This document shows positions 1 to 64,000 of a stretch of 64,000 nucleotides of DNA, one piece after another. The position numbers and the translations under genes were made by a program. Below the pieces are notes generated by a model. That model had not been told where the DNA came from, searched no databases, and was given only the letters and a program-made list of their open reading frames with translations. The first letter of the stretch is position 1. Every line of letters starts with the position of its first letter. This stretch comes from Companilactobacillus allii (lineage in GTDB: Bacteria > Bacillota > Bacilli > Lactobacillales > Lactobacillaceae), in contig NZ_CP019323.1 in NCBI RefSeq assembly GCF_001971585.1, positions 982,053-1,046,052 on the forward strand, given 5' to 3'.

Positions 1-129
1 TTGTTCAGCGACGGCCTTATCTTCATTTTTATCGATCAAAACTAGCTGGTCGGCAATACCTTTTGTAACCAAAGTATATGCTACAGTTACTCCTACATGT
101 CCAACACCAATAACTCCAAATTTTCTCAT
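1..129 (-). CDS. L-2-hydroxyacid dehydrogenase, L-LDH/L-hydroxyisocaproate dehydrogenase family (N-terminal part only)
   Basis: Only the first 43 residues are in the window. They begin MRKFGVIGVGHVG, a GxGxxG Rossmann NAD-binding motif, followed by an acidic residue at the end of beta-2 (LVLIDKNE), as in the lactate/malate dehydrogenase family. The N-terminus looks closer to lactobacillar L-2-hydroxyisocaproate dehydrogenase than to the main glycolytic L-LDH. That is a judgement from memory on a short stretch. A good ribosome-binding site (GGAGG) lies just upstream. The gene sits behind an Ile/Leu/Val leader peptide and attenuator, which supports a role in reducing branched-chain 2-keto acids. 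Confidence 0.7.
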   Translation of the reverse strand, partial: MRKFGVIGVGHVGVTVAYTLVTKGIADQLVLIDKNEDKAVAEQ

Positions 130-178
130 ATTATATTGCCTCCAGATTGCAATTATTAAAATAATCTTAATTTAGAAT

Positions 179-216
179 AAAAAAACAGCCAAGTCGAAAA
201 GATATCAACTTGGCTG
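179..216 (-). terminator. Attenuator terminator in the leader of the hydroxyacid dehydrogenase gene
   Basis: A perfect 9-bp stem (186-194 with 208-216) with a 13-nt loop is followed on the minus strand by seven U residues (185-179). It lies between the leader peptide stop and the dehydrogenase start. Part of its 5' arm and loop (202-212) is exactly complementary to 284-294 inside the leader ORF. Terminator and antiterminator are therefore mutually exclusive. Confidence 0.85.
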
Positions 217-247
217 CTCAAAGTTTCCAATTGTATCAGGAATAAAT

Positions 248-337
248 CTAATACGACGCCTGATGTAAGGAACTAGATGAACGCAAGTTGATATTAATAA
301 TAATGACGACAATAATTAATATAAGAATGTTAATCAT
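248..337 (-). CDS. Branched-chain amino acid leader peptide (29 aa)
   Basis: This short ORF has a strong ribosome-binding site (AAAGGAGGAACT) and reads MINILILIIVVIIININLR, then SSSSLHQASY. Fourteen of the first 18 residues are Ile, Leu or Val, with an unbroken run from residue 4 to 14. It follows a consensus promoter and precedes an intrinsic terminator, the layout of classical ilv/leu transcription attenuation. Stalling in the Ile/Val run would leave codons 15-18 free to pair with the terminator arm and allow read-through. Rapid translation to the stop would mask them. It has no role as a protein beyond being translated. Confidence 0.8.
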   Translation of the reverse strand: MINILILIIVVIIININLRSSSSLHQASY

Positions 338-384
338 GATAGTTCCTCCTTTTATTAGAAAATTATTAAAATTAAGTTAGATAA

Positions 385-413
385 ATAATAAAACTGCGCA
401 TGCTGGTTGTCAA
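385..413 (-). promoter_or_regulatory. Sigma-A promoter of the leader-hydroxyacid dehydrogenase unit
   Basis: On the minus strand, TTGACA (413-408) and TATTAT (390-385) are separated by exactly 17 bp. The predicted start, near 378, is about 40 nt ahead of the leader peptide ATG. Confidence 0.8.
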
Positions 414-435
414 TAATTATTTTGAATAATATATA

Positions 436-1683
436 TCACTTACGAATCTGACCGTCACCTTGAACCAGATACTTGGTAGTAGTCAATTCATTAGCGCCCA
501 TAGGACCCCTAGCATGGAGCTTTTGAGTACTTATACCAATTTCAGCACCAAACCCAAACTCATTACCATCAGTGAACCTAGTTGAAGCATTAGCGTACAC
601 TACAGCAGCGTCAATTTGTTTCATAAACTTACGACTGGCAGAATAATCCTCTGTGATAATTGATTCACTGTGTTTTGTATTGTATTTATTGATATGTTTA
701 ATAGCTTCATCGATATCCTTAACTATCTTGATAGCGATGATATAGTCATTATATTCAGTATACCAATCCAATTCTGTGGCAGGAATAATATCAGGGATGA
801 TGGAAACAGCTCCCTTATCTCCACGAACCTGAACTCCATTCTTTTTAAGTGCTTCATAAAGTCTAGGTAAGAATTTTTCAGCAATATCTTGATGTAAAAC
901 TACTTTTTCAGCAGCATTACAAACAGAAGGACGTTGAACTTTTGCGTTGATAATGATTGCCAAAGCCTTATCTAGATCAGCCTCTGAATCAACGTAGATA
1001 TGACAATTTCCAGCACCAGTTTCGATAATTGGCACTTTCGCAGTATTAACGACCATCTTAATGAACTTCCCAGATCCTCTAGGAATCAAAACATCGATAT
1101 AGTCAGTCAATTGCATCATTTCATTAGCTACCTCGTGACTAGTATCTGAAATTAGCTGAATAGAATTCTCATCTATACCACTTTTCCTTAAAGCACCACG
1201 TAGTGTGTTAGCAAGAACGATATTTGAATTGATTGCTTCTTTTCCACCACGTAAAATAACCGCATTACCTGATTTAAAACATAATCCGGCCGCATCAACT
1301 GTGACATTAGGACGAGCTTCATAGATCATCCCAATCACGCCCAATGGAACACGCTCTTGAACGATATCTAATCCAGCTTCAGTAGTCCAACCACGATCGA
1401 TTCTTCCAATAGGATCAGGAAGTGTTACAACTTGTTTAAGACCATTTGCCATAGCAATGATTCTGTTCTCATCGAGTAGCAGACGATCGATCATAGCCTT
1501 AGCTGTACCATTTTCTGTAGCCTTGATAATATCTTTTTTATTTTCAGCGATTATGTTGGCACTGTTATTGATCAAAGCGTCGGCCATTTTTAATAGTGCG
1601 TCATTTTTTTGAGTTGTACCAATTTGACCGAGGTCAAAAGAGGCAGCTTTTGCATATTTTCCCATTTCAGTTAAATCAGTCAT
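436..1683 (-). CDS. proA: Gamma-glutamyl phosphate reductase (glutamate-5-semialdehyde dehydrogenase)
   Basis: Catalyses the NADPH-dependent reduction of gamma-glutamyl phosphate to glutamate-5-semialdehyde, the second step of proline synthesis. It is 415 residues, the usual ProA length. The aldehyde dehydrogenase-type catalytic cysteine is Cys255 in the RPSVCNAAEK motif, and the motif GVIGMIYEARPNVTVDAAG (about 115-133) is typical of ProA. It lies 12 bp downstream of proB on the same strand and is clearly co-transcribed with it. The order proB-proA is standard in Firmicutes. No obvious terminator follows before the divergent-looking leader promoter at 413. Confidence 0.96.
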   Translation of the reverse strand: MTDLTEMGKYAKAASFDLGQIGTTQKNDALLKMADALINNSANIIAENKKDIIKATENGTAKAMIDRLLLDENRIIAMANGLKQVVTLPDPIGRIDRGWTTEAGLDIVQERVPLGVIGMIYEARPNVTVDAAGLCFKSGNAVILRGGKEAINSNIVLANTLRGALRKSGIDENSIQLISDTSHEVANEMMQLTDYIDVLIPRGSGKFIKMVVNTAKVPIIETGAGNCHIYVDSEADLDKALAIIINAKVQRPSVCNAAEKVVLHQDIAEKFLPRLYEALKKNGVQVRGDKGAVSIIPDIIPATELDWYTEYNDYIIAIKIVKDIDEAIKHINKYNTKHSESIITEDYSASRKFMKQIDAAVVYANASTRFTDGNEFGFGAEIGISTQKLHARGPMGANELTTTKYLVQGDGQIRK

Positions 1684-1695
1684 AAAATTTCACTC

Positions 1696-2505
1696 CTATT
1701 TGATTGTAGTAAATAAGGTTCCTATCGGATCCCCAGACAAAATATTGAAGATGATTTCAGGGTCTTTTCCGTTGGCAAGGACCATTTGTTGATGATGCTT
1801 TAAAATACGTTCAGCAGCTTTCAACTTAGTAGTCATTCCACCAGTCCCAAACTTAGTACCGTGACCACCGGCCGCAGTGATGATATTGGGTGTGATGTGG
1901 TCAATTTGTGAAATCAATCTGGCGTTTGGATTCTTCAGTGGATTGGCGTTGTAAAAGCCATCTATATCTGACAACATTATCAACAGATCTGCGTCGATCA
2001 AGTTGGTAACGATGGCTGATAATTGGTCGTTGTCACCAAACTTGGTCAAATGATCCATCTCAGAAACAGTCACGGCATCATTTTCATTAACAATAGGGAT
2101 AGTGTTGTCCATCGCTAAAAGCTCTTGAAAACTATTCATAACATTAGTGTGACTTTCAGGGTAGTCAATGACGTCCTTGGTGATCAACATTTGAGCAGCA
2201 CACATATTGTATTTGTGGAGAGCTTCATTGTAGATCTGAATCAATTCAGCTTGACCAATCGAAGAGACAGCTTGTTGCTGAGATATCTTAACTGGACGCT
2301 TGCCCAAATGTAACACGCCCATACCAGCACCGATAGCACCGGATGAGACCAAGACGACATCTTTACCGTCTTTTTTTAGAGTACTTAGGACATGTGCTAA
2401 TTTGTCGATCACTGACAATCGCACCTTGCTATTTTGGTGGATCAAAGTGCTAGTACCGACCTTTATCACGATACGGTCTGCAATTAAATTTCGTTTATTC
2501 TGCAT
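1696..2505 (-). CDS. proB: Glutamate 5-kinase
   Basis: Phosphorylates glutamate to gamma-glutamyl phosphate, the first and normally proline-inhibited step of proline synthesis. At 269 residues it contains only the amino acid kinase domain. The C-terminal PUA domain of longer ProB proteins (about 365 residues) is absent, a short form I believe common in lactobacilli. Visible motifs are VIKVGTSTL near the N-terminus, VSSGAIGAG, and the C-terminal FGTGGMTTKLKAA substrate/nucleotide loop. The ribosome-binding site is AGAGGT. It starts 9 bp after the broken phosphatase gene, so the three probably form one operon. Confidence 0.95.
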   Translation of the reverse strand: MQNKRNLIADRIVIKVGTSTLIHQNSKVRLSVIDKLAHVLSTLKKDGKDVVLVSSGAIGAGMGVLHLGKRPVKISQQQAVSSIGQAELIQIYNEALHKYNMCAAQMLITKDVIDYPESHTNVMNSFQELLAMDNTIPIVNENDAVTVSEMDHLTKFGDNDQLSAIVTNLIDADLLIMLSDIDGFYNANPLKNPNARLISQIDHITPNIITAAGGHGTKFGTGGMTTKLKAAERILKHHQQMVLANGKDPEIIFNILSGDPIGTLFTTIK

Positions 2506-2514
2506 AATTTACCT

Positions 2515-3138
2515 CTAAAACTTGAATTCTCGATTGTAGTATTCTAAATACATCTTTTGTGTTCTAGCTAACGTTACGATCTTAGTAACACTAGCATTGT
2601 CTGGACTAGGGAGTGTCATGGGACTTTGAGGTTCAATCACACCTAGTGCTGCAGCCTTAATGGCGAAGCCATGAGTTACAACAATGTATTTTTTGTCAGG
2701 AGTATTGAGAGTCTTTTCCAACATAAATGACTTAACACGCGCTACAATTTGAGGGAAAGTTTCACCCTTAGTTGCGACCTCCACGTAATTGGGGAGAACA
2801 CCATTCAAGTGCTTGTCAAATTATCTAGGGTATTTTGCAATCAAATCTGAATTCTTCTGTCCATCCCATTGACCATAAGATATTTCTAGGAGACGTTCAT
2901 CAGTAGACATCGGCAAGTTATAGCCTTCATTGAGGATCTTTGCAGATTCGATAGCTCTTTGTAGAGGACTGTGGATCAATTCATCCGCAAAACTGATATT
3001 AAAAACTGAATGTAACTTTTTGAGTTGGTTTTTGCCGGTGTCATTTAGTTTTGTGATATCCGTATCGATGTTACCCTGCTTAATGCCTTCAGCGTTAGCG
3101 TCAGTCTGTCCGTGCCTGATGAAATAAAATTCTGTCAT
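2515..3138 (-). pseudogene. Histidine phosphatase (phosphoglycerate mutase-like) with an in-frame stop
   Basis: The reading frame from ATG 3138 encodes a histidine phosphatase: the RHG motif is FYFIRHGQT at residues 4-12, with SPLQRAIESA and LLEISYGQWDG downstream. It is interrupted by TAA at 2823-2821, directly after AKYPR. The same frame then continues (FDKHLNGVLPNY, VVTHGFAIKAAA) to 2515, completing the domain including the second catalytic His. Without the stop the protein would be about 207 residues, the normal length. The frame is otherwise intact, so the lesion looks recent. A TTG codon at 2808 could start the second half, but that fragment alone lacks the RHG motif. Confidence 0.85.
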
Positions 3139-3261
3139 GTTGTTCTCCTTTTAGTTATTACAATGGAATTATCGGTGAAAATTATTATATATCTGTATTT
3201 AACCACTAATAGCATAATTCAACTATAAATGATTAGACAAATTCTTATTATAATTATATCA

Positions 3262-3279
3262 TTTAACATTCATGTTAAA
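3262..3279. promoter_or_regulatory. 18-bp palindrome upstream of the MazE-type gene
   Basis: TTTAACAT and ATGTTAAA are perfect inverted repeats separated by 2 bp, about 20 bp upstream of the -35 box of the antitoxin promoter. It is a plausible operator, for example for autoregulation by the antitoxin, but no direct evidence ties it to a protein. Confidence 0.4.
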
Positions 3280-3296
3280 TCCCTGTATATTATGCA

Positions 3297-3324
3297 TTGT
3301 TTTGTTCTACATATGATATATAAT
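3297..3324 (+). promoter_or_regulatory. Promoter of the MazE-type antitoxin gene
   Basis: TTGTTT (3297-3302) and TATAAT (3319-3324) are 16 bp apart, followed within about 15 bp by a ribosome-binding site (AAGGGAGGGA) and the ATG at 3353. Confidence 0.55.
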
Positions 3325-3352
3325 GGCAGTACCATAAGGGAGGGATTTTTTT

Positions 3353-3568
3353 ATGAGTAAAGAGGTAATGCTTAGAAAATCCGGCAATAGCCTTATATTT
3401 ACAGCTCCATCGAACCTCACCGACAGTGTTGGTGAAAAGTATACCATTCATCAAAAAGAAGATGGAACAGTTATATATTCACCAGTGAAACATGAAAATA
3501 TATTTGAAAGTTCAAAATTTAAAAATTACGATTTCCAAGCAGATTTAAAAAATATTCCAGAAGCATGA
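3353..3568 (+). CDS. Orphan MazE/PemI-type (AbrB-fold) antitoxin
   Basis: The 71-residue protein starts MSKEVMLRKSGNSLIFTAPS, the swapped-hairpin AbrB/MazE DNA-binding motif, and continues YSPVKHENIFES...NYDF, a tail seen in lactobacillar PemI/MazE antitoxins. No MazF/PemK toxin follows; the next gene is an unrelated small protein. In frame after the TGA stop, 21 further sense codons (ending YVMDMLGI) run to a second stop at 3632-3634. TGA may therefore be a recent nonsense change from TGG in a longer protein. A similar but shorter protein is encoded at 54672-54830. The function as a stand-alone regulator is inference. Confidence 0.7.
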   Translation: MSKEVMLRKSGNSLIFTAPSNLTDSVGEKYTIHQKEDGTVIYSPVKHENIFESSKFKNYDFQADLKNIPEA

Positions 3569-3652
3569 AGTACTATCAGTCAAAAACAATATAAAGATTT
3601 AATACCATATGTAATGGATATGTTGGGAATATAAGTAGTGAGGAGGGAACAT

Positions 3653-3931
3653 ATGTATAAAGTACTAATAGTTCTCCATGAGGGTGATGATTACATCAGA
3701 ATGAATAAGGTATTTGTAGAAAACATGCCAACTGCTGGCCAATATATTATTCACTCTGACGGTTTAGCTTATTTTGTTGAAGAAGTAACGACCTTTGTCG
3801 GATACGTTAGCAGTAAAGGCGCTACGACGATTCTGGTCGTTCATCCAGCTCCAAAGGATGCGGCGGTCAATGATCTTTATGGGATGAATATTGAAGAAGA
3901 TCTAGACGATCCAGAATATAATAAAAATTAA
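3653..3931 (+). CDS. Small conserved-looking hypothetical protein (92 aa)
   Basis: I do not recognise a family. ATG 3653 is chosen because AGGAGGGA sits 5-8 nt upstream; an upstream GTG in frame (3638) lacks such spacing. The protein begins MYKVLIVLHEGDDYIRMNKV, is predicted to be soluble and mixed alpha/beta, and ends in an acidic tail (NIEEDLDDPEYNKN). It has no Cys, no signal peptide and no membrane segment. It follows the orphan antitoxin by 84 bp and is closed by a terminator, so the two may be co-transcribed. It does not resemble a MazF or PemK toxin. Confidence 0.6.
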   Translation: MYKVLIVLHEGDDYIRMNKVFVENMPTAGQYIIHSDGLAYFVEEVTTFVGYVSSKGATTILVVHPAPKDAAVNDLYGMNIEEDLDDPEYNKN

Positions 3932-3968
3932 TAAATGATAATAATTAAAAAAATAGTTTTTGCATAAT

Positions 3969-4002
3969 AAAAGCCTCTAACCTATATGGTTGGAGGCTTT
4001 TT
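3969..4002 (+). terminator. Intrinsic terminator after the small hypothetical gene
   Basis: The stem AAGCCTCTAACC / GGTTGGAGGCTT has a TATAT loop and is followed by a T run. Confidence 0.8.
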
Positions 4003-4082
4003 GTGCTTATATTTCTATAATTTGATTATAATAATTGTTTTAATTTCTAATGATTCGTTGTACAATCTTAAACAATCACGAC

Positions 4083-4100
4083 TTGAATACTTCAATTCAA
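4083..4100 (+). promoter_or_regulatory. Possible ArgR-type (ARG box-like) site upstream of carA
   Basis: TTGAAT and ATTCAA form an inverted repeat with 6-bp spacing, 43 bp before the carA start. It resembles an ARG box (TGAATN4ATTCA) but with spacing 2 bp longer than the consensus. No PyrR attenuator sequence was evident in the leader. The assignment is weak. Confidence 0.3.
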
Positions 4101-4142
4101 AGTGATCAATAAAGGCTAATTCTAAATAGAAAGGGTGTCGAA

Positions 4143-5231
4143 ATGAAACGTTACTTAGTTCTAGAAGACGGTAATATCTATCCTGGACAAGCATTCGGTG
4201 CAAGCGCTTCAACAATCGGCGAACTAGTATTTAATACTGGTATGTCAGGATATCAAGAATCAATTACAGACCAATCATATAATGGAGAGATTTTAATGTT
4301 CACTTATCCATTAATAGGAAATTACGGAATCAATCCCGATGATTCTGAGTCAAGCACCCCTAGCGTATTGGGTGTAGTAGTACATGAATTAGCCCGACGA
4401 TCCAACAACTGGCGCATGAATGCGTCATTAGATGATTACTTAAAAGAAAACAAAATCCCCGGCATCAGTGGTATTGATACACGTGCTGTTACTAGACACA
4501 TCCGAACAAAGGGTGCTATGAAGGCCGTAATGGTTGATGAAGTAACAAAAAACACAGTGTCAGACTTAAAGAACTCAACTCTTTTACACAATCAAGTTGA
4601 AACAAGTGCTACTGATGAAGCATATACCGTACCCGCAACAGGCAAAAAAGTTGTTGTGGTCGATTTTGGATTGAAGAATTCGATAATTAGAGAGTTGAAT
4701 AAAAGAAATTGTAACTTAACCGTTGTACCTGCAAATACTGATGCAAAAACTATTTTGGATCTTAACCCAGATGGTGTCATGTTGACTAATGGACCTGGAG
4801 ACCCCAAAGATGTTGATGCATTAGAAATGATCCGAGAAGTAGAAAAACAGGTTCCTTTATTTGGAATTTGCTTGGGTCACCAATTATTTGCATTAGCCAA
4901 TGGGGCAGATACTTTCAAAATGAAATTTGGACATCGTGGATTCAATCACCCTGTCCGTGAACTTTCTTCTGGCCGGATAGACTTTACGTCGCAAAACCAT
5001 GGATATGCTGTTGATAGTGAATCACTCAAAGGAACTAATCTTGAAGTGACTCACGAAGAGATCAATGATCATACCATCGAGGGAATACGACACAAGATCT
5101 ATTCGGCTTTTTCTGTGCAATTCCATCCCGATGCAGCACCTGGTCCACACGATGCTGATTATATTTTTGATAGCTTTATCAAGCTGATGGAAGATAATGA
5201 CAAGGAGAAAGCTAAGAATGAAAAGAACTGA
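4143..5231 (+). CDS. carA: Carbamoyl-phosphate synthase small (glutaminase) subunit
   Basis: Supplies ammonia from glutamine to CarB for carbamoyl phosphate, the precursor of pyrimidines and arginine. It is 362 residues. The N-terminal CPSase small domain begins [18 protein letters not shown], and the C-terminal class I glutamine amidotransferase domain has Cys243 in GICLGHQLF and His328 in FHPDAAPGP. The third triad residue, usually Glu in HPEA, is Asp330 here. The ribosome-binding site is AAAGGGTG. The gene overlaps carB by 14 bp, consistent with translational coupling. Confidence 0.96.
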
Positions 5232-8200
5232 TATTAAAAAAATTATGGTTATCGGCTCAGGTCCAATAATTATTGGCCAAGCAGCTGAATTTGATTATTC
5301 AGGTACACAAGCTTGCATGGCTTTGAAAGAACTTGATTATGAAGTTGTCCTAGTCAATTCCAATCCGGCCACGATCATGACGGATAAAGAAATCGCTGAT
5401 AAAGTCTATATCGAACCGATCACCTTCCAATTTGTCTCACAAATACTGCGTAAAGAACATCCTGATGCAATCCTACCAACACTTGGTGGCCAACAAGGCT
5501 TGAATATGGCAATGGAATTATCCAAGTCAGGGATTTTGGATGAGTTAAATATTGAATTATTAGGAACTAAGCTAGATGCTATCGACAAAGCAGAAGACCG
5601 TGAGAAGTTCCGTCAATTGATGAATGACCTAAATGAACCAGTACCAAAGTCTTCTATCGATTATACAGTTGAAGAAGCTGTTGAATCAGCCAAAGAAATT
5701 GGCTACCCAGTTATCGTTAGACCGGCATTTACTATGGGTGGAACTGGTGGAGGTATTGCCAAGTCCGAAACAGAACTAAGAGAGATTGCTGACAATGGAC
5801 TTAGTTTGTCACCTGTAACACAGATCCTGCTTGAACAAAGTATCGCCGGATTTAAAGAAATCGAGTTTGAAGTTATGCGAGACGCCGCTGATAATGCGAT
5901 GGTCGTTTGTAATATGGAGAACTTTGATCCAGTCGGGATACACACTGGGGATTCCATTGTTTATGCACCAGTTCAGACCTTGTCAGATAAAGAAGTGCAG
6001 ATGCTTCGTGATGTCGCATTGAAGTTGATCCGTGCCTTGAAGATCGAAGGGGGATGTAACGTCCAACTTGCACTAGACCCTAATAGCTTCCAATATTATG
6101 TGATTGAAGTTAATCCTAGAGTCAGTCGTTCTAGTGCGCTAGCTTCTAAAGCAACTGGATATCCAATCGCTAAAGTAGCGGCCAAAATTGCAGTTGGTTT
6201 GACCTTGGATGAAATCATCAACCCAGTTACCGGGACTACTTATGCCGAGTTTGAACCAGCACTTGATTATGTCGTCTGCAAGATTCCACGCTGGCCATTT
6301 GATAAGTTCACCAATGCCGATAGATTGCTGGGTACTCAGATGAAGGCAACTGGTGAAGTTATGGCTATCGGTAGGAATATTGAAGAAGCCACGCTAAAGG
6401 CAGTTCGTTCACTGGAGATCGGCCTAAATTATCTAGATAAACCAGAGCTACATTCATTGACCGATGAAAAAATAAAAGAGGGATGTATTCGCGCCAAAGA
6501 TGATCGCCTATTCTACTTAGCAGAAGCAATCCATCGTGGTGTAAGTATTGAAGAACTAGCAGATAAGACACACATAACATTGTTCTATCTGGATAAGTTA
6601 CTACATATTGTAGAAATCGAAACAGACTTAAAAGAACATAAGTCTGACTTAGAAGTCTTATTGAACGCCAAGAAGAATGGATTCTCTGATGCCACAATTG
6701 CAAAATTCTGGAATCAAACAGAGGATGAAATAAGACAATTAAGAATTAACGAAAAATTACTACCAGTATATAAAATGGTTGATACCTGTGCTGGAGAATT
6801 TGAATCCGAGACACCTTATTTCTATGGAACATATGAGTTTGAAAATGAAAGTATCGTAAGTGCGAAAAAGTCGATCCTAGTTATTGGATCTGGTCCGATC
6901 AGAATTGGTCAAGGTGTCGAATTCGACTATGCGACAGTTCATTCTGTTAAAGCGATTCAAAAGAATGGTTATGAAGCCATCATCATGAACAGCAATCCAG
7001 AGACCGTCTCAACTGATTTTTCTATCTCTGACAAATTGTACTTTGAACCATTGACCTTAGAAGACGTTTTGAATGTCATCGACTTGGAAAAACCAGAAGG
7101 CGTTATTTTACAATTTGGTGGTCAAACCGCTATCAACTTGGCCAAACCACTGTCAGATCATGGCGTGAATGTCCTTGGTACAAGTGTTGAAGATATCAAT
7201 CGAGCAGAAGACCGTGATGAGTTCGAAAAAGTCATCAATAAGGCGAAAATCGCCCATCCAACTGGAGATACTGCCAATAATGTTGAAGAAGCCTTGGCAG
7301 TAGCCAAAAAAGTAGGATATCCTGTTTTGGTGCGCCCAAGTTATGTTCTTGGTGGAAGAGCCATGAGAATCATTCACCGTGAAGAAGATTTGGATTACTA
7401 TATGCACACAGCCGTTGAAGCTTCTAATGACCATCCCGTCTTAGTAGATCATTACTTAATAGGTAAGGAATGTGAAGTTGATGCGATTTGTGATGGTGAG
7501 ACCGTCTTGATACCAGGGATTATGGAACATATCGAACGTTCCGGAATCCATTCAGGGGATTCAATGGCAATATATCCATGCCAAAGCTTCTCACAGGCTA
7601 TTCAAGACAAAATCGTCGAATATACTAAGATGTTGGCCAAAGACCTGAATTGTATCGGGATGATGAATATTCAATTCGTTATTCATGAAGAAAAAGTCTA
7701 CATAATAGAGGTCAATCCCAGAGCCAGCAGAACAGTTCCATTCCTATCTAAAGTTACCGATATCAAAATGGCACAAGTTGCCACAAAAGTAATTCTAGGA
7801 CAAACCCTTAAAGAACAAGGATATAGCGATGGACTAGCTCCAACTGGTAATACAATCCACGTTAAAGCTCCAGTCTTTTCATTCTTCAAACTAGCCGGAG
7901 TCGACGGATTACTCGGACCCGAGATGAAGTCAACCGGAGAAGTTATGGGAACAGATATCACCCTAGAAAAGGCATTGTATAAAGCCTTTGAAGCAACCAA
8001 GACACATATTCCCAATTATGGGAACATCGTGATCGACAATAATCCACAAGATAACGAAGAAGTATTAGGATTTGCCAAACAATTCGTAGAACTTGGGTAT
8101 AAGTTATATTCAGTAGGAGAAACTGGCGACTACCTAAAACAAAACGGTGTAAAAGTAGAAACAATCTCAAAAACACAACTAAGCCAAGCAATGTTACAAA

Positions 8201-8364
8201 AAGACATTCAGATGGTGATCAATAACATCTTGGACGAAAAAGTCGGAGTAGATATAAGAAGCCTATCAATTGCCCATGGAGTACCATTGTTTACAGCAGT
8301 TGATACCATTAAGGCAATGTTGGATGTTTTGAGTGAGAGAGCTTATTATACTAAGCCATTATAA
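5218..8364 (+). CDS. carB: Carbamoyl-phosphate synthase large subunit
   Basis: Makes carbamoyl phosphate from bicarbonate, ATP and ammonia with CarA. ATG 5218 is chosen because AAGGAG lies 10 nt upstream and [20 protein letters not shown] is the canonical N-terminus; this gives 1048 residues. The internal duplication is clear: [18 protein letters not shown] near the start and [17 protein letters not shown] near residue 560, each followed by an ATP-grasp domain ([14 protein letters not shown] and [12 protein letters not shown]). An MGS-like allosteric region closes the protein. A repeat element begins on the stop codon. Confidence 0.97.
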
Positions 8365-8467
8365 GAGAGTGGAGAATCCCGGGAGTTTCTGAGTACTGCC
8401 TAGGATAACTGATGTAGCGCGAAGCGATGCATTAGTTATTCGTAGCAGACGCAGGAAAGCTCGTTTC
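8364..8467 (+). repeat. Structured intergenic repeat, copy A1 (right arm shortened)
   Basis: Member of the roughly 117-bp family found throughout the window. It starts with AGAGAGTGGAG on the last base of the carB stop and contains the conserved GAGTACTGCCTAG / CGTAGCAGACGCAG internal loop and a GCGCGAAGCG apical hairpin. It ends GCTCGTTTC. About 12 bp of the right arm that should pair with GAATCCC is missing, so the outer stem cannot form fully. Confidence 0.85.
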
Positions 8468-8474
8468 AAAAAGC

Positions 8475-8590
8475 AGAGAGCAAAAAAAGCCGGGAGATTC
8501 TGAGCACTGCCTAGACTAAGTGATACATCGTGAAGCGATGTGTTGCTTAGTCGTAGCAGGCGCAGGAATCTGGCTTTTTTTGCTCGTTTC
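8475..8590 (+). repeat. Structured intergenic repeat, copy A2
   Basis: A full copy, tandem to A1. The outer arms AGCAAAAAAAGCC / GGCTTTTTTTGCT pair perfectly. The internal loop GAGCACTGCCTAG / CGTAGCAGGCGCAG and the apical ATCG-TGAAG-CGAT hairpin are conserved in form. The variable stem ACTAAG / CTTAGT differs from A1 on both sides. Confidence 0.9.
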
Positions 8591-8627
8591 AACCCACAAA
8601 AATTTAACCAACAAAAATAAACCCACA

Positions 8628-8669
8628 AAAAAAGATCCCAGCATCTTAACAGATACTGAGATTTTTTTT
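8628..8669 (+). terminator. Probable intrinsic terminator of carAB
   Basis: AAAGATCCCAGCATCT pairs with AGATACTGAGATTT around a TAAC loop (two C-A mismatches) and is followed by a T run. Confidence 0.65.
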
Positions 8670-8705
8670 ATGCACTAAAACACAAAACCAAACCAAACAA
8701 AAAGA

Positions 8706-8780
8706 GCGGAAGCCTACCACGAACTTCCACCCCGTGCGAGAATTTTAAAGTCAAAGCCTACCACGAACTTTGACTTTTAA
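8706..8780. repeat. Two adjacent hairpins with an identical 13-nt loop
   Basis: GCCTACCACGAAC occurs twice (8712-8724 and 8756-8768). Each copy is enclosed by a different inverted repeat: GGAA/TTCC, and TTAAAGTCAAA with TTTGACTTTTAA. The loops are identical although the stems are unrelated, which points to a conserved RNA or recognition sequence. On the minus strand the pair is followed by a T-rich stretch. I do not recognise the family. Confidence 0.6.
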
Positions 8781-9125
8781 GTAGTTGAGAAGGAGTACCA
8801 CTTTGCGATAATAATTCACATTATTATGTTTATACATCCCCGCTAGTATAAACAACTTAATTATATAGCTTCTATAGAATAATATCTATAATGCTTTCAT
8901 AAATATTTTGATAAAATAAAAGATTGCTTAAATTATTTTAAATTAATTTAAACAAGTTCAAACAGATTGAAAGGCTTGGTCAATAGGTATAGGTCAATTC
9001 AATATAATTTTATTATATAAAGCTGAATTCCAAATCAATAAAAAATGTTAGATAATATCCTCATGAACTTAGATATAAGTTTTGCGCAATGAGCAAGAAT
9101 ACGGGGTATTCATTTTCAATAAAGA
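8781..9125. other. AT-rich intergenic stretch without a recognisable gene
   Basis: No ORF with a ribosome-binding site, no clear terminator and no repeat element was found here. It presumably carries the promoter of the small gene at 9141, but no confident -35/-10 pair was identified. Confidence 0.5.
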
Positions 9126-9140
9126 AAGGCGGGGAACATC

Positions 9141-9419
9141 TTGGAGGAAATGGAAAAATATAAGATGGATCGTAAAGAAGTGATTCAAACAATAGAAGAA
9201 TCTGTTGGCGAATTTAACATGCTTTCCGAGAGTAATCTAATAGGAATCGTTATGCAATATCTTGATCGATTCGAAGACAGCGACTTTGAACCAACTCTAT
9301 TGGATTTTAGAAGAGACTTGATAGAGTACGATGAGAAGACTGGTCATGTTAACGAACGTGATGTCGATGAATTAGTTTTTAAAATAAATCAGTCTTTTAA
9401 TGGTTTTAATACATATTAA
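9141..9419 (+). CDS. Small acidic hypothetical protein (92 aa)
   Basis: I do not recognise a family. TTG 9141 is preferred because AAAGGCGGGG lies about 7 nt upstream; the in-frame ATG at 9150 would have its GGAGG only 2 nt away. The protein is strongly acidic and mostly helical (for example LLDFRRDLIEYDEKTGHVNE) with no signal peptide or membrane segment. It is monocistronic, flanked by repeats upstream and a strong terminator downstream. Confidence 0.6.
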   Translation: MEEMEKYKMDRKEVIQTIEESVGEFNMLSESNLIGIVMQYLDRFEDSDFEPTLLDFRRDLIEYDEKTGHVNERDVDELVFKINQSFNGFNTY

Positions 9420-9429
9420 TTAGTAGTTG

Positions 9430-9457
9430 ACTAGGATAATTAATCCTAGTTTTTTTA
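9430..9457 (+). terminator. Intrinsic terminator after the 92-aa protein gene
   Basis: ACTAGGAT and ATCCTAGT pair around a 6-nt loop and are followed by seven T. Confidence 0.85.
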
Positions 9458-9521
9458 TATCCAAAATAAATATTTTTGTATTCCATGGCTAATCAAGTAA
9501 AATTATCATGAGGTGATTGTG

Positions 9522-10274
9522 ATGGTAAAAATTTATCGAAGAATGCTTCAAGATGTGCCGATCCTAGAAGTTGTAGAAGAAAAAAGTCGTTATAGTAAGG
9601 TTCCGTTGGTGATTTTTTATCACGGATGGAGATCTGACAAAGAGTTGGTTTTGACACAGGCTCGAAAACTAGCTAGTAAGAATATCAGAGTAGTGTTGCC
9701 GGATGCGATGAATCATGGACAACGTAGAGAAGATATCTCGTCGATTCCGTCATTCACTTTTTGGAATAGTATCCAAGGTAACTTAACAGAGTTTGACTTG
9801 ATCAAAGACTTCTACTTGAGTCGTGATCTTGTTATGGACGAAAAAATCGGTGTCGGTGGTTATTCAATGGGAGGGATGACTACTGGAGCATTGTTGACGC
9901 AACATCCCGAAATAAGCGCAGCGACTATTATCATGGGAACACCGAATTTGAACGCATATGCCAAGTTGGTGCGGGATTCAGCCAAAGAACATCATTTGTA
10001 TGTACCAAAGGATATGAAGAACTTGACGAGTTGGATCGATGATTATGACTTGAATAATTATCCAGAAACAATCAATAATCGACCAGTTTTGTTCTGGCAT
10101 GGCACTGATGATAAAAGGATACCCTATAATCAATCAAAGGATTTTTTTGACAGTATTCAAGGACAACCCTATGCGCAACAAGTCGCCTTTATTACTGGTT
10201 ATAAAGCAGAACATTTAGTTGAAACAAGATTGATGGATAAGATTGCCAATTTTTTTGAGTATTATTTGTATTAG
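9522..10274 (+). CDS. Alpha/beta hydrolase (YitV-like esterase/peptidase family)
   Basis: A predicted cytoplasmic serine hydrolase of 250 residues. The nucleophile elbow is GYSMGG (Ser115), the acid is probably in HGTDDKRIP (Asp196 or 197), and the catalytic His is in KAEHLVE (His231). The oxyanion-hole segment FYHGWRSDKE is near residue 32. ATG 9522 is chosen over an in-frame GTG nine bases upstream because AGGTGA lies 5-8 nt before it. The substrate is unknown. It resembles B. subtilis YitV-type hydrolases in layout; that comparison is from memory. Confidence 0.8.
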   Translation: MVKIYRRMLQDVPILEVVEEKSRYSKVPLVIFYHGWRSDKELVLTQARKLASKNIRVVLPDAMNHGQRREDISSIPSFTFWNSIQGNLTEFDLIKDFYLSRDLVMDEKIGVGGYSMGGMTTGALLTQHPEISAATIIMGTPNLNAYAKLVRDSAKEHHLYVPKDMKNLTSWIDDYDLNNYPETINNRPVLFWHGTDDKRIPYNQSKDFFDSIQGQPYAQQVAFITGYKAEHLVETRLMDKIANFFEYYLY

Positions 10275-10369
10275 GACATAGTAGATTAAGTGCTAATTAC
10301 TTATTAATGTGTGACAACTATGTATAATAATAAAATAAAAGAGTTATATCTTCTTAAGGAGACTATATT

Positions 10370-10555
10370 ATGAATGATACAAGAAATTTAGATAAGATAC
10401 TGAAAGAAGTTGAGAACACTAATTTACAGGTTTTGATGAATAGTGCTTTAAATGAACAAAATCCGGATAAGAAAAAAGTATTACTGGCACTTTATACGTA
10501 TGCATTAGATAAAAAGCAAGATGAGCTAATTAATAGAAAAAAATTTGTGATTTAG
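10370..10555 (+). CDS. Small protein upstream of a zeta-type toxin; candidate antitoxin (61 aa)
   Basis: A 61-residue, charged, helical protein (MNDTRNLDKILKEVENTNLQ...) with no recognised domain. It has a ribosome-binding site (AAGGAG) and its stop is one base before the ATG of the zeta-toxin-like gene, so the two are translationally coupled. Size, position and coupling match an epsilon/PezA-type antitoxin, but sequence similarity to those is not evident. Antitoxin function is inference from context. Confidence 0.6.
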   Translation: MNDTRNLDKILKEVENTNLQVLMNSALNEQNPDKKKVLLALYTYALDKKQDELINRKKFVI

Positions 10556-10556
10556 T

Positions 10557-11180
10557 ATGAATAGGCCTAGATATATTATTATTGCGGGTGTCAATGGAGC
10601 AGGAAAAAGTTCCCTATATGATTTACAACCTGAATTATTTGCTAATACTAAACGAATTAACGCGGATGAGATATTACAAAAAATGGGTGGAGATTGGAGA
10701 AAACCAAGCGATAATATTAAAGCTATGCGTAGTGAATTTAAACAAGTGTATGAAGCTTTGGAAACAAAAACTAGTATACATGTTGAGACAACGCTTGCTG
10801 GTTCGGGAAAAGCACAACTAAGATTAATAAATAAAGCGCACAATAATGGATTTTATGTCACTTTGTTATACGTTGCATTGGATAGTTCGGAAAAAGCTAT
10901 TCATCGTGTAAAAGATCGTGTAGAAAAGGGAGGACATGGGATACCACAAAAATTAATAAAAAAAAGATATGAACAATCTAATGCTAATTTATCAATAATA
11001 GCTTTTGAATCAGATAGCGTTGATATTTATGATAATAGTAGAAAATTTGTAAATATTTATAGTAGAGAGGGAAAAAATATAAAAAATGATGAATTAAATA
11101 AATATCCATGGATTAATAGTGAATTAAGCAATTTAAATAATATAAAAAGTACCAGCCAATTTCTACACGATGATATGTAG
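10557..11180 (+). CDS. Zeta-toxin family P-loop kinase
   Basis: A 207-residue protein with a Walker A motif GVNGAGKSS at residues 11-19 and the zeta-toxin-type segments RINADEIL and ETTLAGSGK. Zeta/PezT toxins phosphorylate UDP-N-acetylglucosamine and block peptidoglycan synthesis, but some relatives are housekeeping kinases. It follows its 61-residue partner by one base. Local sequence is more AT-rich than in neighbours, suggesting transfer. No terminator is obvious, and the convergent menE gene ends 44 bp downstream. Confidence 0.8.
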   Translation: MNRPRYIIIAGVNGAGKSSLYDLQPELFANTKRINADEILQKMGGDWRKPSDNIKAMRSEFKQVYEALETKTSIHVETTLAGSGKAQLRLINKAHNNGFYVTLLYVALDSSEKAIHRVKDRVEKGGHGIPQKLIKKRYEQSNANLSIIAFESDSVDIYDNSRKFVNIYSREGKNIKNDELNKYPWINSELSNLNNIKSTSQFLHDDM

Positions 11181-11224
11181 TAATGACTGATACTTTTTTA
11201 TATTTAGGTATATTAATGTAGTTA

Positions 11225-12679
11225 TTATAATTTTTCATAATCAACCGTGTTGAGCTTGCGACGCAGAACCTTACCACTGGCAGTAGTTGGAACAGAGGTA
11301 ACAAGGCGAAACTCCTTAGGTACCTTATAGTGGGCAAGCTTGTCTCGTCCGAATCCTTTCAGATCCTCGGCGGTCAAATTAGCATTTTCATTCAACATTA
11401 TGTAGGCGACTGGGACCTCTCCCCAGTCGTCATTTTTTATTCCTACCACAAAAATATTTTCTAATCCTTGAACCTTGCTGTAAGTATTCTCAACTTCTTC
11501 AGGATAGATATTCTCGCCACCGGAAATGATCATGTCGTCTTTCCTACCTTTAATGTAGAGATAGCTCTCATCATCAAGATAGCCAATATCACCAGTCCTG
11601 TAGAATCCATCTGAAGTCATCTTCTTGTCGAATAAGTCTTGATGGTTGAGATAACCCTTGGCAACGTTTGGAGCCTTGATCTCAATATCACCGATTCCTT
11701 CACGTTTGGCATTGGTGATACGAACTTGGACGGGGAACAGTGGTTGTCCAGATGAACCGACTTTTTTGTCGGCGTCACGGAAGTTCAATGCAACAACATT
11801 AGATGCCGTCTCAGTCATACCGTATGACTGAATCACTGGAATTTTTATCATATTACAGCGCAATAATGTCCAGTTATCGATCGGACCACCACCGAGCATG
11901 ACACATTTGAAATGGTCATTGTAACTGGATCCACTAGGTAGCTTGTTTAACAGGCGCTTTAACATAGTCGGCACGAGTGAAATGATAGTTGCCCGTTCAT
12001 TGATCAAAATTTTGTTGATGTAATTTTCATTAAAACTGGTAACTAGATAAACAGGGATACCGTATATTAATGAGCGCATCATTATTGAGAATCCGGAAAT
12101 GTGGAACAATGGAACTGCCAAGACCCAAGAATCACGGTCGTTGATACCCAGATTCAGAGAAGTTCCAATCGCGGAATAGAAGTGATTACCAAACGTTTGA
12201 AGAACTCCCTTTGGTCGGCCAGTTGTACCAGATGTGTACATGATCGAAGTGACAGATTCGTTGTGAAATTCGGCGGCTGGTTGGTAATTTATGTCAGATT
12301 TTAAACTTAGAATGTCAGAGAGAAGTATCTTGTCTGTGTCTACTTTGTCGATCTGTTCGTGATTGCTGGAATCATCAATGATACATAAGTCAGCTTTTGA
12401 ATCATGAATTTGGAAGTCCAATTCTTCTTTGGATAATCGAGAATTCAAGAAGACAATCTCTACTTCAAGTTGTTGCAAAGCAAGTATGGCGATATAGCCA
12501 TTGAAGCTATTGCTGATAAAAAGAGCGGCTCGTTGTCCTTTGTGCAGTTTGTTGTGGAGCTTGCTGGCACAGAGTTGAACGGTGGAATTTAGTTCACTAA
12601 AGGTAAAATCTGAATGTTCAATTATTAGTGCTGTTTTATTCGGATTGAGTTTTGCACGTTTTGTTAGCCAATTTTCCAC
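11225..12679 (-). CDS. menE: o-Succinylbenzoate-CoA ligase
   Basis: Activates o-succinylbenzoate to its CoA thioester in menaquinone/DHNA synthesis. It is a 484-residue ANL-superfamily enzyme with the AMP-binding loop MYTSGTTGRPKGV, the motif YRTGDIGYLDDESYLYIKGR, the hinge region KDDMIISGGENIYPEEVE, and the catalytic Lys in ASGKVLRRKL near the C-terminus. MenB is encoded upstream on the same strand, separated by two repeat elements. The first men steps (MenF, D, H, C) are not in the window, so o-succinylbenzoate may come from elsewhere. Confidence 0.9.
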   Translation of the reverse strand: MENWLTKRAKLNPNKTALIIEHSDFTFSELNSTVQLCASKLHNKLHKGQRAALFISNSFNGYIAILALQQLEVEIVFLNSRLSKEELDFQIHDSKADLCIIDDSSNHEQIDKVDTDKILLSDILSLKSDINYQPAAEFHNESVTSIMYTSGTTGRPKGVLQTFGNHFYSAIGTSLNLGINDRDSWVLAVPLFHISGFSIMMRSLIYGIPVYLVTSFNENYINKILINERATIISLVPTMLKRLLNKLPSGSSYNDHFKCVMLGGGPIDNWTLLRCNMIKIPVIQSYGMTETASNVVALNFRDADKKVGSSGQPLFPVQVRITNAKREGIGDIEIKAPNVAKGYLNHQDLFDKKMTSDGFYRTGDIGYLDDESYLYIKGRKDDMIISGGENIYPEEVENTYSKVQGLENIFVVGIKNDDWGEVPVAYIMLNENANLTAEDLKGFGRDKLAHYKVPKEFRLVTSVPTTASGKVLRRKLNTVDYEKL

Positions 12680-12824
12680 GGTTGTTGCTCCTTTTTTTGG
12701 TTTTTGTTGGGGTTGTAGTTTGAAATAGCTAAGAAGCTAGATTCTTGTTTCTATTCTGGATGTCGATGTGCTATTTTTCTGGTCAGTGTTTTGGTGTTTT
12801 TTGGTTTTGTTCAGGTTGTAGTTT

Positions 12825-12940
12825 GAAACGAGCCACACAAGCCAGATTCCTGCGCCTGCTACGAATAACTAATGCATCGCTTCGCGCTACATCAGTTATT
12901 CTAGGCAGTGCTCAGAATCTCCCGGCTTGTGTAGCTCTCT
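12825..12940 (-). repeat. Structured intergenic repeat, copy B1
   Basis: A full copy in minus orientation. The outer arms GAGCTACACAAGCC / AGCCACACAAGCC-type are complementary, with variable stem AATAACT / AGTTATT and the conserved GAGCACTGCCTAG and GTAGCAGGCGCAG loop strands. It lies within the menB-menE intergenic region. Confidence 0.9.
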
Positions 12941-12947
12941 GCTTTTT

Positions 12948-13063
12948 GAAACGAGCTGCGAATCCCAGATTCCTGCGCCTGCTACGAGTAACTAATGCAT
13001 CGCTTCGCGCTACATCAGTTACTCTAGGCAGTGCTCAGAATCTCCCGGGATTCTCCGCTCTCT
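12948..13063 (-). repeat. Structured intergenic repeat, copy B2
   Basis: A full copy in minus orientation, tandem to B1. Read on the minus strand it starts AGAGAGCGGAGAATCCC, and its first base overlaps the menB stop codon (TAG). The outer arms GAATCCC / GGGATTC pair. The variable stem AGTAACT / AGTTACT is nearly the B1 sequence, indicating duplication within the locus. Confidence 0.9.
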
Positions 13064-13877
13064 ATGGGAACTTAGGGAACTTATCAAAATCAGGGTCGCG
13101 TTTTTCTAGGAACGCGTCTCTTCCTTCTTTTCCTTCATCTGTTGTGTAATAAAGCATTGTTGAATCTCCTGCTAGTTGTTGTAATCCTGCTACTCCGTCT
13201 GTATCGGCATTCATTGCGGCTTTTATGAATCTTATTGCGGTAGGGGATTTCTTTAGGATTTCGTTGCACCATTCGATGGTCTCTTTTTCTACGTCAGCTA
13301 ATGGGGTTACTTTATTGATCCATCCCATTTGGAAGGCTTCTTGTGCTGTGTATGGTTTGCATAGGAACCATACTTCTTTGGCTCGTTTGTGTCCGATTAC
13401 TCTGGCTAGATAGGCTGAACCATATCCGGCATCAAAGCTTCCTACTTTTGGTCCGGTCTGCATGAACTTGGCATTGTCTGCGGCAATGGTTAGGTCACAT
13501 ACTAGTTGTAGAATGTTTCCACCACCGACTGACCAGCCACGTACCATGGCGATTACTGGTTTGGGGATGATGCGAATCAGGCGTTGTAAGTCCAGAACAT
13601 TTAGTCTAGCTATATGGTCTGGTCCGACGTATCCACCGTTTCCTCGTACACTTTGGTCGCCACCGGAACAAAAGGCCAAGTCTCCTTGTCCAGTCAAAAT
13701 AATGGCACCGATTGTTGCATCATCACGGCAAATATTGAAAGCCTCAATCATTTCCTGTACAGTGACAGGTGTAAAGGCATTACGCTTTTCTGGACGATTA
13801 ATTGTTATTTTGGCAATTTTGCCCATACGCTCAAAAATAATTTCTTTATAATCTTTAATGTTTTCCCATTCACTCAT
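13062..13877 (-). CDS. menB: 1,4-Dihydroxy-2-naphthoyl-CoA synthase
   Basis: Cyclises o-succinylbenzoyl-CoA to DHNA-CoA. ATG 13877 gives 271 residues ([20 protein letters not shown]...) with GGAGG upstream; a longer frame to 14000 runs into menI and has no ribosome-binding site. Crotonase-fold signatures are visible: [10 protein letters not shown], the oxyanion loop [26 protein letters not shown] and [11 protein letters not shown]. It is divergent from menI with only 26 bp between start codons. With menI and menE it forms a partial men locus able to make DHNA from succinylbenzoate. Confidence 0.95.
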
Positions 13878-13883
13878 AAAAAT

Positions 13884-13895
13884 AACCTCCGAGGT
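13884..13895. promoter_or_regulatory. Overlapping back-to-back ribosome-binding sites of menB and menI
   Basis: The 26-bp gap between the divergent start codons contains ACCTCCGAGGT, a palindrome whose two halves serve as the Shine-Dalgarno sequences of menB (minus) and menI (plus). There is no room for either promoter in the gap. Confidence 0.7.
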
Positions 13896-13903
13896 GTAAA
13901 ATA

Positions 13904-14278
13904 ATGAACTTATTAGAAAATTTAGGAATAGAAACAGTGGAACAAAATAAGAATCGTGTGACTTTGAAGATGAAAGTTGAAGACAAACACATGCAACCAT
14001 ACAAGATAATGCATGGCGGAATCAACGCTGTACTCGCAGAAACTGCAGCCAGTATCGGTGCTAATCTTAACATATCTGAATCCGATGAAGTAGCTGTTGG
14101 AGTAGACATTAATACCCATCACTTGAATGCTGTCAAAGATGGCGTTATCAGTGCCGAAGCAATGCCGATCAGAATAGGCGTGAACATACAAGTTTGGCAA
14201 GTTATCACCCATCCAGAAGGTAGCTCGATCAACAATAGTATGAGCACCGTTACGCTCAAAAGAGTTAAGTTGAACTAG
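13904..14278 (+). CDS. menI: Hotdog-fold thioesterase, probable DHNA-CoA thioesterase
   Basis: A 124-residue PaaI/YdiI-type hotdog protein with the motif [15 protein letters not shown] (about 44-58), where Glu is the likely catalytic residue, and a [11 protein letters not shown] strand typical of the family. Hydrolysis of DHNA-CoA to DHNA follows from its position next to menB; the fold alone would also fit other acyl-CoAs. Its stop codon overlaps that of the convergent DUF308 gene within the sequence CTAG. Confidence 0.8.
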
Positions 14279-14796
14279 TTACGATATAGTCTAGAATTGA
14301 TGATTTCAAAAAATGCCAGAATAATCAAGCTGACACCAAACAGCTGATAAATAAAAATAATCGTCTTAGGTGGTTGTAGAATGAACATAATTCCAGCAGC
14401 CACCAATAAAGCCGAGTAAAAATAATCAAGCCAAGGATTTATATTGACTTGTTTTTTTGCCTCATGAGAATCACGGAATTGGTTGATACCATTGACCAAT
14501 AAGATGATACCCAAAACAGGAGGCACAAGCTTGATCAATAACTTGGCGATAAATAACACCACAATAGCAACAACCAAAGCCCCAAAACCCAGACCAATAG
14601 CAATATTAGTCTCACCAGTCAATCTCTTAATACTCATCCCATCCATTAAAGACAATATCCCATAGATGGCAATATATCCCGAGACCAAGTAAATGATGAC
14701 ATTGAGACTTTTAGTAGGTGCAATAACAATCAAAATCCCCGTAACTAATAAGAATACAAAACGTAACCAACGATAAAGTTGGAATTGTTTGACCAT
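14275..14796 (-). CDS. DUF308 (HdeD-like) membrane protein
   Basis: A 173-residue integral membrane protein with about six hydrophobic segments in pairs, for example FVFLLVTGILIVIAPT, YLVSGYIAIYGILSLM and ALLVAAGIMFILQPP. This pattern, with LVNGINQF in the middle, matches the HdeD/DUF308 family, which is linked to acid stress in enterobacteria but of unknown role here. It is convergent with menI, and the two stop codons share bases. A repeat element lies upstream. Confidence 0.75.
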   Translation of the reverse strand: MVKQFQLYRWLRFVFLLVTGILIVIAPTKSLNVIIYLVSGYIAIYGILSLMDGMSIKRLTGETNIAIGLGFGALVVAIVVLFIAKLLIKLVPPVLGIILLVNGINQFRDSHEAKKQVNINPWLDYFYSALLVAAGIMFILQPPKTIIFIYQLFGVSLIILAFFEIINSRLYRN

Positions 14797-14853
14797 TTCT
14801 TCACTTCCTCTATATACTTATGAATGTGTATAGACCTATAATACCAAAAAATC

Positions 14854-14970
14854 AGAGAGCGGAGAAAGCCGGTTAAATGTTGAGCACTGCCTAGGATAAG
14901 AAAGGTATCGCGAAGCGATGCATTTATTATCCGTAGCAGGCACAGACATTTGGCTTTCGCAGCTCGTTTC
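14854..14970 (+). repeat. Structured intergenic repeat, copy C1
   Basis: A full copy: outer AGAAAGCC / GGCTTTCGCAGCTC, then AAATGT / ACATTT, the internal loop GAGCACTGCCTAG / CGTAGCAGGCACAG, the stem GGATAA / TTATCC and the apical ATCGCGAAGCGAT hairpin. Almost identical to D1 and D2 nearly 4 kb away. Confidence 0.9.
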
Positions 14971-15104
14971 AGCTAAACAAGTTCAGAAAACGAGTTTAAC
15001 AACCAACAACCAAAAGACTTTTCAGTATTAAACAAACATTTCACAATAAGAAGTATATCATTATATGAATCCCAAGTTAATAACGTGTAAGCAATTACCT
15101 TTGA

Positions 15105-15132
15105 TTGTGAAATTAAAGTGGTATTGTAGAAT
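15105..15132 (+). promoter_or_regulatory. Probable pox promoter, just upstream of repeat C2
   Basis: TTGTGA (15105-15110) and TAGAAT (15127-15132) are 16 bp apart. The expected start site falls on the first bases of repeat C2, which would make the repeat the 5' leader of the pox transcript. Confidence 0.5.
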
Positions 15133-15133
15133 C

Positions 15134-15250
15134 AGAGAGCGGAGAGTCCCGGGTAGTTTCTGAGCACTGCCTAGAATAGCTAAGGTATCGCGAAGCGATG
15201 CATTAGCTATTCGTAGCAGGCGCAGGGAACTGGGACTCGCAGCTCGTTTC
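15134..15250 (+). repeat. Structured intergenic repeat, copy C2
   Basis: A full copy with arms distinct from C1: GAGTCCC / GGGACTC, variable stem AATAGCTAA / TTAGCTATT, same GAGCACTGCCTAG loop and GCGAAGC cap. It ends 30 bp before the pox start codon. Confidence 0.9.
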
Positions 15251-15280
15251 ACTTCCAAAACCAAAAAAGGGGAAAAATAT

Positions 15281-17005
15281 ATGAAAGTACGTGCATCAGA
15301 TAAAATGATTGATATCATGTCGCAATGGGGAATCGACAACATCTTCGGCTTACCCGGGGATTCAGTTGATACGACGATTGACGCCATGTATCGTGCGCAA
15401 AATAAAATAAAATTCACACATGTATTGCATGAAGAAGTAGCCGCATTATCAGCTGCTGCTCAAGCAAAGTTAACAGGTAAAATCGGTGTTTGTTTATCAA
15501 TCGGTGGGCCTGGAGCAATTCACTTACTCAATGGATTATATGATGCCAAGATGGATCATGCCCCAGTTCTAGCAATTCTTGGACAAGTTCAATCAAAAAT
15601 GTTGAATACTGACTTCTTCCAAGAAGTTGATACACACGTATTATTTGATGACGTTGCCGTCTATAACAAGTTGATAATGGATCCACAATCATTGCCACGT
15701 ATAGTTGATGAGGCCATTAGAACAGCTTACTCCAAACAAGGAGTGGCCGTGTTGACCATACCAGATGACATACCAGACCATCTGATCCAGGACAACTTCA
15801 CTGCTAATGTAGATAACTTCAAAATTGAAGATTATCAAGTTGATGATAAAGAAATCAAAGCAGTACTTGACCTAATCAAGATACATTCTAATCCGATCGT
15901 CTTGGCTGGTACAGGTATTCGTAACGCTAAAAAAGAAACACTCGAATTTATCGAAAAATTCAAAATTCCGATCATTCAAACCATGCCCGCAAAAGGGATG
16001 GTCAATGATAATCACCCGTATAATCTAGGACAATTAGGTAAACTTGGAACTAAGCCAGCCTTTGAGATGATGCAAAAGGCTGATCTATTAATAATGCTTG
16101 GAACCGATTATCCATATGCACCATACTTGAATCATAAGATAGATGCCATTCAAGTTGATATTAATGGTGACAAATTGGGTAAGCGTCATCGTGTCAATGT
16201 CGCCATCCAAGGTGAGACCAAAGAAGTACTGAGCAGAATGATTGAGCTAGGTGAAGACGTTAAAACACGTCCATTCTTAGATACCGCCATCAATCGTATG
16301 GCACAGTGGCGTTCATGGATGGAAGATGTCATGAGTAAGAAGCATACCGGAGTCTTACCATCCAAGATGTTTCGTACCTTATCCGACCAAGCAGAGGATA
16401 ATGCTGTCTTCTCAATAGATGTTGGTACCTCAACGGCATTTGGTGCACGATTCATTGACGCCAAAAGTACTCAAAAGTACACTATTTCGGCATGGCTTGG
16501 AACCATGGGATGTGCCTTGCCGGGTGCTATTGCGGCCAAGATGAATATGCCAAATAGACCAGTCTATGCCATGGCCGGTGATGGAGCGTTCAGTATGGTC
16601 ATGCAAGATTTCGCGACCGCAGTCAGATACAAATTGCCAATGGTTATCACCGTGCTCAATAACAAATTACTTGCGTTTATTGAATATGAACAACAATCAG
16701 CTGGCCAACAAAATTACGGTATCGGACTACCTGACATAGATTTCGCCAAGTTTGCGGAAGCCTGTGGAGGAATCGGTGTGACCGTCACTTCAAACGAAGA
16801 ATACGTCGCAGCTCTCAAGAAATATAAGAATGCCGACAAGCCAGTTTTGATCGACGCTGCCGTTACCGATGAGGCACCACTTCCCGGTAAGATTGTTATG
16901 GACGAAGCCAAAGGTTATGCCAAGTTTGGATTCGGTCATGTTATCGACGAAAAGTCCATCCCACAATTACCACCAATGAAAGAAATATTACGTTCATTCT
17001 TATAA
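15281..17005 (+). CDS. pox: Pyruvate oxidase
   Basis: Oxidatively decarboxylates pyruvate with phosphate and O2 to acetyl phosphate, CO2 and H2O2, using TPP and FAD. It is 574 residues. The N-terminal PYR domain has the TPP-activating Glu in HVLHEEVAALSAAAQA (about 51-52). The central FAD domain spans roughly 190-340. The C-terminal PP domain has the TPP motif AGDGAFSMVMQD...NNKLLAF. A ribosome-binding site (AAAAGGGGAAA) precedes ATG 15281. Its mRNA probably begins in repeat C2. Closely related TPP enzymes exist, but length and motifs fit Pox best. Confidence 0.9.
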   Translation: MKVRASDKMIDIMSQWGIDNIFGLPGDSVDTTIDAMYRAQNKIKFTHVLHEEVAALSAAAQAKLTGKIGVCLSIGGPGAIHLLNGLYDAKMDHAPVLAILGQVQSKMLNTDFFQEVDTHVLFDDVAVYNKLIMDPQSLPRIVDEAIRTAYSKQGVAVLTIPDDIPDHLIQDNFTANVDNFKIEDYQVDDKEIKAVLDLIKIHSNPIVLAGTGIRNAKKETLEFIEKFKIPIIQTMPAKGMVNDNHPYNLGQLGKLGTKPAFEMMQKADLLIMLGTDYPYAPYLNHKIDAIQVDINGDKLGKRHRVNVAIQGETKEVLSRMIELGEDVKTRPFLDTAINRMAQWRSWMEDVMSKKHTGVLPSKMFRTLSDQAEDNAVFSIDVGTSTAFGARFIDAKSTQKYTISAWLGTMGCALPGAIAAKMNMPNRPVYAMAGDGAFSMVMQDFATAVRYKLPMVITVLNNKLLAFIEYEQQSAGQQNYGIGLPDIDFAKFAEACGGIGVTVTSNEEYVAALKKYKNADKPVLIDAAVTDEAPLPGKIVMDEAKGYAKFGFGHVIDEKSIPQLPPMKEILRSFL

Positions 17006-17028
17006 AATGATAAATTAATTTATTTTTA

Positions 17029-17068
17029 ATAAAAAGGAAACCACAATTTAATGTGATTCCCTTTTTTT
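17029..17068 (+). terminator. Intrinsic terminator after pox
   Basis: AAGGAAACCACA and TGTGATTCCCTT pair imperfectly around AATTTAA, followed by a T run. Confidence 0.7.
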
Positions 17069-17111
17069 ATGGACAAAACGTAACCAAATGAGGATTAATT
17101 AATAAAAACTC

Positions 17112-17140
17112 TTGCAACTAAATTAGAAAACTATTAGAAT
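17112..17140 (+). promoter_or_regulatory. Promoter of the isoleucine epimerase gene
   Basis: TTGCAA (17112-17117) and TAGAAT (17135-17140) are separated by 17 bp. The ribosome-binding site AGGGGGCG follows about 25 bp later. Confidence 0.6.
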
Positions 17141-17177
17141 TACAATATTTCAACTATACAAAACAGGGGGCGTCTTT

Positions 17178-18542
17178 ATGGATACAAAAAAAGTAGATCA
17201 GAATCATTTGGCTGATCACCGACTGATTCAGCGCGAGAATAAGTACTACGCTAAAGCTTCTCGTATGGATTACTTTGATTTAGTCATTGACCATGCGCAC
17301 GATGCGACACTTGTCGATGTTGACGGAAATGAGTATATTGACGTCCTGGCAAGCGCATCAGCAGTTAACGTAGGACATACAAATGAAAAAGTGGTCAAAG
17401 CAATACAAGACCAAGCTGAGAAATTAGTGCATTACACACCAGGATACTTTCATCATCAACCGGAGCAACAGCTGGCCGAACGACTAGCCAAACTAGTGCC
17501 CGGTGAGCCCAAACAAGTGACTTTTGGTAATTCAGGTTCTGATGCCAATGATGCAATCATCAAATTCTCACGAGCTTACACAAAACGTCCATATATCGTG
17601 TCATTCATGGATTCGTATCATGGTTCGACTTATGGCTCAATGACACTTTCTGGTGTCAGCCTTAATATGACTAGGAACATGGGACCAATGCTTCCAGATG
17701 TTGTCCACGTTCCATATCCAGATCTGTATCGTACAGAACCCGGAGAAAGTGAACATGATGTTTCATTGAGATATTTTGATGAATTCAAGAAACCCTTTGA
17801 GACATTCCTTCCCGTTGAGGAAGTAGCCTGTGTTCTAATCGAGCCTATTCAAGGTGACGGAGGTATTCGCAAAGCTCCAGAAGAATATATGCAACTATTG
17901 TATAAATTCTGTCATGATAACGGAATCTTGTTCGCAGTAGATGAAGTCAATCAAGGCATCGGACGTACCGGTAAAATGTGGAGTATCCAACAATTCAAAG
18001 ACATCGAACCCGACTTGATGTCCGTTGGAAAGTCTTTAGCATCAGGCATGCCACTGAGTGCCGTGATCGGTAAGAAGAAAGTAATGGAGAGCCTAGACTC
18101 ACCAGCCCACGTCTTCACGACTTCAGGCAACCCAGTATGTTGTGCAGCCGCACTTGCCACACTAGACGTGCTAGATGAAAAAGACCTGTTGGAAAAGTCA
18201 GTAGAAGATGGCAAATACGTCGAAGAACAATTCCTCAAACTCAAAGATAAGTACGAAGAAATCGGAGACGTAAGATTCTACGGATTAGATGGCGGGATAG
18301 AACTAGTAACCGACAAGAAAAGTAAAACACCAAATCCAGACTTCGCTAACAAAGTAATCTATTACGCCTTCGAACACGGAGTAGTAATCATAACATTGAA
18401 AAATAACATCTTAAGATTCCAGCCACCATTGGTAATTACAAGAGAACAACTCGACAAAGTACTAAACGTCCTCGAAAAAGCCATAGTTGCTGCAGAAAAT
18501 GATGAAGTTGATGTACCGGATGAGGATAGTATGGGCTGGTAA
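17178..18542 (+). CDS. Isoleucine 2-epimerase (PLP class III aminotransferase fold)
   Basis: A 454-residue fold-type I PLP enzyme. The PLP Lys is in LMSVGKSLASGMP (Lys285), with the cofactor-binding Asp in VDEVNQGIGRTG (Asp255). Extended stretches such as SFGNSGSDANDAIIKF-like and KAPEEYMQLLYKFCH, and the C-terminal GW, match the L. buchneri isoleucine 2-epimerase as I recall it. That enzyme interconverts L-isoleucine and D-allo-isoleucine and other branched-chain pairs. A GABA/ornithine-type aminotransferase is the alternative. An amino acid permease follows after two repeat copies. Confidence 0.82.
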   Translation: MDTKKVDQNHLADHRLIQRENKYYAKASRMDYFDLVIDHAHDATLVDVDGNEYIDVLASASAVNVGHTNEKVVKAIQDQAEKLVHYTPGYFHHQPEQQLAERLAKLVPGEPKQVTFGNSGSDANDAIIKFSRAYTKRPYIVSFMDSYHGSTYGSMTLSGVSLNMTRNMGPMLPDVVHVPYPDLYRTEPGESEHDVSLRYFDEFKKPFETFLPVEEVACVLIEPIQGDGGIRKAPEEYMQLLYKFCHDNGILFAVDEVNQGIGRTGKMWSIQQFKDIEPDLMSVGKSLASGMPLSAVIGKKKVMESLDSPAHVFTTSGNPVCCAAALATLDVLDEKDLLEKSVEDGKYVEEQFLKLKDKYEEIGDVRFYGLDGGIELVTDKKSKTPNPDFANKVIYYAFEHGVVIITLKNNILRFQPPLVITREQLDKVLNVLEKAIVAAENDEVDVPDEDSMGW

Positions 18543-18545
18543 AAC

Positions 18546-18663
18546 AGAGAGCGGAGAAAGCCGGTTAAATGTTGAGCACTGCCTAGGATAAGAAAGGTAT
18601 CGCGAAGCGATGCATTGCTTATCCGTAGCAGGCGCAGACATTTGGCTTTCGCAGCTCGTTTTC
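18546..18663 (+). repeat. Structured intergenic repeat, copy D1
   Basis: A full copy starting 3 bp after the epimerase stop codon: outer AGAAAGCC / GGCTTTCGCAGCTC, inner AAATGT / ACATTT, stem GGATAAG / CTTATCC, apical ATCGCGAAGCGAT. Confidence 0.92.
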
Positions 18664-18667
18664 AACC

Positions 18668-18787
18668 AGAGAGCGAAACAAAGCCGGTTAAATGTTGAGC
18701 ACTGCCTAGGATAAGAAAGGTATCGCGAAGCGATGCATTGCTTATCCGTAGCAGGCACAGACATTTGGCTTTGTGTAGCTCGTTTTC
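18668..18787 (+). repeat. Structured intergenic repeat, copy D2
   Basis: A full copy 4 bp after D1. The core is identical to D1, but the outer arms are changed on both sides (GCGAAACAAAGCC / GGCTTTGTGTAGC), keeping base pairing. Confidence 0.92.
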
Positions 18788-18868
18788 GAACCCCAAAAAT
18801 AAAAAGTTCAGTTAACAATCTTTGAACATCCAAAACCAAAAAGGGACAAAAATTTAGGAGGAAAATAT

Positions 18869-20326
18869 ATGAGTGGTTTTTTTAAACGATTAACATTAAA
18901 GGAAGATCCGAGTATTTATGAAGATAAAGACTCACACCTAGTACGAGTACTAACCGTTAAGGACTTCTTAGCGTTAGGTGTCGGGACAATCGTCTCCACA
19001 TCAATCTTCACATTACCCGGAGTTGTTGCTGCACAACATGCCGGTCCAGCAGTTGCAATTTCGTTCCTAGTTGCTGCTATCGTCGCTGGTTTAGTTGCCT
19101 TTGCATATGCAGAGATGGCCGCAGCCATGCCTTTTGCGGGGTCTGCGTATTCGTGGATCAACGTAATGTTCGGTGAGTTCTTTGGTTGGGTAGCAGGTTG
19201 GGCCTTGTTGGCTGAGTATTTCATTGCCGTGGCCTTTGTTGCGTCAGGATTGTCGGCCAACTTCAGAGGACTATTAGTTCCACTAGGGCTCAAACTTCCT
19301 AATTCCGTTTCCAATACCATGGGAGTTAACGGCGGAATTCTTGATATTGTTGCCGTGATCGTTCTAGTGGCCGTGGCACTGTTGTTATCCAGAGGTGTTT
19401 CAGGAGCCGCCAAAGTTGAAAATATCTTGGTTATCCTCAAAGTTCTAGCCATCTTGGCATTTATTGTCGTTGGTTTAACAGCCATTCATGTACAGAATTA
19501 CTTCCCATTTATTCCCAAATATCACGTCAACGCTGATGGTACTGCCTTTGGTGGTTGGCAAGGAATCTATGCCGGAGTTTCAATGATCTTCCTATCATAT
19601 ATCGGATTTGATTCAATCGCTGCCAATTCAGCGGAAGCTAAGAATCCCGGCAAAACAATGCCTCGTGGTATTCTTGGTTCACTTGCTATTGCCGTTGTCT
19701 TGTTCGTTGCCGTTGCCTTAGTTCTAGTCGGGATGTTCAAATATTCTGACTATGCAAATAACGCCGAACCAGTTGGCTGGGCCTTACGTCAAGCCGGACA
19801 CCCAATCGTTGCCAGTACCATTCAAGCCGTTGCCGTTGTTGGTATGTTTACAGCCTTGATAGGTATGATGCTAGCAGGTTCACGTTTGATCTATTCATTC
19901 GGACGTGACGGAATGTTGCCAGCTTGGTTAGGTAAGTTGAACAAGAATAATCTACCAAATCACGCACTATTCACATTGACATTTATCGGAGTTATCATCG
20001 GAGCACTTTGCCCATTTGCGTTCTTAGCACAATTGATCTCCGCAGGTACCTTGATTGCCTTTATGTTCGTTTCACTTGGAATCTATGCCTTGCGTAGAAG
20101 AGAAGGTAAGGACATAGCAGTTCCAGCCTTCAAGATGCCATTTTACCCAGTAATGCCAGCACTAGCCTTTATAGGTGCATTGTTTGTATTCTGGGGATTA
20201 GATTACGAAGCCAAGTTGTATGCAGGAATCTGGTTCGCTATCGGATTAGTTGTGTATTTCGCATACGGGATGAATCATTCATTCCTTGGTAAGAAGGAAA
20301 AAGAAAAACAAAATAAGGCAAAATAA
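18869..20326 (+). CDS. APC-family amino acid permease (YfnA/CAT-like)
   Basis: A 485-residue transporter with about 12 membrane segments. The N-terminal signature GVGTIVSTSIFTLPGVVA (TM1 unwound substrate site) and AYAEMAAAMPFAGSAYSW (TM3) are typical of the cationic amino acid/YfnA subgroup. It lies downstream of the isoleucine epimerase on the same strand, so branched-chain or general amino acid uptake is a reasonable inference; the substrate cannot be read from sequence. GGAGG lies 8 nt before ATG 18869. A strong terminator follows. Confidence 0.85.
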   Translation: MSGFFKRLTLKEDPSIYEDKDSHLVRVLTVKDFLALGVGTIVSTSIFTLPGVVAAQHAGPAVAISFLVAAIVAGLVAFAYAEMAAAMPFAGSAYSWINVMFGEFFGWVAGWALLAEYFIAVAFVASGLSANFRGLLVPLGLKLPNSVSNTMGVNGGILDIVAVIVLVAVALLLSRGVSGAAKVENILVILKVLAILAFIVVGLTAIHVQNYFPFIPKYHVNADGTAFGGWQGIYAGVSMIFLSYIGFDSIAANSAEAKNPGKTMPRGILGSLAIAVVLFVAVALVLVGMFKYSDYANNAEPVGWALRQAGHPIVASTIQAVAVVGMFTALIGMMLAGSRLIYSFGRDGMLPAWLGKLNKNNLPNHALFTLTFIGVIIGALCPFAFLAQLISAGTLIAFMFVSLGIYALRRREGKDIAVPAFKMPFYPVMPALAFIGALFVFWGLDYEAKLYAGIWFAIGLVVYFAYGMNHSFLGKKEKEKQNKAK

Positions 20327-20348
20327 AATACTAAGATTTTTGAATATT

Positions 20349-20391
20349 AAAAGAGGTGGCATTCACAAAAGTGAGTGCCACCTCTTTTTTT
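20349..20391 (+). terminator. Strong intrinsic terminator after the permease
   Basis: AAGAGGTGGCATTCAC pairs with GTGAGTGCCACCTCTT around AAAA, followed by a T run. The A run on the other side would also let it act on the minus strand. Confidence 0.92.
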
Positions 20392-20528
20392 AAGACAAAA
20401 AAAGAACGACCCAAACATGAAATGGGCCGTCCGATATATCAGGGAGTCGTTATTAATTCTTTTCTATCACTAGTTACTATACACCAAGTATATGAAGAAA
20501 GTGTGAATTTATCCAAAATAATTCATTA

Positions 20529-22067
20529 TTATAACCCAAAGTCAGGCTTACTAATGATCTTTTCATTATCCAAATTAAAGTTCAAGCTCAAATGTGACCC
20601 ATTGAGCCACTCCTTAGATCCAACCTTGAAGAAGTACTCACCAAGATTGTTTCTTGCAATCGTGTATACACGCCAACTAGTGCCCTCAGCGACACCACTT
20701 GTCTCATACTTGCCAGTTGACTCATCGAAGAATTGAGTTGAACCATTAGTTACCGTACCAACCTTGACCTGGTCAGTTGGAGTAGGAGTAGTTGTTGTAG
20801 TGTTATCAATAGCGTTAATCGCAAACGTAGGCTCTTGAGTCGTGTACTCGTATACAGAATCATCCATGAAACCAAGACCATTGATCCAAGTGTTAGGAGA
20901 TATCTTGAACCAATATTTGCCCTTAGAATTCTCCACAATAGCAAGAATGTTGTAGATAGTACCTTGAGGATTCTTGTCGGTGGTTAAAGTGTTGGACTCA
21001 GTGTTGTAAAGAGTCGCATGGTCATTTAGGGACTGACCAGAGTAGAGCACACTACCAGAATCAGTCGCAGTTATCGTCTTGACCGCAGTAGTTAAGACAT
21101 ATTCGTCAGTAGCCACCTTGTAGAACTGCTTGCCATTCATCGTAACCACAGCACCAAGCTTCCACTCAGTTGCTTGCGGAAGGACATAACCAGTAGGGAC
21201 CCCATTACTATTGTAGACAGCAGCGAACATTGAGACAATACCAGTCGAGTTGGGAACAGGCGTGCTTAGATTACCGACCGAATTCCCCGAAGCATCCTTG
21301 ATCGACATAGCACTACCAAGTAACCACTGATTAGTCGCGATGCGATAGTAAGCCTGACCGTTGAACAACTTCATACCAGTCAATTTCCAGCTAGTATTGT
21401 TAACGTAGAATAGACCGATCGAGTTCCCATTATCGTCACAAGCAGTCGTACCGTAAGCCCCGTTGTTGTAGCCGACAGTTCCAATATAACCGGTAGTTTT
21501 TGTGATACCAGACGCGCTTACAGTATTCGTAGAGGTAGTATTATTGACAGCGTGACCAGTGGAGTCTGCTACATCCATGTCTCCAGCTAATATCCACTGA
21601 TTAGTTGCTACACGATAATAAGTCAACCCGTTGACGACCTTGCTAGCGTCCAACTTCCAAGAAGTGTAATTGCCAAACGAATTGTCAGTCATATTACCAT
21701 TGTCATCATAAGATAAAGCACCACCCTTATGAATAGTACCGATATAGCCCGGAGTCTTAGTAATCGTGGCACTAGGAGCACTTTGACCTTCAATCTGGAT
21801 ACCAGATGCCGAGACGTATTCATTAGTTGCTACCTTATAATAAGTAACACCATTTATCGACTTAGTAGCGCCGAGCTTCCAAGAAGTGAAGTTGTCCAAA
21901 GTGCGCAGAATAGAATTACCATTTGCGTCGTATAAAGTCCCACCACCACGCTTGATCGTACCGACCAGTGCAGCAGCATCGACATTTTGTTGTGAAACAT
22001 TACTTAGTACACCAGGAGCAAGTAAGATTGCTGCAGCAGTACCAAGAAGTATTGAGTTTCTTTTCAT
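20529..22067 (-). CDS. Secreted protein made of SLAP (surface-layer) repeats
   Basis: ATG 22067 gives 512 residues with GGAGG upstream; a longer frame to 22139 is not supported. A signal peptide (MKRNSILLGTAAAILLAPG, cleavage near VDA-A) is followed by six SLAP-type repeats of about 60-75 residues. Each has a Tyr-Asp/Asn turn, a Thr-Ser-Trp-Lys segment, and a YYKVATNEYV-like end; the last two are diverged. SLAP domains bind secondary wall polymers non-covalently. There is no catalytic domain, so this is a wall-attached structural or adhesive protein. Confidence 0.85.
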   Translation of the reverse strand: MKRNSILLGTAAAILLAPGVLSNVSQQNVDAAALVGTIKRGGGTLYDANGNSILRTLDNFTSWKLGATKSINGVTYYKVATNEYVSASGIQIEGQSAPSATITKTPGYIGTIHKGGALSYDDNGNMTDNSFGNYTSWKLDASKVVNGLTYYRVATNQWILAGDMDVADSTGHAVNNTTSTNTVSASGITKTTGYIGTVGYNNGAYGTTACDDNGNSIGLFYVNNTSWKLTGMKLFNGQAYYRIATNQWLLGSAMSIKDASGNSVGNLSTPVPNSTGIVSMFAAVYNSNGVPTGYVLPQATEWKLGAVVTMNGKQFYKVATDEYVLTTAVKTITATDSGSVLYSGQSLNDHATLYNTESNTLTTDKNPQGTIYNILAIVENSKGKYWFKISPNTWINGLGFMDDSVYEYTTQEPTFAINAIDNTTTTTPTPTDQVKVGTVTNGSTQFFDESTGKYETSGVAEGTSWRVYTIARNNLGEYFFKVGSKEWLNGSHLSLNFNLDNEKIISKPDFGL

Positions 22068-22174
22068 ACCGTTAACCTCCCCAAAATATACATTTAACAA
22101 CAGCATATTCTCATATATAATGGTAAACAATTGATTCATAAATTCTTATATTATTCTTTATTTTTTGATTAAAC

Positions 22175-22223
22175 AAAAAGGAGTAAGGAACGAAATTTTT
22201 AATTTCGTTCCTTACTCCTTTTT
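22175..22223 (-). terminator. Long perfect terminator hairpin downstream of the lipoprotein gene
   Basis: AAAAAGGAGTAAGGAACGAAATT pairs perfectly with its complement around a short loop, with A and T runs on both sides. It ends the minus-strand lipoprotein transcript. Confidence 0.92.
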
Positions 22224-22232
22224 AAATACACT

Positions 22233-23129
22233 TTACTGAATCTTACCATCAGCAGCAGTGATAGTTGAACGACCATCTTTGTTAGCGTTCTTGATGGCAC
22301 GGAGAATATCATTGTCACTCCATGCGTCAACATTCTTAACACCTTGGTCAGTTAGATCTTGTCTAGCCTTAGCAATATCTGAGTCTGTGATAGTCTTACC
22401 ATCGACTTCTTTAGATTCAACATCAAAATCCCCATTGGCAGCAGGATTGTCAGAATCATCATTAGATGACGAAGTAGTGTCACTAGAAGTAGTAGAACTG
22501 TCAGAAGAAGTACTACTACTACTGTCATTATTATTACTATCAGTAGTGTTGTCAGCCGTAACTGAACTTGCTGGTAGCTTATCTAACAGCTTCTTAGCTT
22601 GCTTATAGATATCTGAGTAATACTTACCCTTGATACCCTTTGTACTTGTGAGCTGTTCAAGTAAAGCCCTAGCTTGATCATTATTGTTGTCCGCAATCAA
22701 TTGCTTAGCAGTCTTGATATTGGCCTTGTAGTCACTACGGTTTCTTTGGATAGTCTTAACTTGACCCAATAGATTCTTAGCACGCTTAGTCATCGACTCA
22801 TTACCGTTAGATTGATTCTTAACAGTATTCAGAGCTGACTTAGCACTAGAAAACTCCAGTTTGTTCATAGACTTCTTAGCTTTGACCAAGTTCTTAGCTT
22901 GAGATTCATAAGCCTTAGACTTTTTAGTGTTCTTAGCCTCATTAGCCGATTTGAAATGATCACTCGCTGAATCATAGTCCTTCTTATTTACAGCCTTATT
23001 ACCCTTAGACATCTCTGTTTTGTAATCATTATTATTGTTGTCTGATGATGCAGATGACGAACCATTGCTGCAACCAACAAGTAAGATACCAACAGCGGTC
23101 GTTGCAAGTAATGCCAATGCTTTTTTCAT
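22233..23129 (-). CDS. Lipoprotein with TPR-like helical region
   Basis: ATG 23129 (with GGAGG upstream) gives 298 residues starting MKKALALLATTAVGILLVGC, a lipoprotein signal with lipidated Cys20 in LVGC. Residues about 45-190 are Lys/Ala/Asn-rich helices with repeated AKKLL/ALNTV/SAKSA patterns resembling tetratricopeptide packing. A Ser/Thr/Asp-rich linker (about 200-235) separates it from a small C-terminal domain ending ADGKIQ. The function is unknown; it is probably anchored on the outer membrane face under the wall. Confidence 0.75.
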   Translation of the reverse strand: MKKALALLATTAVGILLVGCSNGSSSASSDNNNNDYKTEMSKGNKAVNKKDYDSASDHFKSANEAKNTKKSKAYESQAKNLVKAKKSMNKLEFSSAKSALNTVKNQSNGNESMTKRAKNLLGQVKTIQRNRSDYKANIKTAKQLIADNNNDQARALLEQLTSTKGIKGKYYSDIYKQAKKLLDKLPASSVTADNTTDSNNNDSSSSTSSDSSTTSSDTTSSSNDDSDNPAANGDFDVESKEVDGKTITDSDIAKARQDLTDQGVKNVDAWSDNDILRAIKNANKDGRSTITAADGKIQ

Positions 23130-23283
23130 ACAATTCCTCCACTCTTTGACTGTCTGAATTATACCATGTCGCAAATAAATAGAAAAAGTATTTCCGTTTT
23201 GACCATTCCCAAACGTTACTGTTTATGTAAGCAACTTATACGGCCGATAAGTGATTACAAAAAAATAAAAGAGGTAAGTAAAA

Positions 23284-23481
23284 ATGAACTGGAACAAAAC
23301 AACAATCAACATGACAATGGCAAACGAAAACTACACAGACGGAAAAGCAGTAAGAGGATTCCAAAACATAGTAAAAGAACCAACCCCAGAACAACTCAAG
23401 ACATTCGCAGGAGTATTAGAAACATTATCAAACGGAGATATATTTTTAAAAGCTGAAGTTGTACAACATACAGACATGTAA
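23284..23481 (+). CDS. DUF1659-family small protein (65 aa)
   Basis: Starts MNWNKTTINMTMANENYTDG and contains PTPEQLKTFAGVLETLSNG, a pattern like the DUF1659 family that is often paired with DUF2922. ATG 23284 has AGAGGT upstream. A repeat element starts on its stop codon, and a DUF2922-type gene follows 219 bp later. The role of these pairs is unknown. Confidence 0.7.
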   Translation: MNWNKTTINMTMANENYTDGKAVRGFQNIVKEPTPEQLKTFAGVLETLSNGDIFLKAEVVQHTDM

Positions 23482-23597
23482 GAGCGTGTCAACATGCGGG
23501 AACACCTGAGCATTACCTAGTCCCATGGATTTACTACGAAGTAGTGAAGCCATGAGACGTAGTAAGCGCAGGGTGTTGCATGTTGTAAACGCGTTTC
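23481..23597 (+). repeat. Structured intergenic repeat, copy E (diverged subtype)
   Basis: It starts at the stop codon of the DUF1659 gene (TAAGAGCG) and ends GCGTTTC. It has the same architecture with different arms: AACATGC / GCATGTT, AACACC / GGTGTT, internal loop GAGCATTACCTAG / CGTAGTAAGCGCAG, stem CATGG / CCATG and apical ACTACGAAGTAGT. TTAC / GTAA replaces CTGC / GCAG next to the loop, a covarying change. Confidence 0.85.
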
Positions 23598-23700
23598 AGA
23601 AGCTGAAAATAAGTAAGAAGCGTATCGAAAAAGGATAGAAAGCACACCAGAAAAACAAAGAAGCGTCTCAATAATATATAACCCAAAAAAGGAGCCCCAA

Positions 23701-23931
23701 ATGAAAAAACTACAACTAACATTCAAAACAGCAGAAGGCCACAAAAAGGACCTAGTATTCAACTATGTGCGTGAAGACCTAGATGCACCCACAGTCAAAA
23801 AGGCCATGGATGAAATCATCGCTAGTAAGCTATTTGAAAAGAACAGCGTCCAACTTTATACAGAAGTGGTTGCTGCCAAATATGTGGAACGTGTTGAAAC
23901 GGGTATTTTGGAAAAAGATTTGGCCATTTAA
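23701..23931 (+). CDS. DUF2922-family small protein (76 aa)
   Basis: Starts MKKLQLTFKTAEGHKKDLVF with KAMDEIIASKLF following, the usual pattern of DUF2922 proteins. The ribosome-binding site is AAAGGAG. It is separated from its DUF1659 partner by repeat E. It is soluble, with no signal peptide. Confidence 0.75.
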   Translation: MKKLQLTFKTAEGHKKDLVFNYVREDLDAPTVKKAMDEIIASKLFEKNSVQLYTEVVAAKYVERVETGILEKDLAI

Positions 23932-24017
23932 ATAATATACATAGATTTAGCCTACGATTGAATAATCGTGGGCTTTTTTGATACAGTATATGCAGACATA
24001 ATATAAGGGGAATCATC

Positions 24018-25682
24018 TTGAAAAAATGGACTAATGTTCGGGGGAACATAGCATTAATCGTATTATTGTACGTAATAATGACACTATTCATGATTATGAC
24101 GATAAAAAGGGACTTTGTATGGAATGGGGATGATGTATATTATCAGTTCCAAAGAATCCAGAATATTATATATTCGATTCGGGATGCACACACCATACCG
24201 ACAATCTCTATTAATAACTTTGGTTTGATAGGATATGGCATCAACATCTTCTATCCTTGGGTGACATTGATACCATTTGCGTTAATATCATTTGTATTTA
24301 AGAATCAGATTACTACATATTATGTAGGGATTGCATTTTTCTTTTTTGCTTCATTCGCTATCAGCCATTATTCGATGAAGAAATTTTCAGGTTCAACCAA
24401 ACAGGCCATTATATTTTCGATATTATACAATTTCAGTACTTATAGATTGATAGACTTGATAGCTAGAGCATCCATTGCTGAATATATCGCAACGGTGTTC
24501 TTACCGTTGTGCTTATTAGGATTCTATGAAGTTGTCTTTGGGGATGAGAAGCGATGGCAGGATTTGGCGATTGGGATTTCTTTTGTGATATTCTCACATA
24601 TCTTAACAACGTTTATGACAGTTATATTGTTTGCATTATTGATCATTTGTAATATTGGATTCATCAATAATTGGAAGAAGAGGATTGTATCATTAGGTAA
24701 GGCAATCCTAGCCACAATTCTAGCAACCAGTATCTTTTGGGTGCCTTTTCTAATAGAAGAAACTTTCCAGAAATTCGGAGTGCCGTCTCCGACTATTCTA
24801 AAAGGACAGAACTTTCGTGATTTAATTAAGTTCAGTTTGGCAAATACTAGTTATCGATCAATTAATGGTAATGTTTATAACTTAGGAACTATTCTGCTTG
24901 TGATACTAGTTGTGGGAGTTTTATTTTTTAGGAAATTTGATAGACGATACAAAATCATCTATATAGTTTCTGTTGTTAGTTTGTTTTTTGTTTCAGATTT
25001 GTTCCCATGGAGTATATTACAAGATACGCCGATTCAAGTTATTCAATATCCTTTTAGGATATTAATGTTTACTACACTGCTTGCCAGTATGATCGGTTCT
25101 CAGATAGTTGTTATGCTTACTACTGACTTAGGATTTAATAATTGGTTGATAATGTTAGGAATATTTACAGTAGTTAATGGTGGTATGTGGATGACATCCA
25201 TGAGCTCTTCAGTCAAGGACAACTTGCTATCACAAAGGACACAAGTCATCTCTAATAAGATGATTGATGGTGGTATGGTACCAGATTCGTACTTAGAGCA
25301 ATATGTACCTAGCAATAGTCAGAACAATCTAGGTGGAATTGAACAACACTTAGTAGTAATTAATAAGAAAGAAACCAATATTCAACCTATAATAACTACG
25401 AAAGGTAATGAGTTCGTACTCAATAATATCAAGGAGAACTCTACAGTTGATTTACCAGTAATTTATTACAAGAATACAGTGGCCAAGGTTAATGGTAAGA
25501 GGCTAACGATTACTAGAAGTAAACGTGGTGGAATAAGTCTCAAATCTAAGCATGCATATAAAAAAATGGTGATAACGACAAATTACCAAAATAAACAACT
25601 ATACACATTGATAATATTGGTTTCATTAGTAGCGTGGATTTATATGATAAGTATCTTAGCACTATCAAATCCAAAAAAATAA
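24018..25682 (+). CDS. Polytopic membrane protein, PTPS-related/YfhO-like
   Basis: A 554-residue protein starting at TTG 24018 (AAGGGG upstream). It has about 11-12 membrane segments. An acidic loop after TM1 (FVWNGDDVYYQFQRI) resembles the Asp-containing catalytic loop of GT-C-fold glycosyltransferase relatives. The overall pattern with the NFGLIGYGINIFYPW segment fits the 6-pyruvoyl-tetrahydropterin-synthase-related membrane family, which despite its name is not a pterin enzyme. A role in cell-envelope glycan modification is inference. The last membrane segment is at the extreme C-terminus. Confidence 0.6.
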   Translation: MKKWTNVRGNIALIVLLYVIMTLFMIMTIKRDFVWNGDDVYYQFQRIQNIIYSIRDAHTIPTISINNFGLIGYGINIFYPWVTLIPFALISFVFKNQITTYYVGIAFFFFASFAISHYSMKKFSGSTKQAIIFSILYNFSTYRLIDLIARASIAEYIATVFLPLCLLGFYEVVFGDEKRWQDLAIGISFVIFSHILTTFMTVILFALLIICNIGFINNWKKRIVSLGKAILATILATSIFWVPFLIEETFQKFGVPSPTILKGQNFRDLIKFSLANTSYRSINGNVYNLGTILLVILVVGVLFFRKFDRRYKIIYIVSVVSLFFVSDLFPWSILQDTPIQVIQYPFRILMFTTLLASMIGSQIVVMLTTDLGFNNWLIMLGIFTVVNGGMWMTSMSSSVKDNLLSQRTQVISNKMIDGGMVPDSYLEQYVPSNSQNNLGGIEQHLVVINKKETNIQPIITTKGNEFVLNNIKENSTVDLPVIYYKNTVAKVNGKRLTITRSKRGGISLKSKHAYKKMVITTNYQNKQLYTLIILVSLVAWIYMISILALSNPKK

Positions 25683-25860
25683 AATAATTCATGGATAAAC
25701 CTTGAGCCCGAGGTCTATTTCGACTATTATAGTTATAGGCTCTTCGTATGAAGTAAGTAGGTTGGAAAATATCTTTATAATAAAAGACATGCTTGAATGT
25801 TACAAAGATATTATTAATAATACAAAAGTGTTACAAAAGACAACGTTTTCCAATTTATGG

Positions 25861-25889
25861 TTGATTACTAAGCCGGAGTTTCATATAAT
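25861..25889 (+). promoter_or_regulatory. Promoter of the S-layer-type protein gene
   Basis: TTGATT (25861-25866) and TATAAT (25884-25889) are exactly 17 bp apart, 70 bp ahead of the start codon. Confidence 0.7.
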
Positions 25890-25895
25890 GATTGT

Positions 25896-25914
25896 CAGTG
25901 GGATAAGCCCACTG
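25896..25914 (+). promoter_or_regulatory. 5' UTR stem-loop of the S-layer-type mRNA
   Basis: CAGTGGG and CCCACTG pair perfectly around ATAAG at the very start of the predicted transcript. It is a likely stabilising 5' hairpin for a highly expressed mRNA; it has no T run, so it is not a terminator. Confidence 0.6.
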
Positions 25915-25958
25915 AACAAATTAAATAAAAATTCTTTTAGTCCAGGGGAGGATTAACA

Positions 25959-27395
25959 TTGAAAAAATCTATTAAATATGCAGGAATCGCTGCTGCAACA
26001 CTTCTAACTGTTGCCCCAGTTGCTGCTCCTGTTGTTTCAAACGTAACATCAACAACTGTACAAGCTGCTGATGCATCATACACAACAAGTGATGACGCTG
26101 CTGCTTGGTTGAACCAATTTTCAAGTAAGAAATTAGCTACAGGTGCTGATGTGCCAACATTAAGCACAGATAACTACGGTACTAGCTTATCAGCTAAGCC
26201 AGCTGATATTACAACTGCTTATACAACACTTTTAAGCAATAATGTTACTGACAGTAATACTTTTGCTGCTGCTACTGATTCTAAAGTTACATCAGTACAA
26301 GCTACTGCTGATGATACAGGTAAGGCTTTAAGTCTTTCAGATGCACAATCATATTTAAACAACAGACAAGCTCTTACATTTAAGATTGCTGTTTCATATA
26401 AGACAGATGCAGATACAACAGCTACAAAAGATGCTTCAATCGACGTAACATTTGCTACAACAGATGTAGCTACAGTAACATCATTGGCTGCTGCTTACAC
26501 AACACCATATACTGTTGATTATGGCTCATCTACATATAGAGCACAACTACAAAACTCAACTGATTTAACTTTGAAAGATCAAAGTGGTGACAACTTATTG
26601 GCTGATTCAGCTAATGTTACAAGTTATGCTATGGGTGGATTATCAACAACTTATGCTAAGGCTGTTGCTGGTACTGCTGATTATGATGAAACAACATTTG
26701 ATACTGCTGATACTACATATTACCAACCTATCACAGTTACTGTTGCTGCTGATAGTGCATTAGCTACATATGCTGCAGGTACTACATACAATACTAAGAC
26801 AACTGTTAATGGTGCTGTTCTTTCAAATGGCTCAGATACAACTGTAAATAATGGTATCGTAAAGGATTCAACAATTACATTTATCCGTGCCGTTAAGGTT
26901 GGTTCAGAAGCTGCTGCTGGCTGGACAACAACTAAGACAACAGGTGTTGTAACAACAAAGAGTGATTCATCATATTACACATTGAAGAATAACGATAATG
27001 TTACAATCAAGAACCGTGCTCTTGGCGCAAATACTTCATGGCAAACAAATGCTGTTCGTACAAATGCTAACGGTGACAAACAATACCGTGTTGCTACTGG
27101 CGAATGGGTTGATGCTGATGATGTAACATTTGATGATGGTACATCAACAACAACACCTTCAGAAGATGGTTTGTTTGATATTCAAAAAGTTTCAGGTAAG
27201 GTTTCATTAATTGATGATGGACATGTTTTCCCATTATACAAGAAAGATGGTAGTGCCATCAAATCTCGTATGCTTGCTAGAGGCGAATGGGCTTTTATCA
27301 ATACTGCTAAAGATTCAGAAGGTAACACATATTACCGTGTTGCTACAAACGAATGGCTAGCTGCTGGTGAAGGTGTTACAGTTACTGTTTACTAA
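25959..27395 (+). CDS. Probable S-layer protein with two C-terminal SLAP domains
   Basis: The 478-residue protein starts at TTG 25959 with GGGAGG upstream. It has a signal peptide (MKKSIKYAGIAAATLLTVAP, cleavage after VQA), a Thr/Ala/Asp/Ser-rich central region without Cys, and two C-terminal SLAP domains (KNRALGANTSWQTNAV...YRVATGEWVDADDV and MLARGEWAFINTA...YYRVATNEWLAAGE). Codon use is strongly biased to GCT, ACA, TCA and GGT, unlike its neighbours, as expected for very high expression. Promoter, 5' hairpin and strong terminator make a monocistronic unit. Confidence 0.82.
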   Translation: MKKSIKYAGIAAATLLTVAPVAAPVVSNVTSTTVQAADASYTTSDDAAAWLNQFSSKKLATGADVPTLSTDNYGTSLSAKPADITTAYTTLLSNNVTDSNTFAAATDSKVTSVQATADDTGKALSLSDAQSYLNNRQALTFKIAVSYKTDADTTATKDASIDVTFATTDVATVTSLAAAYTTPYTVDYGSSTYRAQLQNSTDLTLKDQSGDNLLADSANVTSYAMGGLSTTYAKAVAGTADYDETTFDTADTTYYQPITVTVAADSALATYAAGTTYNTKTTVNGAVLSNGSDTTVNNGIVKDSTITFIRAVKVGSEAAAGWTTTKTTGVVTTKSDSSYYTLKNNDNVTIKNRALGANTSWQTNAVRTNANGDKQYRVATGEWVDADDVTFDDGTSTTTPSEDGLFDIQKVSGKVSLIDDGHVFPLYKKDGSAIKSRMLARGEWAFINTAKDSEGNTYYRVATNEWLAAGEGVTVTVY

Positions 27396-27413
27396 TAGTT
27401 AAGATTAATTTTT

Positions 27414-27448
27414 AAAAAGAAGAGATCAGTATGATCTCTTCTTTTTTT
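27414..27448 (+). terminator. Strong terminator after the S-layer-type gene
   Basis: AAAAAGAAGAGATCA and TGATCTCTTCTTTTT pair perfectly around GTA, followed by a T run. Confidence 0.95.
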
Positions 27449-27512
27449 ATGTTCAAATGTGTTATACACTATTCTATATACAAGTAAATTGATAAAACGG
27501 AAGGGATTTTAA

Positions 27513-28481
27513 ATGTCACGATTGATAAAGAAAATGAGCATAGTTCTTGTAGGATTGTTGATTTTACTAGGGTTGTCATTGAAGAGTAATATTTCAAATG
27601 TGAAGGCTACAGAGGATAACAGTGCTGACAATACAAAATTAGTCATAGGCTCAACAAAGACGGTATCAGCTTTGCCACTTTATATAGCAGCACAGTATAG
27701 ATATTTCTCACAAAATGATATTTCTGTTGAGATGAAAACGTATGATTCGACAAAAGATTTGAATAATGCAATTGGTAATGGCGAAGTTAACTTAGCCGTC
27801 ACTGATTTAGTAAATTACGCTTCCTTGTTGAAACAACAAAATGATTGGAAAATAGGTAGTACCATGCCTGGATATTATGGATTAGTTGCTAACAAATCTA
27901 TTCATAATATAAAAGATATAAAAGGTAAAAAAATTGCAGTAAATAAAAATGATGGAAGTAAGTATTACATAACTAAACTTTTAAAGAAAAATCATATTAA
28001 GATTTCTAAAGTAAAGTTTGTTCAAATTGATTCAGAAAAAAAGAGAGTTTCACAATTAAAATCCAAAAAAATAGATGCTGCAGTGTTGTCTGATCCATCC
28101 CTTAGTAATGCCAAGACCGCTGGGAACAAGATATTGAATAAAGGGAAATTAAGTAATGATAATGGCAACATTTTAATTATGTCAAATGATGTCTCAAGTA
28201 AAAACGTAACGGATGTTAATAATCTTTATCATTCAATATTTTCAGCGACAAAAGATTTTAATAAAAATCAATACCCCATTGCGACTAATACATTAATTGA
28301 TTTTGGAGCAACAAAGAAAGCCAGAGAATATTTATTTGGCTTAGATGTTACTATGAAGAAATCACATAAGGTTAAAAAGACTGATTTCAAAAAAGCCTTT
28401 AGTTATGCAAAAAAGCAAAAATTATATAATGGTAAAATCAATTATAAGAAATATCAGTTGAGTATTAAGAATATTAAGTAA
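27513..28481 (+). CDS. Orphan extracellular solute-binding protein-like (NMT1/SsuA-type fold)
   Basis: A 322-residue protein with an N-terminal signal (KKMSIVLVGLLILLGLSLKS) but no lipobox Cys. Mature features resemble type-2 periplasmic binding proteins of the NMT1/ThiY/SsuA class: VIGSTKTVSALPLYIAAQYR, YFSQNDISVEMKTYDS, NLAVTDLVNYASLL and DIKGKKIAVNKNDGSKYY. The C-terminal half is very Lys/Asn-rich. There is no ABC ATPase or permease nearby, so it is either a partner of a distant system or a surface/sensor protein. RBS GGAAGGGA. Confidence 0.65.
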   Translation: MSRLIKKMSIVLVGLLILLGLSLKSNISNVKATEDNSADNTKLVIGSTKTVSALPLYIAAQYRYFSQNDISVEMKTYDSTKDLNNAIGNGEVNLAVTDLVNYASLLKQQNDWKIGSTMPGYYGLVANKSIHNIKDIKGKKIAVNKNDGSKYYITKLLKKNHIKISKVKFVQIDSEKKRVSQLKSKKIDAAVLSDPSLSNAKTAGNKILNKGKLSNDNGNILIMSNDVSSKNVTDVNNLYHSIFSATKDFNKNQYPIATNTLIDFGATKKAREYLFGLDVTMKKSHKVKKTDFKKAFSYAKKQKLYNGKINYKKYQLSIKNIK

Positions 28482-28535
28482 ATAAACAACAATACAGGAA
28501 TTAGACGAAACGGTTCTTGTAAAATGCTGAGATGT

Positions 28536-28569
28536 GAAGTTGAAAAAATTAATTTCAACTTCTTTTTTT
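28536..28569 (+). terminator. Terminator after the solute-binding protein-like gene
   Basis: GAAGTTGAAA and TTTCAACTTC pair perfectly around AAATTAA with a T run. Confidence 0.92.
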
Positions 28570-28657
28570 GTCGTGAATTGTAAAATCAATCAAAACACCT
28601 GCGCTAGTATCTGGCAAGTTGACATTTGGAATAATATGAAAATTGAATGTTCTTTTA

Positions 28658-28696
28658 GATGACCATATCCCTAAATTATGCTGGAGTATGGTCATC
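28658..28696. repeat. Inverted repeat near a transposase remnant
   Basis: GATGACCATA and TATGGTCATC are perfect 10-bp arms 19 bp apart. There is no T run. It may be part of the decayed insertion sequence. Confidence 0.4.
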
Positions 28697-28750
28697 ACTT
28701 GTTTCTGATCTACTTATATAATTGATTTTTACCAATTCAGTATAGTAACT

Positions 28751-29090
28751 TTACATGGTGACTTGTGGATTACTTTTGAGATTAGTAAGAATTGTATCGG
28801 TACCAATAAATTTAGTATTCAATTCGTACCAATAGGTTATCCTACCTTTTAACAATTCATCTTGATCTTCTTTTGAAGTTTGTTTTAGATTGAAAAATTT
28901 ATTATATGACTGTCGGCTAACACCGACAATGCCTAGTAAAAGTGTCATTGCACGGTGTTTATTTTGATTCACTCTCTGTGCTGAAGTTCCTTCAATTTTT
29001 TTGCGTAAGCACTCATAGAAACTACAGTTTTATCAAACCCATTAATTAAATTAGGCTTTTCCGATAAACTAAATTTGAATCTAGACACAA
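28751..29090 (-). pseudogene. Decayed IS3-family transposase (orfA/orfB remnants)
   Basis: Two short minus-strand fragments. From GTG 28972, 73 residues read LLLGIVGVSRQSYNKFFNL, then RITYWYELNTKFIGTDTIL, resembling the N-terminal helix-turn-helix region of IS3/IS150 OrfB, before a premature stop at 28751. Just upstream, from about 29088, a 39-residue frame (SRFKFSLSEKPNLINGF) may be the start of OrfA. No DDE catalytic region and no terminal inverted repeats were identified, so the element is dead. Confidence 0.6.
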
Positions 29091-29198
29091 AAAAATCCCT
29101 CCATGAAAGTCAAATGAAATTATATTATTTCATCTGACAATCATAAAGAAATTATTGCACTAAGGATTCGTTCATGATAATGCCTTTTTTGTTTGATT

Positions 29199-29624
29199 TT
29201 ATAAATTTAACAATTCTTTCTTTTTAGCGTCAAATTCTTCTTGAGTTAAAACACCTTGGTCTAATAGTTCTTTTAGTTTTGATAATTGGTCAATATTATT
29301 GTTTTGATTAGCATTAGCAGCTTCATTTTCTTGTTGTGAAGTTACAACTCTTTGTGGTCTATACTCGTTGAATACGTTTTTACCATGAGTGTCACGGTAA
29401 TTCTTCCAATCAATTTTCCTTACCCAGAATTTATCTCCGCGATTATCAATATCGGATACATACACCTTTGATTCAACCATTCGATAAATGGCATATAGAA
29501 TAATTGATACGGGAATACCAAAAACTGAGACTATACCTAATGCTACAAGGATTATGATCACATAATCAGCAGTTGACCATCGTCTGTAATATGATTTTAC
29601 TGGATCTAATTTTTGAAATTGCAT
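29199..29624 (-). CDS. SHOCT-domain membrane protein
   Basis: The 141-residue protein has one or two hydrophobic segments (YVIIILVALGIVSVFGI and PVSIILYAIYRMV), a basic/aromatic middle region and a C-terminal SHOCT motif (LSKLKELLDQGVLTQEEFDA), a short helical oligomerisation motif. The linker before it is Asn/Gln-rich. The function is unknown. It is monocistronic and convergent in orientation with the solute-binding gene. Confidence 0.75.
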   Translation of the reverse strand: MQFQKLDPVKSYYRRWSTADYVIIILVALGIVSVFGIPVSIILYAIYRMVESKVYVSDIDNRGDKFWVRKIDWKNYRDTHGKNVFNEYRPQRVVTSQQENEAANANQNNNIDQLSKLKELLDQGVLTQEEFDAKKKELLNL

Positions 29625-29851
29625 TATAAATTCTCCCCATGAATATATTTTGATACCCAGTTAAGTATATTCCTATTTACTAGATTTTCACTATTTTTTT
29701 GCAATAATAACGAAACTTTGAACTATTAGTATGAGTTGCTAAATGTGATTTAAAAAGTTCTTTTATTTATATAAAGTATATCAACAAAAAGAGGAATTGC
29801 TTCCTTTATTTGATAGTATTAAAATGTGAATTCAATTGATTAGGATTTGCA

Positions 29852-31192
29852 GTGGGGGATTTTGATATCAAAAAAAGTAAGCTGTTTTTGAAAAATAATT
29901 GGTCTATGATTGTAGCTTTGAGCGTTATCTACATTTTGTTACTGATTTTAAATAGCAAGACTTTATATGCTGGTGACGACTATGTCTATAGATTTGCATA
30001 TATGAGGTCATGGCCATTAGAACATTTAAAAGTGATCAGCACCTTTGCAATCCCACATTCTATGTGGAATCATTATTTCTGGTGGAATGGACGTTTTGTG
30101 GCTCATTCAGTCGTTCAGTATTTTATGCAGTTTGATACTAAGGTCATTTTCAATGTTTTTAATAGTGGTATTTTCATTGTGCTGATATTCTTAATTAATA
30201 AAGTTGCGACGATTATTACTAAGCATAAGTCTAGTACTTTAATTATAATCTCGATATTTATATTCTTATGGTTCTTTATTCCCAGTTTTGGTCAGACAGT
30301 ACTCTGGGTTTCAGGTTCTGGTAACTATCTATGGATGAGCGTAGTTTATACTTCTTTCATATTGGCCAATCTTATTGACATTGATATGACTAAGTTTAAG
30401 TTTGTATTGATTATTTTATTGAGTTTTTTAGCTGGTGCGACTAATGAGAATTCAGGACCAGCGGCTATCTTAATTGTCATTTTATCGATAGTTTATGGAT
30501 TTATAAAGACACGTAAGATACATGTATATTCAGTGATTTCTGTTTTGTTTGCAATGCTTGGATTCTATATAATGTTGATGTCCCCAGGATCACAAAAGCG
30601 TGGGACAATGCATCGGGATTGGACGAAAATTTCAGCAAACTTGAATGATATTTATAAGTTATCTTTTGGAAATCTGAAATGGGTATATTTAGTGTTGATT
30701 GCATTTATTATTATTGGAATTATTTTGAAGCATATTACTGTGGTCAGTCTGGTTCACATAGCTATATTCATAATTGGTCATCTTGCAGCTATATATAGTA
30801 TGGCGCTGTCACCGGATTATCCTGAGAGAACGTTTTTCGGTGGGATCGTCTTTTTGGCAATTGCATTTTTCATTTCTGTTTATAATATATATGATATTAT
30901 ACCGATGAAATCTATAGTAATTATTGCATGTATTGTTGTGTTTGGATTCAGCTATAGAGATGCCTATTCAGATATTTCTAACTCTTACAATGAAGTCGCG
31001 AGTGAATATGAAACGATTCGAATTGCTAAAAGTAATGGAGATAAGGATGTAAAAGTCAAGTTGATGTCAGTTCCTAAAACAACTTATAATGCATATAATG
31101 GGACGGTTAGTTTGGCTGAGAATCATTATGATTGGATGAACCAATGGGAATCTAAGTATTTTGGAGTTAAGACAATCAGTGGATATAGATAA
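29852..31192 (+). CDS. DUF6056-like polytopic membrane protein
   Basis: A 446-residue protein with about 10 membrane segments. The first loop has LYAGDDYVYRFAY and a HYFWWNGRFVAH motif, and a later loop contains GATNENSGPAAI, a pattern of the DUF6056/GtrG-like envelope glycan family. The start is uncertain; GTG 29852 with AGGAT upstream is the best candidate. With the PTPS-related protein at 24018 and the acyltransferase at 32552 it suggests surface polysaccharide decoration, which is inference. Confidence 0.6.
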   Translation: MGDFDIKKSKLFLKNNWSMIVALSVIYILLLILNSKTLYAGDDYVYRFAYMRSWPLEHLKVISTFAIPHSMWNHYFWWNGRFVAHSVVQYFMQFDTKVIFNVFNSGIFIVLIFLINKVATIITKHKSSTLIIISIFIFLWFFIPSFGQTVLWVSGSGNYLWMSVVYTSFILANLIDIDMTKFKFVLIILLSFLAGATNENSGPAAILIVILSIVYGFIKTRKIHVYSVISVLFAMLGFYIMLMSPGSQKRGTMHRDWTKISANLNDIYKLSFGNLKWVYLVLIAFIIIGIILKHITVVSLVHIAIFIIGHLAAIYSMALSPDYPERTFFGGIVFLAIAFFISVYNIYDIIPMKSIVIIACIVVFGFSYRDAYSDISNSYNEVASEYETIRIAKSNGDKDVKVKLMSVPKTTYNAYNGTVSLAENHYDWMNQWESKYFGVKTISGYR

Positions 31193-31284
31193 GATTTAAT
31201 TAAGTAATGCTAACTTCTATTGAACTTGTATTCTATAAATATTATGTTAAAACTGGATTCAAATATATTTTTGGAGGGAATACA

Positions 31285-32301
31285 ATGAAAAAATCTATAA
31301 TTGTAAGTGGACTTCTTTTTTCTGGCATGATGTTGGGATCAGTTGCCACACCTGCTGTTGTTAATGCCGCAGATGATGCTACTACAACATCTGAAACAGA
31401 ACAAAAGACAATCACAGTACGTTATTATTTGGGTAGTCCATTGAACACAGTTGGGACTGAGACTGTAAGTGGTGGAGTTGGAACAACTCAGACTCTTAAA
31501 AAAATCCCAGATGGCTATAAGTTAGCTCCCAATGTTTCAAGTTCAGTTAAATTGGAAAGTAGTATGGGTGACAATTCCAATGTTGTACTTGCTGTTGTTA
31601 AATCAACAGATGCAAAGTCTATAACAGCCAACGTTAGTTACTTTGACAATGCTGCACAAAAGTCAGTTGGTACAGAATCTGTAACTGGTGAACTAGGTGC
31701 TTCAGTTAAGCTTAATGATATACCAAAGGGCTACTCATTGAAGAATGCTTCTGATAGTTCAATCACATTGGTTGATCCTAATGGTAACGGAAGTTATTCA
31801 AGAATTGTTCTTGTTCAATCTGCAGTTGATGGTGTTGTAACTTCTTATAAGGGTGTTGCTACAACAGGTTCAGTTAATACTTCTTTGTATGACCAAAAAG
31901 GTAATTTGATTAGATCACGTGCATTGGGTGCAAATACTCCATGGTCAGTTGATAAGAAGTTGGTTCTTGATGGTGTGACATATTATCGTGTTGCTACAAA
32001 TGAGTTCGTTAAGGCCTCAGATGTATCAATTACTGGTTCTGACGCCAATACAAACACAAATACGGATACAGATGACGGAACTATTAGTTCAGCAACTAAT
32101 ATCCAAAAGGCAGATAGAGTTGCTGTAACAACAACTTCTGATGCACCAACATATCTATATACAATTGATGGAGCTATGATTAAGGGCCGTGCGTTAGGTG
32201 GACATACACCATGGGCCGTATTCAAGATGGCTACAATCAATGGCGTTAAGATGTACAAAGTCGCTACTTACGAATGGGTCAAAGCTAGTGATGTTGAATA
32301 A
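31285..32301 (+). CDS. Secreted protein with two N-terminal repeats and two SLAP domains
   Basis: ATG 31285 (TTGGAGGGA upstream) gives 338 residues. A signal peptide ends VVNAADD. Residues about 45-190 hold two homologous repeats (TVRYYLGSPLNTVGTETV... and NVSYFDNAAQKSVGTESV...IPKGYSL), similar in style to MucBP/beta-grasp adhesin repeats. Two SLAP domains follow (RALGANTPWSVDKKL...YYRVATNEFV and RALGGHTPWAVFK...YKVATYEWV). It is probably a wall-bound adhesin. A terminator follows. Confidence 0.82.
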   Translation: MKKSIIVSGLLFSGMMLGSVATPAVVNAADDATTTSETEQKTITVRYYLGSPLNTVGTETVSGGVGTTQTLKKIPDGYKLAPNVSSSVKLESSMGDNSNVVLAVVKSTDAKSITANVSYFDNAAQKSVGTESVTGELGASVKLNDIPKGYSLKNASDSSITLVDPNGNGSYSRIVLVQSAVDGVVTSYKGVATTGSVNTSLYDQKGNLIRSRALGANTPWSVDKKLVLDGVTYYRVATNEFVKASDVSITGSDANTNTNTDTDDGTISSATNIQKADRVAVTTTSDAPTYLYTIDGAMIKGRALGGHTPWAVFKMATINGVKMYKVATYEWVKASDVE

Positions 32302-32323
32302 TATAGTGAACTAATTTCCAATT

Positions 32324-32353
32324 AAAAAGTACATCTTTTGATGTACTTTTTTT
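32324..32353 (+). terminator. Terminator after the adhesin-like SLAP gene
   Basis: AAAAAGTACATC and GATGTACTTTTT pair around TTTT. Confidence 0.92.
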
Positions 32354-32402
32354 GTCTATGTAAAATTAATTCTCTTAATGGTGCAGAAATAAATAAAAAC
32401 AT

Positions 32403-32555
32403 TTAATTTTGATCGAGCTTATCAATTAGATCATCAAAGTCAGTCAATGAGCCAATATCTTTTATCTGACCAGTTTCTGCCTCTTTTTTAGCAGTCAAAG
32501 CTTCTGGGGAATCTAGGAAGCTAATTAAACGAACTTTATTGTTGCTGATTTTCAT
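32403..32555 (-). CDS. Small protein translationally coupled to the acyltransferase (50 aa)
   Basis: It begins MKISNNKVRLISFLDSPEAL and ends acidic (DDLIDKLDQN). The ATG overlaps the acyltransferase stop as ATGA, and GGAGGTATTTC precedes it, so it is probably translated by coupling. I recognise no domain. It resembles in size and charge the 43-residue protein at 51583, though homology is not clear. Confidence 0.55.
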   Translation of the reverse strand: MKISNNKVRLISFLDSPEALTAKKEAETGQIKDIGSLTDFDDLIDKLDQN

Positions 32556-33582
32556 ATGAAATACCTCCGTACGAATGGAATATTACTCAACGCCCAGACC
32601 AATACTAAGCAAACTATAATTGAAACACCGAATACACCAAGGTAGTTAAGTGGATTCAGTACTTGTTGAACCAGCTCTATAACTATACCGTGTGACAAGT
32701 ATACTCCATAGGTCAATGGTGCAATGAATTCAATGAATCGATTGAAGGATTTGGAATATTTATCTTCGAATTTCTTGAATATAAGAAATAGGGCACTGAC
32801 AATAATTGGAAGTAAAATGGGGGGAGAATGTCTGATAGAGGCTTGTCTTGTAGTTGACGAGCGCTAATGATATATGAGTCAGTAATTGATATTATTAGTC
32901 CAATAAGGAAGATACTGAGATTGATGCTCAGTCTAATATTGGAAGCTTTGATGTGTGATAACTTATATCCTAGTAAGAAGTATCCAATCATTTTTGATAG
33001 AAAAACTAAACTACCTAATCCGTAGACTTCAAAATATTGTCCTGAGTTAGTTGGTAGTGACTTAGCTGTATTGGGTAGGATTATATTTGTAATGAACCAA
33101 ATTATGAGTATGTAATTCATAGTATTGTTATCTACATTATCTACGAAGGCCTTAATGGCCGGTGATAGTAGGTAGAAGCCGATCAATGGGTATAAGAACC
33201 AATAGGCTGTGAGAATTGGTTGATGATATATAAGAAGCATACTATTTAATACTGAACCAAAACTCAAACCACCACTGATTAGTTTGAATATGATAGATGA
33301 TAACAAGGACCATATCAAAAATGGTATAAGGATTCTTGGTAGTCTGTGTTTGAATAGATAAGATAGATTCTTAGTACGTTCACTATTGAGGATAGTTACA
33401 CCACTGATCATGTAGAAAAGTGGTACAGCAACCGTTGTGATTGTTACCAAAATATTGGCTAAGCCCCAGTGTCTGGTAGTGGGCCCAGCAATGAGCATGT
33501 TTGCACATGAGTGAGCAAATACCACAGCCAACATGGCGACTACTCTAATTACATCTATATAAATTACACGACTTCGACTCAT
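32552..33582 (-). pseudogene. Acyltransferase 3 family membrane protein, frameshifted at a C6 tract
   Basis: From ATG 33582 (AGGAG upstream) the frame encodes an acyltransferase-3 (OafA/NodX type) start: IYIDVIRVVAMLAVVFAHSC with catalytic-type His, then about eight membrane segments. At a run of six C (32824-32819) the frame is lost and ends at 32713. Shifting one base restores a normal C-terminus: LLPIIVSALFLIF, then FIAPLTYGVYLSHGIVIEL and NIPFVRRYFI, stopping at 32552. One extra C would make a full-length enzyme of about 343 residues. Either the gene is dead or it is phase-variable. Such enzymes O-acetylate cell-surface glycans. Confidence 0.82.
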
Positions 33583-33725
33583 TTGTTATACTCCTAAGAT
33601 TTTTTCTACCTATTAGTATACCTTATTTGATTGTGCTATTAGGAATTGATTACAACAAATCATAATACCTAAGGAAATCTAATGCATTCTGTGCTATCAT
33701 CAAGAGTATCACGAAGGAGGATATC

Positions 33726-35027
33726 ATGTTAATTAACTTTACAGTTAAGAACTTCTTTTCATTTTATAATAAAGCTAATTTGAATTTTGCATTCAGTCCT
33801 AAAGAATCAATTCAATTCAAGAACAATATTATTTTTTCATACATGGACAATGGTCGAAAGAAGAGTGTCTTGAATTCTATGGTTATTTTTGGTTCAAATG
33901 CCTCAGGTAAGTCCAACCTTTTGAAGGGAATCATGGCCTTAAAGAATCTATTGGAAAGTGGATATACTAATAATAAAGTCGAAGATATCGCTTTAGAAGT
34001 TAGTCCATTTAGATTCAAAGACAATGGTGATATTGAGTTGTCCATCAGTGAAATCTTGCTTAAGGATAGTAAGTACTTTGTTAAGTATGATATAGGGATA
34101 GATCCTATTGATTACAGAATAAAATATGAAAAGCTAACTTCAAGGAAGCTTCTAAAAACTAGAATTTCAAATGATGAAAAGGTGATTTTTGAACGTGTGG
34201 ATCAGGAGATAGTTCATGCGGACAAGGAAATCAGCGCGGTAATTGAACAGTTGAATGTAAATAACAACAACTATAAGCCAATGCTATCGATTGTCGTAAA
34301 TAATTTTAATTCTTCAAGAAAACAATTTGAATCTACAATATCCTCATGGAGCTATCAAACAATGATTATGTTTTATCACGAGGTTGTAGATAACATAGTT
34401 ATCGAACAAAATAAATCAGTGCAAAATAAGAAAATTGCTGAAAAATTAATTAATGATTCAAATTTCAAAAGTGAATTATTGAATGAACTTAGGAATTTTG
34501 ACTTTGCTATCAGTGATTTTGAAGTTAAGGATATTACTCAATCTGTGATTGCCAATCTTGTATCTTTACCAGAAAGTGCGATAGAAACTTTAAGTAGAGA
34601 CAAGGTATACGATATTAGAACACTGCATAATGTTGAAGGTAAAAAATTCAAACTTGTTTATGACCAAGAATCGGATGGAACTTTGCGTTTTATAAATCAG
34701 TTCATTAATATATATGATTGTATTAGAAATGGTAAAACATATATTTGCGATGAATTTGAGAATAAATATCATCCCCTGATCCAGAGAGCAATAATCGATA
34801 TGTTTATGAATGAAGGAATCGACAGACGCTGTCAGTTTATATTTACATCACATAATGTTGATTTATTGAATAGTGATATCTTTGCCAAGGAACAAATTCA
34901 GTTTATTGATAAGACTAGGAAGACGCAAGACAGTGAATTGTATGGTTTGGATGAGTTCAAAGAGGTCAGTTACTCAAATCATAATTGGAAGAATTTGTAT
35001 ATGGATGGCAGATTTGGTGCGATTTGA
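33726..35027 (+). CDS. Stand-alone AAA ATPase, RloA/AbiLi-like
   Basis: A 433-residue ATPase beginning MLINFTVKNFFSFYNKA, the usual start of AAA15/21 ATPases of the RloA/OLD-like group. Walker A is FGSNASGKSN (55-64), Walker B is in ICDEFENKYHP (about 338-348), and FIFTSHNVDLL carries the switch His. It ends YMDGRFGAI, the same ending as the second ATPase 1.7 kb downstream. No RloB or TOPRIM partner follows directly. The GGAGG ribosome-binding site is strong. A role in phage defence is inferred from the neighbouring AbiL-like pair. Confidence 0.75.
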   Translation: MLINFTVKNFFSFYNKANLNFAFSPKESIQFKNNIIFSYMDNGRKKSVLNSMVIFGSNASGKSNLLKGIMALKNLLESGYTNNKVEDIALEVSPFRFKDNGDIELSISEILLKDSKYFVKYDIGIDPIDYRIKYEKLTSRKLLKTRISNDEKVIFERVDQEIVHADKEISAVIEQLNVNNNNYKPMLSIVVNNFNSSRKQFESTISSWSYQTMIMFYHEVVDNIVIEQNKSVQNKKIAEKLINDSNFKSELLNELRNFDFAISDFEVKDITQSVIANLVSLPESAIETLSRDKVYDIRTLHNVEGKKFKLVYDQESDGTLRFINQFINIYDCIRNGKTYICDEFENKYHPLIQRAIIDMFMNEGIDRRCQFIFTSHNVDLLNSDIFAKEQIQFIDKTRKTQDSELYGLDEFKEVSYSNHNWKNLYMDGRFGAI

Positions 35028-35039
35028 TTGATATTATTA

Positions 35040-35067
35040 AGACTTGTGTAAGCAAGTCTATTTTTTT
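35040..35067 (+). terminator. Terminator after the first AAA ATPase
   Basis: AGACTTG and CAAGTCT pair around TGTAAG and are followed by a T run. Confidence 0.85.
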
Positions 35068-35117
35068 CTCTATTTAGGGTATAATTGAAGTAGAATATCT
35101 AAAAGGTGGTATTTTCG

Positions 35118-35357
35118 ATGCTTGAAAAAGTTAATGGTATTGTAAAAGTAAATCAAAATAGTCGCTATGTTGTATTTTTGTTTGATACATATGAAATGAG
35201 CCGTAAAATGCTTCAAGATAGATTCGTCAAAGGTGAATCTACTTGGTATACAGACGAAAAAGGAACTGGTGATGATGGTAAGGTCTTTTATCGTATTGCT
35301 CAAGACGGTGAATGGATCGAAGCGGAGTATGTTGATTTTATTGAAACTACAGAATAA
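35118..35357 (+). CDS. Single SLAP-like domain protein without a signal peptide (79 aa)
   Basis: ATG 35118 (AGGTGG upstream) encodes a 79-residue protein that is essentially one diverged SLAP-like domain: GIVKVNQNSRYVVFLFDTYE, KGESTWYTDEKG, VFYRIAQDGEWIEAEYVDF. There is no signal peptide or membrane segment, so it should stay in the cytoplasm, unlike every other SLAP protein here. It is monocistronic, with a terminator on each side, between two AAA ATPases. The function is unknown. Confidence 0.65.
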   Translation: MLEKVNGIVKVNQNSRYVVFLFDTYEMSRKMLQDRFVKGESTWYTDEKGTGDDGKVFYRIAQDGEWIEAEYVDFIETTE

Positions 35358-35363
35358 TTTACT

Positions 35364-35396
35364 AGACGGACCTGTTATAGGTTTGTCTTTTTTTTT
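35364..35396 (+). terminator. Terminator after the SLAP-like mini-protein
   Basis: AGACGGACCT and AGGTTTGTCT pair (G-U included) around GTTAT, with a long T run. Confidence 0.88.
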
Positions 35397-35469
35397 GTAA
35401 TTAAATCTTAATCACGTTTTTTTGTGATTCGATGTGATAAAATACAATTAAATGGAAGGAGGAATAATC

Positions 35470-36759
35470 ATGCTAATTAACTTTGAAGTTCAAAATTTCA
35501 CTTCGATAAAGGACAGGATTTCTCTATCAGCCGAGACAGGTGAAAGATTACGAAAATTTAGAGATAGCAATACAATCACAGAAAATGGTATTTCGCTGTT
35601 AAAAAGTCTGCTTATTTTTGGACCAAACGGGTCTGGTAAGTCAAACTTACTAGATGGACTACATTTAATGAGAGGTATGGTTTTAAATAATACTTCTAAT
35701 GCAACTGAGAATTTTAGATATTATTATCCATTCAAATTAAATAGCAATAGTCAAAAAAATGATGTTTCATTTTTAGTTGAGTTTAATTATGTGAACCAAA
35801 CCTATAGATATGAGTTTTCATTTAACAGAAATGAAATAACCTCAGAGAAATTGACTTTAATTAATTCGATAAAAGATATGGTTTATTTTGATCGTGATCA
35901 TCAAAATTTTGATGTATTACCTGACAACTTAAAGGAAGTATCGATAATAACACGAGCTAATTCCCTATTACTTTTTAATGCTCAACAATATAATGATGAA
36001 GTTTCAATCAATGTTTTTAAATGGTTTAAACAAGATTTGATTTTTGTAAATGATACTGTTGTGTCGGATCAATTAATAGATTTAATGAAGAATGATTTTA
36101 TTAAAGATGAATTTTTAAAATTTTTACAATTTGCGGATTTCAACATAGTGAATGTAAATATTAGAGAAGTTGGAATTCCTCCTATTCCAGAACAATTTAA
36201 ACAAATAATAAATTCACTTGATTCAAATATAGAGCTTCCTACAACGCGTCAAGAATTATATGCGGTACATAAGAAATATAATGATGACGGTGATGTTATT
36301 GAGAATGAAGAAATTCCATTGTCAATGGAATCCAGGGGAACTCAAAAAATATTTTTGATAGCATTATCCATAATTGATGCACAGGTTAATGGGAATGGTA
36401 AGACGTTATTATTTGATGAGTTTGATGATTCCTTACATTTTGAACTGTCTAACGCTTTAATACATGTCTTTAATTCTGTGCAGAATAAAAATCAATTTAT
36501 TTTGACTACTCATGAATTACAGTTGTTAGATGCTGACCTAAGAGTAGACCAAATATATCTGATGGAAAAAGACTTTCAAGGAGTAAGTGATTTGAAATCG
36601 GTATTTGACTTCAGTGATGCCAGAACTTCAGGAAGACGAGATATTGCATTTATGCGTAGATATATGGAAGGTAGATTTGGTGCGATGCCACAAATAGATG
36701 TGGATTCAATGCTTTCTTCGCTTGATTTTTCTTTGAAAGGAACAGGGGAAAATGGGTAG
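35470..36759 (+). CDS. abiLi: AAA ATPase of an AbiL-like (RloA/RloB) defence pair
   Basis: ATG 35470 (GGAAGGAGG upstream) gives 429 residues. Walker A is FGPNGSGKSN (50-59), Walker B is in LLFDEFDDSLHF, and FILTTHELQLLDAD follows. The middle domain is diverged from the 33726 protein, but the C-terminal YMEGRFGAMPQ is shared. The next gene, overlapping by 8 bp, encodes an RloB protein. RloA-RloB pairs correspond to lactococcal abortive infection system AbiL (AbiLi-AbiLii). The mechanism of this family is not established from sequence. Confidence 0.78.
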   Translation: MLINFEVQNFTSIKDRISLSAETGERLRKFRDSNTITENGISLLKSLLIFGPNGSGKSNLLDGLHLMRGMVLNNTSNATENFRYYYPFKLNSNSQKNDVSFLVEFNYVNQTYRYEFSFNRNEITSEKLTLINSIKDMVYFDRDHQNFDVLPDNLKEVSIITRANSLLLFNAQQYNDEVSINVFKWFKQDLIFVNDTVVSDQLIDLMKNDFIKDEFLKFLQFADFNIVNVNIREVGIPPIPEQFKQIINSLDSNIELPTTRQELYAVHKKYNDDGDVIENEEIPLSMESRGTQKIFLIALSIIDAQVNGNGKTLLFDEFDDSLHFELSNALIHVFNSVQNKNQFILTTHELQLLDADLRVDQIYLMEKDFQGVSDLKSVFDFSDARTSGRRDIAFMRRYMEGRFGAMPQIDVDSMLSSLDFSLKGTGENG

Positions 36760-37357
36760 ACGTAAGTCAAGGGGAATACCGCTTAAAAAAATCATTGCTA
36801 TATATTGTGAAGGAGAATCTGAAAAGTCATATTTCGATATGCTTAATAGAAAGTATCATGGAGCTAATGTACATTCTATAAAGTTACAGGTGAATTCAAT
36901 GGGTTCTTCAGGTGAAAAGTTAATAATAGAAGCAATTGCCAAGAACAAGATACGAAGTAAACAACGTAATATAGATCAAACTTACGTTATTTTTGACAAG
37001 GATGAACATACTAAACAGCAATTAGAGCGATGTTTAAAATTGGCAAAGCAACATAATATTAAAATAATGTTTTCAAATATCAGTTTTGAAATATGGATTT
37101 TGTTACATTTTGAGATGGTAAGTAGAACTTATACAAACGAGGAATTAGTATCTAGATTATCAAGAAAAGAATTTTTTGATTGTGACTATCACAAATTTAA
37201 AGGAAATAATTACAGCGGATACTTAATTGACAGAGTTAAGCAGGCCAAGTTAAATGCCGATGAATTATTTCAAAAAAATAACAATTGGTTAAAGGATGAG
37301 CCATTTACTAATATTCAAGAATACTTGGCAGAAATATATGGTGTTGATACATTTTAA
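36752..37357 (+). CDS. abiLii: RloB-domain protein of the AbiL-like pair
   Basis: A 201-residue protein starting with a basic stretch (MGRRKSRGIPLKK), then IIAIYCEGESEKSYFDML, a TOPRIM-like Glu motif typical of RloB, DQTYVIFDKDEHT with conserved acidic residues, and NISFEIWILLHFE. These are the standard RloB signatures, suggesting a metal-dependent nuclease. The start overlaps the ATPase stop by 8 bp, showing translational coupling. The pair is more AT-rich than its surroundings. Confidence 0.8.
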   Translation: MGRRKSRGIPLKKIIAIYCEGESEKSYFDMLNRKYHGANVHSIKLQVNSMGSSGEKLIIEAIAKNKIRSKQRNIDQTYVIFDKDEHTKQQLERCLKLAKQHNIKIMFSNISFEIWILLHFEMVSRTYTNEELVSRLSRKEFFDCDYHKFKGNNYSGYLIDRVKQAKLNADELFQKNNNWLKDEPFTNIQEYLAEIYGVDTF

Positions 37358-37452
37358 ATATTAAAAAACCCTATATTTCTTAATATTTAATTGAAGATAA
37401 TGTCGCGAAATAGTACTCTAACTACATAGATATTATAAGGGGGAGTACGAGT

Positions 37453-39222
37453 ATGAATAAAAAATGGGTCGCTTCTACCGCTGTAGCTAGTGTTTTGGCT
37501 GCAATTGGTATTTCTTCCAATACGGCACACGTACATGCCGCCGTTACGAGCAATGATGACAATAATGATAACCAAGATCAAGACTCAGTTAGTTCTACTA
37601 AGGATGCAAGTGTTGCCAGTGTAATGGACACGCAAGGTGCACCACTTAGTGACGCTACAGCTGATGCTATTGATTCTGCCAATAGTGATCCTAATACCAC
37701 TGGGACTAGTGTTTTGGAAAGAAGTGCAGCTACTGCTTTAACACAGGCTACTACTACAAGCACTGTAACTAGTGCGCAACAACAGGCCTTTTTGGCAACT
37801 GCTGTGCCGATGGCACAAAAGGCTTCTTCAGAATACAAAGTGTATACCTCTGTTATGTTGGCACAAGCTATACTAGAGAGCGGTTGGGGTCAATCTGGCC
37901 TTGCCACACAAGCACATAATCTGTTTGGAATCAAAGGAAGTTATAACGGATCATACCTTTCCATGCCAACTTCTGAATGGGACGCGGACAAGGGATGGTA
38001 TACTATTTATGCCAACTTTGCGAAGTATCCATCATATTATGAATCCTTTGCAGATAATGGCAATAAGTTGCGCAATGGTGTTTCTTGGGATTCATCATTC
38101 TATAGTGGAACTTGGAAAGAGAATTGTTCGTCATATAAAGATGCCACGGCATGGCTTCAAGGAAGATATGCTACTGCACCTACATATGCATCTATCTTGA
38201 ATAATCTTATTGAGACTTATAATCTTACTCAATACGATGGTGATGCATCTACTGGTGGAGCGTCTGATAACAATTCAGGTGATAATACGAATGAACAGAT
38301 CAATGGTACTGTAACCAAGACAAAAGATGTCGCTACAGTTACTAATAAAAAGAGTGCAATGTTATATCTATATGCTAATCCAGACCAATCAGCTAATCGT
38401 GCATTGGGATATGGAACCTCTTGGGCGGTCACTGCTAAAGTTGTAACACCTAGTGGTCAGGTATATTACAAGGTCAGTTCGACTGAGTATGTTAAAGCCG
38501 AAGATGTTCAATTGAAGTCTGTTGAATCGACAGTGACTACTAATCCACCGGTGTCTATTTCTGATTCCGCGATTGTGATCAAGAATGCTGGTACTAAAGT
38601 TTATAGTTCAGCAGATAAGTCGACAGCGACTGGTCGAGTGCTCCCATATCAGTCAGCATGGATAACTACAAAGTATGTTACTAATAGTAATAATGAGAAA
38701 TTTTATTTCGTTGGTACAAATTCATATATATCTGCGGACGATGTTGAGTTGAAATCTGAACAAGCAAATGAGGACTATAAGAGTGATGTGATCACCTCTT
38801 ATCCTGATATTGTTCACGTGACTGCAACACCAAGTGCGAAGGTATATGATGACAAACATCGAGCTCTTGCTATAAGCTTACTCAATAATACTGATTGGAA
38901 AATTGACAAAAAGTCAACGCATTCTGATGGTACTATTTGGTATAGAGTAGCTACAGGCCAATGGGTTAGCGCCAATGATGTACAAGTTAAAGGATCAAAT
39001 TATATCAAGACTGTATCCGGATCTGTAAAGATCAATTACATCCCTGGATACGGTGTAAATGTATACAATAGTCCCGCAGCCAACAACAAATTCACAGGAA
39101 CTAGGTTGGCTGACGGTACGACTTGGCAAGTTACATCCCAGCAAATAGTCGATGGTCAAACGTGGTACAAAGTATCATCCGGCTGGGTAAATGGAAAATA
39201 TTGTATTTATACTGCAAATTAG
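37453..39222 (+). CDS. SLAP-anchored N-acetylglucosaminidase (GH73-type autolysin)
   Basis: The 589-residue secreted protein has a signal peptide (cleavage after VHA) and a Ser/Asp/Thr-rich linker. A GH73 glucosaminidase domain spans about 115-260, with the catalytic Glu in AQAILESGWGQSGLA and the HNLFGIKG and WLQGRYATAPTYA motifs. Four SLAP repeats follow to the C-terminus. It cleaves peptidoglycan between N-acetylglucosamine and N-acetylmuramic acid and is held on the wall by SLAP. ATG 37453 follows AAGGGGGAG. Confidence 0.88.
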   Translation: MNKKWVASTAVASVLAAIGISSNTAHVHAAVTSNDDNNDNQDQDSVSSTKDASVASVMDTQGAPLSDATADAIDSANSDPNTTGTSVLERSAATALTQATTTSTVTSAQQQAFLATAVPMAQKASSEYKVYTSVMLAQAILESGWGQSGLATQAHNLFGIKGSYNGSYLSMPTSEWDADKGWYTIYANFAKYPSYYESFADNGNKLRNGVSWDSSFYSGTWKENCSSYKDATAWLQGRYATAPTYASILNNLIETYNLTQYDGDASTGGASDNNSGDNTNEQINGTVTKTKDVATVTNKKSAMLYLYANPDQSANRALGYGTSWAVTAKVVTPSGQVYYKVSSTEYVKAEDVQLKSVESTVTTNPPVSISDSAIVIKNAGTKVYSSADKSTATGRVLPYQSAWITTKYVTNSNNEKFYFVGTNSYISADDVELKSEQANEDYKSDVITSYPDIVHVTATPSAKVYDDKHRALAISLLNNTDWKIDKKSTHSDGTIWYRVATGQWVSANDVQVKGSNYIKTVSGSVKINYIPGYGVNVYNSPAANNKFTGTRLADGTTWQVTSQQIVDGQTWYKVSSGWVNGKYCIYTAN

Positions 39223-39249
39223 AGGACGCTTATGCGTCTTCTTTTTTTT
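39221..39249 (+). terminator. Terminator overlapping the glucosaminidase stop codon
   Basis: AGAGGACGC pairs with GCGTCTTCT around TTAT, then a T run. The stem begins inside the TAG stop. Confidence 0.88.
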
Positions 39250-39270
39250 GTTTTTACGGGAGGAAAAATA

Positions 39271-40035
39271 GTGTCTTATAAGTTCGATGATATAGTTCTA
39301 TCGACAAACTTTTTACTTAATGATGGAATTAACCTGATGTATAAGAAAGAAGATTTCACGGTGGACAACGATATTATTGCGTTAATCAATATCAAAGATA
39401 CAAATGAGGTCGATGGTCAAACAATCGTTATTCACAATGAATACGGGATATTCTTCGTTGATAAGACGACTAAGCAATTGATGAATGAGTTCCACAAGTA
39501 CAACCGTGTCGGATTCTTAGTTAGCAAGTTTCTGGCTGGCTTCTTCCATTTGAAATACAATATCCCGATGGTAATGGGTTATTCGGCATACATGCCAATG
39601 ATTGGTGGAAGCCGTAGCTGTGCAGATTGGATCGGTGTACATTGGGTAAAATCTTGCAGACAAGAGGACAAAGTAGCTATATTCAAACTGGAAGTTGGTG
39701 GAGTTATCAGCTTGGCATTCCCGATTGGGGATTTGTCGGATCGAGTCCACAATGTTTGTTTCCTGACCGAGAATCACATAGTGGCACTAGAAGAATTCTC
39801 AAAATTAGCCAATGGTCGATATGTCCCAAGTGGACACGTTGGATTATTGCGTCCATACCGTAAGTGTAAATGTAAGGTACATGGCAGTGTTCCCAGTAAG
39901 TGGAAGGATGTTAATTACAAAATTGATATGTTGGTGCAATATTTGCTGGATATCATCACACATGGTGAATTGGGTAGTGAAGAGTCGATTACCGTGTTCA
40001 AGCAGAAAATCTCACGAGAAAAGAGACTTTATTAA
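39271..40035 (+). CDS. comK: ComK-like competence transcription factor
   Basis: GTG 39271 is chosen because GGGAGGAAAAATA precedes it, giving 254 residues. Residues about 25-130 align by eye with B. subtilis ComK: an IDxT/VDGQTIVIHNEYG strand pair, a basic helix region, then IPMVMGYSAYMPMIGG and SRSCADWIGVHWV, the counterpart of the ComK IFLFPT...QCGWISHVHV segment. It is longer than B. subtilis ComK (192), with a Cys/His-containing insertion (RKCKCKVHG). ComK activates late competence genes. The next gene is a competence-type sigma factor. Confidence 0.72.
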   Translation: MSYKFDDIVLSTNFLLNDGINLMYKKEDFTVDNDIIALINIKDTNEVDGQTIVIHNEYGIFFVDKTTKQLMNEFHKYNRVGFLVSKFLAGFFHLKYNIPMVMGYSAYMPMIGGSRSCADWIGVHWVKSCRQEDKVAIFKLEVGGVISLAFPIGDLSDRVHNVCFLTENHIVALEEFSKLANGRYVPSGHVGLLRPYRKCKCKVHGSVPSKWKDVNYKIDMLVQYLLDIITHGELGSEESITVFKQKISREKRLY

Positions 40036-40211
40036 AGTCGCCAAGTTAGAGTTTGGATTGTGAATTATCACGGTTCTTTATTTTTGCATCGTAATAGAAT
40101 CCCCAGTTATCAAACTTTGTATAGCAACTTAGCAACTAACAATATCAAACTTGTCTTGTTATATTGATTCTTGCCATAAGCGCTTATGAGTAATTGATAG
40201 AGGTGAGATTA

Positions 40212-40703
40212 TTGGTCACATTGGAGGATGGCTTCAACAAGGCAATTAAGAATGAGAGATTGATCCACGGCGTTTTGAAACGAGTCAATATTTATCAGAA
40301 TAGATTCGACTATGAGGATTATTTTCAAGAGGCTGTGATCATATATGCGCACAGTTATGTTCAATATATGTCTGAGCATAACGGTGAGGGTGGATTCGAT
40401 GTGCATATTTATCAGAAATTAAAATGGAGAATGACGGATCAACTGCGACAAGATAAGCGATTCTTCGAACTGCATTCTTTTGATGAATTGGACTTATCAA
40501 CAATTAAGTATGAAGCTAACGACTTGCTGGAATGCCTTAATATAAGCGGATTATCCACGATTGAAGCACGAATATTGCAGGAACATTTCATTAACAATAA
40601 TTCTCTATCGGAATTGTCACAGCGTTACAAGTGTAGTACTCGTAATCTCAGGTACCACCGGAATAGGCTTTTGGTTAAATTACGAGCCAGCATAACGGCG
40701 TGA
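40212..40703 (+). CDS. Competence-type alternative sigma factor (ComX/SigH-like)
   Basis: TTG 40212 with AGAGGTGAG 5-6 nt upstream gives 163 residues. Region 2-like helices contain DYEDYFQEAVIIYAHSYVQ and KLKWRMTDQLRQD. Region 4 is a helix-turn-helix near the C-terminus (LSELSQRYKCSTRNLRYHRN). Size and layout match the small sigma factors called SigH/ComX in lactobacilli, which direct transcription of DNA-uptake genes. It lies 176 bp after comK on the same strand. No ComR/ComS-type regulator is nearby. Confidence 0.7.
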   Translation: MVTLEDGFNKAIKNERLIHGVLKRVNIYQNRFDYEDYFQEAVIIYAHSYVQYMSEHNGEGGFDVHIYQKLKWRMTDQLRQDKRFFELHSFDELDLSTIKYEANDLLECLNISGLSTIEARILQEHFINNNSLSELSQRYKCSTRNLRYHRNRLLVKLRASITA

Positions 40704-40807
40704 AGGTTACTATCTGGTTACAGATATGTTACTTTCAATTAATTTATGAAAAATCTTGTTATAATTTAGAGGTTAAGAAAATTAACGGCGGGAAGGAAAT
40801 ATTTATT

Positions 40808-41755
40808 ATGGTATCAAAAAAGAAATTAATGGCGAGTGTAGCGACAACTGTTGCTTTGACTGGGGCCGGATTCATGACTGTAGGACAGGTAGTTCCACAG
40901 CTTGTTATCCAACAAAACGTTAAGGCTGCTTCAGCAATCAACGACTACATTTCTAATAACAATATTCAACCAGTATCTATTCAAAATGAAGAGGGTACAT
41001 TCAGTAAATGGTTCGGCTACGAAAATGGTGTAGGGAAGCCTGAAGGTGTCGTAGTTCACGAAACAGCCACTCCTGGTGCTACAGCTAGGAATGAAGTTAC
41101 ATACTTTAACCGTGAATGGTCAACTATGTATTCATATGTTCATGCTTTTGTTGATAATAACGAAATCATCAATATTCACAATACTGATTACGGTGTATGG
41201 GGTGCTGGTCAGACAGCAAATGCTAAGTATATTCAGATCGAATTATGTGAAGTAAGTACAACAGATGAATTCGCACGTTCAATCTCAAATGATGCTTACT
41301 ATATTGCTAGTAAGTTGATTCAATACAACCTACCATTCACACCTGGTACAACGGTTCTATCACATAACGATGTATCAAATAAATACGGTGATACTAACCA
41401 TACCGACCCAGTTGGCTACTTTGCAGCTTGGGGTTACAGCATGGACCAATTCTATGACTTGATTGGTACATATTATAATAACCTTAAAGCCAGCGGTTCA
41501 GTAACTAACGGTGGTGGAAGCACAAGTACAACAGATCCTGATACAGATAGTAGTACAATCAAAGTTAATAACACAGATGGCTACTACGTTCCTATCGTTT
41601 CATTTGATAGTACAGGAGTCGCTACAGCAGTTAAGAGTCGTGCGTTAGCTAATAATACTCCTTGGTATACTGATAAAACTAAAGATTACGAAGGTCATAC
41701 ATATCACCGTGTTGCCACAAACGAGTGGGTATCTGATCAATATATAGTAAACTAG
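40808..41755 (+). CDS. SLAP-anchored N-acetylmuramoyl-L-alanine amidase
   Basis: ATG 40808 (GGAAGG upstream) gives 315 residues. A signal peptide ends near VKAAS. An amidase_2 domain spans about 40-220, with zinc-ligand motifs VVHETATPGATARNE, YVHAFVDNNEIINIH and GDTNHTDPVGYF. One SLAP domain closes the protein (KSRALANNTPWYTDKTK, YHRVATNEWVSDQYI). It cleaves the bond between MurNAc and the stem peptide. It probably acts with the SLAP glucosaminidase in wall turnover. A repeat element begins on its stop codon. Confidence 0.88.
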   Translation: MVSKKKLMASVATTVALTGAGFMTVGQVVPQLVIQQNVKAASAINDYISNNNIQPVSIQNEEGTFSKWFGYENGVGKPEGVVVHETATPGATARNEVTYFNREWSTMYSYVHAFVDNNEIINIHNTDYGVWGAGQTANAKYIQIELCEVSTTDEFARSISNDAYYIASKLIQYNLPFTPGTTVLSHNDVSNKYGDTNHTDPVGYFAAWGYSMDQFYDLIGTYYNNLKASGSVTNGGGSTSTTDPDTDSSTIKVNNTDGYYVPIVSFDSTGVATAVKSRALANNTPWYTDKTKDYEGHTYHRVATNEWVSDQYIVN

Positions 41756-41872
41756 AGCGCCACAACACACGGGAAATTCCGAGCATTAACGCAAATAGTC
41801 CCGATATTCACGAAAGTGAATACCGGGACTATTTTTGTTAAGCGGAAGAAATTGTGTGTTGTGGCGCGTTTC
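41754..41872 (+). repeat. Structured intergenic repeat, copy F1 (second subtype)
   Basis: It starts on the amidase stop codon (TAGAGCG) and ends GCGTTTC. The outer stem GCGCCACAACACAC / GTGTGTTGTGGCGC is perfect. The internal loop is GAGCATTAACG / GTTAAGCGGAAG, the middle stem AAATAGTCCCG / CGGGACTATTT and the cap ATTCACGAAAGTGAAT. Confidence 0.9.
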
Positions 41873-41878
41873 AAATAT

Positions 41879-41998
41879 AGAGCGCTTCAAAATACGGGTA
41901 ATTTCCGAGCATTAACGCAAATAGTTCCGGCATTCACGAAAGTGAATACCGGAACTATTTTTGTTAAGCGGAAGAAATTGTATTTTGAAGCGCGTTTG
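41879..41998 (+). repeat. Structured intergenic repeat, copy F2
   Basis: Tandem to F1, with the same interior. The outer stem has changed on both sides (GCGCTTCAAAATAC / GTATTTTGAAGCGC) and the middle stem covaries (ATAGTTCCG / CGGAACTAT). Confidence 0.92.
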
Positions 41999-42066
41999 CG
42001 AAGCAAACAAGAAACAATCAAGCTTGTACGTAATCATACAAACATGCAAATACCAGCTTCTTTTAA

Positions 42067-42102
42067 GTTAAGCGGAAGAAATTGTGTGTTGTGGCGCGTT
42101 TC
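42067..42102 (+). repeat. Half copy F3 of the structured repeat
   Basis: Contains only the right arm, GTTAAGCGGAAGAAATTG followed by TGTGTTGTGGCGCGTTTC, identical to F1. It may be left over from a deletion or template switch. Confidence 0.85.
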
Positions 42103-42219
42103 CGCAAGTTCAGGAAGGAAGTCAGAGAAGAAAAACACAAACAGGTTCAATTTCTAATTGAAAAATTCCTAAAAAATATTGTCCCGTTGTATAATTGAAA
42201 GTATATAGGAGAAAAATCG

Positions 42220-43629
42220 ATGAGAAAAAAATTTTTAACAGTATTGGGGATTTTATTTCTTTTTATCGTACTTTCAGGTTGTGGCAAAAAAGATAATGCA
42301 CAAGTCACGGATACATCAAAGACCTGGTACATATTCCAAGATCAAGGGGAATCAGATGTAATCTCCATAAAATTTTTGAAAAATAACAAGGCCAAGGTTA
42401 AAGATACCTTGTCACTAGGCGATAGTGTCGGGATCGATAGGAAGAATGATAACAATTCTAATCCAAGTTATACTCTAGACCGAGATGGTAAGACGATAAC
42501 TATTAATTCTAGTAATCAGGTCGTCTTTAAGTTGCTCAAGCCATACAAAGAGAATGTTTATGGTCGGCATATGAAGGGATATTATGTGCAATATCAAGGT
42601 CAAACTTACAAGTTTGGCTATATTACCAAGACTGATAAGAAGGTAGCGACTAATAAGTCGAAGTCACAAAATATCGCATACAAGTCGATGTCTAATCATA
42701 TTGTTAATGTTAATAGTGATGCCACGCCGCTGAAGGACTCTAATTTGGCCGGTAATTTTAACTTCTCTACTATTATTAATTACCGTAGAACCGATGGTAA
42801 TTTGACTGTTAATACTAATGGGACATATCAGATGACGATGACCGAGCACGCTGCACAACCAAGTACTGAAACAACTGATAGTAAAGTTGTCATCGCTACA
42901 ACAGTTGAGTCTGGTCAGGTTCAAAGTATGTACGGCAAGGTTTATTTGATACCAAAGAACTTCTTGTCGATATCGTATTATTTCCATGGTCAAAATCAAG
43001 ACCGGTTATTGCCCAAGAGTGTCAACTTAAAAGTTAACTCCAAAGCAGTCGGTAACCAGATTGATCGAGCAAAGACTCGTATAGAGAATGATAATGGACA
43101 AGTCTATCTATTCTCATCTGATTTCACAGTCAGGAAACAAGAGAATCAGACTAATACTTCTGGTAACTTGTTGACGACTTCAAGTACGCCTCAGACTAGC
43201 TTGAAGAACGATATCACTCAGACTTATAACTATTATAGAAACTATAAGGCCAATCCAGTGTCTTCGAATGCTGACTTTATGCAACTGGCTGCGGCAATTT
43301 CTGATAATAATGATAAGAAACTAGGTAGTGTTGCGGTCAACTTCGGTGGTAAATTCGGAATTGACCAAGTGCCAAGTGACTACACAGGTGTCGATGTCGA
43401 TGGGAAGAATCAGCCACTGATGCAATATCTATTCTTAGTAACACCTGCTGCTTATAAGGAAAATGGACCAACGATAGCAACCAATCAAGGCAAGTTCTTG
43501 ATCTATGGCATGCTCAATAATCGACTATTCATCTTAAGACAGCCAGATACAGATTCAGCAACGGTCACGTGGACGCTAGTTAAAGGAGTTTCGTTAAAGG
43601 TTCCAGAGTTGAAGTTTACTTTGAATTAG
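42220..43629 (+). CDS. Lipoprotein of unknown function (469 aa)
   Basis: The lipoprotein signal MRKKFLTVLGILFLFIVLSGC has the lipobox LSGC (Cys21). The mature part contains SKTWYIFQDQGESDVISI, Asn/Thr/Ser-rich beta segments and no recognised catalytic motif. I do not recognise the family. GGAG precedes ATG 42220. It is followed, 16 bp after its stop, by the DUF218 gene, so the two are probably co-transcribed. Confidence 0.7.
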   Translation: MRKKFLTVLGILFLFIVLSGCGKKDNAQVTDTSKTWYIFQDQGESDVISIKFLKNNKAKVKDTLSLGDSVGIDRKNDNNSNPSYTLDRDGKTITINSSNQVVFKLLKPYKENVYGRHMKGYYVQYQGQTYKFGYITKTDKKVATNKSKSQNIAYKSMSNHIVNVNSDATPLKDSNLAGNFNFSTIINYRRTDGNLTVNTNGTYQMTMTEHAAQPSTETTDSKVVIATTVESGQVQSMYGKVYLIPKNFLSISYYFHGQNQDRLLPKSVNLKVNSKAVGNQIDRAKTRIENDNGQVYLFSSDFTVRKQENQTNTSGNLLTTSSTPQTSLKNDITQTYNYYRNYKANPVSSNADFMQLAAAISDNNDKKLGSVAVNFGGKFGIDQVPSDYTGVDVDGKNQPLMQYLFLVTPAAYKENGPTIATNQGKFLIYGMLNNRLFILRQPDTDSATVTWTLVKGVSLKVPELKFTLN

Positions 43630-43645
43630 TTCGGGGGGAATTCTT

Positions 43646-44446
43646 ATGGGATATTTTTTATTAGCGATATTCATAGGGTTACTGGAGCTACTATTGATTT
43701 TTCGAACGCGTTCTATGTTTAGCAGACCTCCCTTTTTGACAATTGGAACTATGGCGATCCTTTTGACACTATTGTTCATTCACATGATAAATTGTAATGC
43801 ACCATTAATACTGCGATATTATGTGATTACGATATTCACGGTTGATTCAGTCTTGTTGGTGATTTTATTGTGTTACCTATTGTATGTATATTATTTCTTG
43901 CGACATGCGAAGATTCAAGAGTCTGATTATTTGTTGGTATTGGGTACGAATACTTTTACCAAGCGAGTCTCACCAGTCTTGCAAGACAGATTGGATATGA
44001 CGATAGCAGCGTATCATCGATTGGGTGATTATCCCATGATTATTGTGAGTGGTGGAAGAAACTTCAGACCACCATTGATCGAGGACAATCTAATGAAGGA
44101 TTATTTAGTCGAACACGGAATCCCGACATCAAAGATCCTTCTTGAGAATAGGTCGACCAATACGATACAGAAGTTAGAATATTCGTCGATTCTATTAAAA
44201 GAGGATTGGAATGGCGAGAATGTTCCACGGGTAACTATTATTACTAGTGAGTTTCATATCCCTAGAACGATGCGTTATTTGAAGAACCTAGGCATATTAG
44301 TCAGCTATTTACCAGCAAGAACGATGCCAGTTTTTAAGTGGCCAGCTATGTTTCGTGAGTTTACAGTGATAGTCTGGTATTATAGGTACACTATTATGTC
44401 GTTGATGTTTATAATTTTAGTATTATTTCTTAGCGTATTAGAGTAA
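43646..44446 (+). CDS. YdcF/SanA-like DUF218 membrane protein
   Basis: A 266-residue protein with four N-terminal membrane segments (MGYFLLAIFIGLLELLLIF and following), a DUF218 domain with DYLLVLGTNTF, PMIIVSGGRNF, LLENRSTNTIQKLEYS and VTIITSEFHIPRTMR, and a C-terminal membrane anchor. DUF218 proteins such as ElyC and SanA act in envelope/lipid-carrier metabolism. GGGGGG precedes ATG 43646. The next gene starts 10 bp after its stop. Confidence 0.82.
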   Translation: MGYFLLAIFIGLLELLLIFRTRSMFSRPPFLTIGTMAILLTLLFIHMINCNAPLILRYYVITIFTVDSVLLVILLCYLLYVYYFLRHAKIQESDYLLVLGTNTFTKRVSPVLQDRLDMTIAAYHRLGDYPMIIVSGGRNFRPPLIEDNLMKDYLVEHGIPTSKILLENRSTNTIQKLEYSSILLKEDWNGENVPRVTIITSEFHIPRTMRYLKNLGILVSYLPARTMPVFKWPAMFREFTVIVWYYRYTIMSLMFIILVLFLSVLE

Positions 44447-44456
44447 GGGGTGTTGT

Positions 44457-45509
44457 ATGATTTCGTATGATAAATTTGTAGCTAATAAGAGATTGCGACG
44501 AATTGTTTTGTTGCTGGCAGTGATTGGATTGTTCTATTTGCTTCGTAGCATGATGAGTATGTTCTTGTTGACGTTCACATTTACGTTCTTGTCAGTTAGA
44601 TTGGTCCGAGCAGTACAAAGAAAGTTCCCAAAGGTTAAGCCAGTCTGGGTGATCGCACCAGTTTATTTGTTAATAATTGCGGCCTTGACCTTTGCTGTAG
44701 CCAATTATGTACCACAAATAATCAGCCAAACGGTCAAGATGTTCCAATCACTGCAGAAGTTTTACCAGAGTGATGAGATGCGATCCAATATTTATCTGAC
44801 GGCGATATACAATTACTTGCAACAGATCAATCTTGATGCACAGATCAAGACGGCAGTTGCACAAGCGGTCAATTATATATCTAGTGTTGGTGTAATGGGA
44901 TTGAATATCTTCTTGTCATTTCTACTGAGCTTCTTTTATACGACTCAAGTTGAACAGATGAATAAGTTCGGGCATCAGTTCTTAAGTAGTAACTACGGAT
45001 GGTTATTTGAAGATCTACGTTATTATGGCCAGAAGTTCGTCAATACCTTTGGTGTTGTTATCGAGGCACAATTGATGATTGCTGTTGTTAATACAACTTT
45101 AACAACTATCACATTGTTATTTATGCAGATGCCAAGTGTTATTGCACTAGCTGTGATGGTCTTCATATTGTCATTGATCCCGGTAGCTGGGGTGATCATC
45201 TCGCTGATTCCGTTGAGTTTCATAGCGTATACTGTTGGTGGAATTAAGTATGTAGTTTATATTATAATTATGATAGTTGTTATTCATATGATTGAAACAT
45301 ACTTTTTGAATCCACAATTCATGTCGAGTATGACACATCTGCCAATATTCTTTACGTTTGTAATTTTGATTGTTTCCGAGGAACTTATCGGTACATGGGG
45401 ATTGATTATCGGTATTCCAATATTTGTATTCTTCCTGGATATTCTCGGTGTACATTCGATTGAGAAGAATGAATCTAAGAAGAAGTTAAGTTTGAAGAAA
45501 TTTCGATAA
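44457..45509 (+). CDS. AI-2E/PerM-family transporter
   Basis: A 350-residue membrane protein with eight predicted segments. The family layout is clear: N-terminal pair of helices, an amphipathic stretch (KMFQSLQKFYQSDE), then MQMPSVIALAVMVFILSLIPVAG and the C-terminal GTWGLIIGIPIFVFFLDILG. The family includes the AI-2 exporter TqsA and Na+/H+ antiporters; the substrate here is not predictable. It is in a likely operon with the DUF218 gene. Confidence 0.88.
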   Translation: MISYDKFVANKRLRRIVLLLAVIGLFYLLRSMMSMFLLTFTFTFLSVRLVRAVQRKFPKVKPVWVIAPVYLLIIAALTFAVANYVPQIISQTVKMFQSLQKFYQSDEMRSNIYLTAIYNYLQQINLDAQIKTAVAQAVNYISSVGVMGLNIFLSFLLSFFYTTQVEQMNKFGHQFLSSNYGWLFEDLRYYGQKFVNTFGVVIEAQLMIAVVNTTLTTITLLFMQMPSVIALAVMVFILSLIPVAGVIISLIPLSFIAYTVGGIKYVVYIIIMIVVIHMIETYFLNPQFMSSMTHLPIFFTFVILIVSEELIGTWGLIIGIPIFVFFLDILGVHSIEKNESKKKLSLKKFR

Positions 45510-45565
45510 AAAAGTGTAACAGTCATATATAATAGGGACAACTGAGTAGATGGGAGAATAGGTGT

Positions 45566-46981
45566 ATGTCATTTTTTGATAGAAAAAAGAAGGACAATGA
45601 TTATTCAAATGAGTCAACAGACCAACCTGATGTTAATGTAGATTCTTTTCAGAATCCACAAAATCAGCAACAACCACAAAATTATGATTATAATCAACAG
45701 CCTCAATCAAACCAGAATTATCAACAACCAGAGCAACAATATCAATACGATAATAATGGTCCAGAAGTTAATGGTAATTACTATGAAGAGCAACCAGTTC
45801 CTGAGGCATTAGACACACAAGATTGGGTCTATACTCAAGATAACTTGGAGAATACTCTGACTCAAACTGAGAACTTGAAGAGTCAACTTAGACATGAATT
45901 ACTAGCTGATCGTGGATATTGCAATCATGTGTTGCGTAGTGTTGGTAGTGATCAAGTTGATGAAAGAGAAGCAGCTTCTAAGCGTATTACAACGATCAAT
46001 GAACAACTGAGAAAGTGGTTTGATACAGATGAGATGGCCAATGAGATTTACCTTGACCCAAATCGTAATTATTTCATTTTCACTGACCAATTGAATCCCA
46101 ATCCAGAGGATAATGTAAGTAAGCTTTGGCAACAGATTACACAGACGCTGATGGAACACAACTTGATGGCCAATGCTATCTCGGTAACTTATGATGATCA
46201 AGTCAATCAGACATGGATGAATTATCAAAATGCCGGTTGGGTCGATCCTAATTCATACTTGTTGAGTATGTACAATGATCTTCAAGGTCGTTCAATGAAT
46301 ATGGTGGCTACTCCTGCTGAGATTCCATTCGAAGAGTCATACCGTATTCAACATGTGAATGATAAGACAGATAAGATTCTTGATGCTGACGACAACTTGG
46401 TCATGGAAGTTTCACGTACTTCTAATCAACAGCTACAAGTAATCCGTCACTACAACGATTCTAAGTTGTTGAGTCGTGATATATTTGACGTTAATGGAGT
46501 TATCTCCGCAACACAGTTCTATGATCATCATGATCCTAACAAAGTTGTTCGTGAGAACTTCTATAGACAAGATGGCACACTTGTGTTGATTAAGAGTTAT
46601 ACCAATGATGAGCCTTATATCCAACTGTTCACTCAAGGTAACGTCTTGATCAGTACCTTTGATACTGATGAAGGATTGATTATCTGGTGGTTAAAGAACC
46701 AAGCTTTGCGCCAAGTACAAGCTACTATCTTTGTGTCAGTCGATTCTGAATACTATAAGAAACTTTTGTCACTTCGTGATAATGGCTTCGAAGTTATTCC
46801 AGTTGTTATGACACAAGATCAAAATGCCAAGGTCATTACTGATCTGGTCAGTGGTAAGGATAAGGTCACAGCAGTTTTCGCTGGAACTGATAAGGTTAAT
46901 AGTTACTTGAATACTAATTCTACTATTAAGATGGATATCTCTACTTTGTCTAATGTTGAGACTCCGGTTTATAAGCAGTAG
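45566..46981 (+). CDS. Q/N-rich cytoplasmic protein with GtfB-like non-catalytic module
   Basis: The 471-residue protein starts MSFFDRKKKDN. Residues about 20-85 are an unusual Gln/Asn/Tyr/Pro-rich low-complexity tract. The middle (about 90-235) is helical. Residues about 255-390 (ESYRIQHVNDKTDKILD, LLSRDIFDVNGVISATQFYD, RENFYRQDGTLVLIKSY) resemble, by eye, the substrate-binding add-on module of GtfA/GtfB-type glycosyltransferases. No glycosyltransferase catalytic motif is evident. The function is unknown. Confidence 0.5.
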   Translation: MSFFDRKKKDNDYSNESTDQPDVNVDSFQNPQNQQQPQNYDYNQQPQSNQNYQQPEQQYQYDNNGPEVNGNYYEEQPVPEALDTQDWVYTQDNLENTLTQTENLKSQLRHELLADRGYCNHVLRSVGSDQVDEREAASKRITTINEQLRKWFDTDEMANEIYLDPNRNYFIFTDQLNPNPEDNVSKLWQQITQTLMEHNLMANAISVTYDDQVNQTWMNYQNAGWVDPNSYLLSMYNDLQGRSMNMVATPAEIPFEESYRIQHVNDKTDKILDADDNLVMEVSRTSNQQLQVIRHYNDSKLLSRDIFDVNGVISATQFYDHHDPNKVVRENFYRQDGTLVLIKSYTNDEPYIQLFTQGNVLISTFDTDEGLIIWWLKNQALRQVQATIFVSVDSEYYKKLLSLRDNGFEVIPVVMTQDQNAKVITDLVSGKDKVTAVFAGTDKVNSYLNTNSTIKMDISTLSNVETPVYKQ

Positions 46982-47004
46982 TATTTGGAGTGTTAGTATA
47001 TTTT

Positions 47005-47123
47005 AAACGCGAGCCAAAACACAATTTTTTGAATATAACTACAAACTGATGGGCATTTACTTTGTAAATGCTCATCAGTTTTAGGTTATATTTAAAAATT
47101 GAACGTGTTTTGGCTCGCTCTCT
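47005..47123 (-). repeat. Structured repeat, copy G (related outer frame, different interior)
   Basis: In minus orientation it starts AGAGAGCGAG and ends GCGTTTAAA. The outer stem GCGAGCCAAAACAC / GTGTTTTGGCTCGC and the next stem (TTTTAAATATAACCTAAAA with its complement) are near perfect. The cap is GCATTTACAAAGTAAATGC. It keeps the AGAGCG...GCGTTT ends but lacks the usual internal loop. Confidence 0.7.
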
Positions 47124-47187
47124 TTTTTTTATACTCTTTTTCGTGTAAAATATACTGTTGTATAAGAAATGAAAAGAGGATTTTGAA

Positions 47188-47877
47188 ATGGCAAAATTAG
47201 TTTTCATTCGTCACGGACAAAGTCAATGGAACTTATCTAACCAATTTACTGGTTGGGTTGACGTTGACCTTAGTGATGAAGGTGTAAAGCAAGCACAAAA
47301 CGCTGGTAAGCTTCTTAAAGAAGAAGGCATCCTATTCGATCAAGCATATACTTCAGTATTGACACGTGCTATCAAGACATTGCACTACGCTCTTGAAGGT
47401 TGTGACCAATTGTGGATTCCTGAAACAAAGACATGGAGACTTAACGAACGTCACTATGGCGCACTTCAAGGATTAAACAAAGCTGAAACAGCTGAAAAAT
47501 ATGGTGATGAACAAGTTCATATCTGGAGACGTTCATACGATACTTTACCACCATTATTGAAAGCAACTGACGAAGGTTCAGCAGCTAAAGACCGTCGTTA
47601 TGCTAACTTGGACCCAAGAATTATTCCTGGTGGCGAAAACCTTAAGGTTACTTTGGAACGTGTTATTCCTTTCTGGGAAGACGAAATCGCTCCTAAGTTG
47701 TTAGATGGTAAGAACGTTATCATCGCAGCCCACGGTAATTCATTACGTGCTCTTACAAAATACATTGAAGACATTAGTGATGCTGACATCATGGATGTTG
47801 AAATGGCTACTGGTGAACCAGTTGTTTATGACTTGGATGACAAGTTGAACGTTGTAAGTAAGAAGAAGCTTAACTAG
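47188..47877 (+). CDS. gpmA: 2,3-Bisphosphoglycerate-dependent phosphoglycerate mutase
   Basis: Interconverts 3- and 2-phosphoglycerate in glycolysis. It is 229 residues. The phosphohistidine motif [12 protein letters not shown] is at residues 4-15, with [14 protein letters not shown] and the second catalytic His in [12 protein letters not shown]. Codon use is biased as for a highly expressed gene. AGAGG precedes ATG 47188. An imperfect hairpin directly after the stop and a strong terminator at 47949 close the unit. Confidence 0.96.
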
Positions 47878-47948
47878 TAACTCTTAACGACTATGTCGTT
47901 TAGAGTTAATTGTGGGGTCGCTTTTTGACCGTGCTAGTAAATATTTAG

Positions 47949-47975
47949 GACTGCACATTTGTGCAGTCTTTTTTT
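47949..47975 (+). terminator. Terminator downstream of gpmA
   Basis: GACTGCACA and TGTGCAGTC pair perfectly around TT, followed by a T run. Confidence 0.9.
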
Positions 47976-48019
47976 GTGGTTTATTTTTAATTAGGTATAG
48001 AATTGTAGAGTAGAAACAA

Positions 48020-48375
48020 GAATTGATGAGCTGGAGGGTAAATTGATGAGCTTAAATGTAAATTGCAGAATAAAAGTAGGACTGTAGAGCTCAAAAGCCA
48101 ATGATACCAAGTGTTATATGGCTTTGAGATGAATTGATGAGCTGGAGAGTAAATTGATGAGCTTAAATGTAAATTGCAGAATAAAAGTAGGACTGTAGAG
48201 CTCAAAAGCCAATGATACCAAGTGTTATATGGCTTTGAGATGAATTGATGAGCTGGAGAGTAAATTGATGAGCTTAAAGTTAAATTGCAGAATAAAAGTA
48301 GGACTGTAGAGCTCAAAAACCAATGATACCAAGTGTTACATGGCTTTTGAGATGAATTGATGAGCTGGAGAGTAA
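48020..48375. repeat. 111-bp tandem repeat, about 3.2 copies
   Basis: Copies start at 48020, 48131, 48242 and (partial) 48354. The period is 111, 111 and 112 bp. Copies differ by only a few bases. Each unit holds two GAATTGATGAGCT-type submotifs and a GAGCTCAAAAGCC / GGCTTTGAG hairpin. On the minus strand the unit keeps one reading frame open because 111 is a multiple of three, but no ribosome-binding site supports translation. It lies between gpmA and the AlbA-type ATPase. Confidence 0.9.
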
Positions 48376-48516
48376 AGTTAAACGTTGTAAAACTTGAAAA
48401 CCAATGATATCAAGAAGAAGTAGATTAAAGCATAGTATTAAAAGTTAGAAAACATAATATGGTAGACTTAATAATAAATACGGTAGATTGTTAACGATAA
48501 AATATGAGGTGTAATG

Positions 48517-49977
48517 ATGAATACCCCTAAATATGAAATAGAAGATATTTTAAATATTCCAGAGGGTAAGACCTTTGATCGGAAAAGTGCAAAATATGAT
48601 TTAAATAAATTGGCCAATATTTTAATTGCCTTTGCCAATGCTGATGGGGGAACTGTCGCCTTAGGTATTAATGATAAGAAATATGAAGGTGTAAACTTAC
48701 TTTCTACACAAAAACAAAATGATATTGTACAGATTGGATCTCAGAGAATAATACCTACATTAGAAGTGGAAATAACTAAGAAACCAATTACTAATATTCA
48801 AAAAATGGATGATACAGTCTGGTTATTATCAGTAAACCCGTCTGATGATAAAGTGTATATGAACAAAAAGGATGAGGTTTATCTTAGAATTGGCGATGAA
48901 ACGCACAGAGTAACTTTTGAGGAACGAAAGAAGCTTGAGTTTGATAAGGGAATTAGAGCCTTTGAAAGTCAGATAGTTGATGATGCAATTCTGGATGACT
49001 TAGATGATGAAACTGTGACACAATATAAAAAGTTATATGGTTTTGAAGGTGATAATCTTTGGGATTTACTTTTCCCTAAGGGACTAGCAAAGCGTATTAA
49101 AGATCAAAATGGTAACATTGATTATCGATTAACTGTTGCGGGGATACTGTTACTTTCAAAATTCCCGACAGCTTTTGTTCCAGGAGCTAGAATTCGATTC
49201 ATCCGTTATGAGGGGCGTGAAGCAAAAACGGGTACTAATATGAATATCGTGAAGCAACTGAGAATCGAAGGCCCTCTACCTAAAATGTTACAACAGGCTA
49301 GCGATATGATTGAGTCACAGTTACGTACATTCTCTAGTTTGGATATTAAAACTGGTAAATTTGTTGATGTTCCTGAGTATCCTAAGAGTGCATGGTTGGA
49401 AGGAATCGTTAATGCAGTAACTCATCGCGCATATAATTATGATGGCGATGATATTAGAATTATAATGTTTGATAATCGTTTGGAGATTCATAGTCCGGGA
49501 AGCTTGCCGGCAGTTGTAACTACAGACAATATTAGATATACACATTATTCTAGGAATCCTTATATTGCGCGTGCGCTAACTGACTTCGGATGGGTACGTG
49601 AGTTTGGTGAAGGTGTTGATCGTATTTATATTGATATGAAAGAATTCTTTTTAGATGACCCAGTGTATAAAGTTGATGATAATAGTGTTAATTTAGTTCT
49701 CAAAAACAATATTGTGATGCGTTCAGTTCGAAAGAATGATGATTTGGCATCTAAAATTGGTGATGACTGGGAGAATCTTAATTTTATCGAACAGGCTGCA
49801 ATTGGAATGGCATATGAGCATGGAAGCGTTCGTACCCGGGAATTGTTAAATAATGTTGATAATTATAGTATGACTTCTGTTAGGAATGCATTAAAGAATC
49901 TAACCAATATGGGAATTTTAGAGCAAGTCGCTTCGGCACCAACCTCACCTAACCAATACTATCGACTAATAAAGTAA
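48517..49977 (+). CDS. Schlafen/AlbA_2-domain ATP-binding protein
   Basis: ATG 48517 is preferred over 48514 because AGGTG then lies 5 nt upstream; length 486 residues. The N-terminal AlbA_2 domain contains FDRKSAKYDLNKLANILIAF and ADGGTVALGINDK. The middle carries a HATPase-like region (WLEGIVNAVTHRAYNY, FDNRLEIHSPGSLP, REFGEGVDRIY), and a winged helix ends the protein. Such proteins are annotated as RecG-like or transcriptional regulators, and some belong to defence islands. The biochemical role is not established. Confidence 0.78.
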   Translation: MNTPKYEIEDILNIPEGKTFDRKSAKYDLNKLANILIAFANADGGTVALGINDKKYEGVNLLSTQKQNDIVQIGSQRIIPTLEVEITKKPITNIQKMDDTVWLLSVNPSDDKVYMNKKDEVYLRIGDETHRVTFEERKKLEFDKGIRAFESQIVDDAILDDLDDETVTQYKKLYGFEGDNLWDLLFPKGLAKRIKDQNGNIDYRLTVAGILLLSKFPTAFVPGARIRFIRYEGREAKTGTNMNIVKQLRIEGPLPKMLQQASDMIESQLRTFSSLDIKTGKFVDVPEYPKSAWLEGIVNAVTHRAYNYDGDDIRIIMFDNRLEIHSPGSLPAVVTTDNIRYTHYSRNPYIARALTDFGWVREFGEGVDRIYIDMKEFFLDDPVYKVDDNSVNLVLKNNIVMRSVRKNDDLASKIGDDWENLNFIEQAAIGMAYEHGSVRTRELLNNVDNYSMTSVRNALKNLTNMGILEQVASAPTSPNQYYRLIK

Positions 49978-50059
49978 AAAAATATATTCGTTGTAACTGT
50001 CTTTAATTGGATGATTGTCCAAGCTATGGATGTTCAGGGATACGAGGAAGTGAAACATT

Positions 50060-50251
50060 ATGAAACCTCAAAAAATCATTAAATTACTAAGACAGAATGG
50101 TTTCAAGGAAAAGTCACAGAGAGGTTCGCATTTGAAAATGTACAATGCAAAGACTAATGTGACGGTTCCGGTGCCAATTCATCATGATAAGGAATTGGAA
50201 CACGGGATCGAAAGTAAAATATTGAAGCAAGCGGGAATAAAGCATCATTGA
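50060..50251 (+). CDS. hicA: Orphan HicA-family toxin
   Basis: A 63-residue protein with the HicA double-stranded RNA-binding-like fold: KPQKIIKLLRQNGFKEKSQ, then RGSHLKMYN with the catalytic His, and TVPVPIHHDKELEHG. HicA toxins are mRNA interferases normally neutralised by HicB. No HicB gene follows; the next ORF is a diguanylate cyclase. AGGAAG precedes ATG. A hairpin across the stop codon (about 50237-50290) probably terminates transcription. Confidence 0.82.
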   Translation: MKPQKIIKLLRQNGFKEKSQRGSHLKMYNAKTNVTVPVPIHHDKELEHGIESKILKQAGIKHH

Positions 50252-50290
50252 ACTACATGTGAGGTTTTGTAGTAGGTGATGCTTTATTTT
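50237..50290 (+). terminator. Probable terminator overlapping the hicA 3' end
   Basis: AATAAAGCATCA pairs with TGATGCTTTATT, with an inner CTACA / TGTAG stem, followed by a T run. Confidence 0.65.
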
Positions 50291-50408
50291 TTTACGTCAA
50301 AATTGTTGATACATGGCATATATTGCCCTTTTATTATTTAATTAAATAGCTTAGTATATTAATTATTATATAAACTAATTTATTTATTAATGAAAAGAGG
50401 GTATATCG

Positions 50409-51539
50409 ATGACATGGTCCACTTGGCAGGTACCGCCATTTATAACTAGTGTGTTTTTCATTCTTGGAGTATTTGCCCTTTATACTGTTACTTTCAACTG
50501 GCTATCTTCAGGTATGAAAGTATGGAATGTGAATGTTTCTGATGATACTTTGAATGCTTGGTATGGAGTCATTTATATGCTGATATTCGTATTCAGTATC
50601 CAAACGGCAGTTATTGATACTAGACTTTCGTGGGAATTTATGAATTTCCAGCTGATAGCAGTGACATTTTGCGCGTATTTCTTGAATATACATATCCCGT
50701 ATTATTCATTCTTCCCAATCGTGTTGGTTTACATGTTATTCAACCATTCGATAGGCTATTGGCAATCGTGGGGACATGCGATGACGTTGATGGTGTTCTT
50801 CTGGGTTTTGAATATTGTTCGTGTGAGATATCGTGAGCACCATTTTGCATTTTTGATTTATATGTTAGTTGATACATTATTTGGCGGGATACTGTGGTTT
50901 TGGATGGTATTAAAATTCAATATTTCATTGACGACTTTTGTCCAGGAGTGGATTTATTTAATTATCTTCGAAATACTATTGTATATTTACATTGCAATGT
51001 TATCGCAGGATACCGCTGTAAAGCTCAGACTTAAGAATCGTGCGACGCATGATACCTTGACTAATACGGAGAATTTCTCGGCATATACTGAAAATATGGA
51101 CGATTTATTCGAGAAGAGTCAAAAAGAACGTCTTCCTTTGACTATGATGATGTTTGATATTGATCATTTTAAGAATGTGAATGATACGTATGGTCATTTG
51201 GCTGGAGACCGTGTGTTACGACATGTCTCAATGGTGGTACAGACAGTGTTGGCCGAGAATGATGTTAACATCGGCTTTTATAGGACTGGTGGTGAGGAGT
51301 TCAACTTGATATTCCCTAGTTATGAGTTGGCGGATTCCAAGGTGGTCATTGAACAGATATTCAATGCTATCAACCATATCGAGGTCCATTCAGACGCGGA
51401 CTTGATAGACATCACGATATCCATTGGTGTATGTGAGCTTACTAGTGATGATAAGTCACCGATAGACTTCTACAACCGAGTTGATAAGAGTCTTTATCAC
51501 TCTAAACAAAATGGTCGTATGCAAATTACTGTTGGATAG
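50409..51539 (+). CDS. Membrane-bound diguanylate cyclase (GGDEF domain)
   Basis: A 376-residue protein with about six N-terminal membrane segments (residues 10-200) and a C-terminal GGDEF domain. The active-site motif is intact: FYRTGGEEFNLIF, preceded by MMFDIDHFKNVNDTYGHLAGD. It should make cyclic di-GMP from two GTP. There is no EAL/HD-GYP phosphodiesterase in the window. AAGAGGG precedes ATG. Confidence 0.9.
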   Translation: MTWSTWQVPPFITSVFFILGVFALYTVTFNWLSSGMKVWNVNVSDDTLNAWYGVIYMLIFVFSIQTAVIDTRLSWEFMNFQLIAVTFCAYFLNIHIPYYSFFPIVLVYMLFNHSIGYWQSWGHAMTLMVFFWVLNIVRVRYREHHFAFLIYMLVDTLFGGILWFWMVLKFNISLTTFVQEWIYLIIFEILLYIYIAMLSQDTAVKLRLKNRATHDTLTNTENFSAYTENMDDLFEKSQKERLPLTMMMFDIDHFKNVNDTYGHLAGDRVLRHVSMVVQTVLAENDVNIGFYRTGGEEFNLIFPSYELADSKVVIEQIFNAINHIEVHSDADLIDITISIGVCELTSDDKSPIDFYNRVDKSLYHSKQNGRMQITVG

Positions 51540-51582
51540 ATAAGTGATGTGTGTATAATATGCCGTAAAGGGGGGTTACAAT

Positions 51583-51714
51583 ATGAAATCTGAATCGACT
51601 GAGGTAACTCCATCGAAGCATTTAGAACAAGTAATTCAAAAAGAAATTGATGCTGGTAAATTTAAAAAAATTGACTCTAAAAAAGAATTGGACAAGTTCT
51701 TGTCTAAAGACTAA
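51583..51714 (+). CDS. Small charged protein of unknown function (43 aa)
   Basis: It begins MKSESTEVTPSKHLEQVIQK and ends FLSKD, with a very strong ribosome-binding site (AAAGGGGGG) and a terminator just after the stop. It is Lys/Glu-rich and helical. It looks like a genuine small gene from its signals; no family is recognised. Confidence 0.6.
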   Translation: MKSESTEVTPSKHLEQVIQKEIDAGKFKKIDSKKELDKFLSKD

Positions 51715-51742
51715 AAAAGATACTCGTAAGAGTATCTTTTTG
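51714..51742 (+). terminator. Terminator after the 43-aa protein gene
   Basis: AAAAAGATACTC and GAGTATCTTTTT pair around GTAA. Confidence 0.92.
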
Positions 51743-51768
51743 CTTTTCCAATAACTATAAGTTATAGT
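51740..51768 (+). promoter_or_regulatory. Promoter of the GntR/ABC operon
   Basis: TTGCTT (51740-51745) and TATAGT (51763-51768) are 17 bp apart; the -10 overlaps the operator that follows. Confidence 0.6.
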
Positions 51769-51790
51769 GTACTAGTAAACTAATACACTA
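51765..51790 (+). promoter_or_regulatory. Candidate YtrA-type operator
   Basis: TAGTGTACTAGT and ACTAATACACTA are 12-bp inverted arms with one mismatch and a 2-bp centre, overlapping the -10 box and ending just before the ribosome-binding site of the regulator gene. Autorepression by the GntR protein is the natural reading. Confidence 0.65.
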
Positions 51791-51805
51791 GTGGGAGGCA
51801 CAAGG

Positions 51806-52180
51806 TTGAAATTTGACGACAAGATTCCAATTTATTTCCAGATCAAAAATTATCTTTACCATCAAATAATCACTGGTGACCTACAGTCTGGTGAGAAATT
51901 ACCATCGATTAGACAACTTGCACTTGATGTGACCGCAAATGTGAACACAGTACAGCGGGCATTATCAGAGATGATCGTTGAGGAAGTTGTTATTTCAAAG
52001 CGTGGCAAGGGCAACTTTGTCACAACTGATGTGAAAAAGGTTGAGCAGTTAAAGACCAAGCTAGTGCAGGAACAGTTATCATTGGCTTATCAACAACTGC
52101 ACTCACTAGATTTGAGTGATAATGAGATATTGATAGAATTTAAACATTTCATGGAAAGTAGGGATGCACAGCATGAGTGA
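51806..52180 (+). CDS. GntR-family regulator, YtrA subfamily
   Basis: TTG 51806 (GGGAGG upstream) gives 124 residues. The winged helix-turn-helix is IYFQIKNYLYHQIITGDLQS, GEKLPSIRQLALDVTANVNT and VQRALSEMIVEEVVISKRGK. The short C-terminal helical tail marks the YtrA subfamily, which usually represses an adjacent ABC transporter operon. Its stop overlaps the start of the ABC ATPase gene. Confidence 0.88.
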   Translation: MKFDDKIPIYFQIKNYLYHQIITGDLQSGEKLPSIRQLALDVTANVNTVQRALSEMIVEEVVISKRGKGNFVTTDVKKVEQLKTKLVQEQLSLAYQQLHSLDLSDNEILIEFKHFMESRDAQHE

Positions 52181-52883
52181 ATTATTAAAAATTGATAATT
52201 TAAATTATCGTCACAGTCTAAAGAATATTTTGAAAAATGTTAATTTGACAATTGAAAGTGGCAAGATCATTGGTCTACTTGGCGAGAACGGTGCCGGTAA
52301 GACTACTCTGATGCGTTTGATAACTGGTAGCGCGCATGGTAAAGGGAGTATTACGTTAAGTGGTACGAATAAGATTGCTGAAAGAAAGAGTCATGTTAGT
52401 TACACTGAACATCTTGGTGGATTCCAGGGTGGGATGAAGGTCGGTAAGATTTTTGACTTTTATCAGACAGTCTATCCAGACTTTGATGTTGAGCGTTCGA
52501 ATTCGTTAATTGAATTCTTGAAGATCGATAAGAATTTGAAGTTATCGGCATTATCCAAAGGGATGAAGGAGAAGCTTATCATTGCACTGACTCTATCCCG
52601 TCAAGCTGACTTGTATTTATTAGATGAACCATTCGGTGGAATCGACAGTATGAGTCGTAAGAAAATCATCAATAGTATTTTAAAGTGGAAGCCTGAGGAA
52701 TCTACTATGATTATCAGTGATCATTATGTGACTGAAATCGCCTCTATTCTTGATGAGATCGTTGTGGTCAAGGATCAGACTATCAATTGCCACAAAAAGG
52801 CCGATGAGATTCGTGAAGACAATGATATGGGAATTGAAGATTTCTATGAAAGCTTATACGTAGGAGATGATCAAAATGACTAG
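52173..52883 (+). CDS. ABC transporter ATP-binding protein
   Basis: A 236-residue ATPase (ATG 52173; an in-frame ATG also occurs at 52164). Walker A is GLLGENGAGKTT, the signature is ALSKGMKEKL, Walker B is LYLLDEPFGGID and the switch His is in IISDHYV. The signature Gly-Gln is replaced by KGM, as often seen in YtrB/EcsA-like exporters. It is coupled to the GntR gene and overlaps the permease gene by 8 bp. Confidence 0.9.
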   Translation: MSELLKIDNLNYRHSLKNILKNVNLTIESGKIIGLLGENGAGKTTLMRLITGSAHGKGSITLSGTNKIAERKSHVSYTEHLGGFQGGMKVGKIFDFYQTVYPDFDVERSNSLIEFLKIDKNLKLSALSKGMKEKLIIALTLSRQADLYLLDEPFGGIDSMSRKKIINSILKWKPEESTMIISDHYVTEIASILDEIVVVKDQTINCHKKADEIREDNDMGIEDFYESLYVGDDQND

Positions 52884-53655
52884 TTTTTCCAGCATGTTCA
52901 AAGTTGATTTGAAGAATAAATTCCGCAATATGAATTTTGTTTTAATGATAGATGTTATTGCGATTGTCGTTGCAATAATCTGGAATGCCATACAAGGTAA
53001 TTTGAGCAAACAAAGTTACTTGGCTATAGCATTCTCATTTTCCATCATTGTGTACTTTGTATCTTTCGTAATACTAGCTTATATTCAAGAGAAATCATAT
53101 ACGCGTGATAGTTATCGGTTGATTCCAATCAATGATACGAAATTTTATCTAGCTAATTTGGCATCGACTTTGGTAGCGTATCTATACGTTATCGTCGCAC
53201 AATTAGTATTGTATGCTATCGCTTTTGCAATCAACGCTGAGGAATTCAATGACTACTTACAAATGATATCCATGATGAATGGCCGTGCATCGTTTGACGC
53301 ACCTAGTGCGATGTTGGGTAGTTTGGCGTTTGTTGCTTCTGTATTAGGAGCTATCATATTTAACTGGGCAACGATCACTCTGATTCACTTGGTGACACGC
53401 TCCGCAAGTAACTTCTTGCCAAGTACTGGTAGAAGATTCTTGAACATAGTATTGTACATTATCGTAATCTGGTTGGTAATCGAGGTTACTAGTTCATTAA
53501 CCAACAATTTGAGTAGCTCAGTTAGTTCACTCTTCAGTGTCACTTATGCTTCTGGATTCTTATTGAAGCTATTGATTTATCTAGTAATTGCGGCAGTTGA
53601 GTCTGCTATAAGTATCTTCTTGATGAGTAGATGGGTCGAGACGATTACTGAATAG
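52876..53655 (+). CDS. ABC transporter permease
   Basis: A 259-residue protein with six membrane segments (for example FVLMIDVIAIVVAIIWNAI and AFSFSIIVYFVSFVILAYI). ATG 52876 has GGAG about 10 nt upstream within the ATPase gene. It pairs with the preceding ATPase as a YtrA-regulated transporter, likely responding to cell-envelope stress or antimicrobial peptides; this is inference from the regulator class. Confidence 0.82.
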   Translation: MTSFSSMFKVDLKNKFRNMNFVLMIDVIAIVVAIIWNAIQGNLSKQSYLAIAFSFSIIVYFVSFVILAYIQEKSYTRDSYRLIPINDTKFYLANLASTLVAYLYVIVAQLVLYAIAFAINAEEFNDYLQMISMMNGRASFDAPSAMLGSLAFVASVLGAIIFNWATITLIHLVTRSASNFLPSTGRRFLNIVLYIIVIWLVIEVTSSLTNNLSSSVSSLFSVTYASGFLLKLLIYLVIAAVESAISIFLMSRWVETITE

Positions 53656-53721
53656 ATCAAAATGATTATCTTTTCTTCCTATTAAACGTATAATTACAGT
53701 TACATGGAAGGAATGATGCAA

Positions 53722-54195
53722 ATGGCTACTATTTACGATTTTTCAGAGACTGAAATGAACGGTGACAAGATTGACTTCAATGATTATAAAGGTAAGGTAG
53801 TTTTGATCGTCAATACTGCCAGCAAATGTGGACTAGCTCCACAACTTGAGGGAATAGAAGCATTATATAAGAAGTATCATGAGCAAGGACTCGAGGTACT
53901 AGGTTTGCCGTCTAACCAATTCCACCAAGAATTGGGTTCAGACGAAGAGACTAGTGAGTATTGTCAAATGCATTATGGTGTAACTTTCCCAATGACCAAG
54001 CAGGTCAAGGTTAATGGGGATGATGAAGATGCATTGTTCACATACCTTAAAGAGACAGCGGGACACGGACGTATCAAGTGGAACTTTACCAAGTTTCTAA
54101 TTGGCCGTGATGGTCAGATGATTGAACGTTTTGCTCCAACTACTAAGCCTGAGAAGTTTGAGTCTGATATTGTTTCAGCACTTGAAGACAAATAA
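53722..54195 (+). CDS. Glutathione peroxidase-family thiol peroxidase
   Basis: ATG 53722 gives 157 residues (MATIYDFSETEMNG...); upstream in-frame ATGs lie too close to GGAAGGA. The peroxidatic Cys36 is in NTASKCGLAPQ, with Gln in LPSNQFHQE and Trp-Asn in KWNFTKFLIG completing the tetrad. Bacterial Cys-type enzymes of this family usually use thioredoxin and reduce peroxides. A terminator follows. Confidence 0.92.
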   Translation: MATIYDFSETEMNGDKIDFNDYKGKVVLIVNTASKCGLAPQLEGIEALYKKYHEQGLEVLGLPSNQFHQELGSDEETSEYCQMHYGVTFPMTKQVKVNGDDEDALFTYLKETAGHGRIKWNFTKFLIGRDGQMIERFAPTTKPEKFESDIVSALEDK

Positions 54196-54229
54196 AAATG
54201 ACATATCCTGATGGGATGTGTCATTTTTG
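54195..54229 (+). terminator. Terminator after the peroxidase gene
   Basis: AAATGACATATCC pairs with GGGATGTGTCATTT around TGAT. Confidence 0.88.
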
Positions 54230-54275
54230 TTTGTCTGAAGATGATATAATTTGAACATTAAGAGAGGAGTATCAT

Positions 54276-54587
54276 ATGAAAATATTGAATGTCCCCACAA
54301 GTAATATAAATGAGCTGAAAAAATCACCGGAAGCAATTTTTGAAGAGAGTCGTAAGTATAAGACCGGAGTTTATATCCATGATTGCGATATTCCTGTTGG
54401 AGTTGTGATTTCGGTACAAGAATATGAGAAATTGGTTAAAGAAAATGACAGATTGCAAGAAGAAATCCTAGATTTAGAAGCTGCCAATCGTTTGAAACAA
54501 CCATATACATTATTATCAGATGCTAATGTTCGTGGTGATTCGAGTAAAAAACATCCAAAGTTTGATGAAGATGATGGGTGGGAGTGA
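54276..54587 (+). CDS. Phd/YefM-type antitoxin, no toxin adjacent
   Basis: A 103-residue protein. MKILNVPTSNINELKKSPEA and VYIHDCDIPVGVVISVQEYEKL match the Phd/YefM DNA-binding fold, followed by a coiled-coil-like stretch and an acidic tail (KFDEDDGWE). AGAGAGGAG precedes ATG. No RelE/Doc/YoeB-type ORF follows; a convergent MazE-like gene does. Confidence 0.72.
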   Translation: MKILNVPTSNINELKKSPEAIFEESRKYKTGVYIHDCDIPVGVVISVQEYEKLVKENDRLQEEILDLEAANRLKQPYTLLSDANVRGDSSKKHPKFDEDDGWE

Positions 54588-54671
54588 TTGTGGAAAAGGT
54601 ACAAAAGTATCAGAAAATTAAATAATGAAAGTAAATAAATAGTCTTTAAATTTAAGAAATGCCAAATGTAC

Positions 54672-54830
54672 TCACAATTTTTCATTTTTAAGGATATTTT
54701 CTCTTTTAGGTGAGAAAAGTATGACGCCATCTCTATCTTGAACTACATCGTACTCCTTAGCCATAGGTTTGATATTGTCTGGTAAAGTTAGAACATTTGA
54801 ATTATCAACCTTACAAAGTTTTACACTCAT
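54672..54830 (-). CDS. Small MazE/PemI-like antitoxin (52 aa)
   Basis: It begins MSVKLCKVDNSNVLTLPDNI and continues DVVQDRDGVILFSPKRENIL, the AbrB/MazE hairpin followed by the SPKxENI segment also seen at 3353 (SPVKHENIF). GGAGG lies 9 nt before the ATG. It ends earlier than usual, lacking the NYDF toxin-binding tail, so it may be truncated. No MazF toxin is next to it. Confidence 0.65.
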   Translation of the reverse strand: MSVKLCKVDNSNVLTLPDNIKPMAKEYDVVQDRDGVILFSPKRENILKNEKL

Positions 54831-54966
54831 TGAGGAATCCTCCATTATTGCTTTATACGCAAATAATAGACGGGTTCTTTTTTAACTTCAAGCAATGTAA
54901 CTTTTTAAGCAAAATATTACTACCAGAATCACGTCATAATATACAATATGAATCGAGGTGATGGCT

Positions 54967-55224
54967 ATGGATGATGAGACTAAAAAGGTACAAGTTTCGT
55001 TTTGTATAGATAGTGAGGATAATAGAAGAGTTACTGAGGTCTATGAGAAGTTGGGTATAGATTTACCTACTGCATTCAATTTGTTCATCAAAAAAAGTAT
55101 CAGTGATGGTGGATTTCCATTTGATGTAAGAGATTCTTTCTACAGTGAAAGTAATATTAATGAATTAGCTAAACGGCTTGAAAAAGCAAAAAAAGGAGAA
55201 GGCAAAGTGCATCCACTATTGTAG
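54967..55224 (+). CDS. RelB/DinJ-family antitoxin, no toxin adjacent
   Basis: ATG 54967 (AGGTGA 5 nt upstream) gives 85 residues with the RelB/DinJ ribbon-helix-helix pattern: VQVSFCIDSEDNRRVTEVYE and LGIDLPTAFNLFIKKSISDG, then GGFPFDV. A RelE/YafQ toxin would be expected immediately downstream but only a terminator is found. Third unpaired antitoxin within 1 kb. Confidence 0.82.
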   Translation: MDDETKKVQVSFCIDSEDNRRVTEVYEKLGIDLPTAFNLFIKKSISDGGFPFDVRDSFYSESNINELAKRLEKAKKGEGKVHPLL

Positions 55225-55270
55225 TGAATTGAGATACCTTCTTAATTTTTGCCCTATAAATTAAATTACG

Positions 55271-55308
55271 AAAAAAGGCTAGCAAATAAAAAATTTGCTA
55301 GCCTTTTG
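55271..55308. terminator. Bidirectional terminator between relB-like gene and alsD
   Basis: AAAAGGCTAGCAAAT and ATTTGCTAGCCTTTT pair perfectly around AAAAA; it serves both convergent genes. Confidence 0.93.
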
Positions 55309-55316
55309 TATATATC

Positions 55317-56030
55317 TTATCCCTCGGCGTTATGAACATCGTCAAGGATATTATCATTTGAAAAGTCGTGTTCCATGTACTCTTTATTATCAGTAGGTAA
55401 GTGCTGTTCCAAGTTGTCGAATTGTTGGAAACTGACAACTCCACTAACTGATTCAAAGCTTAAGATGTGTCCGCCAAAGTCGTGTTCATCTGACATGAGG
55501 TGACTGTGGAATCCGCCGACTGCAACACCATCGAATATGGCAGGTGAGTAGTAACTTAGCAAAGTTCCTTCAACGGAATCCTTAGTGAAGATACTTTGAT
55601 TCTCGGCTGTCTTGGCTAGGGATTGATAAGGTTGACTAGACTTTTGAACAGCACGAGTCTTGATGTTCTTGAAGGTACCAGTGATCTTGACAGAGTAGAA
55701 TGTATTACTACTTTTGGCTGCGTCAGTGATTTGCTTTTGAAGGTTGTTACGACTAATATCTTCAACTTCGAGCATTTCAGCGTAATCAGCGAAGTGACTG
55801 TTGGCAAATGGCAATGTGAAGTTGCTATCAACTAGGTTGACGTTACCGTGACTATCGACTTGGTAAGGTGTGCCATCCAAGATGATCAACTCACCGTCAA
55901 GTCCTTCACCAGTACCGATCCCAGTGTCACCATGACTTAACAAGTCTTTCATCGTAATAGTTCCATCGAGTAATCCGGGAACTAGTAGTGCAAGTGTTCC
56001 GTGTTGATAAAGTGTGTTTGTGTTTGACAT
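55317..56030 (-). CDS. alsD: Acetolactate decarboxylase
   Basis: Converts alpha-acetolactate to acetoin. It is 237 residues with metal-binding histidines in VGGFHSHLMSDEHDFGGHIL and the N-terminal YQHGTLALLVPGLLDGT motif. The ribosome-binding site is GGAAAGG. It follows alsS by 23 bp on the same strand, forming an alsSD operon that diverts pyruvate to neutral acetoin and so counters acidification. Confidence 0.95.
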   Translation of the reverse strand: MSNTNTLYQHGTLALLVPGLLDGTITMKDLLSHGDTGIGTGEGLDGELIILDGTPYQVDSHGNVNLVDSNFTLPFANSHFADYAEMLEVEDISRNNLQKQITDAAKSSNTFYSVKITGTFKNIKTRAVQKSSQPYQSLAKTAENQSIFTKDSVEGTLLSYYSPAIFDGVAVGGFHSHLMSDEHDFGGHILSFESVSGVVSFQQFDNLEQHLPTDNKEYMEHDFSNDNILDDVHNAEG

Positions 56031-56053
56031 AAATTGAGACTATCCTTTCCAGA

Positions 56054-57724
56054 CTAATATTCTTCAAGAAGTGCTGATGCGAACTTATAGTTGTCAGAAT
56101 AATCAACGGGGATATCGATAACTACAGGACCTGGTGTAGCGAATGCTTTCTTTAAGGCGTCTTTTAGTTCGGCAGTAGTAGTGGCATGCATACCGACTGC
56201 TCCGAAACTTTCGGCATACTTGGCAAAGTCGACTGTACCAATATCGACACCAGCGTTACGACCATACTTGGCTTCTTCTTGGAACTTAACCATATCGTAG
56301 TAACCATCATTCCATACCAATTGGACGATGTTCAAGTTCAAACGGACTGCGGTCTCTAATTCTTGACCACTGAATAAGAATCCACCATCACCAGATACTG
56401 ATACGATAGGCTTTTCAGGACGTTCTAGTGCTGCGGCAATTGCCCAAGGAAGTGCAACTCCAAGTGTTTGCATACCATTACTGAACAATAGATGTCTTGG
56501 CATGTAACTTCTGAAGTGTCTGGCCATCCAGATATAAAGGCTACCCACATCAACGGTAACAGTAGTGTCATCGTCAACTTGATCTTGAAGTGCCTTGATA
56601 ATGGCTAGTGGGTGAACGCCCTTTGATGGATCTTCGACGGGAACGTCATCTTGTGACAAGAAGCTGACTTGCATTTGGTGCAAGTGCTCTTTCAAGTCGT
56701 CACTCAGTGAAATATCAGTGGGTAAGTTATGAGCGATATCTCGCATTGTCTTGGCGATGTCAGCTTGAACGACCAAGTCAGGTTGATATTCATTGGAGAT
56801 TTCAGGGGCGATACTATCTAGGTTGATAACTTCACCTTGACGGTCAACGTTCCAAATTCTAGCTTCATATTCAACGGGATCGTAACCTACAGCAATAACG
56901 AGGTCACTTTCTTTCAAAATAGCGTCACCGATTTGGTTTCTGAAGAGACCGACACGTCCGTAATAATTCTTCTCGAGATCTCTTGAGATAACTCCAGCAC
57001 CCTGGAAAGTTTCAACAACAGGAATTGAGAATTTGTGTAGCAAGTGATGGATTGCTTCAGTTACTTCCTCACTTGATGAGCGCATACCAGCAAGAATAAC
57101 TGGCAACTTTGCCTTTTGGATCTTGTCGATGATTTTGTCGACGATTTCACTGCTGGCACTACCTTGTTGGATTGGGGCTAATGCCTTGATCTCAGGAGTA
57201 GTAACTTCAGCGTCTAAAACATCCTTGGGAAGTGAAATAAATGTGGCACCAGACTTTGGAGCCATGGCAATTTGGTAGGCATTGGCGAAGTTCTCAGATA
57301 GGTTATTGGGATCTTGGACCTCAACACTATCTTTTGTAGCGTAGCTGAGTAATTCCTTACTAGGGATACTTTGATGAGTTAATCTGGCAACGTCATTACG
57401 AGGAACCTGTCCGCCAAGTGCGACAACGGGGTCACCTTCTGAAGTTGCAGTAATTAGACCAGTGGCTAAGTTAGATACACCAGGACCAGAGGTTGTTGCG
57501 ACTACTCCGGGTTTACCAGTTAAACGACCGATACCAGAGGCGATGAAGGCAGCGTTTTGTTCGTGATGAGTGATAATCAATTTTGGAGCTTTAGGATCGT
57601 CACTGTATTCCATTAGATCGAATAACTTGTCTACCTTGGCTCCGGGAAGTCCGAATACATACTTGACTCCTTGATTGATCATAGAATTAAATAATGCTTC
57701 AGACCCGTTTTTCTTCGTTGACAT
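56054..57724 (-). CDS. alsS: Catabolic acetolactate synthase
   Basis: A TPP enzyme condensing two pyruvates to acetolactate. ATG 57724 (AAGGAGG upstream) gives 556 residues; a longer frame to 57802 overlaps the promoter. The N-terminal TPP Glu is in ITHHEQNAAFIASG, and the C-terminal TPP motif is VSGDGGFLFSGQELETA. The stand-alone form with alsD and a MarR regulator, without an ilvN regulatory subunit, marks the catabolic AlsS rather than IlvB. Confidence 0.94.
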   Translation of the reverse strand: MSTKKNGSEALFNSMINQGVKYVFGLPGAKVDKLFDLMEYSDDPKAPKLIITHHEQNAAFIASGIGRLTGKPGVVATTSGPGVSNLATGLITATSEGDPVVALGGQVPRNDVARLTHQSIPSKELLSYATKDSVEVQDPNNLSENFANAYQIAMAPKSGATFISLPKDVLDAEVTTPEIKALAPIQQGSASSEIVDKIIDKIQKAKLPVILAGMRSSSEEVTEAIHHLLHKFSIPVVETFQGAGVISRDLEKNYYGRVGLFRNQIGDAILKESDLVIAVGYDPVEYEARIWNVDRQGEVINLDSIAPEISNEYQPDLVVQADIAKTMRDIAHNLPTDISLSDDLKEHLHQMQVSFLSQDDVPVEDPSKGVHPLAIIKALQDQVDDDTTVTVDVGSLYIWMARHFRSYMPRHLLFSNGMQTLGVALPWAIAAALERPEKPIVSVSGDGGFLFSGQELETAVRLNLNIVQLVWNDGYYDMVKFQEEAKYGRNAGVDIGTVDFAKYAESFGAVGMHATTTAELKDALKKAFATPGPVVIDIPVDYSDNYKFASALLEEY

Positions 57725-57770
57725 TAAGATGTCCTCCTTGAGATTGCTGTATTGAGATGTTATTGTTATT

Positions 57771-57799
57771 AACATAAATCGTTTGTGTTGATTTGTCAA
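57771..57799 (-). promoter_or_regulatory. alsSD promoter
   Basis: On the minus strand, TTGACA (57799-57794) and TATGTT (57776-57771) are 17 bp apart. The -35 lies inside the inverted repeat. Confidence 0.75.
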
Positions 57800-57802
57800 C
57801 AC
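57785..57802. promoter_or_regulatory. Operator-like inverted repeat between alsS and its MarR regulator
   Basis: GTGTTGA and TCAACAC are perfect 7-bp arms with a TTTG centre, overlapping the alsS -35 and lying 20 bp before the regulator start: a good position for MarR-type control of both genes. Confidence 0.7.
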
Positions 57803-57821
57803 GTAACACTTGGAGAAAATT

Positions 57822-58250
57822 ATGAAAAATATCGGTTATCTTGCACAGGATATTTCGATCCTGCATAGACAGTATTATAAAGACACAAAAGAACAATTCG
57901 ACGCTTTGAATCTGAATCCCACAGCTGCATGTATCTTGTTGTCGATTGGAGATTATCCAGAAATAAGTCAGAATCAAGTTGCTAGATTATTAGTAGTAGA
58001 TAAAGGTTTGGCTACACGTGAAATCAATAAGATGCAAAAAATGGACTACTTGAGAAAAGTCGATGGCGCTGGTAAAGCTAAGAACCTGTTACTGACAGAT
58101 ATCGGTAGGGATGTGGTCGAAAAAATCCAGCACATCAGGATCAATTGGTGGGAAGAGCGCTTCTCAGATACCGGGATCAGTGCGAATAGCCCCTTGATCG
58201 ATTCAATTGAAAAAGTCGTTGATGGGTTTACTGACTCTTTGGATGATTAG
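57822..58250 (+). CDS. MarR-family regulator divergent from alsSD
   Basis: ATG 57822 (TTGGAG 7 nt upstream) gives 142 residues with a winged helix: AACILLSIGDYPEISQNQVA, LLVVDKGLATREINKMQKM, YLRKVDGAGKAKNLLLTDIG. Dimerising helices flank it. The divergent arrangement with a shared inverted repeat indicates control of alsSD. In B. subtilis the regulator AlsR is a LysR protein, so this is a different arrangement. The inducer is unknown. Confidence 0.85.
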   Translation: MKNIGYLAQDISILHRQYYKDTKEQFDALNLNPTAACILLSIGDYPEISQNQVARLLVVDKGLATREINKMQKMDYLRKVDGAGKAKNLLLTDIGRDVVEKIQHIRINWWEERFSDTGISANSPLIDSIEKVVDGFTDSLDD

Positions 58251-58399
58251 AATTTTGAGCATGGTAGTATACAGAAGCTTGATCTATTCTTAACATATTA
58301 TGTAAAATTTTGGTAAAGTCTGTAAAAAATGCGTAAAGTACGAACATATGTTCACGAGGTGATGTATTCTTTATTTATACCACTTTAAAAGGAGAGCAT

Positions 58400-59881
58400 A
58401 TGTATTTAACTAGGAAAGAACTACCACAAAATTTACTTAATGAACTTATAAAGGGTAAAGAAACTAGCATGATTGAATTTAAAAATGCACAAGGAAAAGA
58501 TGGCAAAGGTAGTATACCAAAAAGTGTATATGAAACTGTATGTGCATTTTCTAATCATTACGGTGGGAATATTTACTTAGGTGTCGATGACGATGGAACA
58601 GTTATCGGTATTGATATGATTAGAATTGAAAAAATGAAAAAGGATTTTATTACCGTAATTCAATCTAGATTAAAATTCATACCACCATTGTTTTTGGAGG
58701 TTGAAGACTATAAAGTTGGAGACAAAGTGATACTTCATATTTATGTTCCTAATAGTTCCGAGATACATAGGTTAAATGAGCGCTATATTTTCGATCGTAA
58801 CGGAGATGCAGATATTGATATTACAAATAATACCAATTCCGTTAACCGAATCTATATGAGAAAACAGACTGAGTATTCTGAGAATAAGGTTTTTACAGAA
58901 GTTAAGATTAGTGATTTTCGTAAAGACTTAATAAATAGAATGCGAAATAGTTCTCTTAATTATAAAAACGGGAATCCGTTATTTGAGAATTTAAATGATT
59001 TTGATATTCTTAAAAGTCTATCAATGTATAAAAGAGATAAACTTTCTGGTGAAATGGGTTTTACTTTAGCTGCGGTGCTAGTATTCGGCGATGATAAGAT
59101 AATTAAACAATGTGTACCTTACTTTGCGGTTGATGTACTAGTTAGATTTAAGAATGTTGAGAGATGGGACGATCGTTTGAGATTACAAACCAACTTGCTA
59201 GATTGTTTCAGCCAAGTATTGGAATTTTTAACTCGTTATGTAGGTTCACCATTCTATTTGGAAAGAGCTGAGAGAGTTGATGTCACCTATATGTTGTTGC
59301 GCGAAGTCATTGTCAATATGTTAGTTCATAGGGAATATGCCAGTCCTTATGTATCAAGGATTGAGTTAAGGTCAAACAAGTTAATTCTGAATAATGCTAA
59401 TAAACCAATTAATCCTGGATTAATTAAGAAAAATGATATTGCACCATTTGCCAAAAATCCAAATATAGCAACGGTCTTTCATACTCTGGATTTGATTGAT
59501 GAAATTGGTTCAGGTATGCGCAAAATTTTTAAATACGGACCAATATTATTTGGTGGAGAACCAGTCATTAATAATGATGAGTCATTTCAAGTAATATTAC
59601 CCATCAATGGTCGAGGATTATCGGTTATTGGCACGATGGTTATTCCTGAAGAGAAGCCATTGTTCACTGATGATCAGATAAACGTGTTGAATCATTTGAA
59701 TTTTCCTATGAGTTCTAACCAGATGAAAGAATATACAAAATATAATAGTCAACAAAGTTTTAGCAAGTTGGTTCTAAGGCCTCTTCTTAAAGGTGGGTGG
59801 ATTTCACCAACGATTAAAGATAAGTTAAGTAGTCCAAAACAAACATATTATAGAAATGATGATATGTTTGGTAAGTTGTAG
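58400..59881 (+). CDS. Second Schlafen/AlbA_2-domain ATP-binding protein
   Basis: The 493-residue protein has an N-terminal AlbA_2 domain (ETSMIEFKNAQGKDGKGSIP, TVCAFSNHYGGNIYLGVDDD), a HATPase-like middle (LLREVIVNMLVHREYASPYV, DLIDEIGSGMRKIFKYGPI) and a C-terminal winged-helix region. It has the same overall class as the protein at 48517 but a different subfamily, with little direct identity. AAGGAG precedes ATG. The role is unknown; possible regulator or defence component. Confidence 0.78.
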   Translation: MYLTRKELPQNLLNELIKGKETSMIEFKNAQGKDGKGSIPKSVYETVCAFSNHYGGNIYLGVDDDGTVIGIDMIRIEKMKKDFITVIQSRLKFIPPLFLEVEDYKVGDKVILHIYVPNSSEIHRLNERYIFDRNGDADIDITNNTNSVNRIYMRKQTEYSENKVFTEVKISDFRKDLINRMRNSSLNYKNGNPLFENLNDFDILKSLSMYKRDKLSGEMGFTLAAVLVFGDDKIIKQCVPYFAVDVLVRFKNVERWDDRLRLQTNLLDCFSQVLEFLTRYVGSPFYLERAERVDVTYMLLREVIVNMLVHREYASPYVSRIELRSNKLILNNANKPINPGLIKKNDIAPFAKNPNIATVFHTLDLIDEIGSGMRKIFKYGPILFGGEPVINNDESFQVILPINGRGLSVIGTMVIPEEKPLFTDDQINVLNHLNFPMSSNQMKEYTKYNSQQSFSKLVLRPLLKGGWISPTIKDKLSSPKQTYYRNDDMFGKL

Positions 59882-59951
59882 GCTTGAAATTATGTATATC
59901 AAGGGATTTATATGAATTAATTTAAATTGTTAATTCTAATTTTTTTAGTGG

Positions 59952-60053
59952 TTGTAGGCTTAGTTGTAAGCTTGTAGAGTTGATACGGCAACTTTTATTG
60001 GGTGATAATTATGATTTTGATGATATCGGCGATTGTAGGCTTAGTTGCAAGCT
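59952..60053. repeat. 21-bp direct repeat
   Basis: TTGTAGGCTTAGTTGTAAGCT at 59952-59972 recurs at 60033-60053 with one change. Each copy contains an AGGCTTA / TAAGCT-type partial dyad. The meaning is unclear. Confidence 0.6.
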
Positions 60054-60067
60054 ATCCAAACATAAAA

Positions 60068-60120
60068 CAAAAAAGCGAGAGGCAAAACACATCAAAAAAT
60101 GTGTTCTACCTCTCGTTTTT
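60068..60120 (-). terminator. Terminator downstream of the deformylase-like gene
   Basis: AAAAAGCGAGAGG pairs with CCTCTCGTTTTT, with an inner AACACAT / ATGTGTT stem. A and T runs on both sides allow action on the minus strand. Confidence 0.88.
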
Positions 60121-60530
60121 CATATCAATACACCATCGAAATGGTCCATCTCGTGTTGAATAATCTCAGCAACAAAATCAGAGAACTCCTGTGTATGTAC
60201 CTGGAAATTTTTATCTAAAAATCTAACTTCAATATTTTGGAACCTTTCAGTTGAACGTTCACCAATAAGAGACAGGCAACCTTCGTTAGTAGTATATTGG
60301 CCGGACTTCTTAGTGATGACCGGATTGATCATCGGCATCGACATCATACCGATACGAAATACCAATATACGTTTGTTCACGCCAATCATGTTAGCAGCCA
60401 TACCAACACAATTGTCCTTGTGTGCTTCTAGTGTATCTAACAAGTCTTGGATGACCTGTGTGTCAGATTTTGTAGCCGGGGTTAATTTTTGTGATAGTAA
60501 AGTTGTGTCGTGATTGATATTTTGTATCAT
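60120..60530 (-). CDS. Peptide deformylase-like protein with altered motif I
   Basis: ATG 60530 (AGGAG upstream) gives 136 residues. Metal ligands are present: Cys85 in EGCLSL, and His126 and His130 with Glu127 in QHEMDH. Motif I reads CVGMAANMIG instead of GxGxAAxQ, so the conserved Gln of active deformylases is Met48. This matches the divergent second deformylase seen in many lactic acid bacteria. Removal of formyl groups from new proteins may not be its job. Confidence 0.82.
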   Translation of the reverse strand: MIQNINHDTTLLSQKLTPATKSDTQVIQDLLDTLEAHKDNCVGMAANMIGVNKRILVFRIGMMSMPMINPVITKKSGQYTTNEGCLSLIGERSTERFQNIEVRFLDKNFQVHTQEFSDFVAEIIQHEMDHFDGVLI

Positions 60531-60654
60531 TAGTTTCTCCTGTGAAAATATAATAGCAAACCAATTATAAAGGAAATAGTAAGTTAGTGGAAGAACCATA
60601 ACCACAAAACTAAGAATGATACAATACGAATATACACAAACTGAGGGGGAAATC

Positions 60655-61470
60655 ATGAACCTATTATTCGCAATCGACGATAACGTAGTCGATCAATTAT
60701 TGACCACTGTCTACTCAATCAAGATGAACACACCAAACACACCACTGGCTGTATATGTAATCCAAGATACAAGACTATTACAAACTGACAAGATCACCAA
60801 TTTTTGTCAAAAGTTAAATATTGAATATCACCCAGTCATGATCGACAAGAGTCTATTCAAGGATGCACCGGTGACGGATCGTTATCCAACGACTATCTAC
60901 TACCGATTATTGGCGCACAAGTATCTACCTACCAACATCGACAGGATACTCTATCTGGATATTGATATATTAGTCATCAACGACTTACTTCCATTATATA
61001 ACCTCGATATGGGTGATAACCTTTACGCAGCTGCCAATCACGCCGTGACCACCACTGACTTGACTGACTCTTTCAACAAGATACGTCTGGGGAATTCTGA
61101 GGCTGAGAGCTATTACAACTCAGGAGTCATGTTGATGAACCTGCCACTGATCAGAGAACAAGTGAAAGCTGACGACATTTTCACTTATATTAATGAAAAT
61201 AAAAATACTTTGTTATTACCGGACCAAGATGTCCTAAATGGTCTATATGGTCATCAATTCAAACGAATACCAGATGAAATCTACAATTACGATGCCAGGA
61301 TGAGTGTCGTGTACCAAACTTGGTCTGGTGGTAAGTGGAATCTAGACTGGGTTATTAAACATAGTGTCATATTGCATTTCTGTGGACGAGATAAACCGTG
61401 GAAGTCAGAGTACCGTGGTAGATATTCCGGGCTGTATAAACACTACTCACATTTGGCTCAATTGGTATAG
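60655..61470 (+). CDS. Glycosyltransferase family 8 protein
   Basis: ATG 60655 (GAGGGGGAAA upstream) gives 271 residues. The GT8 fold starts LLFAIDDNVVDQLLTTVYSI, the metal-binding DXD motif is YLDIDILVIND (Asp102/Asp104), and LLPDQDVLNGLY and HFCGRDKPW are standard for GT8. It is a retaining galactosyl- or glucosyltransferase acting on lipopolysaccharide-like or wall acceptors. It is divergent from the deformylase-like gene and close to the exopolysaccharide locus. Confidence 0.88.
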   Translation: MNLLFAIDDNVVDQLLTTVYSIKMNTPNTPLAVYVIQDTRLLQTDKITNFCQKLNIEYHPVMIDKSLFKDAPVTDRYPTTIYYRLLAHKYLPTNIDRILYLDIDILVINDLLPLYNLDMGDNLYAAANHAVTTTDLTDSFNKIRLGNSEAESYYNSGVMLMNLPLIREQVKADDIFTYINENKNTLLLPDQDVLNGLYGHQFKRIPDEIYNYDARMSVVYQTWSGGKWNLDWVIKHSVILHFCGRDKPWKSEYRGRYSGLYKHYSHLAQLV

Positions 61471-61554
61471 TTAATCCTTTGAAAATGCGCTACGAGTGAT
61501 TTTCAAAAGATGGTTTACATGACAATACGATGGGTATATATTTATTACTGCGGA

Positions 61555-61596
61555 TAAAATTGTGGCACCAGCTAATGATTTTAGCCATAATTTTTT
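61555..61596 (+). terminator. Possible terminator between GT8 gene and the methylase-like gene
   Basis: AAAATTGTGGC and GCCATAATTTT pair with one mismatch around a 17-nt loop, with a T run. Confidence 0.5.
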
Positions 61597-61661
61597 GTTT
61601 CAGTGTAGTTAGTATTCCTTATACTAACCTAAAATAAATTTTATACAGGGGATATTTACGT

Positions 61662-63473
61662 ATGGATGTACCTAAAGATATGAATATCAAAGCATTGCTA
61701 GCCGCGGACGATGCACAAGCATTACTATTTGGGCTTGCATACTTACGATTGACCTCAAGAATTGATCGTGCATGGCTTCTACAAAACAAGAGTATCAAGT
61801 CAGAGTTTGAAACTGTCGATGTACCACAATATCAAGTGGAACTAGAAGCACTGTTTAAGAGGGCGACTGCTGCAGATGAGCAATTGACTACTTCACAGCG
61901 CAATGAGTTATTTCCACAATTGATCGACATGTCGATTTTACAAGTTATCAAGCTGGCTCGTTCAATGAATTCACGCTTTTTTCTAGACAGTTACTTACGT
62001 TCAAGTGACTCTCTAGAGAGATTATTGATCTCATTAGCTGATATTCAGCCAACGGATACGGTATTGGATCCGACCTTCAGTAGAAGTGAACTGATTTTCA
62101 AAATAATGATGAAAAACAAAGCTCAGTCGATAACAGCTGAAGCAATCAATGAAGAGTTCGTTGCGATGGGATATATTGCTTCGTTAGCGTTGGGTGCTGA
62201 GAATGCTAGATTGTACACTGGCGAAGTTTTGGATGATCCGCAGTACTTTAACGGAGAACAGCTACAAAAGTTCGACAAGGTCGTGACGATGCCTCCAGTT
62301 GGGGTAAAGGTTGAATATACTGACAATGTTGCAGATGACAAATACAATCGCTTCATATTCGGGGTACCATCTCGTAAATCAGCCGATTGGGCGTTTGTCA
62401 GTAATGCGGTAAGTTCGATGAATACTGCAGCCGATAGTAAGACTGTCATCGTGGTTCAAGATGGGGCGCTGTTTAGAAGTGGTAGGGATGCCATTATTAG
62501 ACAAGAGATGATCAATTATGACTTGATCGAGTCTGTCATCTCACTGCCTAATGGCACGCTAGGTACAACTAATACTCCTGTCTCGATTCTAGTCTTAAGA
62601 CTACACAAGCCAGATAATATGAAGGAAAAGATTCAGTTTATCAAGATCGACAAGGGTGAACTTAGTGGATCGAATTCCAAAGAAGTTAAGTTTGACGACG
62701 CTGAGATTGCACGAATCACCAAGTATTATCAAGATAAGGCTGATATTGAAGGAATCTCTAAAGTCGTCAATAATAGCCAGATCAATAAGTCGGAGTTGTT
62801 GGTCAATAAGTACGTTTACTCACCATACTTCAATGTAGATGGTCAAAGTATCCAATTTCATCATGATAAGTTGGAAGAGATGAGAACTGTGCCACTCAAT
62901 CAAATAGTTGAGATAGGTAGAGGATTCAATCTGACAACCAAAGACGAGAATAGTGATGGTAAGTATAAGATACTGAAGATTTCTGACTTGGGAGAATCGA
63001 TCGACTATGACCAACTGTCACACTTTGACCTAAGTAACAATGTCGATATTGAACGTTACTTAATAAGAAAAAACGATATCGTTATGTCGATACGTGGTAA
63101 CACCCAAAAGATGTGTCTGATCGAAAAGTGTGTCTCAAGTGTTGCCATTAATTCCAACCTGGTCTTTTTAAGAGTCAAAGCGCACCACTATGATCCAAAG
63201 TGGCTGAGTCTGTATCTAGACAGTCCTTTGGTCAAGATATTGTTAAACAAGTCGTCAGTCGGTAGCACCATTGCGCAAATACCGATACGAGACCTAGAGA
63301 AGTTACCAGTTCCCGTACTTGATATAAATGAGCAATTGAGAATGACGACTAATTATATGAAGAAAAACGAAAAAGTTGAACAGATGATAAGTCAGATGAG
63401 AACAGAACAAAGCTCTTTGAAGAAGATTCTGTATGATCAGATGAATATTATCGATACAATTGAATTGTTGTAA
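61662..63473 (+). CDS. Degenerate type I methylase (HsdM-like) fused to a specificity (HsdS-like) domain
   Basis: A 603-residue protein. Residues about 90-350 have the N6-adenine methylase fold (LLISLADIQPTDTVLDPTFS, DLIESVISLPNGTLGTTNTP, ISILVLR-like). Residues about 390-600 resemble one HsdS target-recognition domain (VPLNQIVEIGRGFNLTTKDE, IRKNDIVMSIRGNT, KLPVPVLDINEQ) with a C-terminal coiled coil. The catalytic motifs are lost: motif I reads DPTFSRSEL instead of DPACGSGGF, and motif IV reads MPPV (about 210-213) instead of NPPF/Y. It is therefore unlikely to methylate DNA. No HsdR is present. It stands directly before an exopolysaccharide gene. Confidence 0.75.
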   Translation: MDVPKDMNIKALLAADDAQALLFGLAYLRLTSRIDRAWLLQNKSIKSEFETVDVPQYQVELEALFKRATAADEQLTTSQRNELFPQLIDMSILQVIKLARSMNSRFFLDSYLRSSDSLERLLISLADIQPTDTVLDPTFSRSELIFKIMMKNKAQSITAEAINEEFVAMGYIASLALGAENARLYTGEVLDDPQYFNGEQLQKFDKVVTMPPVGVKVEYTDNVADDKYNRFIFGVPSRKSADWAFVSNAVSSMNTAADSKTVIVVQDGALFRSGRDAIIRQEMINYDLIESVISLPNGTLGTTNTPVSILVLRLHKPDNMKEKIQFIKIDKGELSGSNSKEVKFDDAEIARITKYYQDKADIEGISKVVNNSQINKSELLVNKYVYSPYFNVDGQSIQFHHDKLEEMRTVPLNQIVEIGRGFNLTTKDENSDGKYKILKISDLGESIDYDQLSHFDLSNNVDIERYLIRKNDIVMSIRGNTQKMCLIEKCVSSVAINSNLVFLRVKAHHYDPKWLSLYLDSPLVKILLNKSSVGSTIAQIPIRDLEKLPVPVLDINEQLRMTTNYMKKNEKVEQMISQMRTEQSSLKKILYDQMNIIDTIELL

Positions 63474-63700
63474 AAAGGTTACAAATCTTTAATATTGAGT
63501 ATTATGAAATTTTGTTGTGGTAGTATTTAAATATATTTGTATATTATGATTTATTTAAGGAATACTTTAAATTAGATTTACAACATGTATAATGATACTT
63601 GTTGGAACCTATAATAAGTATTATATGGCGTATTTCCGAAGAAAGATCATAAAAAACATTTTAATGAATACCAGAGATGGTTGTTATTTGGAGGGTTCCA

Positions 63701-64000
63701 GTGGGGTCAGAACAAACAATAAGTATGATGCAGATTTTTGCTATATTACGTAAACATATAAAGATGATTTTGGGCACGACATTAGTAGTTACATTTGCAG
63801 TAGCATTCGTAACCTTTTTTGTGATGTCACCTAAGTATTCAGCAACTACAGAGTTGCTAGTTAATAGGAAGTTATCAGCTGATATGCAGTCGGCACAATT
63901 CCAACAGACTCAAGCTGATGTACAGATGATCAATACTTACAAGGATATTATTACTAGTCCAACCGTTCTAAAGGACGTTAATAAGGAAGTCAGTAATTAT
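63701..64000 (+). CDS. Polysaccharide chain-length/co-polymerase protein (Wzz/EpsB family), 5' part
   Basis: GTG 63701 follows TTGGAGGG and opens a frame that runs to the window end (100 residues). It reads MGSEQTISMMQIFAILRKHI, then a membrane segment (LVVTFAVAFVTFFVMSP) and KYSATTELLVNRKLSAD, the standard start of Wzz/CapA-type tyrosine-kinase modulators. It is usually the first or second gene of a Gram-positive exopolysaccharide operon, so the window edge probably marks an eps locus. Confidence 0.82.
   Translation, partial: MGSEQTISMMQIFAILRKHIKMILGTTLVVTFAVAFVTFFVMSPKYSATTELLVNRKLSADMQSAQFQQTQADVQMINTYKDIITSPTVLKDVNKEVSNY

Follow-up and report, generated by a model that had tools for sequence, protein, structure and literature searches.

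Hairpin repeats of about 115-120 nt with a covarying structure were found at 160 places in the 2.5 Mb genome of Companilactobacillus allii (two covariance models, merged). The copies are mostly positioned at stop codons, are present or absent at orthologous sites, are nested in one another in some cases and carry complementary arms specific to the locus. In three cases belonging to one of the two subfamilies, the F-type, a folding segment was replaced by the element. We interpret these repeats, with moderate confidence, as a high-copy, MITE-like family of small mobile hairpin elements at the junctions of stop codon and intergenic region. The copies appear to settle there mostly in sense orientation, and F-type integration probably replaces the top portion of a stem-loop, which in many cases is the terminator hairpin of the gene. 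Transposition would be carried out by a putative trans-acting enzyme which, if any, is worth finding as a means of moving hairpins to gene ends.

The element is presumably transcribed, in which case a copy at a stop codon would begin the 3′ untranslated region of the mRNA and may affect the upstream message, perhaps by changed 3′ end formation or decay. If transcribed, the roughly 160 copies would be a large hairpin opening many 3′ untranslated regions, a seemingly undescribed way to decorate the ends of bacterial messages in a food-associated lactic acid bacterium. The hosts in the window (the whole stretch of 64,000 nucleotides analyzed) are metabolic genes, e.g. those for the carbamoyl-phosphate synthase large chain and an aminotransferase. 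Dozens of genes in food bacteria are followed by this one hairpin, a natural series in which its influence on mRNA decay and translation termination can be measured.

Copies in the window and distribution of the family

The initial annotation claimed at least 11 full or near-full copies, a half copy and a related repeat (G) in the window. All of these were identified, by repeat search and covariance models (CM) or, for the half copy, by a profile HMM:

A1, 8364-8466, + strand: A-type without the 3′ outer arm (repeat search, CM); its first base completes the stop codon of the gene for the carbamoyl-phosphate synthase large chain
A2, 8475-8589, + strand: A-type full copy, tandem to A1 (repeat search, CM)
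B1, 12826-12940, − strand: A-type full copy, tandem to B2 (repeat search, CM)
B2, 12949-13063, − strand: A-type full copy (CM) at the stop of an enoyl-CoA hydratase family gene (13062-14000, − strand), the stop codon being T plus the element's AG
C1, 14854-14969, + strand: A-type full copy between divergent genes (CM), an exception to the stop-codon rule
C2, 15134-15249, + strand: A-type full copy (CM), the second exception, with the ATG of a TPP-enzyme gene 31 nt downstream
D1, 18546-18661, + strand: A-type full copy (CM), 3 nt downstream of the stop of a class III aminotransferase gene
D2, 18668-18785, + strand: A-type full copy, tandem to D1 (CM)
E, 23481-23596, + strand: divergent copy, best score with the A model (CM), 24 nt downstream of the stop of a 114-codon open frame
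F1, 41754-41871, + strand: F-type full copy (CM), completing the stop of an amidase family gene (40700-41755) as T plus the element's AG
F2, 41879-41997, + strand: F-type full copy with a differing outer arm (CM)
F3, 42039-42101, + strand: 3′ half only (profile HMM, E 1.4e-12), its arm identical to the 3′ arm of F1 and its inner stem of another type
G, 47005-47121, − strand: divergent F-type, best score with the F model (CM); the open frames on both sides run antisense to it

The best E-value per copy ranged from 1.1e-14 (G) to 5e-34 (B1). Most copies in the window served as model input, so that their matches are by construction. The copies outside the input still matched, namely A1 (2.5e-19), E (7e-21), G and F3.

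A search of Lactobacillaceae genomes, as suggested in the initial annotation, gave matches in the home genus Companilactobacillus and weaker relatives in six other genera of the family. With a pattern built from the relatives, 19 loci were found in four Companilactobacillus species. The exact F-core pattern had no match in a scan of named genomes, from which the own genome and its near kin were possibly excluded. The R1 search of 295 genomes of the order (sampled genera not specified) gave no match outside the home family, and F1 had none in plasmid and phage collections. The family, which had been left unnamed, also remained without a match in Rfam at the curated gathering score (0 in the window, 0 in six loci). 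Below this cut-off, the animal mir-192 model matched the inner hairpin of G (38.1 bits vs. 54, E 1e-6) and weaker microRNA models matched F1 and F2, which is read as a likeness of long hairpins. Between 8300 and 19000, weak unrelated matches below the cut-off were the only ones obtained. No description of these repeats was found in the literature searched, the coverage of which excluded most subscription papers, so that "undescribed" is provisional.

Covariation and exchange of arms

The shared ends (AGAG..CGTTT), the asymmetric loop of GAGCA opposite GCGCAG or GCGGAAG and the capped hairpin described before were all found. The A-type (A-D) has a GAA triloop, the F-type (F) often GAAA and an additional short tail after the hairpin. 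Near the ends, 16-18 paired positions vary between copies, the outermost AGA and GTTT being unpaired. Bulges and unpaired ends are conserved.

Pairing covaries far above shuffled and slid controls, in agreement with the paired stem changes claimed earlier. For the F-type (42 sequences, excluding hits that were partial or below 40 bits), a two-sided change was found in 35 of 49 pairs. The covariation score was 0.400 vs. 0.135 ± 0.006 for shuffled sequences (0 of 500 shuffles reached 0.400) and 0.050-0.075 with slid partners. For the A-type (20 sequences, i.e., 25 copies minus A1 and four longer or divergent ones), 25 of 47 pairs changed on both sides, with a score of 0.419 vs. 0.188 ± 0.010. 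In one of five measures for this subfamily (further pair types), the observed value was reached by 11 of 500 shuffles.

F copies with near-identical cores carry differing, still complementary arms. The 10-pair arms were compared in 55 pairs of F copies whose 57-nt cores differ at no more than three places; these pairs share copies and are thus not independent. A total of 173 arm differences was counted, of which 145 were two-sided changes to another Watson-Crick pair, 14 were wobble pairs or changes of one side, and 14 were broken. Stepwise compensation is disfavoured, since more intermediates would then be expected and the core would not have escaped change. Arm copying from the other arm, or core exchange between loci, must share the credit for the covariation. 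The structured family and the covariation claimed earlier are real, but selection for RNA or DNA hairpin structure is not the sole reading of the paired changes, as the arms change en bloc. Base-pair covariation can arise without stepwise compensation, which calls for caution when RNA structure is inferred from repeats.

An extra downstream 3′ arm with an exact match was present in 20 of 116 F copies, compared to 0.33 in the control; at three mismatches the swapped-arm control is weak (33 vs. 11.2), and reliance was placed on the exact matches. Within 400 nt of full copies, the range searched, these arms lie solely downstream and are 5′-truncated at varied points. They would fit passive DNA processes, in which hairpin-templated repair perfects the arms, slippage duplicates the 3′ halves and gene conversion homogenises the cores, with no current transposition. 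The 145 two-sided differences in near-identical copies and the occurrence of tandem units point the same way. Such processes do not put 105 of 133 copies at the stops of different genes, nor make nested copies with clean ends, and are considered improbable. The partial copies, 5′-truncated and 3′-anchored, are also what spread via RNA by reverse transcription would leave behind, and the mostly sense orientation is consistent with it. However, RVT_1 (PF00078) had no match in genomes G000, G002 and G020, with some matches in G006, G008 and G018, and this route is hardly probable at all.

Position at gene ends and element-free sites

Placement was judged from frames of at least 60 codons on the strand of the element, using the longest one. 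Of the 133 non-tandem (primary) copies, 105 have the end of such a frame's stop codon no more than 12 nt to either side of their 5′ terminus (90 of 113 F, 15 of 20 A). The stop ends exactly on the second base of the element (+2) in 38 copies. In 10 more, the host frame enters the element for 13-43 nt and then stops. No sense stop between −12 and +43 was found for 18 copies: seven have one 14-33 nt upstream, six have only the stop of an antisense frame within 150 nt, two have a sense stop farther off and three have neither. The mirror control (10 of 133) uses the 3′ end of the hairpin and ignores the tail, which flatters the mobile-element reading; orientation was judged from the 18 exceptions. 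Among elements of other genera, 12 of 20 show this placement, as do 24 of 54 rows for other Companilactobacillus species, although several copies in C. nantensis lie 17-32 nt past the stop.

The T-run that follows the hairpin of an intrinsic terminator is lacking: just one of the 133 primary copies is T-rich immediately past the element. Terminators up to 400 nt downstream were not enriched (42 of 133 vs. 112 of 300 random stretches).

Alternatively, the copies might be kept because they function within the 3′ untranslated RNA, as a module encountered by the ribosome at termination or as a barrier to 3′ exonucleases, mobility accounting for their arrival only. The sense orientation and the distance to the stop, also in other genera, argue for this, as do the conserved bulges and unpaired ends and the covarying pairing. 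In addition, excerpts of PMC1590033 describe Efa repeats in Enterococcus faecalis as favouring positions close to the 3′ ends of CDSs and refer to unpublished hints of mRNA stabilisation. The module is nevertheless rather doubtful: many relatives have these genes without the element, some copies lie inside others, en bloc arm change needs no selection, and the 18 exceptions have no sense stop in the expected range.

Orthologous sites in five relatives were scored as empty in 41 cases and as filled in 12. At the compared sites the own sequence usually exceeds that of element-free relatives by about 150-585 nt in length, the opposite cases being 978270 vs. G020 (+51) and 1124477 vs. G008 (own genome 165 nt shorter). 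Orthologues without the element generally have an unchanged C-terminus, and a terminator-like hairpin is often found at that point; at 1115420 the proteins end 1-3 residues later in four relatives and 16 later in one. A fold of −8 kcal/mol or below in the 50 nt after the stop was found at 27 of 41 empty sites vs. 57 of 121 other gene ends (p 0.007, an optimistic value since three or more of the 41 "empty" sites hold element remnants and sites share genes).

Among 23 elements with "empty-like" subjects, 810017, 1124477 and 2167083, and later C1 and C2, were taken as clean. The remaining cases were interpreted as neighbouring tandem copies, repeat records of one locus, sites that are filled, or remnants. 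The F-type copy 2167083 is nested in another copy and replaces 28-30 nt of the apical hairpin of its host (7 of the 15 comparisons listed), part of the target stem being retained at the termini. The other comparisons give 40-78 nt because their alignments begin further along or, in one of them, because the host copy is itself interrupted. The F-type copies 810017 and 1124477 replace 22 nt (fold −6.4) of an uninterrupted paralogue and 58 nt (fold −24.5) of the G017 orthologue, respectively. A further copy, 1803788, interrupts the 5′ half of another one.

Stem-loop replacement is not supported for the A-type. C1 and C2 are absent from relative G008, where the corresponding segments of 36 and 39 nt fold at 0.0 and weakly at −1.9, so that no stem-loop was replaced; these sites lower the confidence in the mobile-element reading. 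Flank complementarity, which would be expected if target stems stay, did not exceed the permuted controls for either the 116 F or the 35 A copies, which gives no support for a general retention of target stems.

A stem-loop target leaves the sense orientation unexplained. It is possible, though unlikely, that the mobile hairpin rewrites its own arms: the core would move between loci, the arm would be private to each locus, and a new 3′ arm would be copied from the local 5′ arm, giving 1-4 identical 3′ arms per 5′ arm. Target choice would then be tied to the end of translation or transcription, as indicated by sense orientation and stop codon, and would be a new integration mechanism. If RNA is made as well, a 5′ arm able to pair with any of several equivalent 3′ arms would also make the 3′ UTR structure switchable.

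Candidate mobilisers and similar families

REPs are 20-40 bp long, with a GTAG/CGTC end tag and RAYT association. According to PMC3733652, GTAG REPs often provide the TAG stop codon of adjacent ORFs. The element shares with REP, REPIN and GTAG repeats the palindromic, intergenic, high-copy character and the stop codon supplied by the element, and the own genome has one Y1_Tnp (PF01797). That the element is a REP moved by an IS200/IS605-type Y1 transposase (RAYT) is nonetheless very improbable. The element, at about 118 nt, is several times longer, has AGAG..CGTTT ends and no GTAG tag, and Y1_Tnp does not track copy number across genomes. It is absent from the high-copy genomes G002 (at least 84 matches), G020 (at least 78), G008 (at least 62) and G006 (at least 54), and present in G001 (1) and G011 (0 among the matches listed). 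Liang and colleagues reportedly described stalling at REPs near stop codons in 2015. Y1_Tnp and RVT_1, the two enzyme families checked, were both dismissed as mobilisers for want of association.

Solitary 5′ halves were also considered as ends of a longer gene-bearing element. The own genome contains 57 exact core matches, of which three lie outside the listed copies. Two of these (1803917, 2167018) are explained as halves interrupted by another copy, and 357492 is a 5′ half whose 3′ part was not found; a longer element was rejected. The tally omits 170889, 599047 and 2143137 among 14 one-mismatch rows.

EFAR is similar in size to these elements, and part of the target stem stays at its termini. 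The repeat, covered by De Gregorio and colleagues in 2009, reportedly integrates into stem-loops and removes most of the hairpin it targets; such loss was seen here in three F-type cases and not in the A-type copies C1 and C2. EFAR is not known to have locus-specific matched arms or duplicated 3′ arms. The elements studied here are from other genera and were compared with EFAR by description. EFAR/Efa repeats are classed among MITEs in PMC3733652 and, according to PMC1590033, lie preferentially near CDS 3′ ends, as do the present elements (105 of 133). They are also palindromic and come from the same order of bacteria. The kind of element looks already known (EFAR-like), and the family and its arm behaviour look new.

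Excerpts of PMC3733652 and PMC2229807 give 15-30 bp terminal inverted repeats as the hallmark of MITEs; the hairpin of 115-120 nt without coding capacity lies within their 70-300 bp range. The same excerpts describe ERIC, NEMIS/Correia, YPAL and RUP as small non-coding hairpin repeats near genes, some of them cotranscribed. The present family resembles them in this, whereas those excerpts state no rule by which such a repeat begins right at the stop codon. The stop-codon position, the copy number and the duplicated 3′ arms go beyond what the initial annotation had described.

Structure and spread of the hairpin repeat

A repeat search of the window recovered the repeat copies where the initial annotation had placed them. 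When 42 F-type copies and 20 A-type copies, all from the C. allii genome, were aligned, a long and irregular hairpin emerged: its outer arm and inner stem vary, its core is conserved and its loop is small; in both subfamilies the bulges of the core lie on the 5′ strand. The covariation of the arms, also claimed there, was confirmed: the score, the number of paired cells and the number of two-sided pair changes were all higher than in every one of 500 shuffles, and these measures collapsed in both alignments once the pairing partners were slid.

The covariance models of the F-type (R1) and the A-type (R2), both built from C. allii copies, matched the window 14 and 18 times, respectively, opposite-strand echoes of the near-palindrome included. 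At least 140 (R1) and 82 (R2) matches were found in the whole genome, with up to 150 candidates scored per model. For merging, echoes were removed by hand, copy G was added, one weak R2 match was dropped and the better model was kept for each place, resulting in 160 element places (122 F and 38 A), of which three scored below 45 bits.

A covariance model search of relatives, as proposed in the initial annotation, identified R1 matches in 22 of 24 genomes of the same genus and in none of 16 genomes from other families of the order. Named records, of C. tucceti, C. nantensis, C. baiquanensis and C. hulinensis, identify the genus as Companilactobacillus. Across the order, at least 11 of 295 genomes and at least 7 of 74 genera contained matches, all within the home family; these are lower bounds, as strict filters were applied and 12 candidates were scored per genome. 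Related elements from six further genera in this family (L156-L174) mostly show the AGAG, GAGCA and CGTTT signs, and 12 of 20 have a stop codon no more than 12 nt away. A weak partial R1 match (model positions 22-98, E 7e-5) at window 20336-20404, 10 nt past the stop of a permease gene at 20326, may be a normal terminator or else an armless core.

Arms and cores

At arm positions 7-16 of the 106 F copies with clean ends, 982 pairs were Watson-Crick, 25 were G-U and 53 were mismatched. For 55 copy pairs with at most three core differences, 173 arm pairs differed (145 two-sided, 14 wobble or one-sided, 14 broken), and some copy pairs had identical 57-nt cores yet 4-7 changed arm pairs. Since the arms differ between copies with near-identical cores, arms and cores have separate histories.

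An exact 17-nt repeat of the own 3′ arm was found within 400 nt downstream of 20 of 116 F copies (0.33 expected with arms swapped between copies), an extra 5′ arm in none of the 116. Among the A copies, 1 of 35 had an extra 3′ arm (three mismatches allowed). The start points of the duplicated pieces vary and the 3′ arm is kept. Five loci have similar linkers but arms that differ from locus to locus; the proximal and first distal arm are identical at 923651, 1187678 and 1122730, with one mismatch at 1344816 and two at 2382695. In the window, F3 combines the arm of F1 with an inner stem of another type. Any one of three processes, slippage, arm copying or core replacement, may account for these arms. 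At L009 (G000:C1:953186-953560), one element is followed by a pair of partial units, spaced by about 91 nt, with arms matching its own (0 and 1 mismatch), and then by a third unit with a different arm.

Position at stop codons and orthologous sites

Of the 160 copies, 151 had enough flank for analysis; 18 were secondary units in tandems and 133 primary. In 105 of 133 primary copies (90/113 F, 15/20 A), a same-strand frame of 60 codons or more terminates in a stop codon whose end lies no farther than 12 nt from the first base of the element. In 38 copies the stop is at +2, and 36 of these are TAG, with the T from the gene and the AG from the element. Sharing of a stop codon is in itself not without precedent, since TAG stops are known to be provided by GTAG REPs (PMC3733652). 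In 10 further primary copies the frame continues into the element, with its stop 13-43 nt past the boundary. Copies on both strands interleave over a few kilobases, each after its own upstream gene. Three window copies (C1, C2 and G) lie outside this rule.

Genes in syntenic stretches of five relatives were compared, with one genome per species and with tests sharing genes and species. The C-termini were mostly alike with and without the element, except at 1115420, where the proteins of the relatives run a few residues longer. Where downstream sequence aligned, the C. allii stretch in most cases exceeded that of element-free relatives by some 150 to 585 nt, with two exceptions (+51 and -165 nt). 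The extra length is partly other material, namely an AbrB-like small frame at 972101 and a small frame at 978270, both named by eye from sequence. The former (L011, G000:C1, about 972,330-972,580), without an obvious partner, lies beside the element in a stretch missing in the relatives. For a gene with an NGEVVENVVDF-like C-terminus, the element was present in C. allii and three relatives (G008, G020, G017); G010 has a remnant, and G001 lacks it altogether.

Replaced sequences and a possible mechanism

The element is most likely a mobile, MITE-like hairpin. For the F-type, integration is probably EFAR-like in that it takes place at hairpins. Such integration would place F-type copies at stop codons, since terminators are located there; folding was stronger at empty orthologous sites than at the ends of other genes. 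The orientation calls for a further factor, since a DNA stem-loop alone does not define a sense strand; the T-tract, transcription or later selection would have to set it.

Element 2167083 sits within another copy, and 28-30 nt of the apical hairpin are missing in 7 of the 15 listed comparisons with uninterrupted copies; the inserted unit spans AGAG to about 41 nt past CGTTT. Element 1124477 takes the place of 58 nt holding a strong hairpin in the G017 orthologue, and 810017 that of 22 nt which fold in an uninterrupted paralogue. This copy (L138, G000:C1:810017-810133) interrupts a small repeated open frame, possibly of a small toxin-antitoxin type, with the paralogue near 978.6 kb. Behind each of the copies at 804149, 940680, 720101 and 1355453 lies, at a similar distance, the 3′ portion of another one.

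C1 and C2 are absent from G008, where 36 and 39 nt are found instead. Because these segments do not fold or fold weakly, and complementary flanks were looked for around copies in general and not found, stem-loop replacement is a reasonable interpretation for the F-type alone. Of candidate mobilising genes, neither Y1_Tnp nor RVT_1 showed an association with the element. The element may have effects on mRNA.

The repeat search of the window also identified three tandem 111-bp repeats (48020-48352; 91-100% alike) unrelated to the element. Segments at 27059-27370, 38916-38978, 41680-41742 and 21330-21899 are repeated within several large open frames and are, as a guess, probably repeated surface-protein domains.
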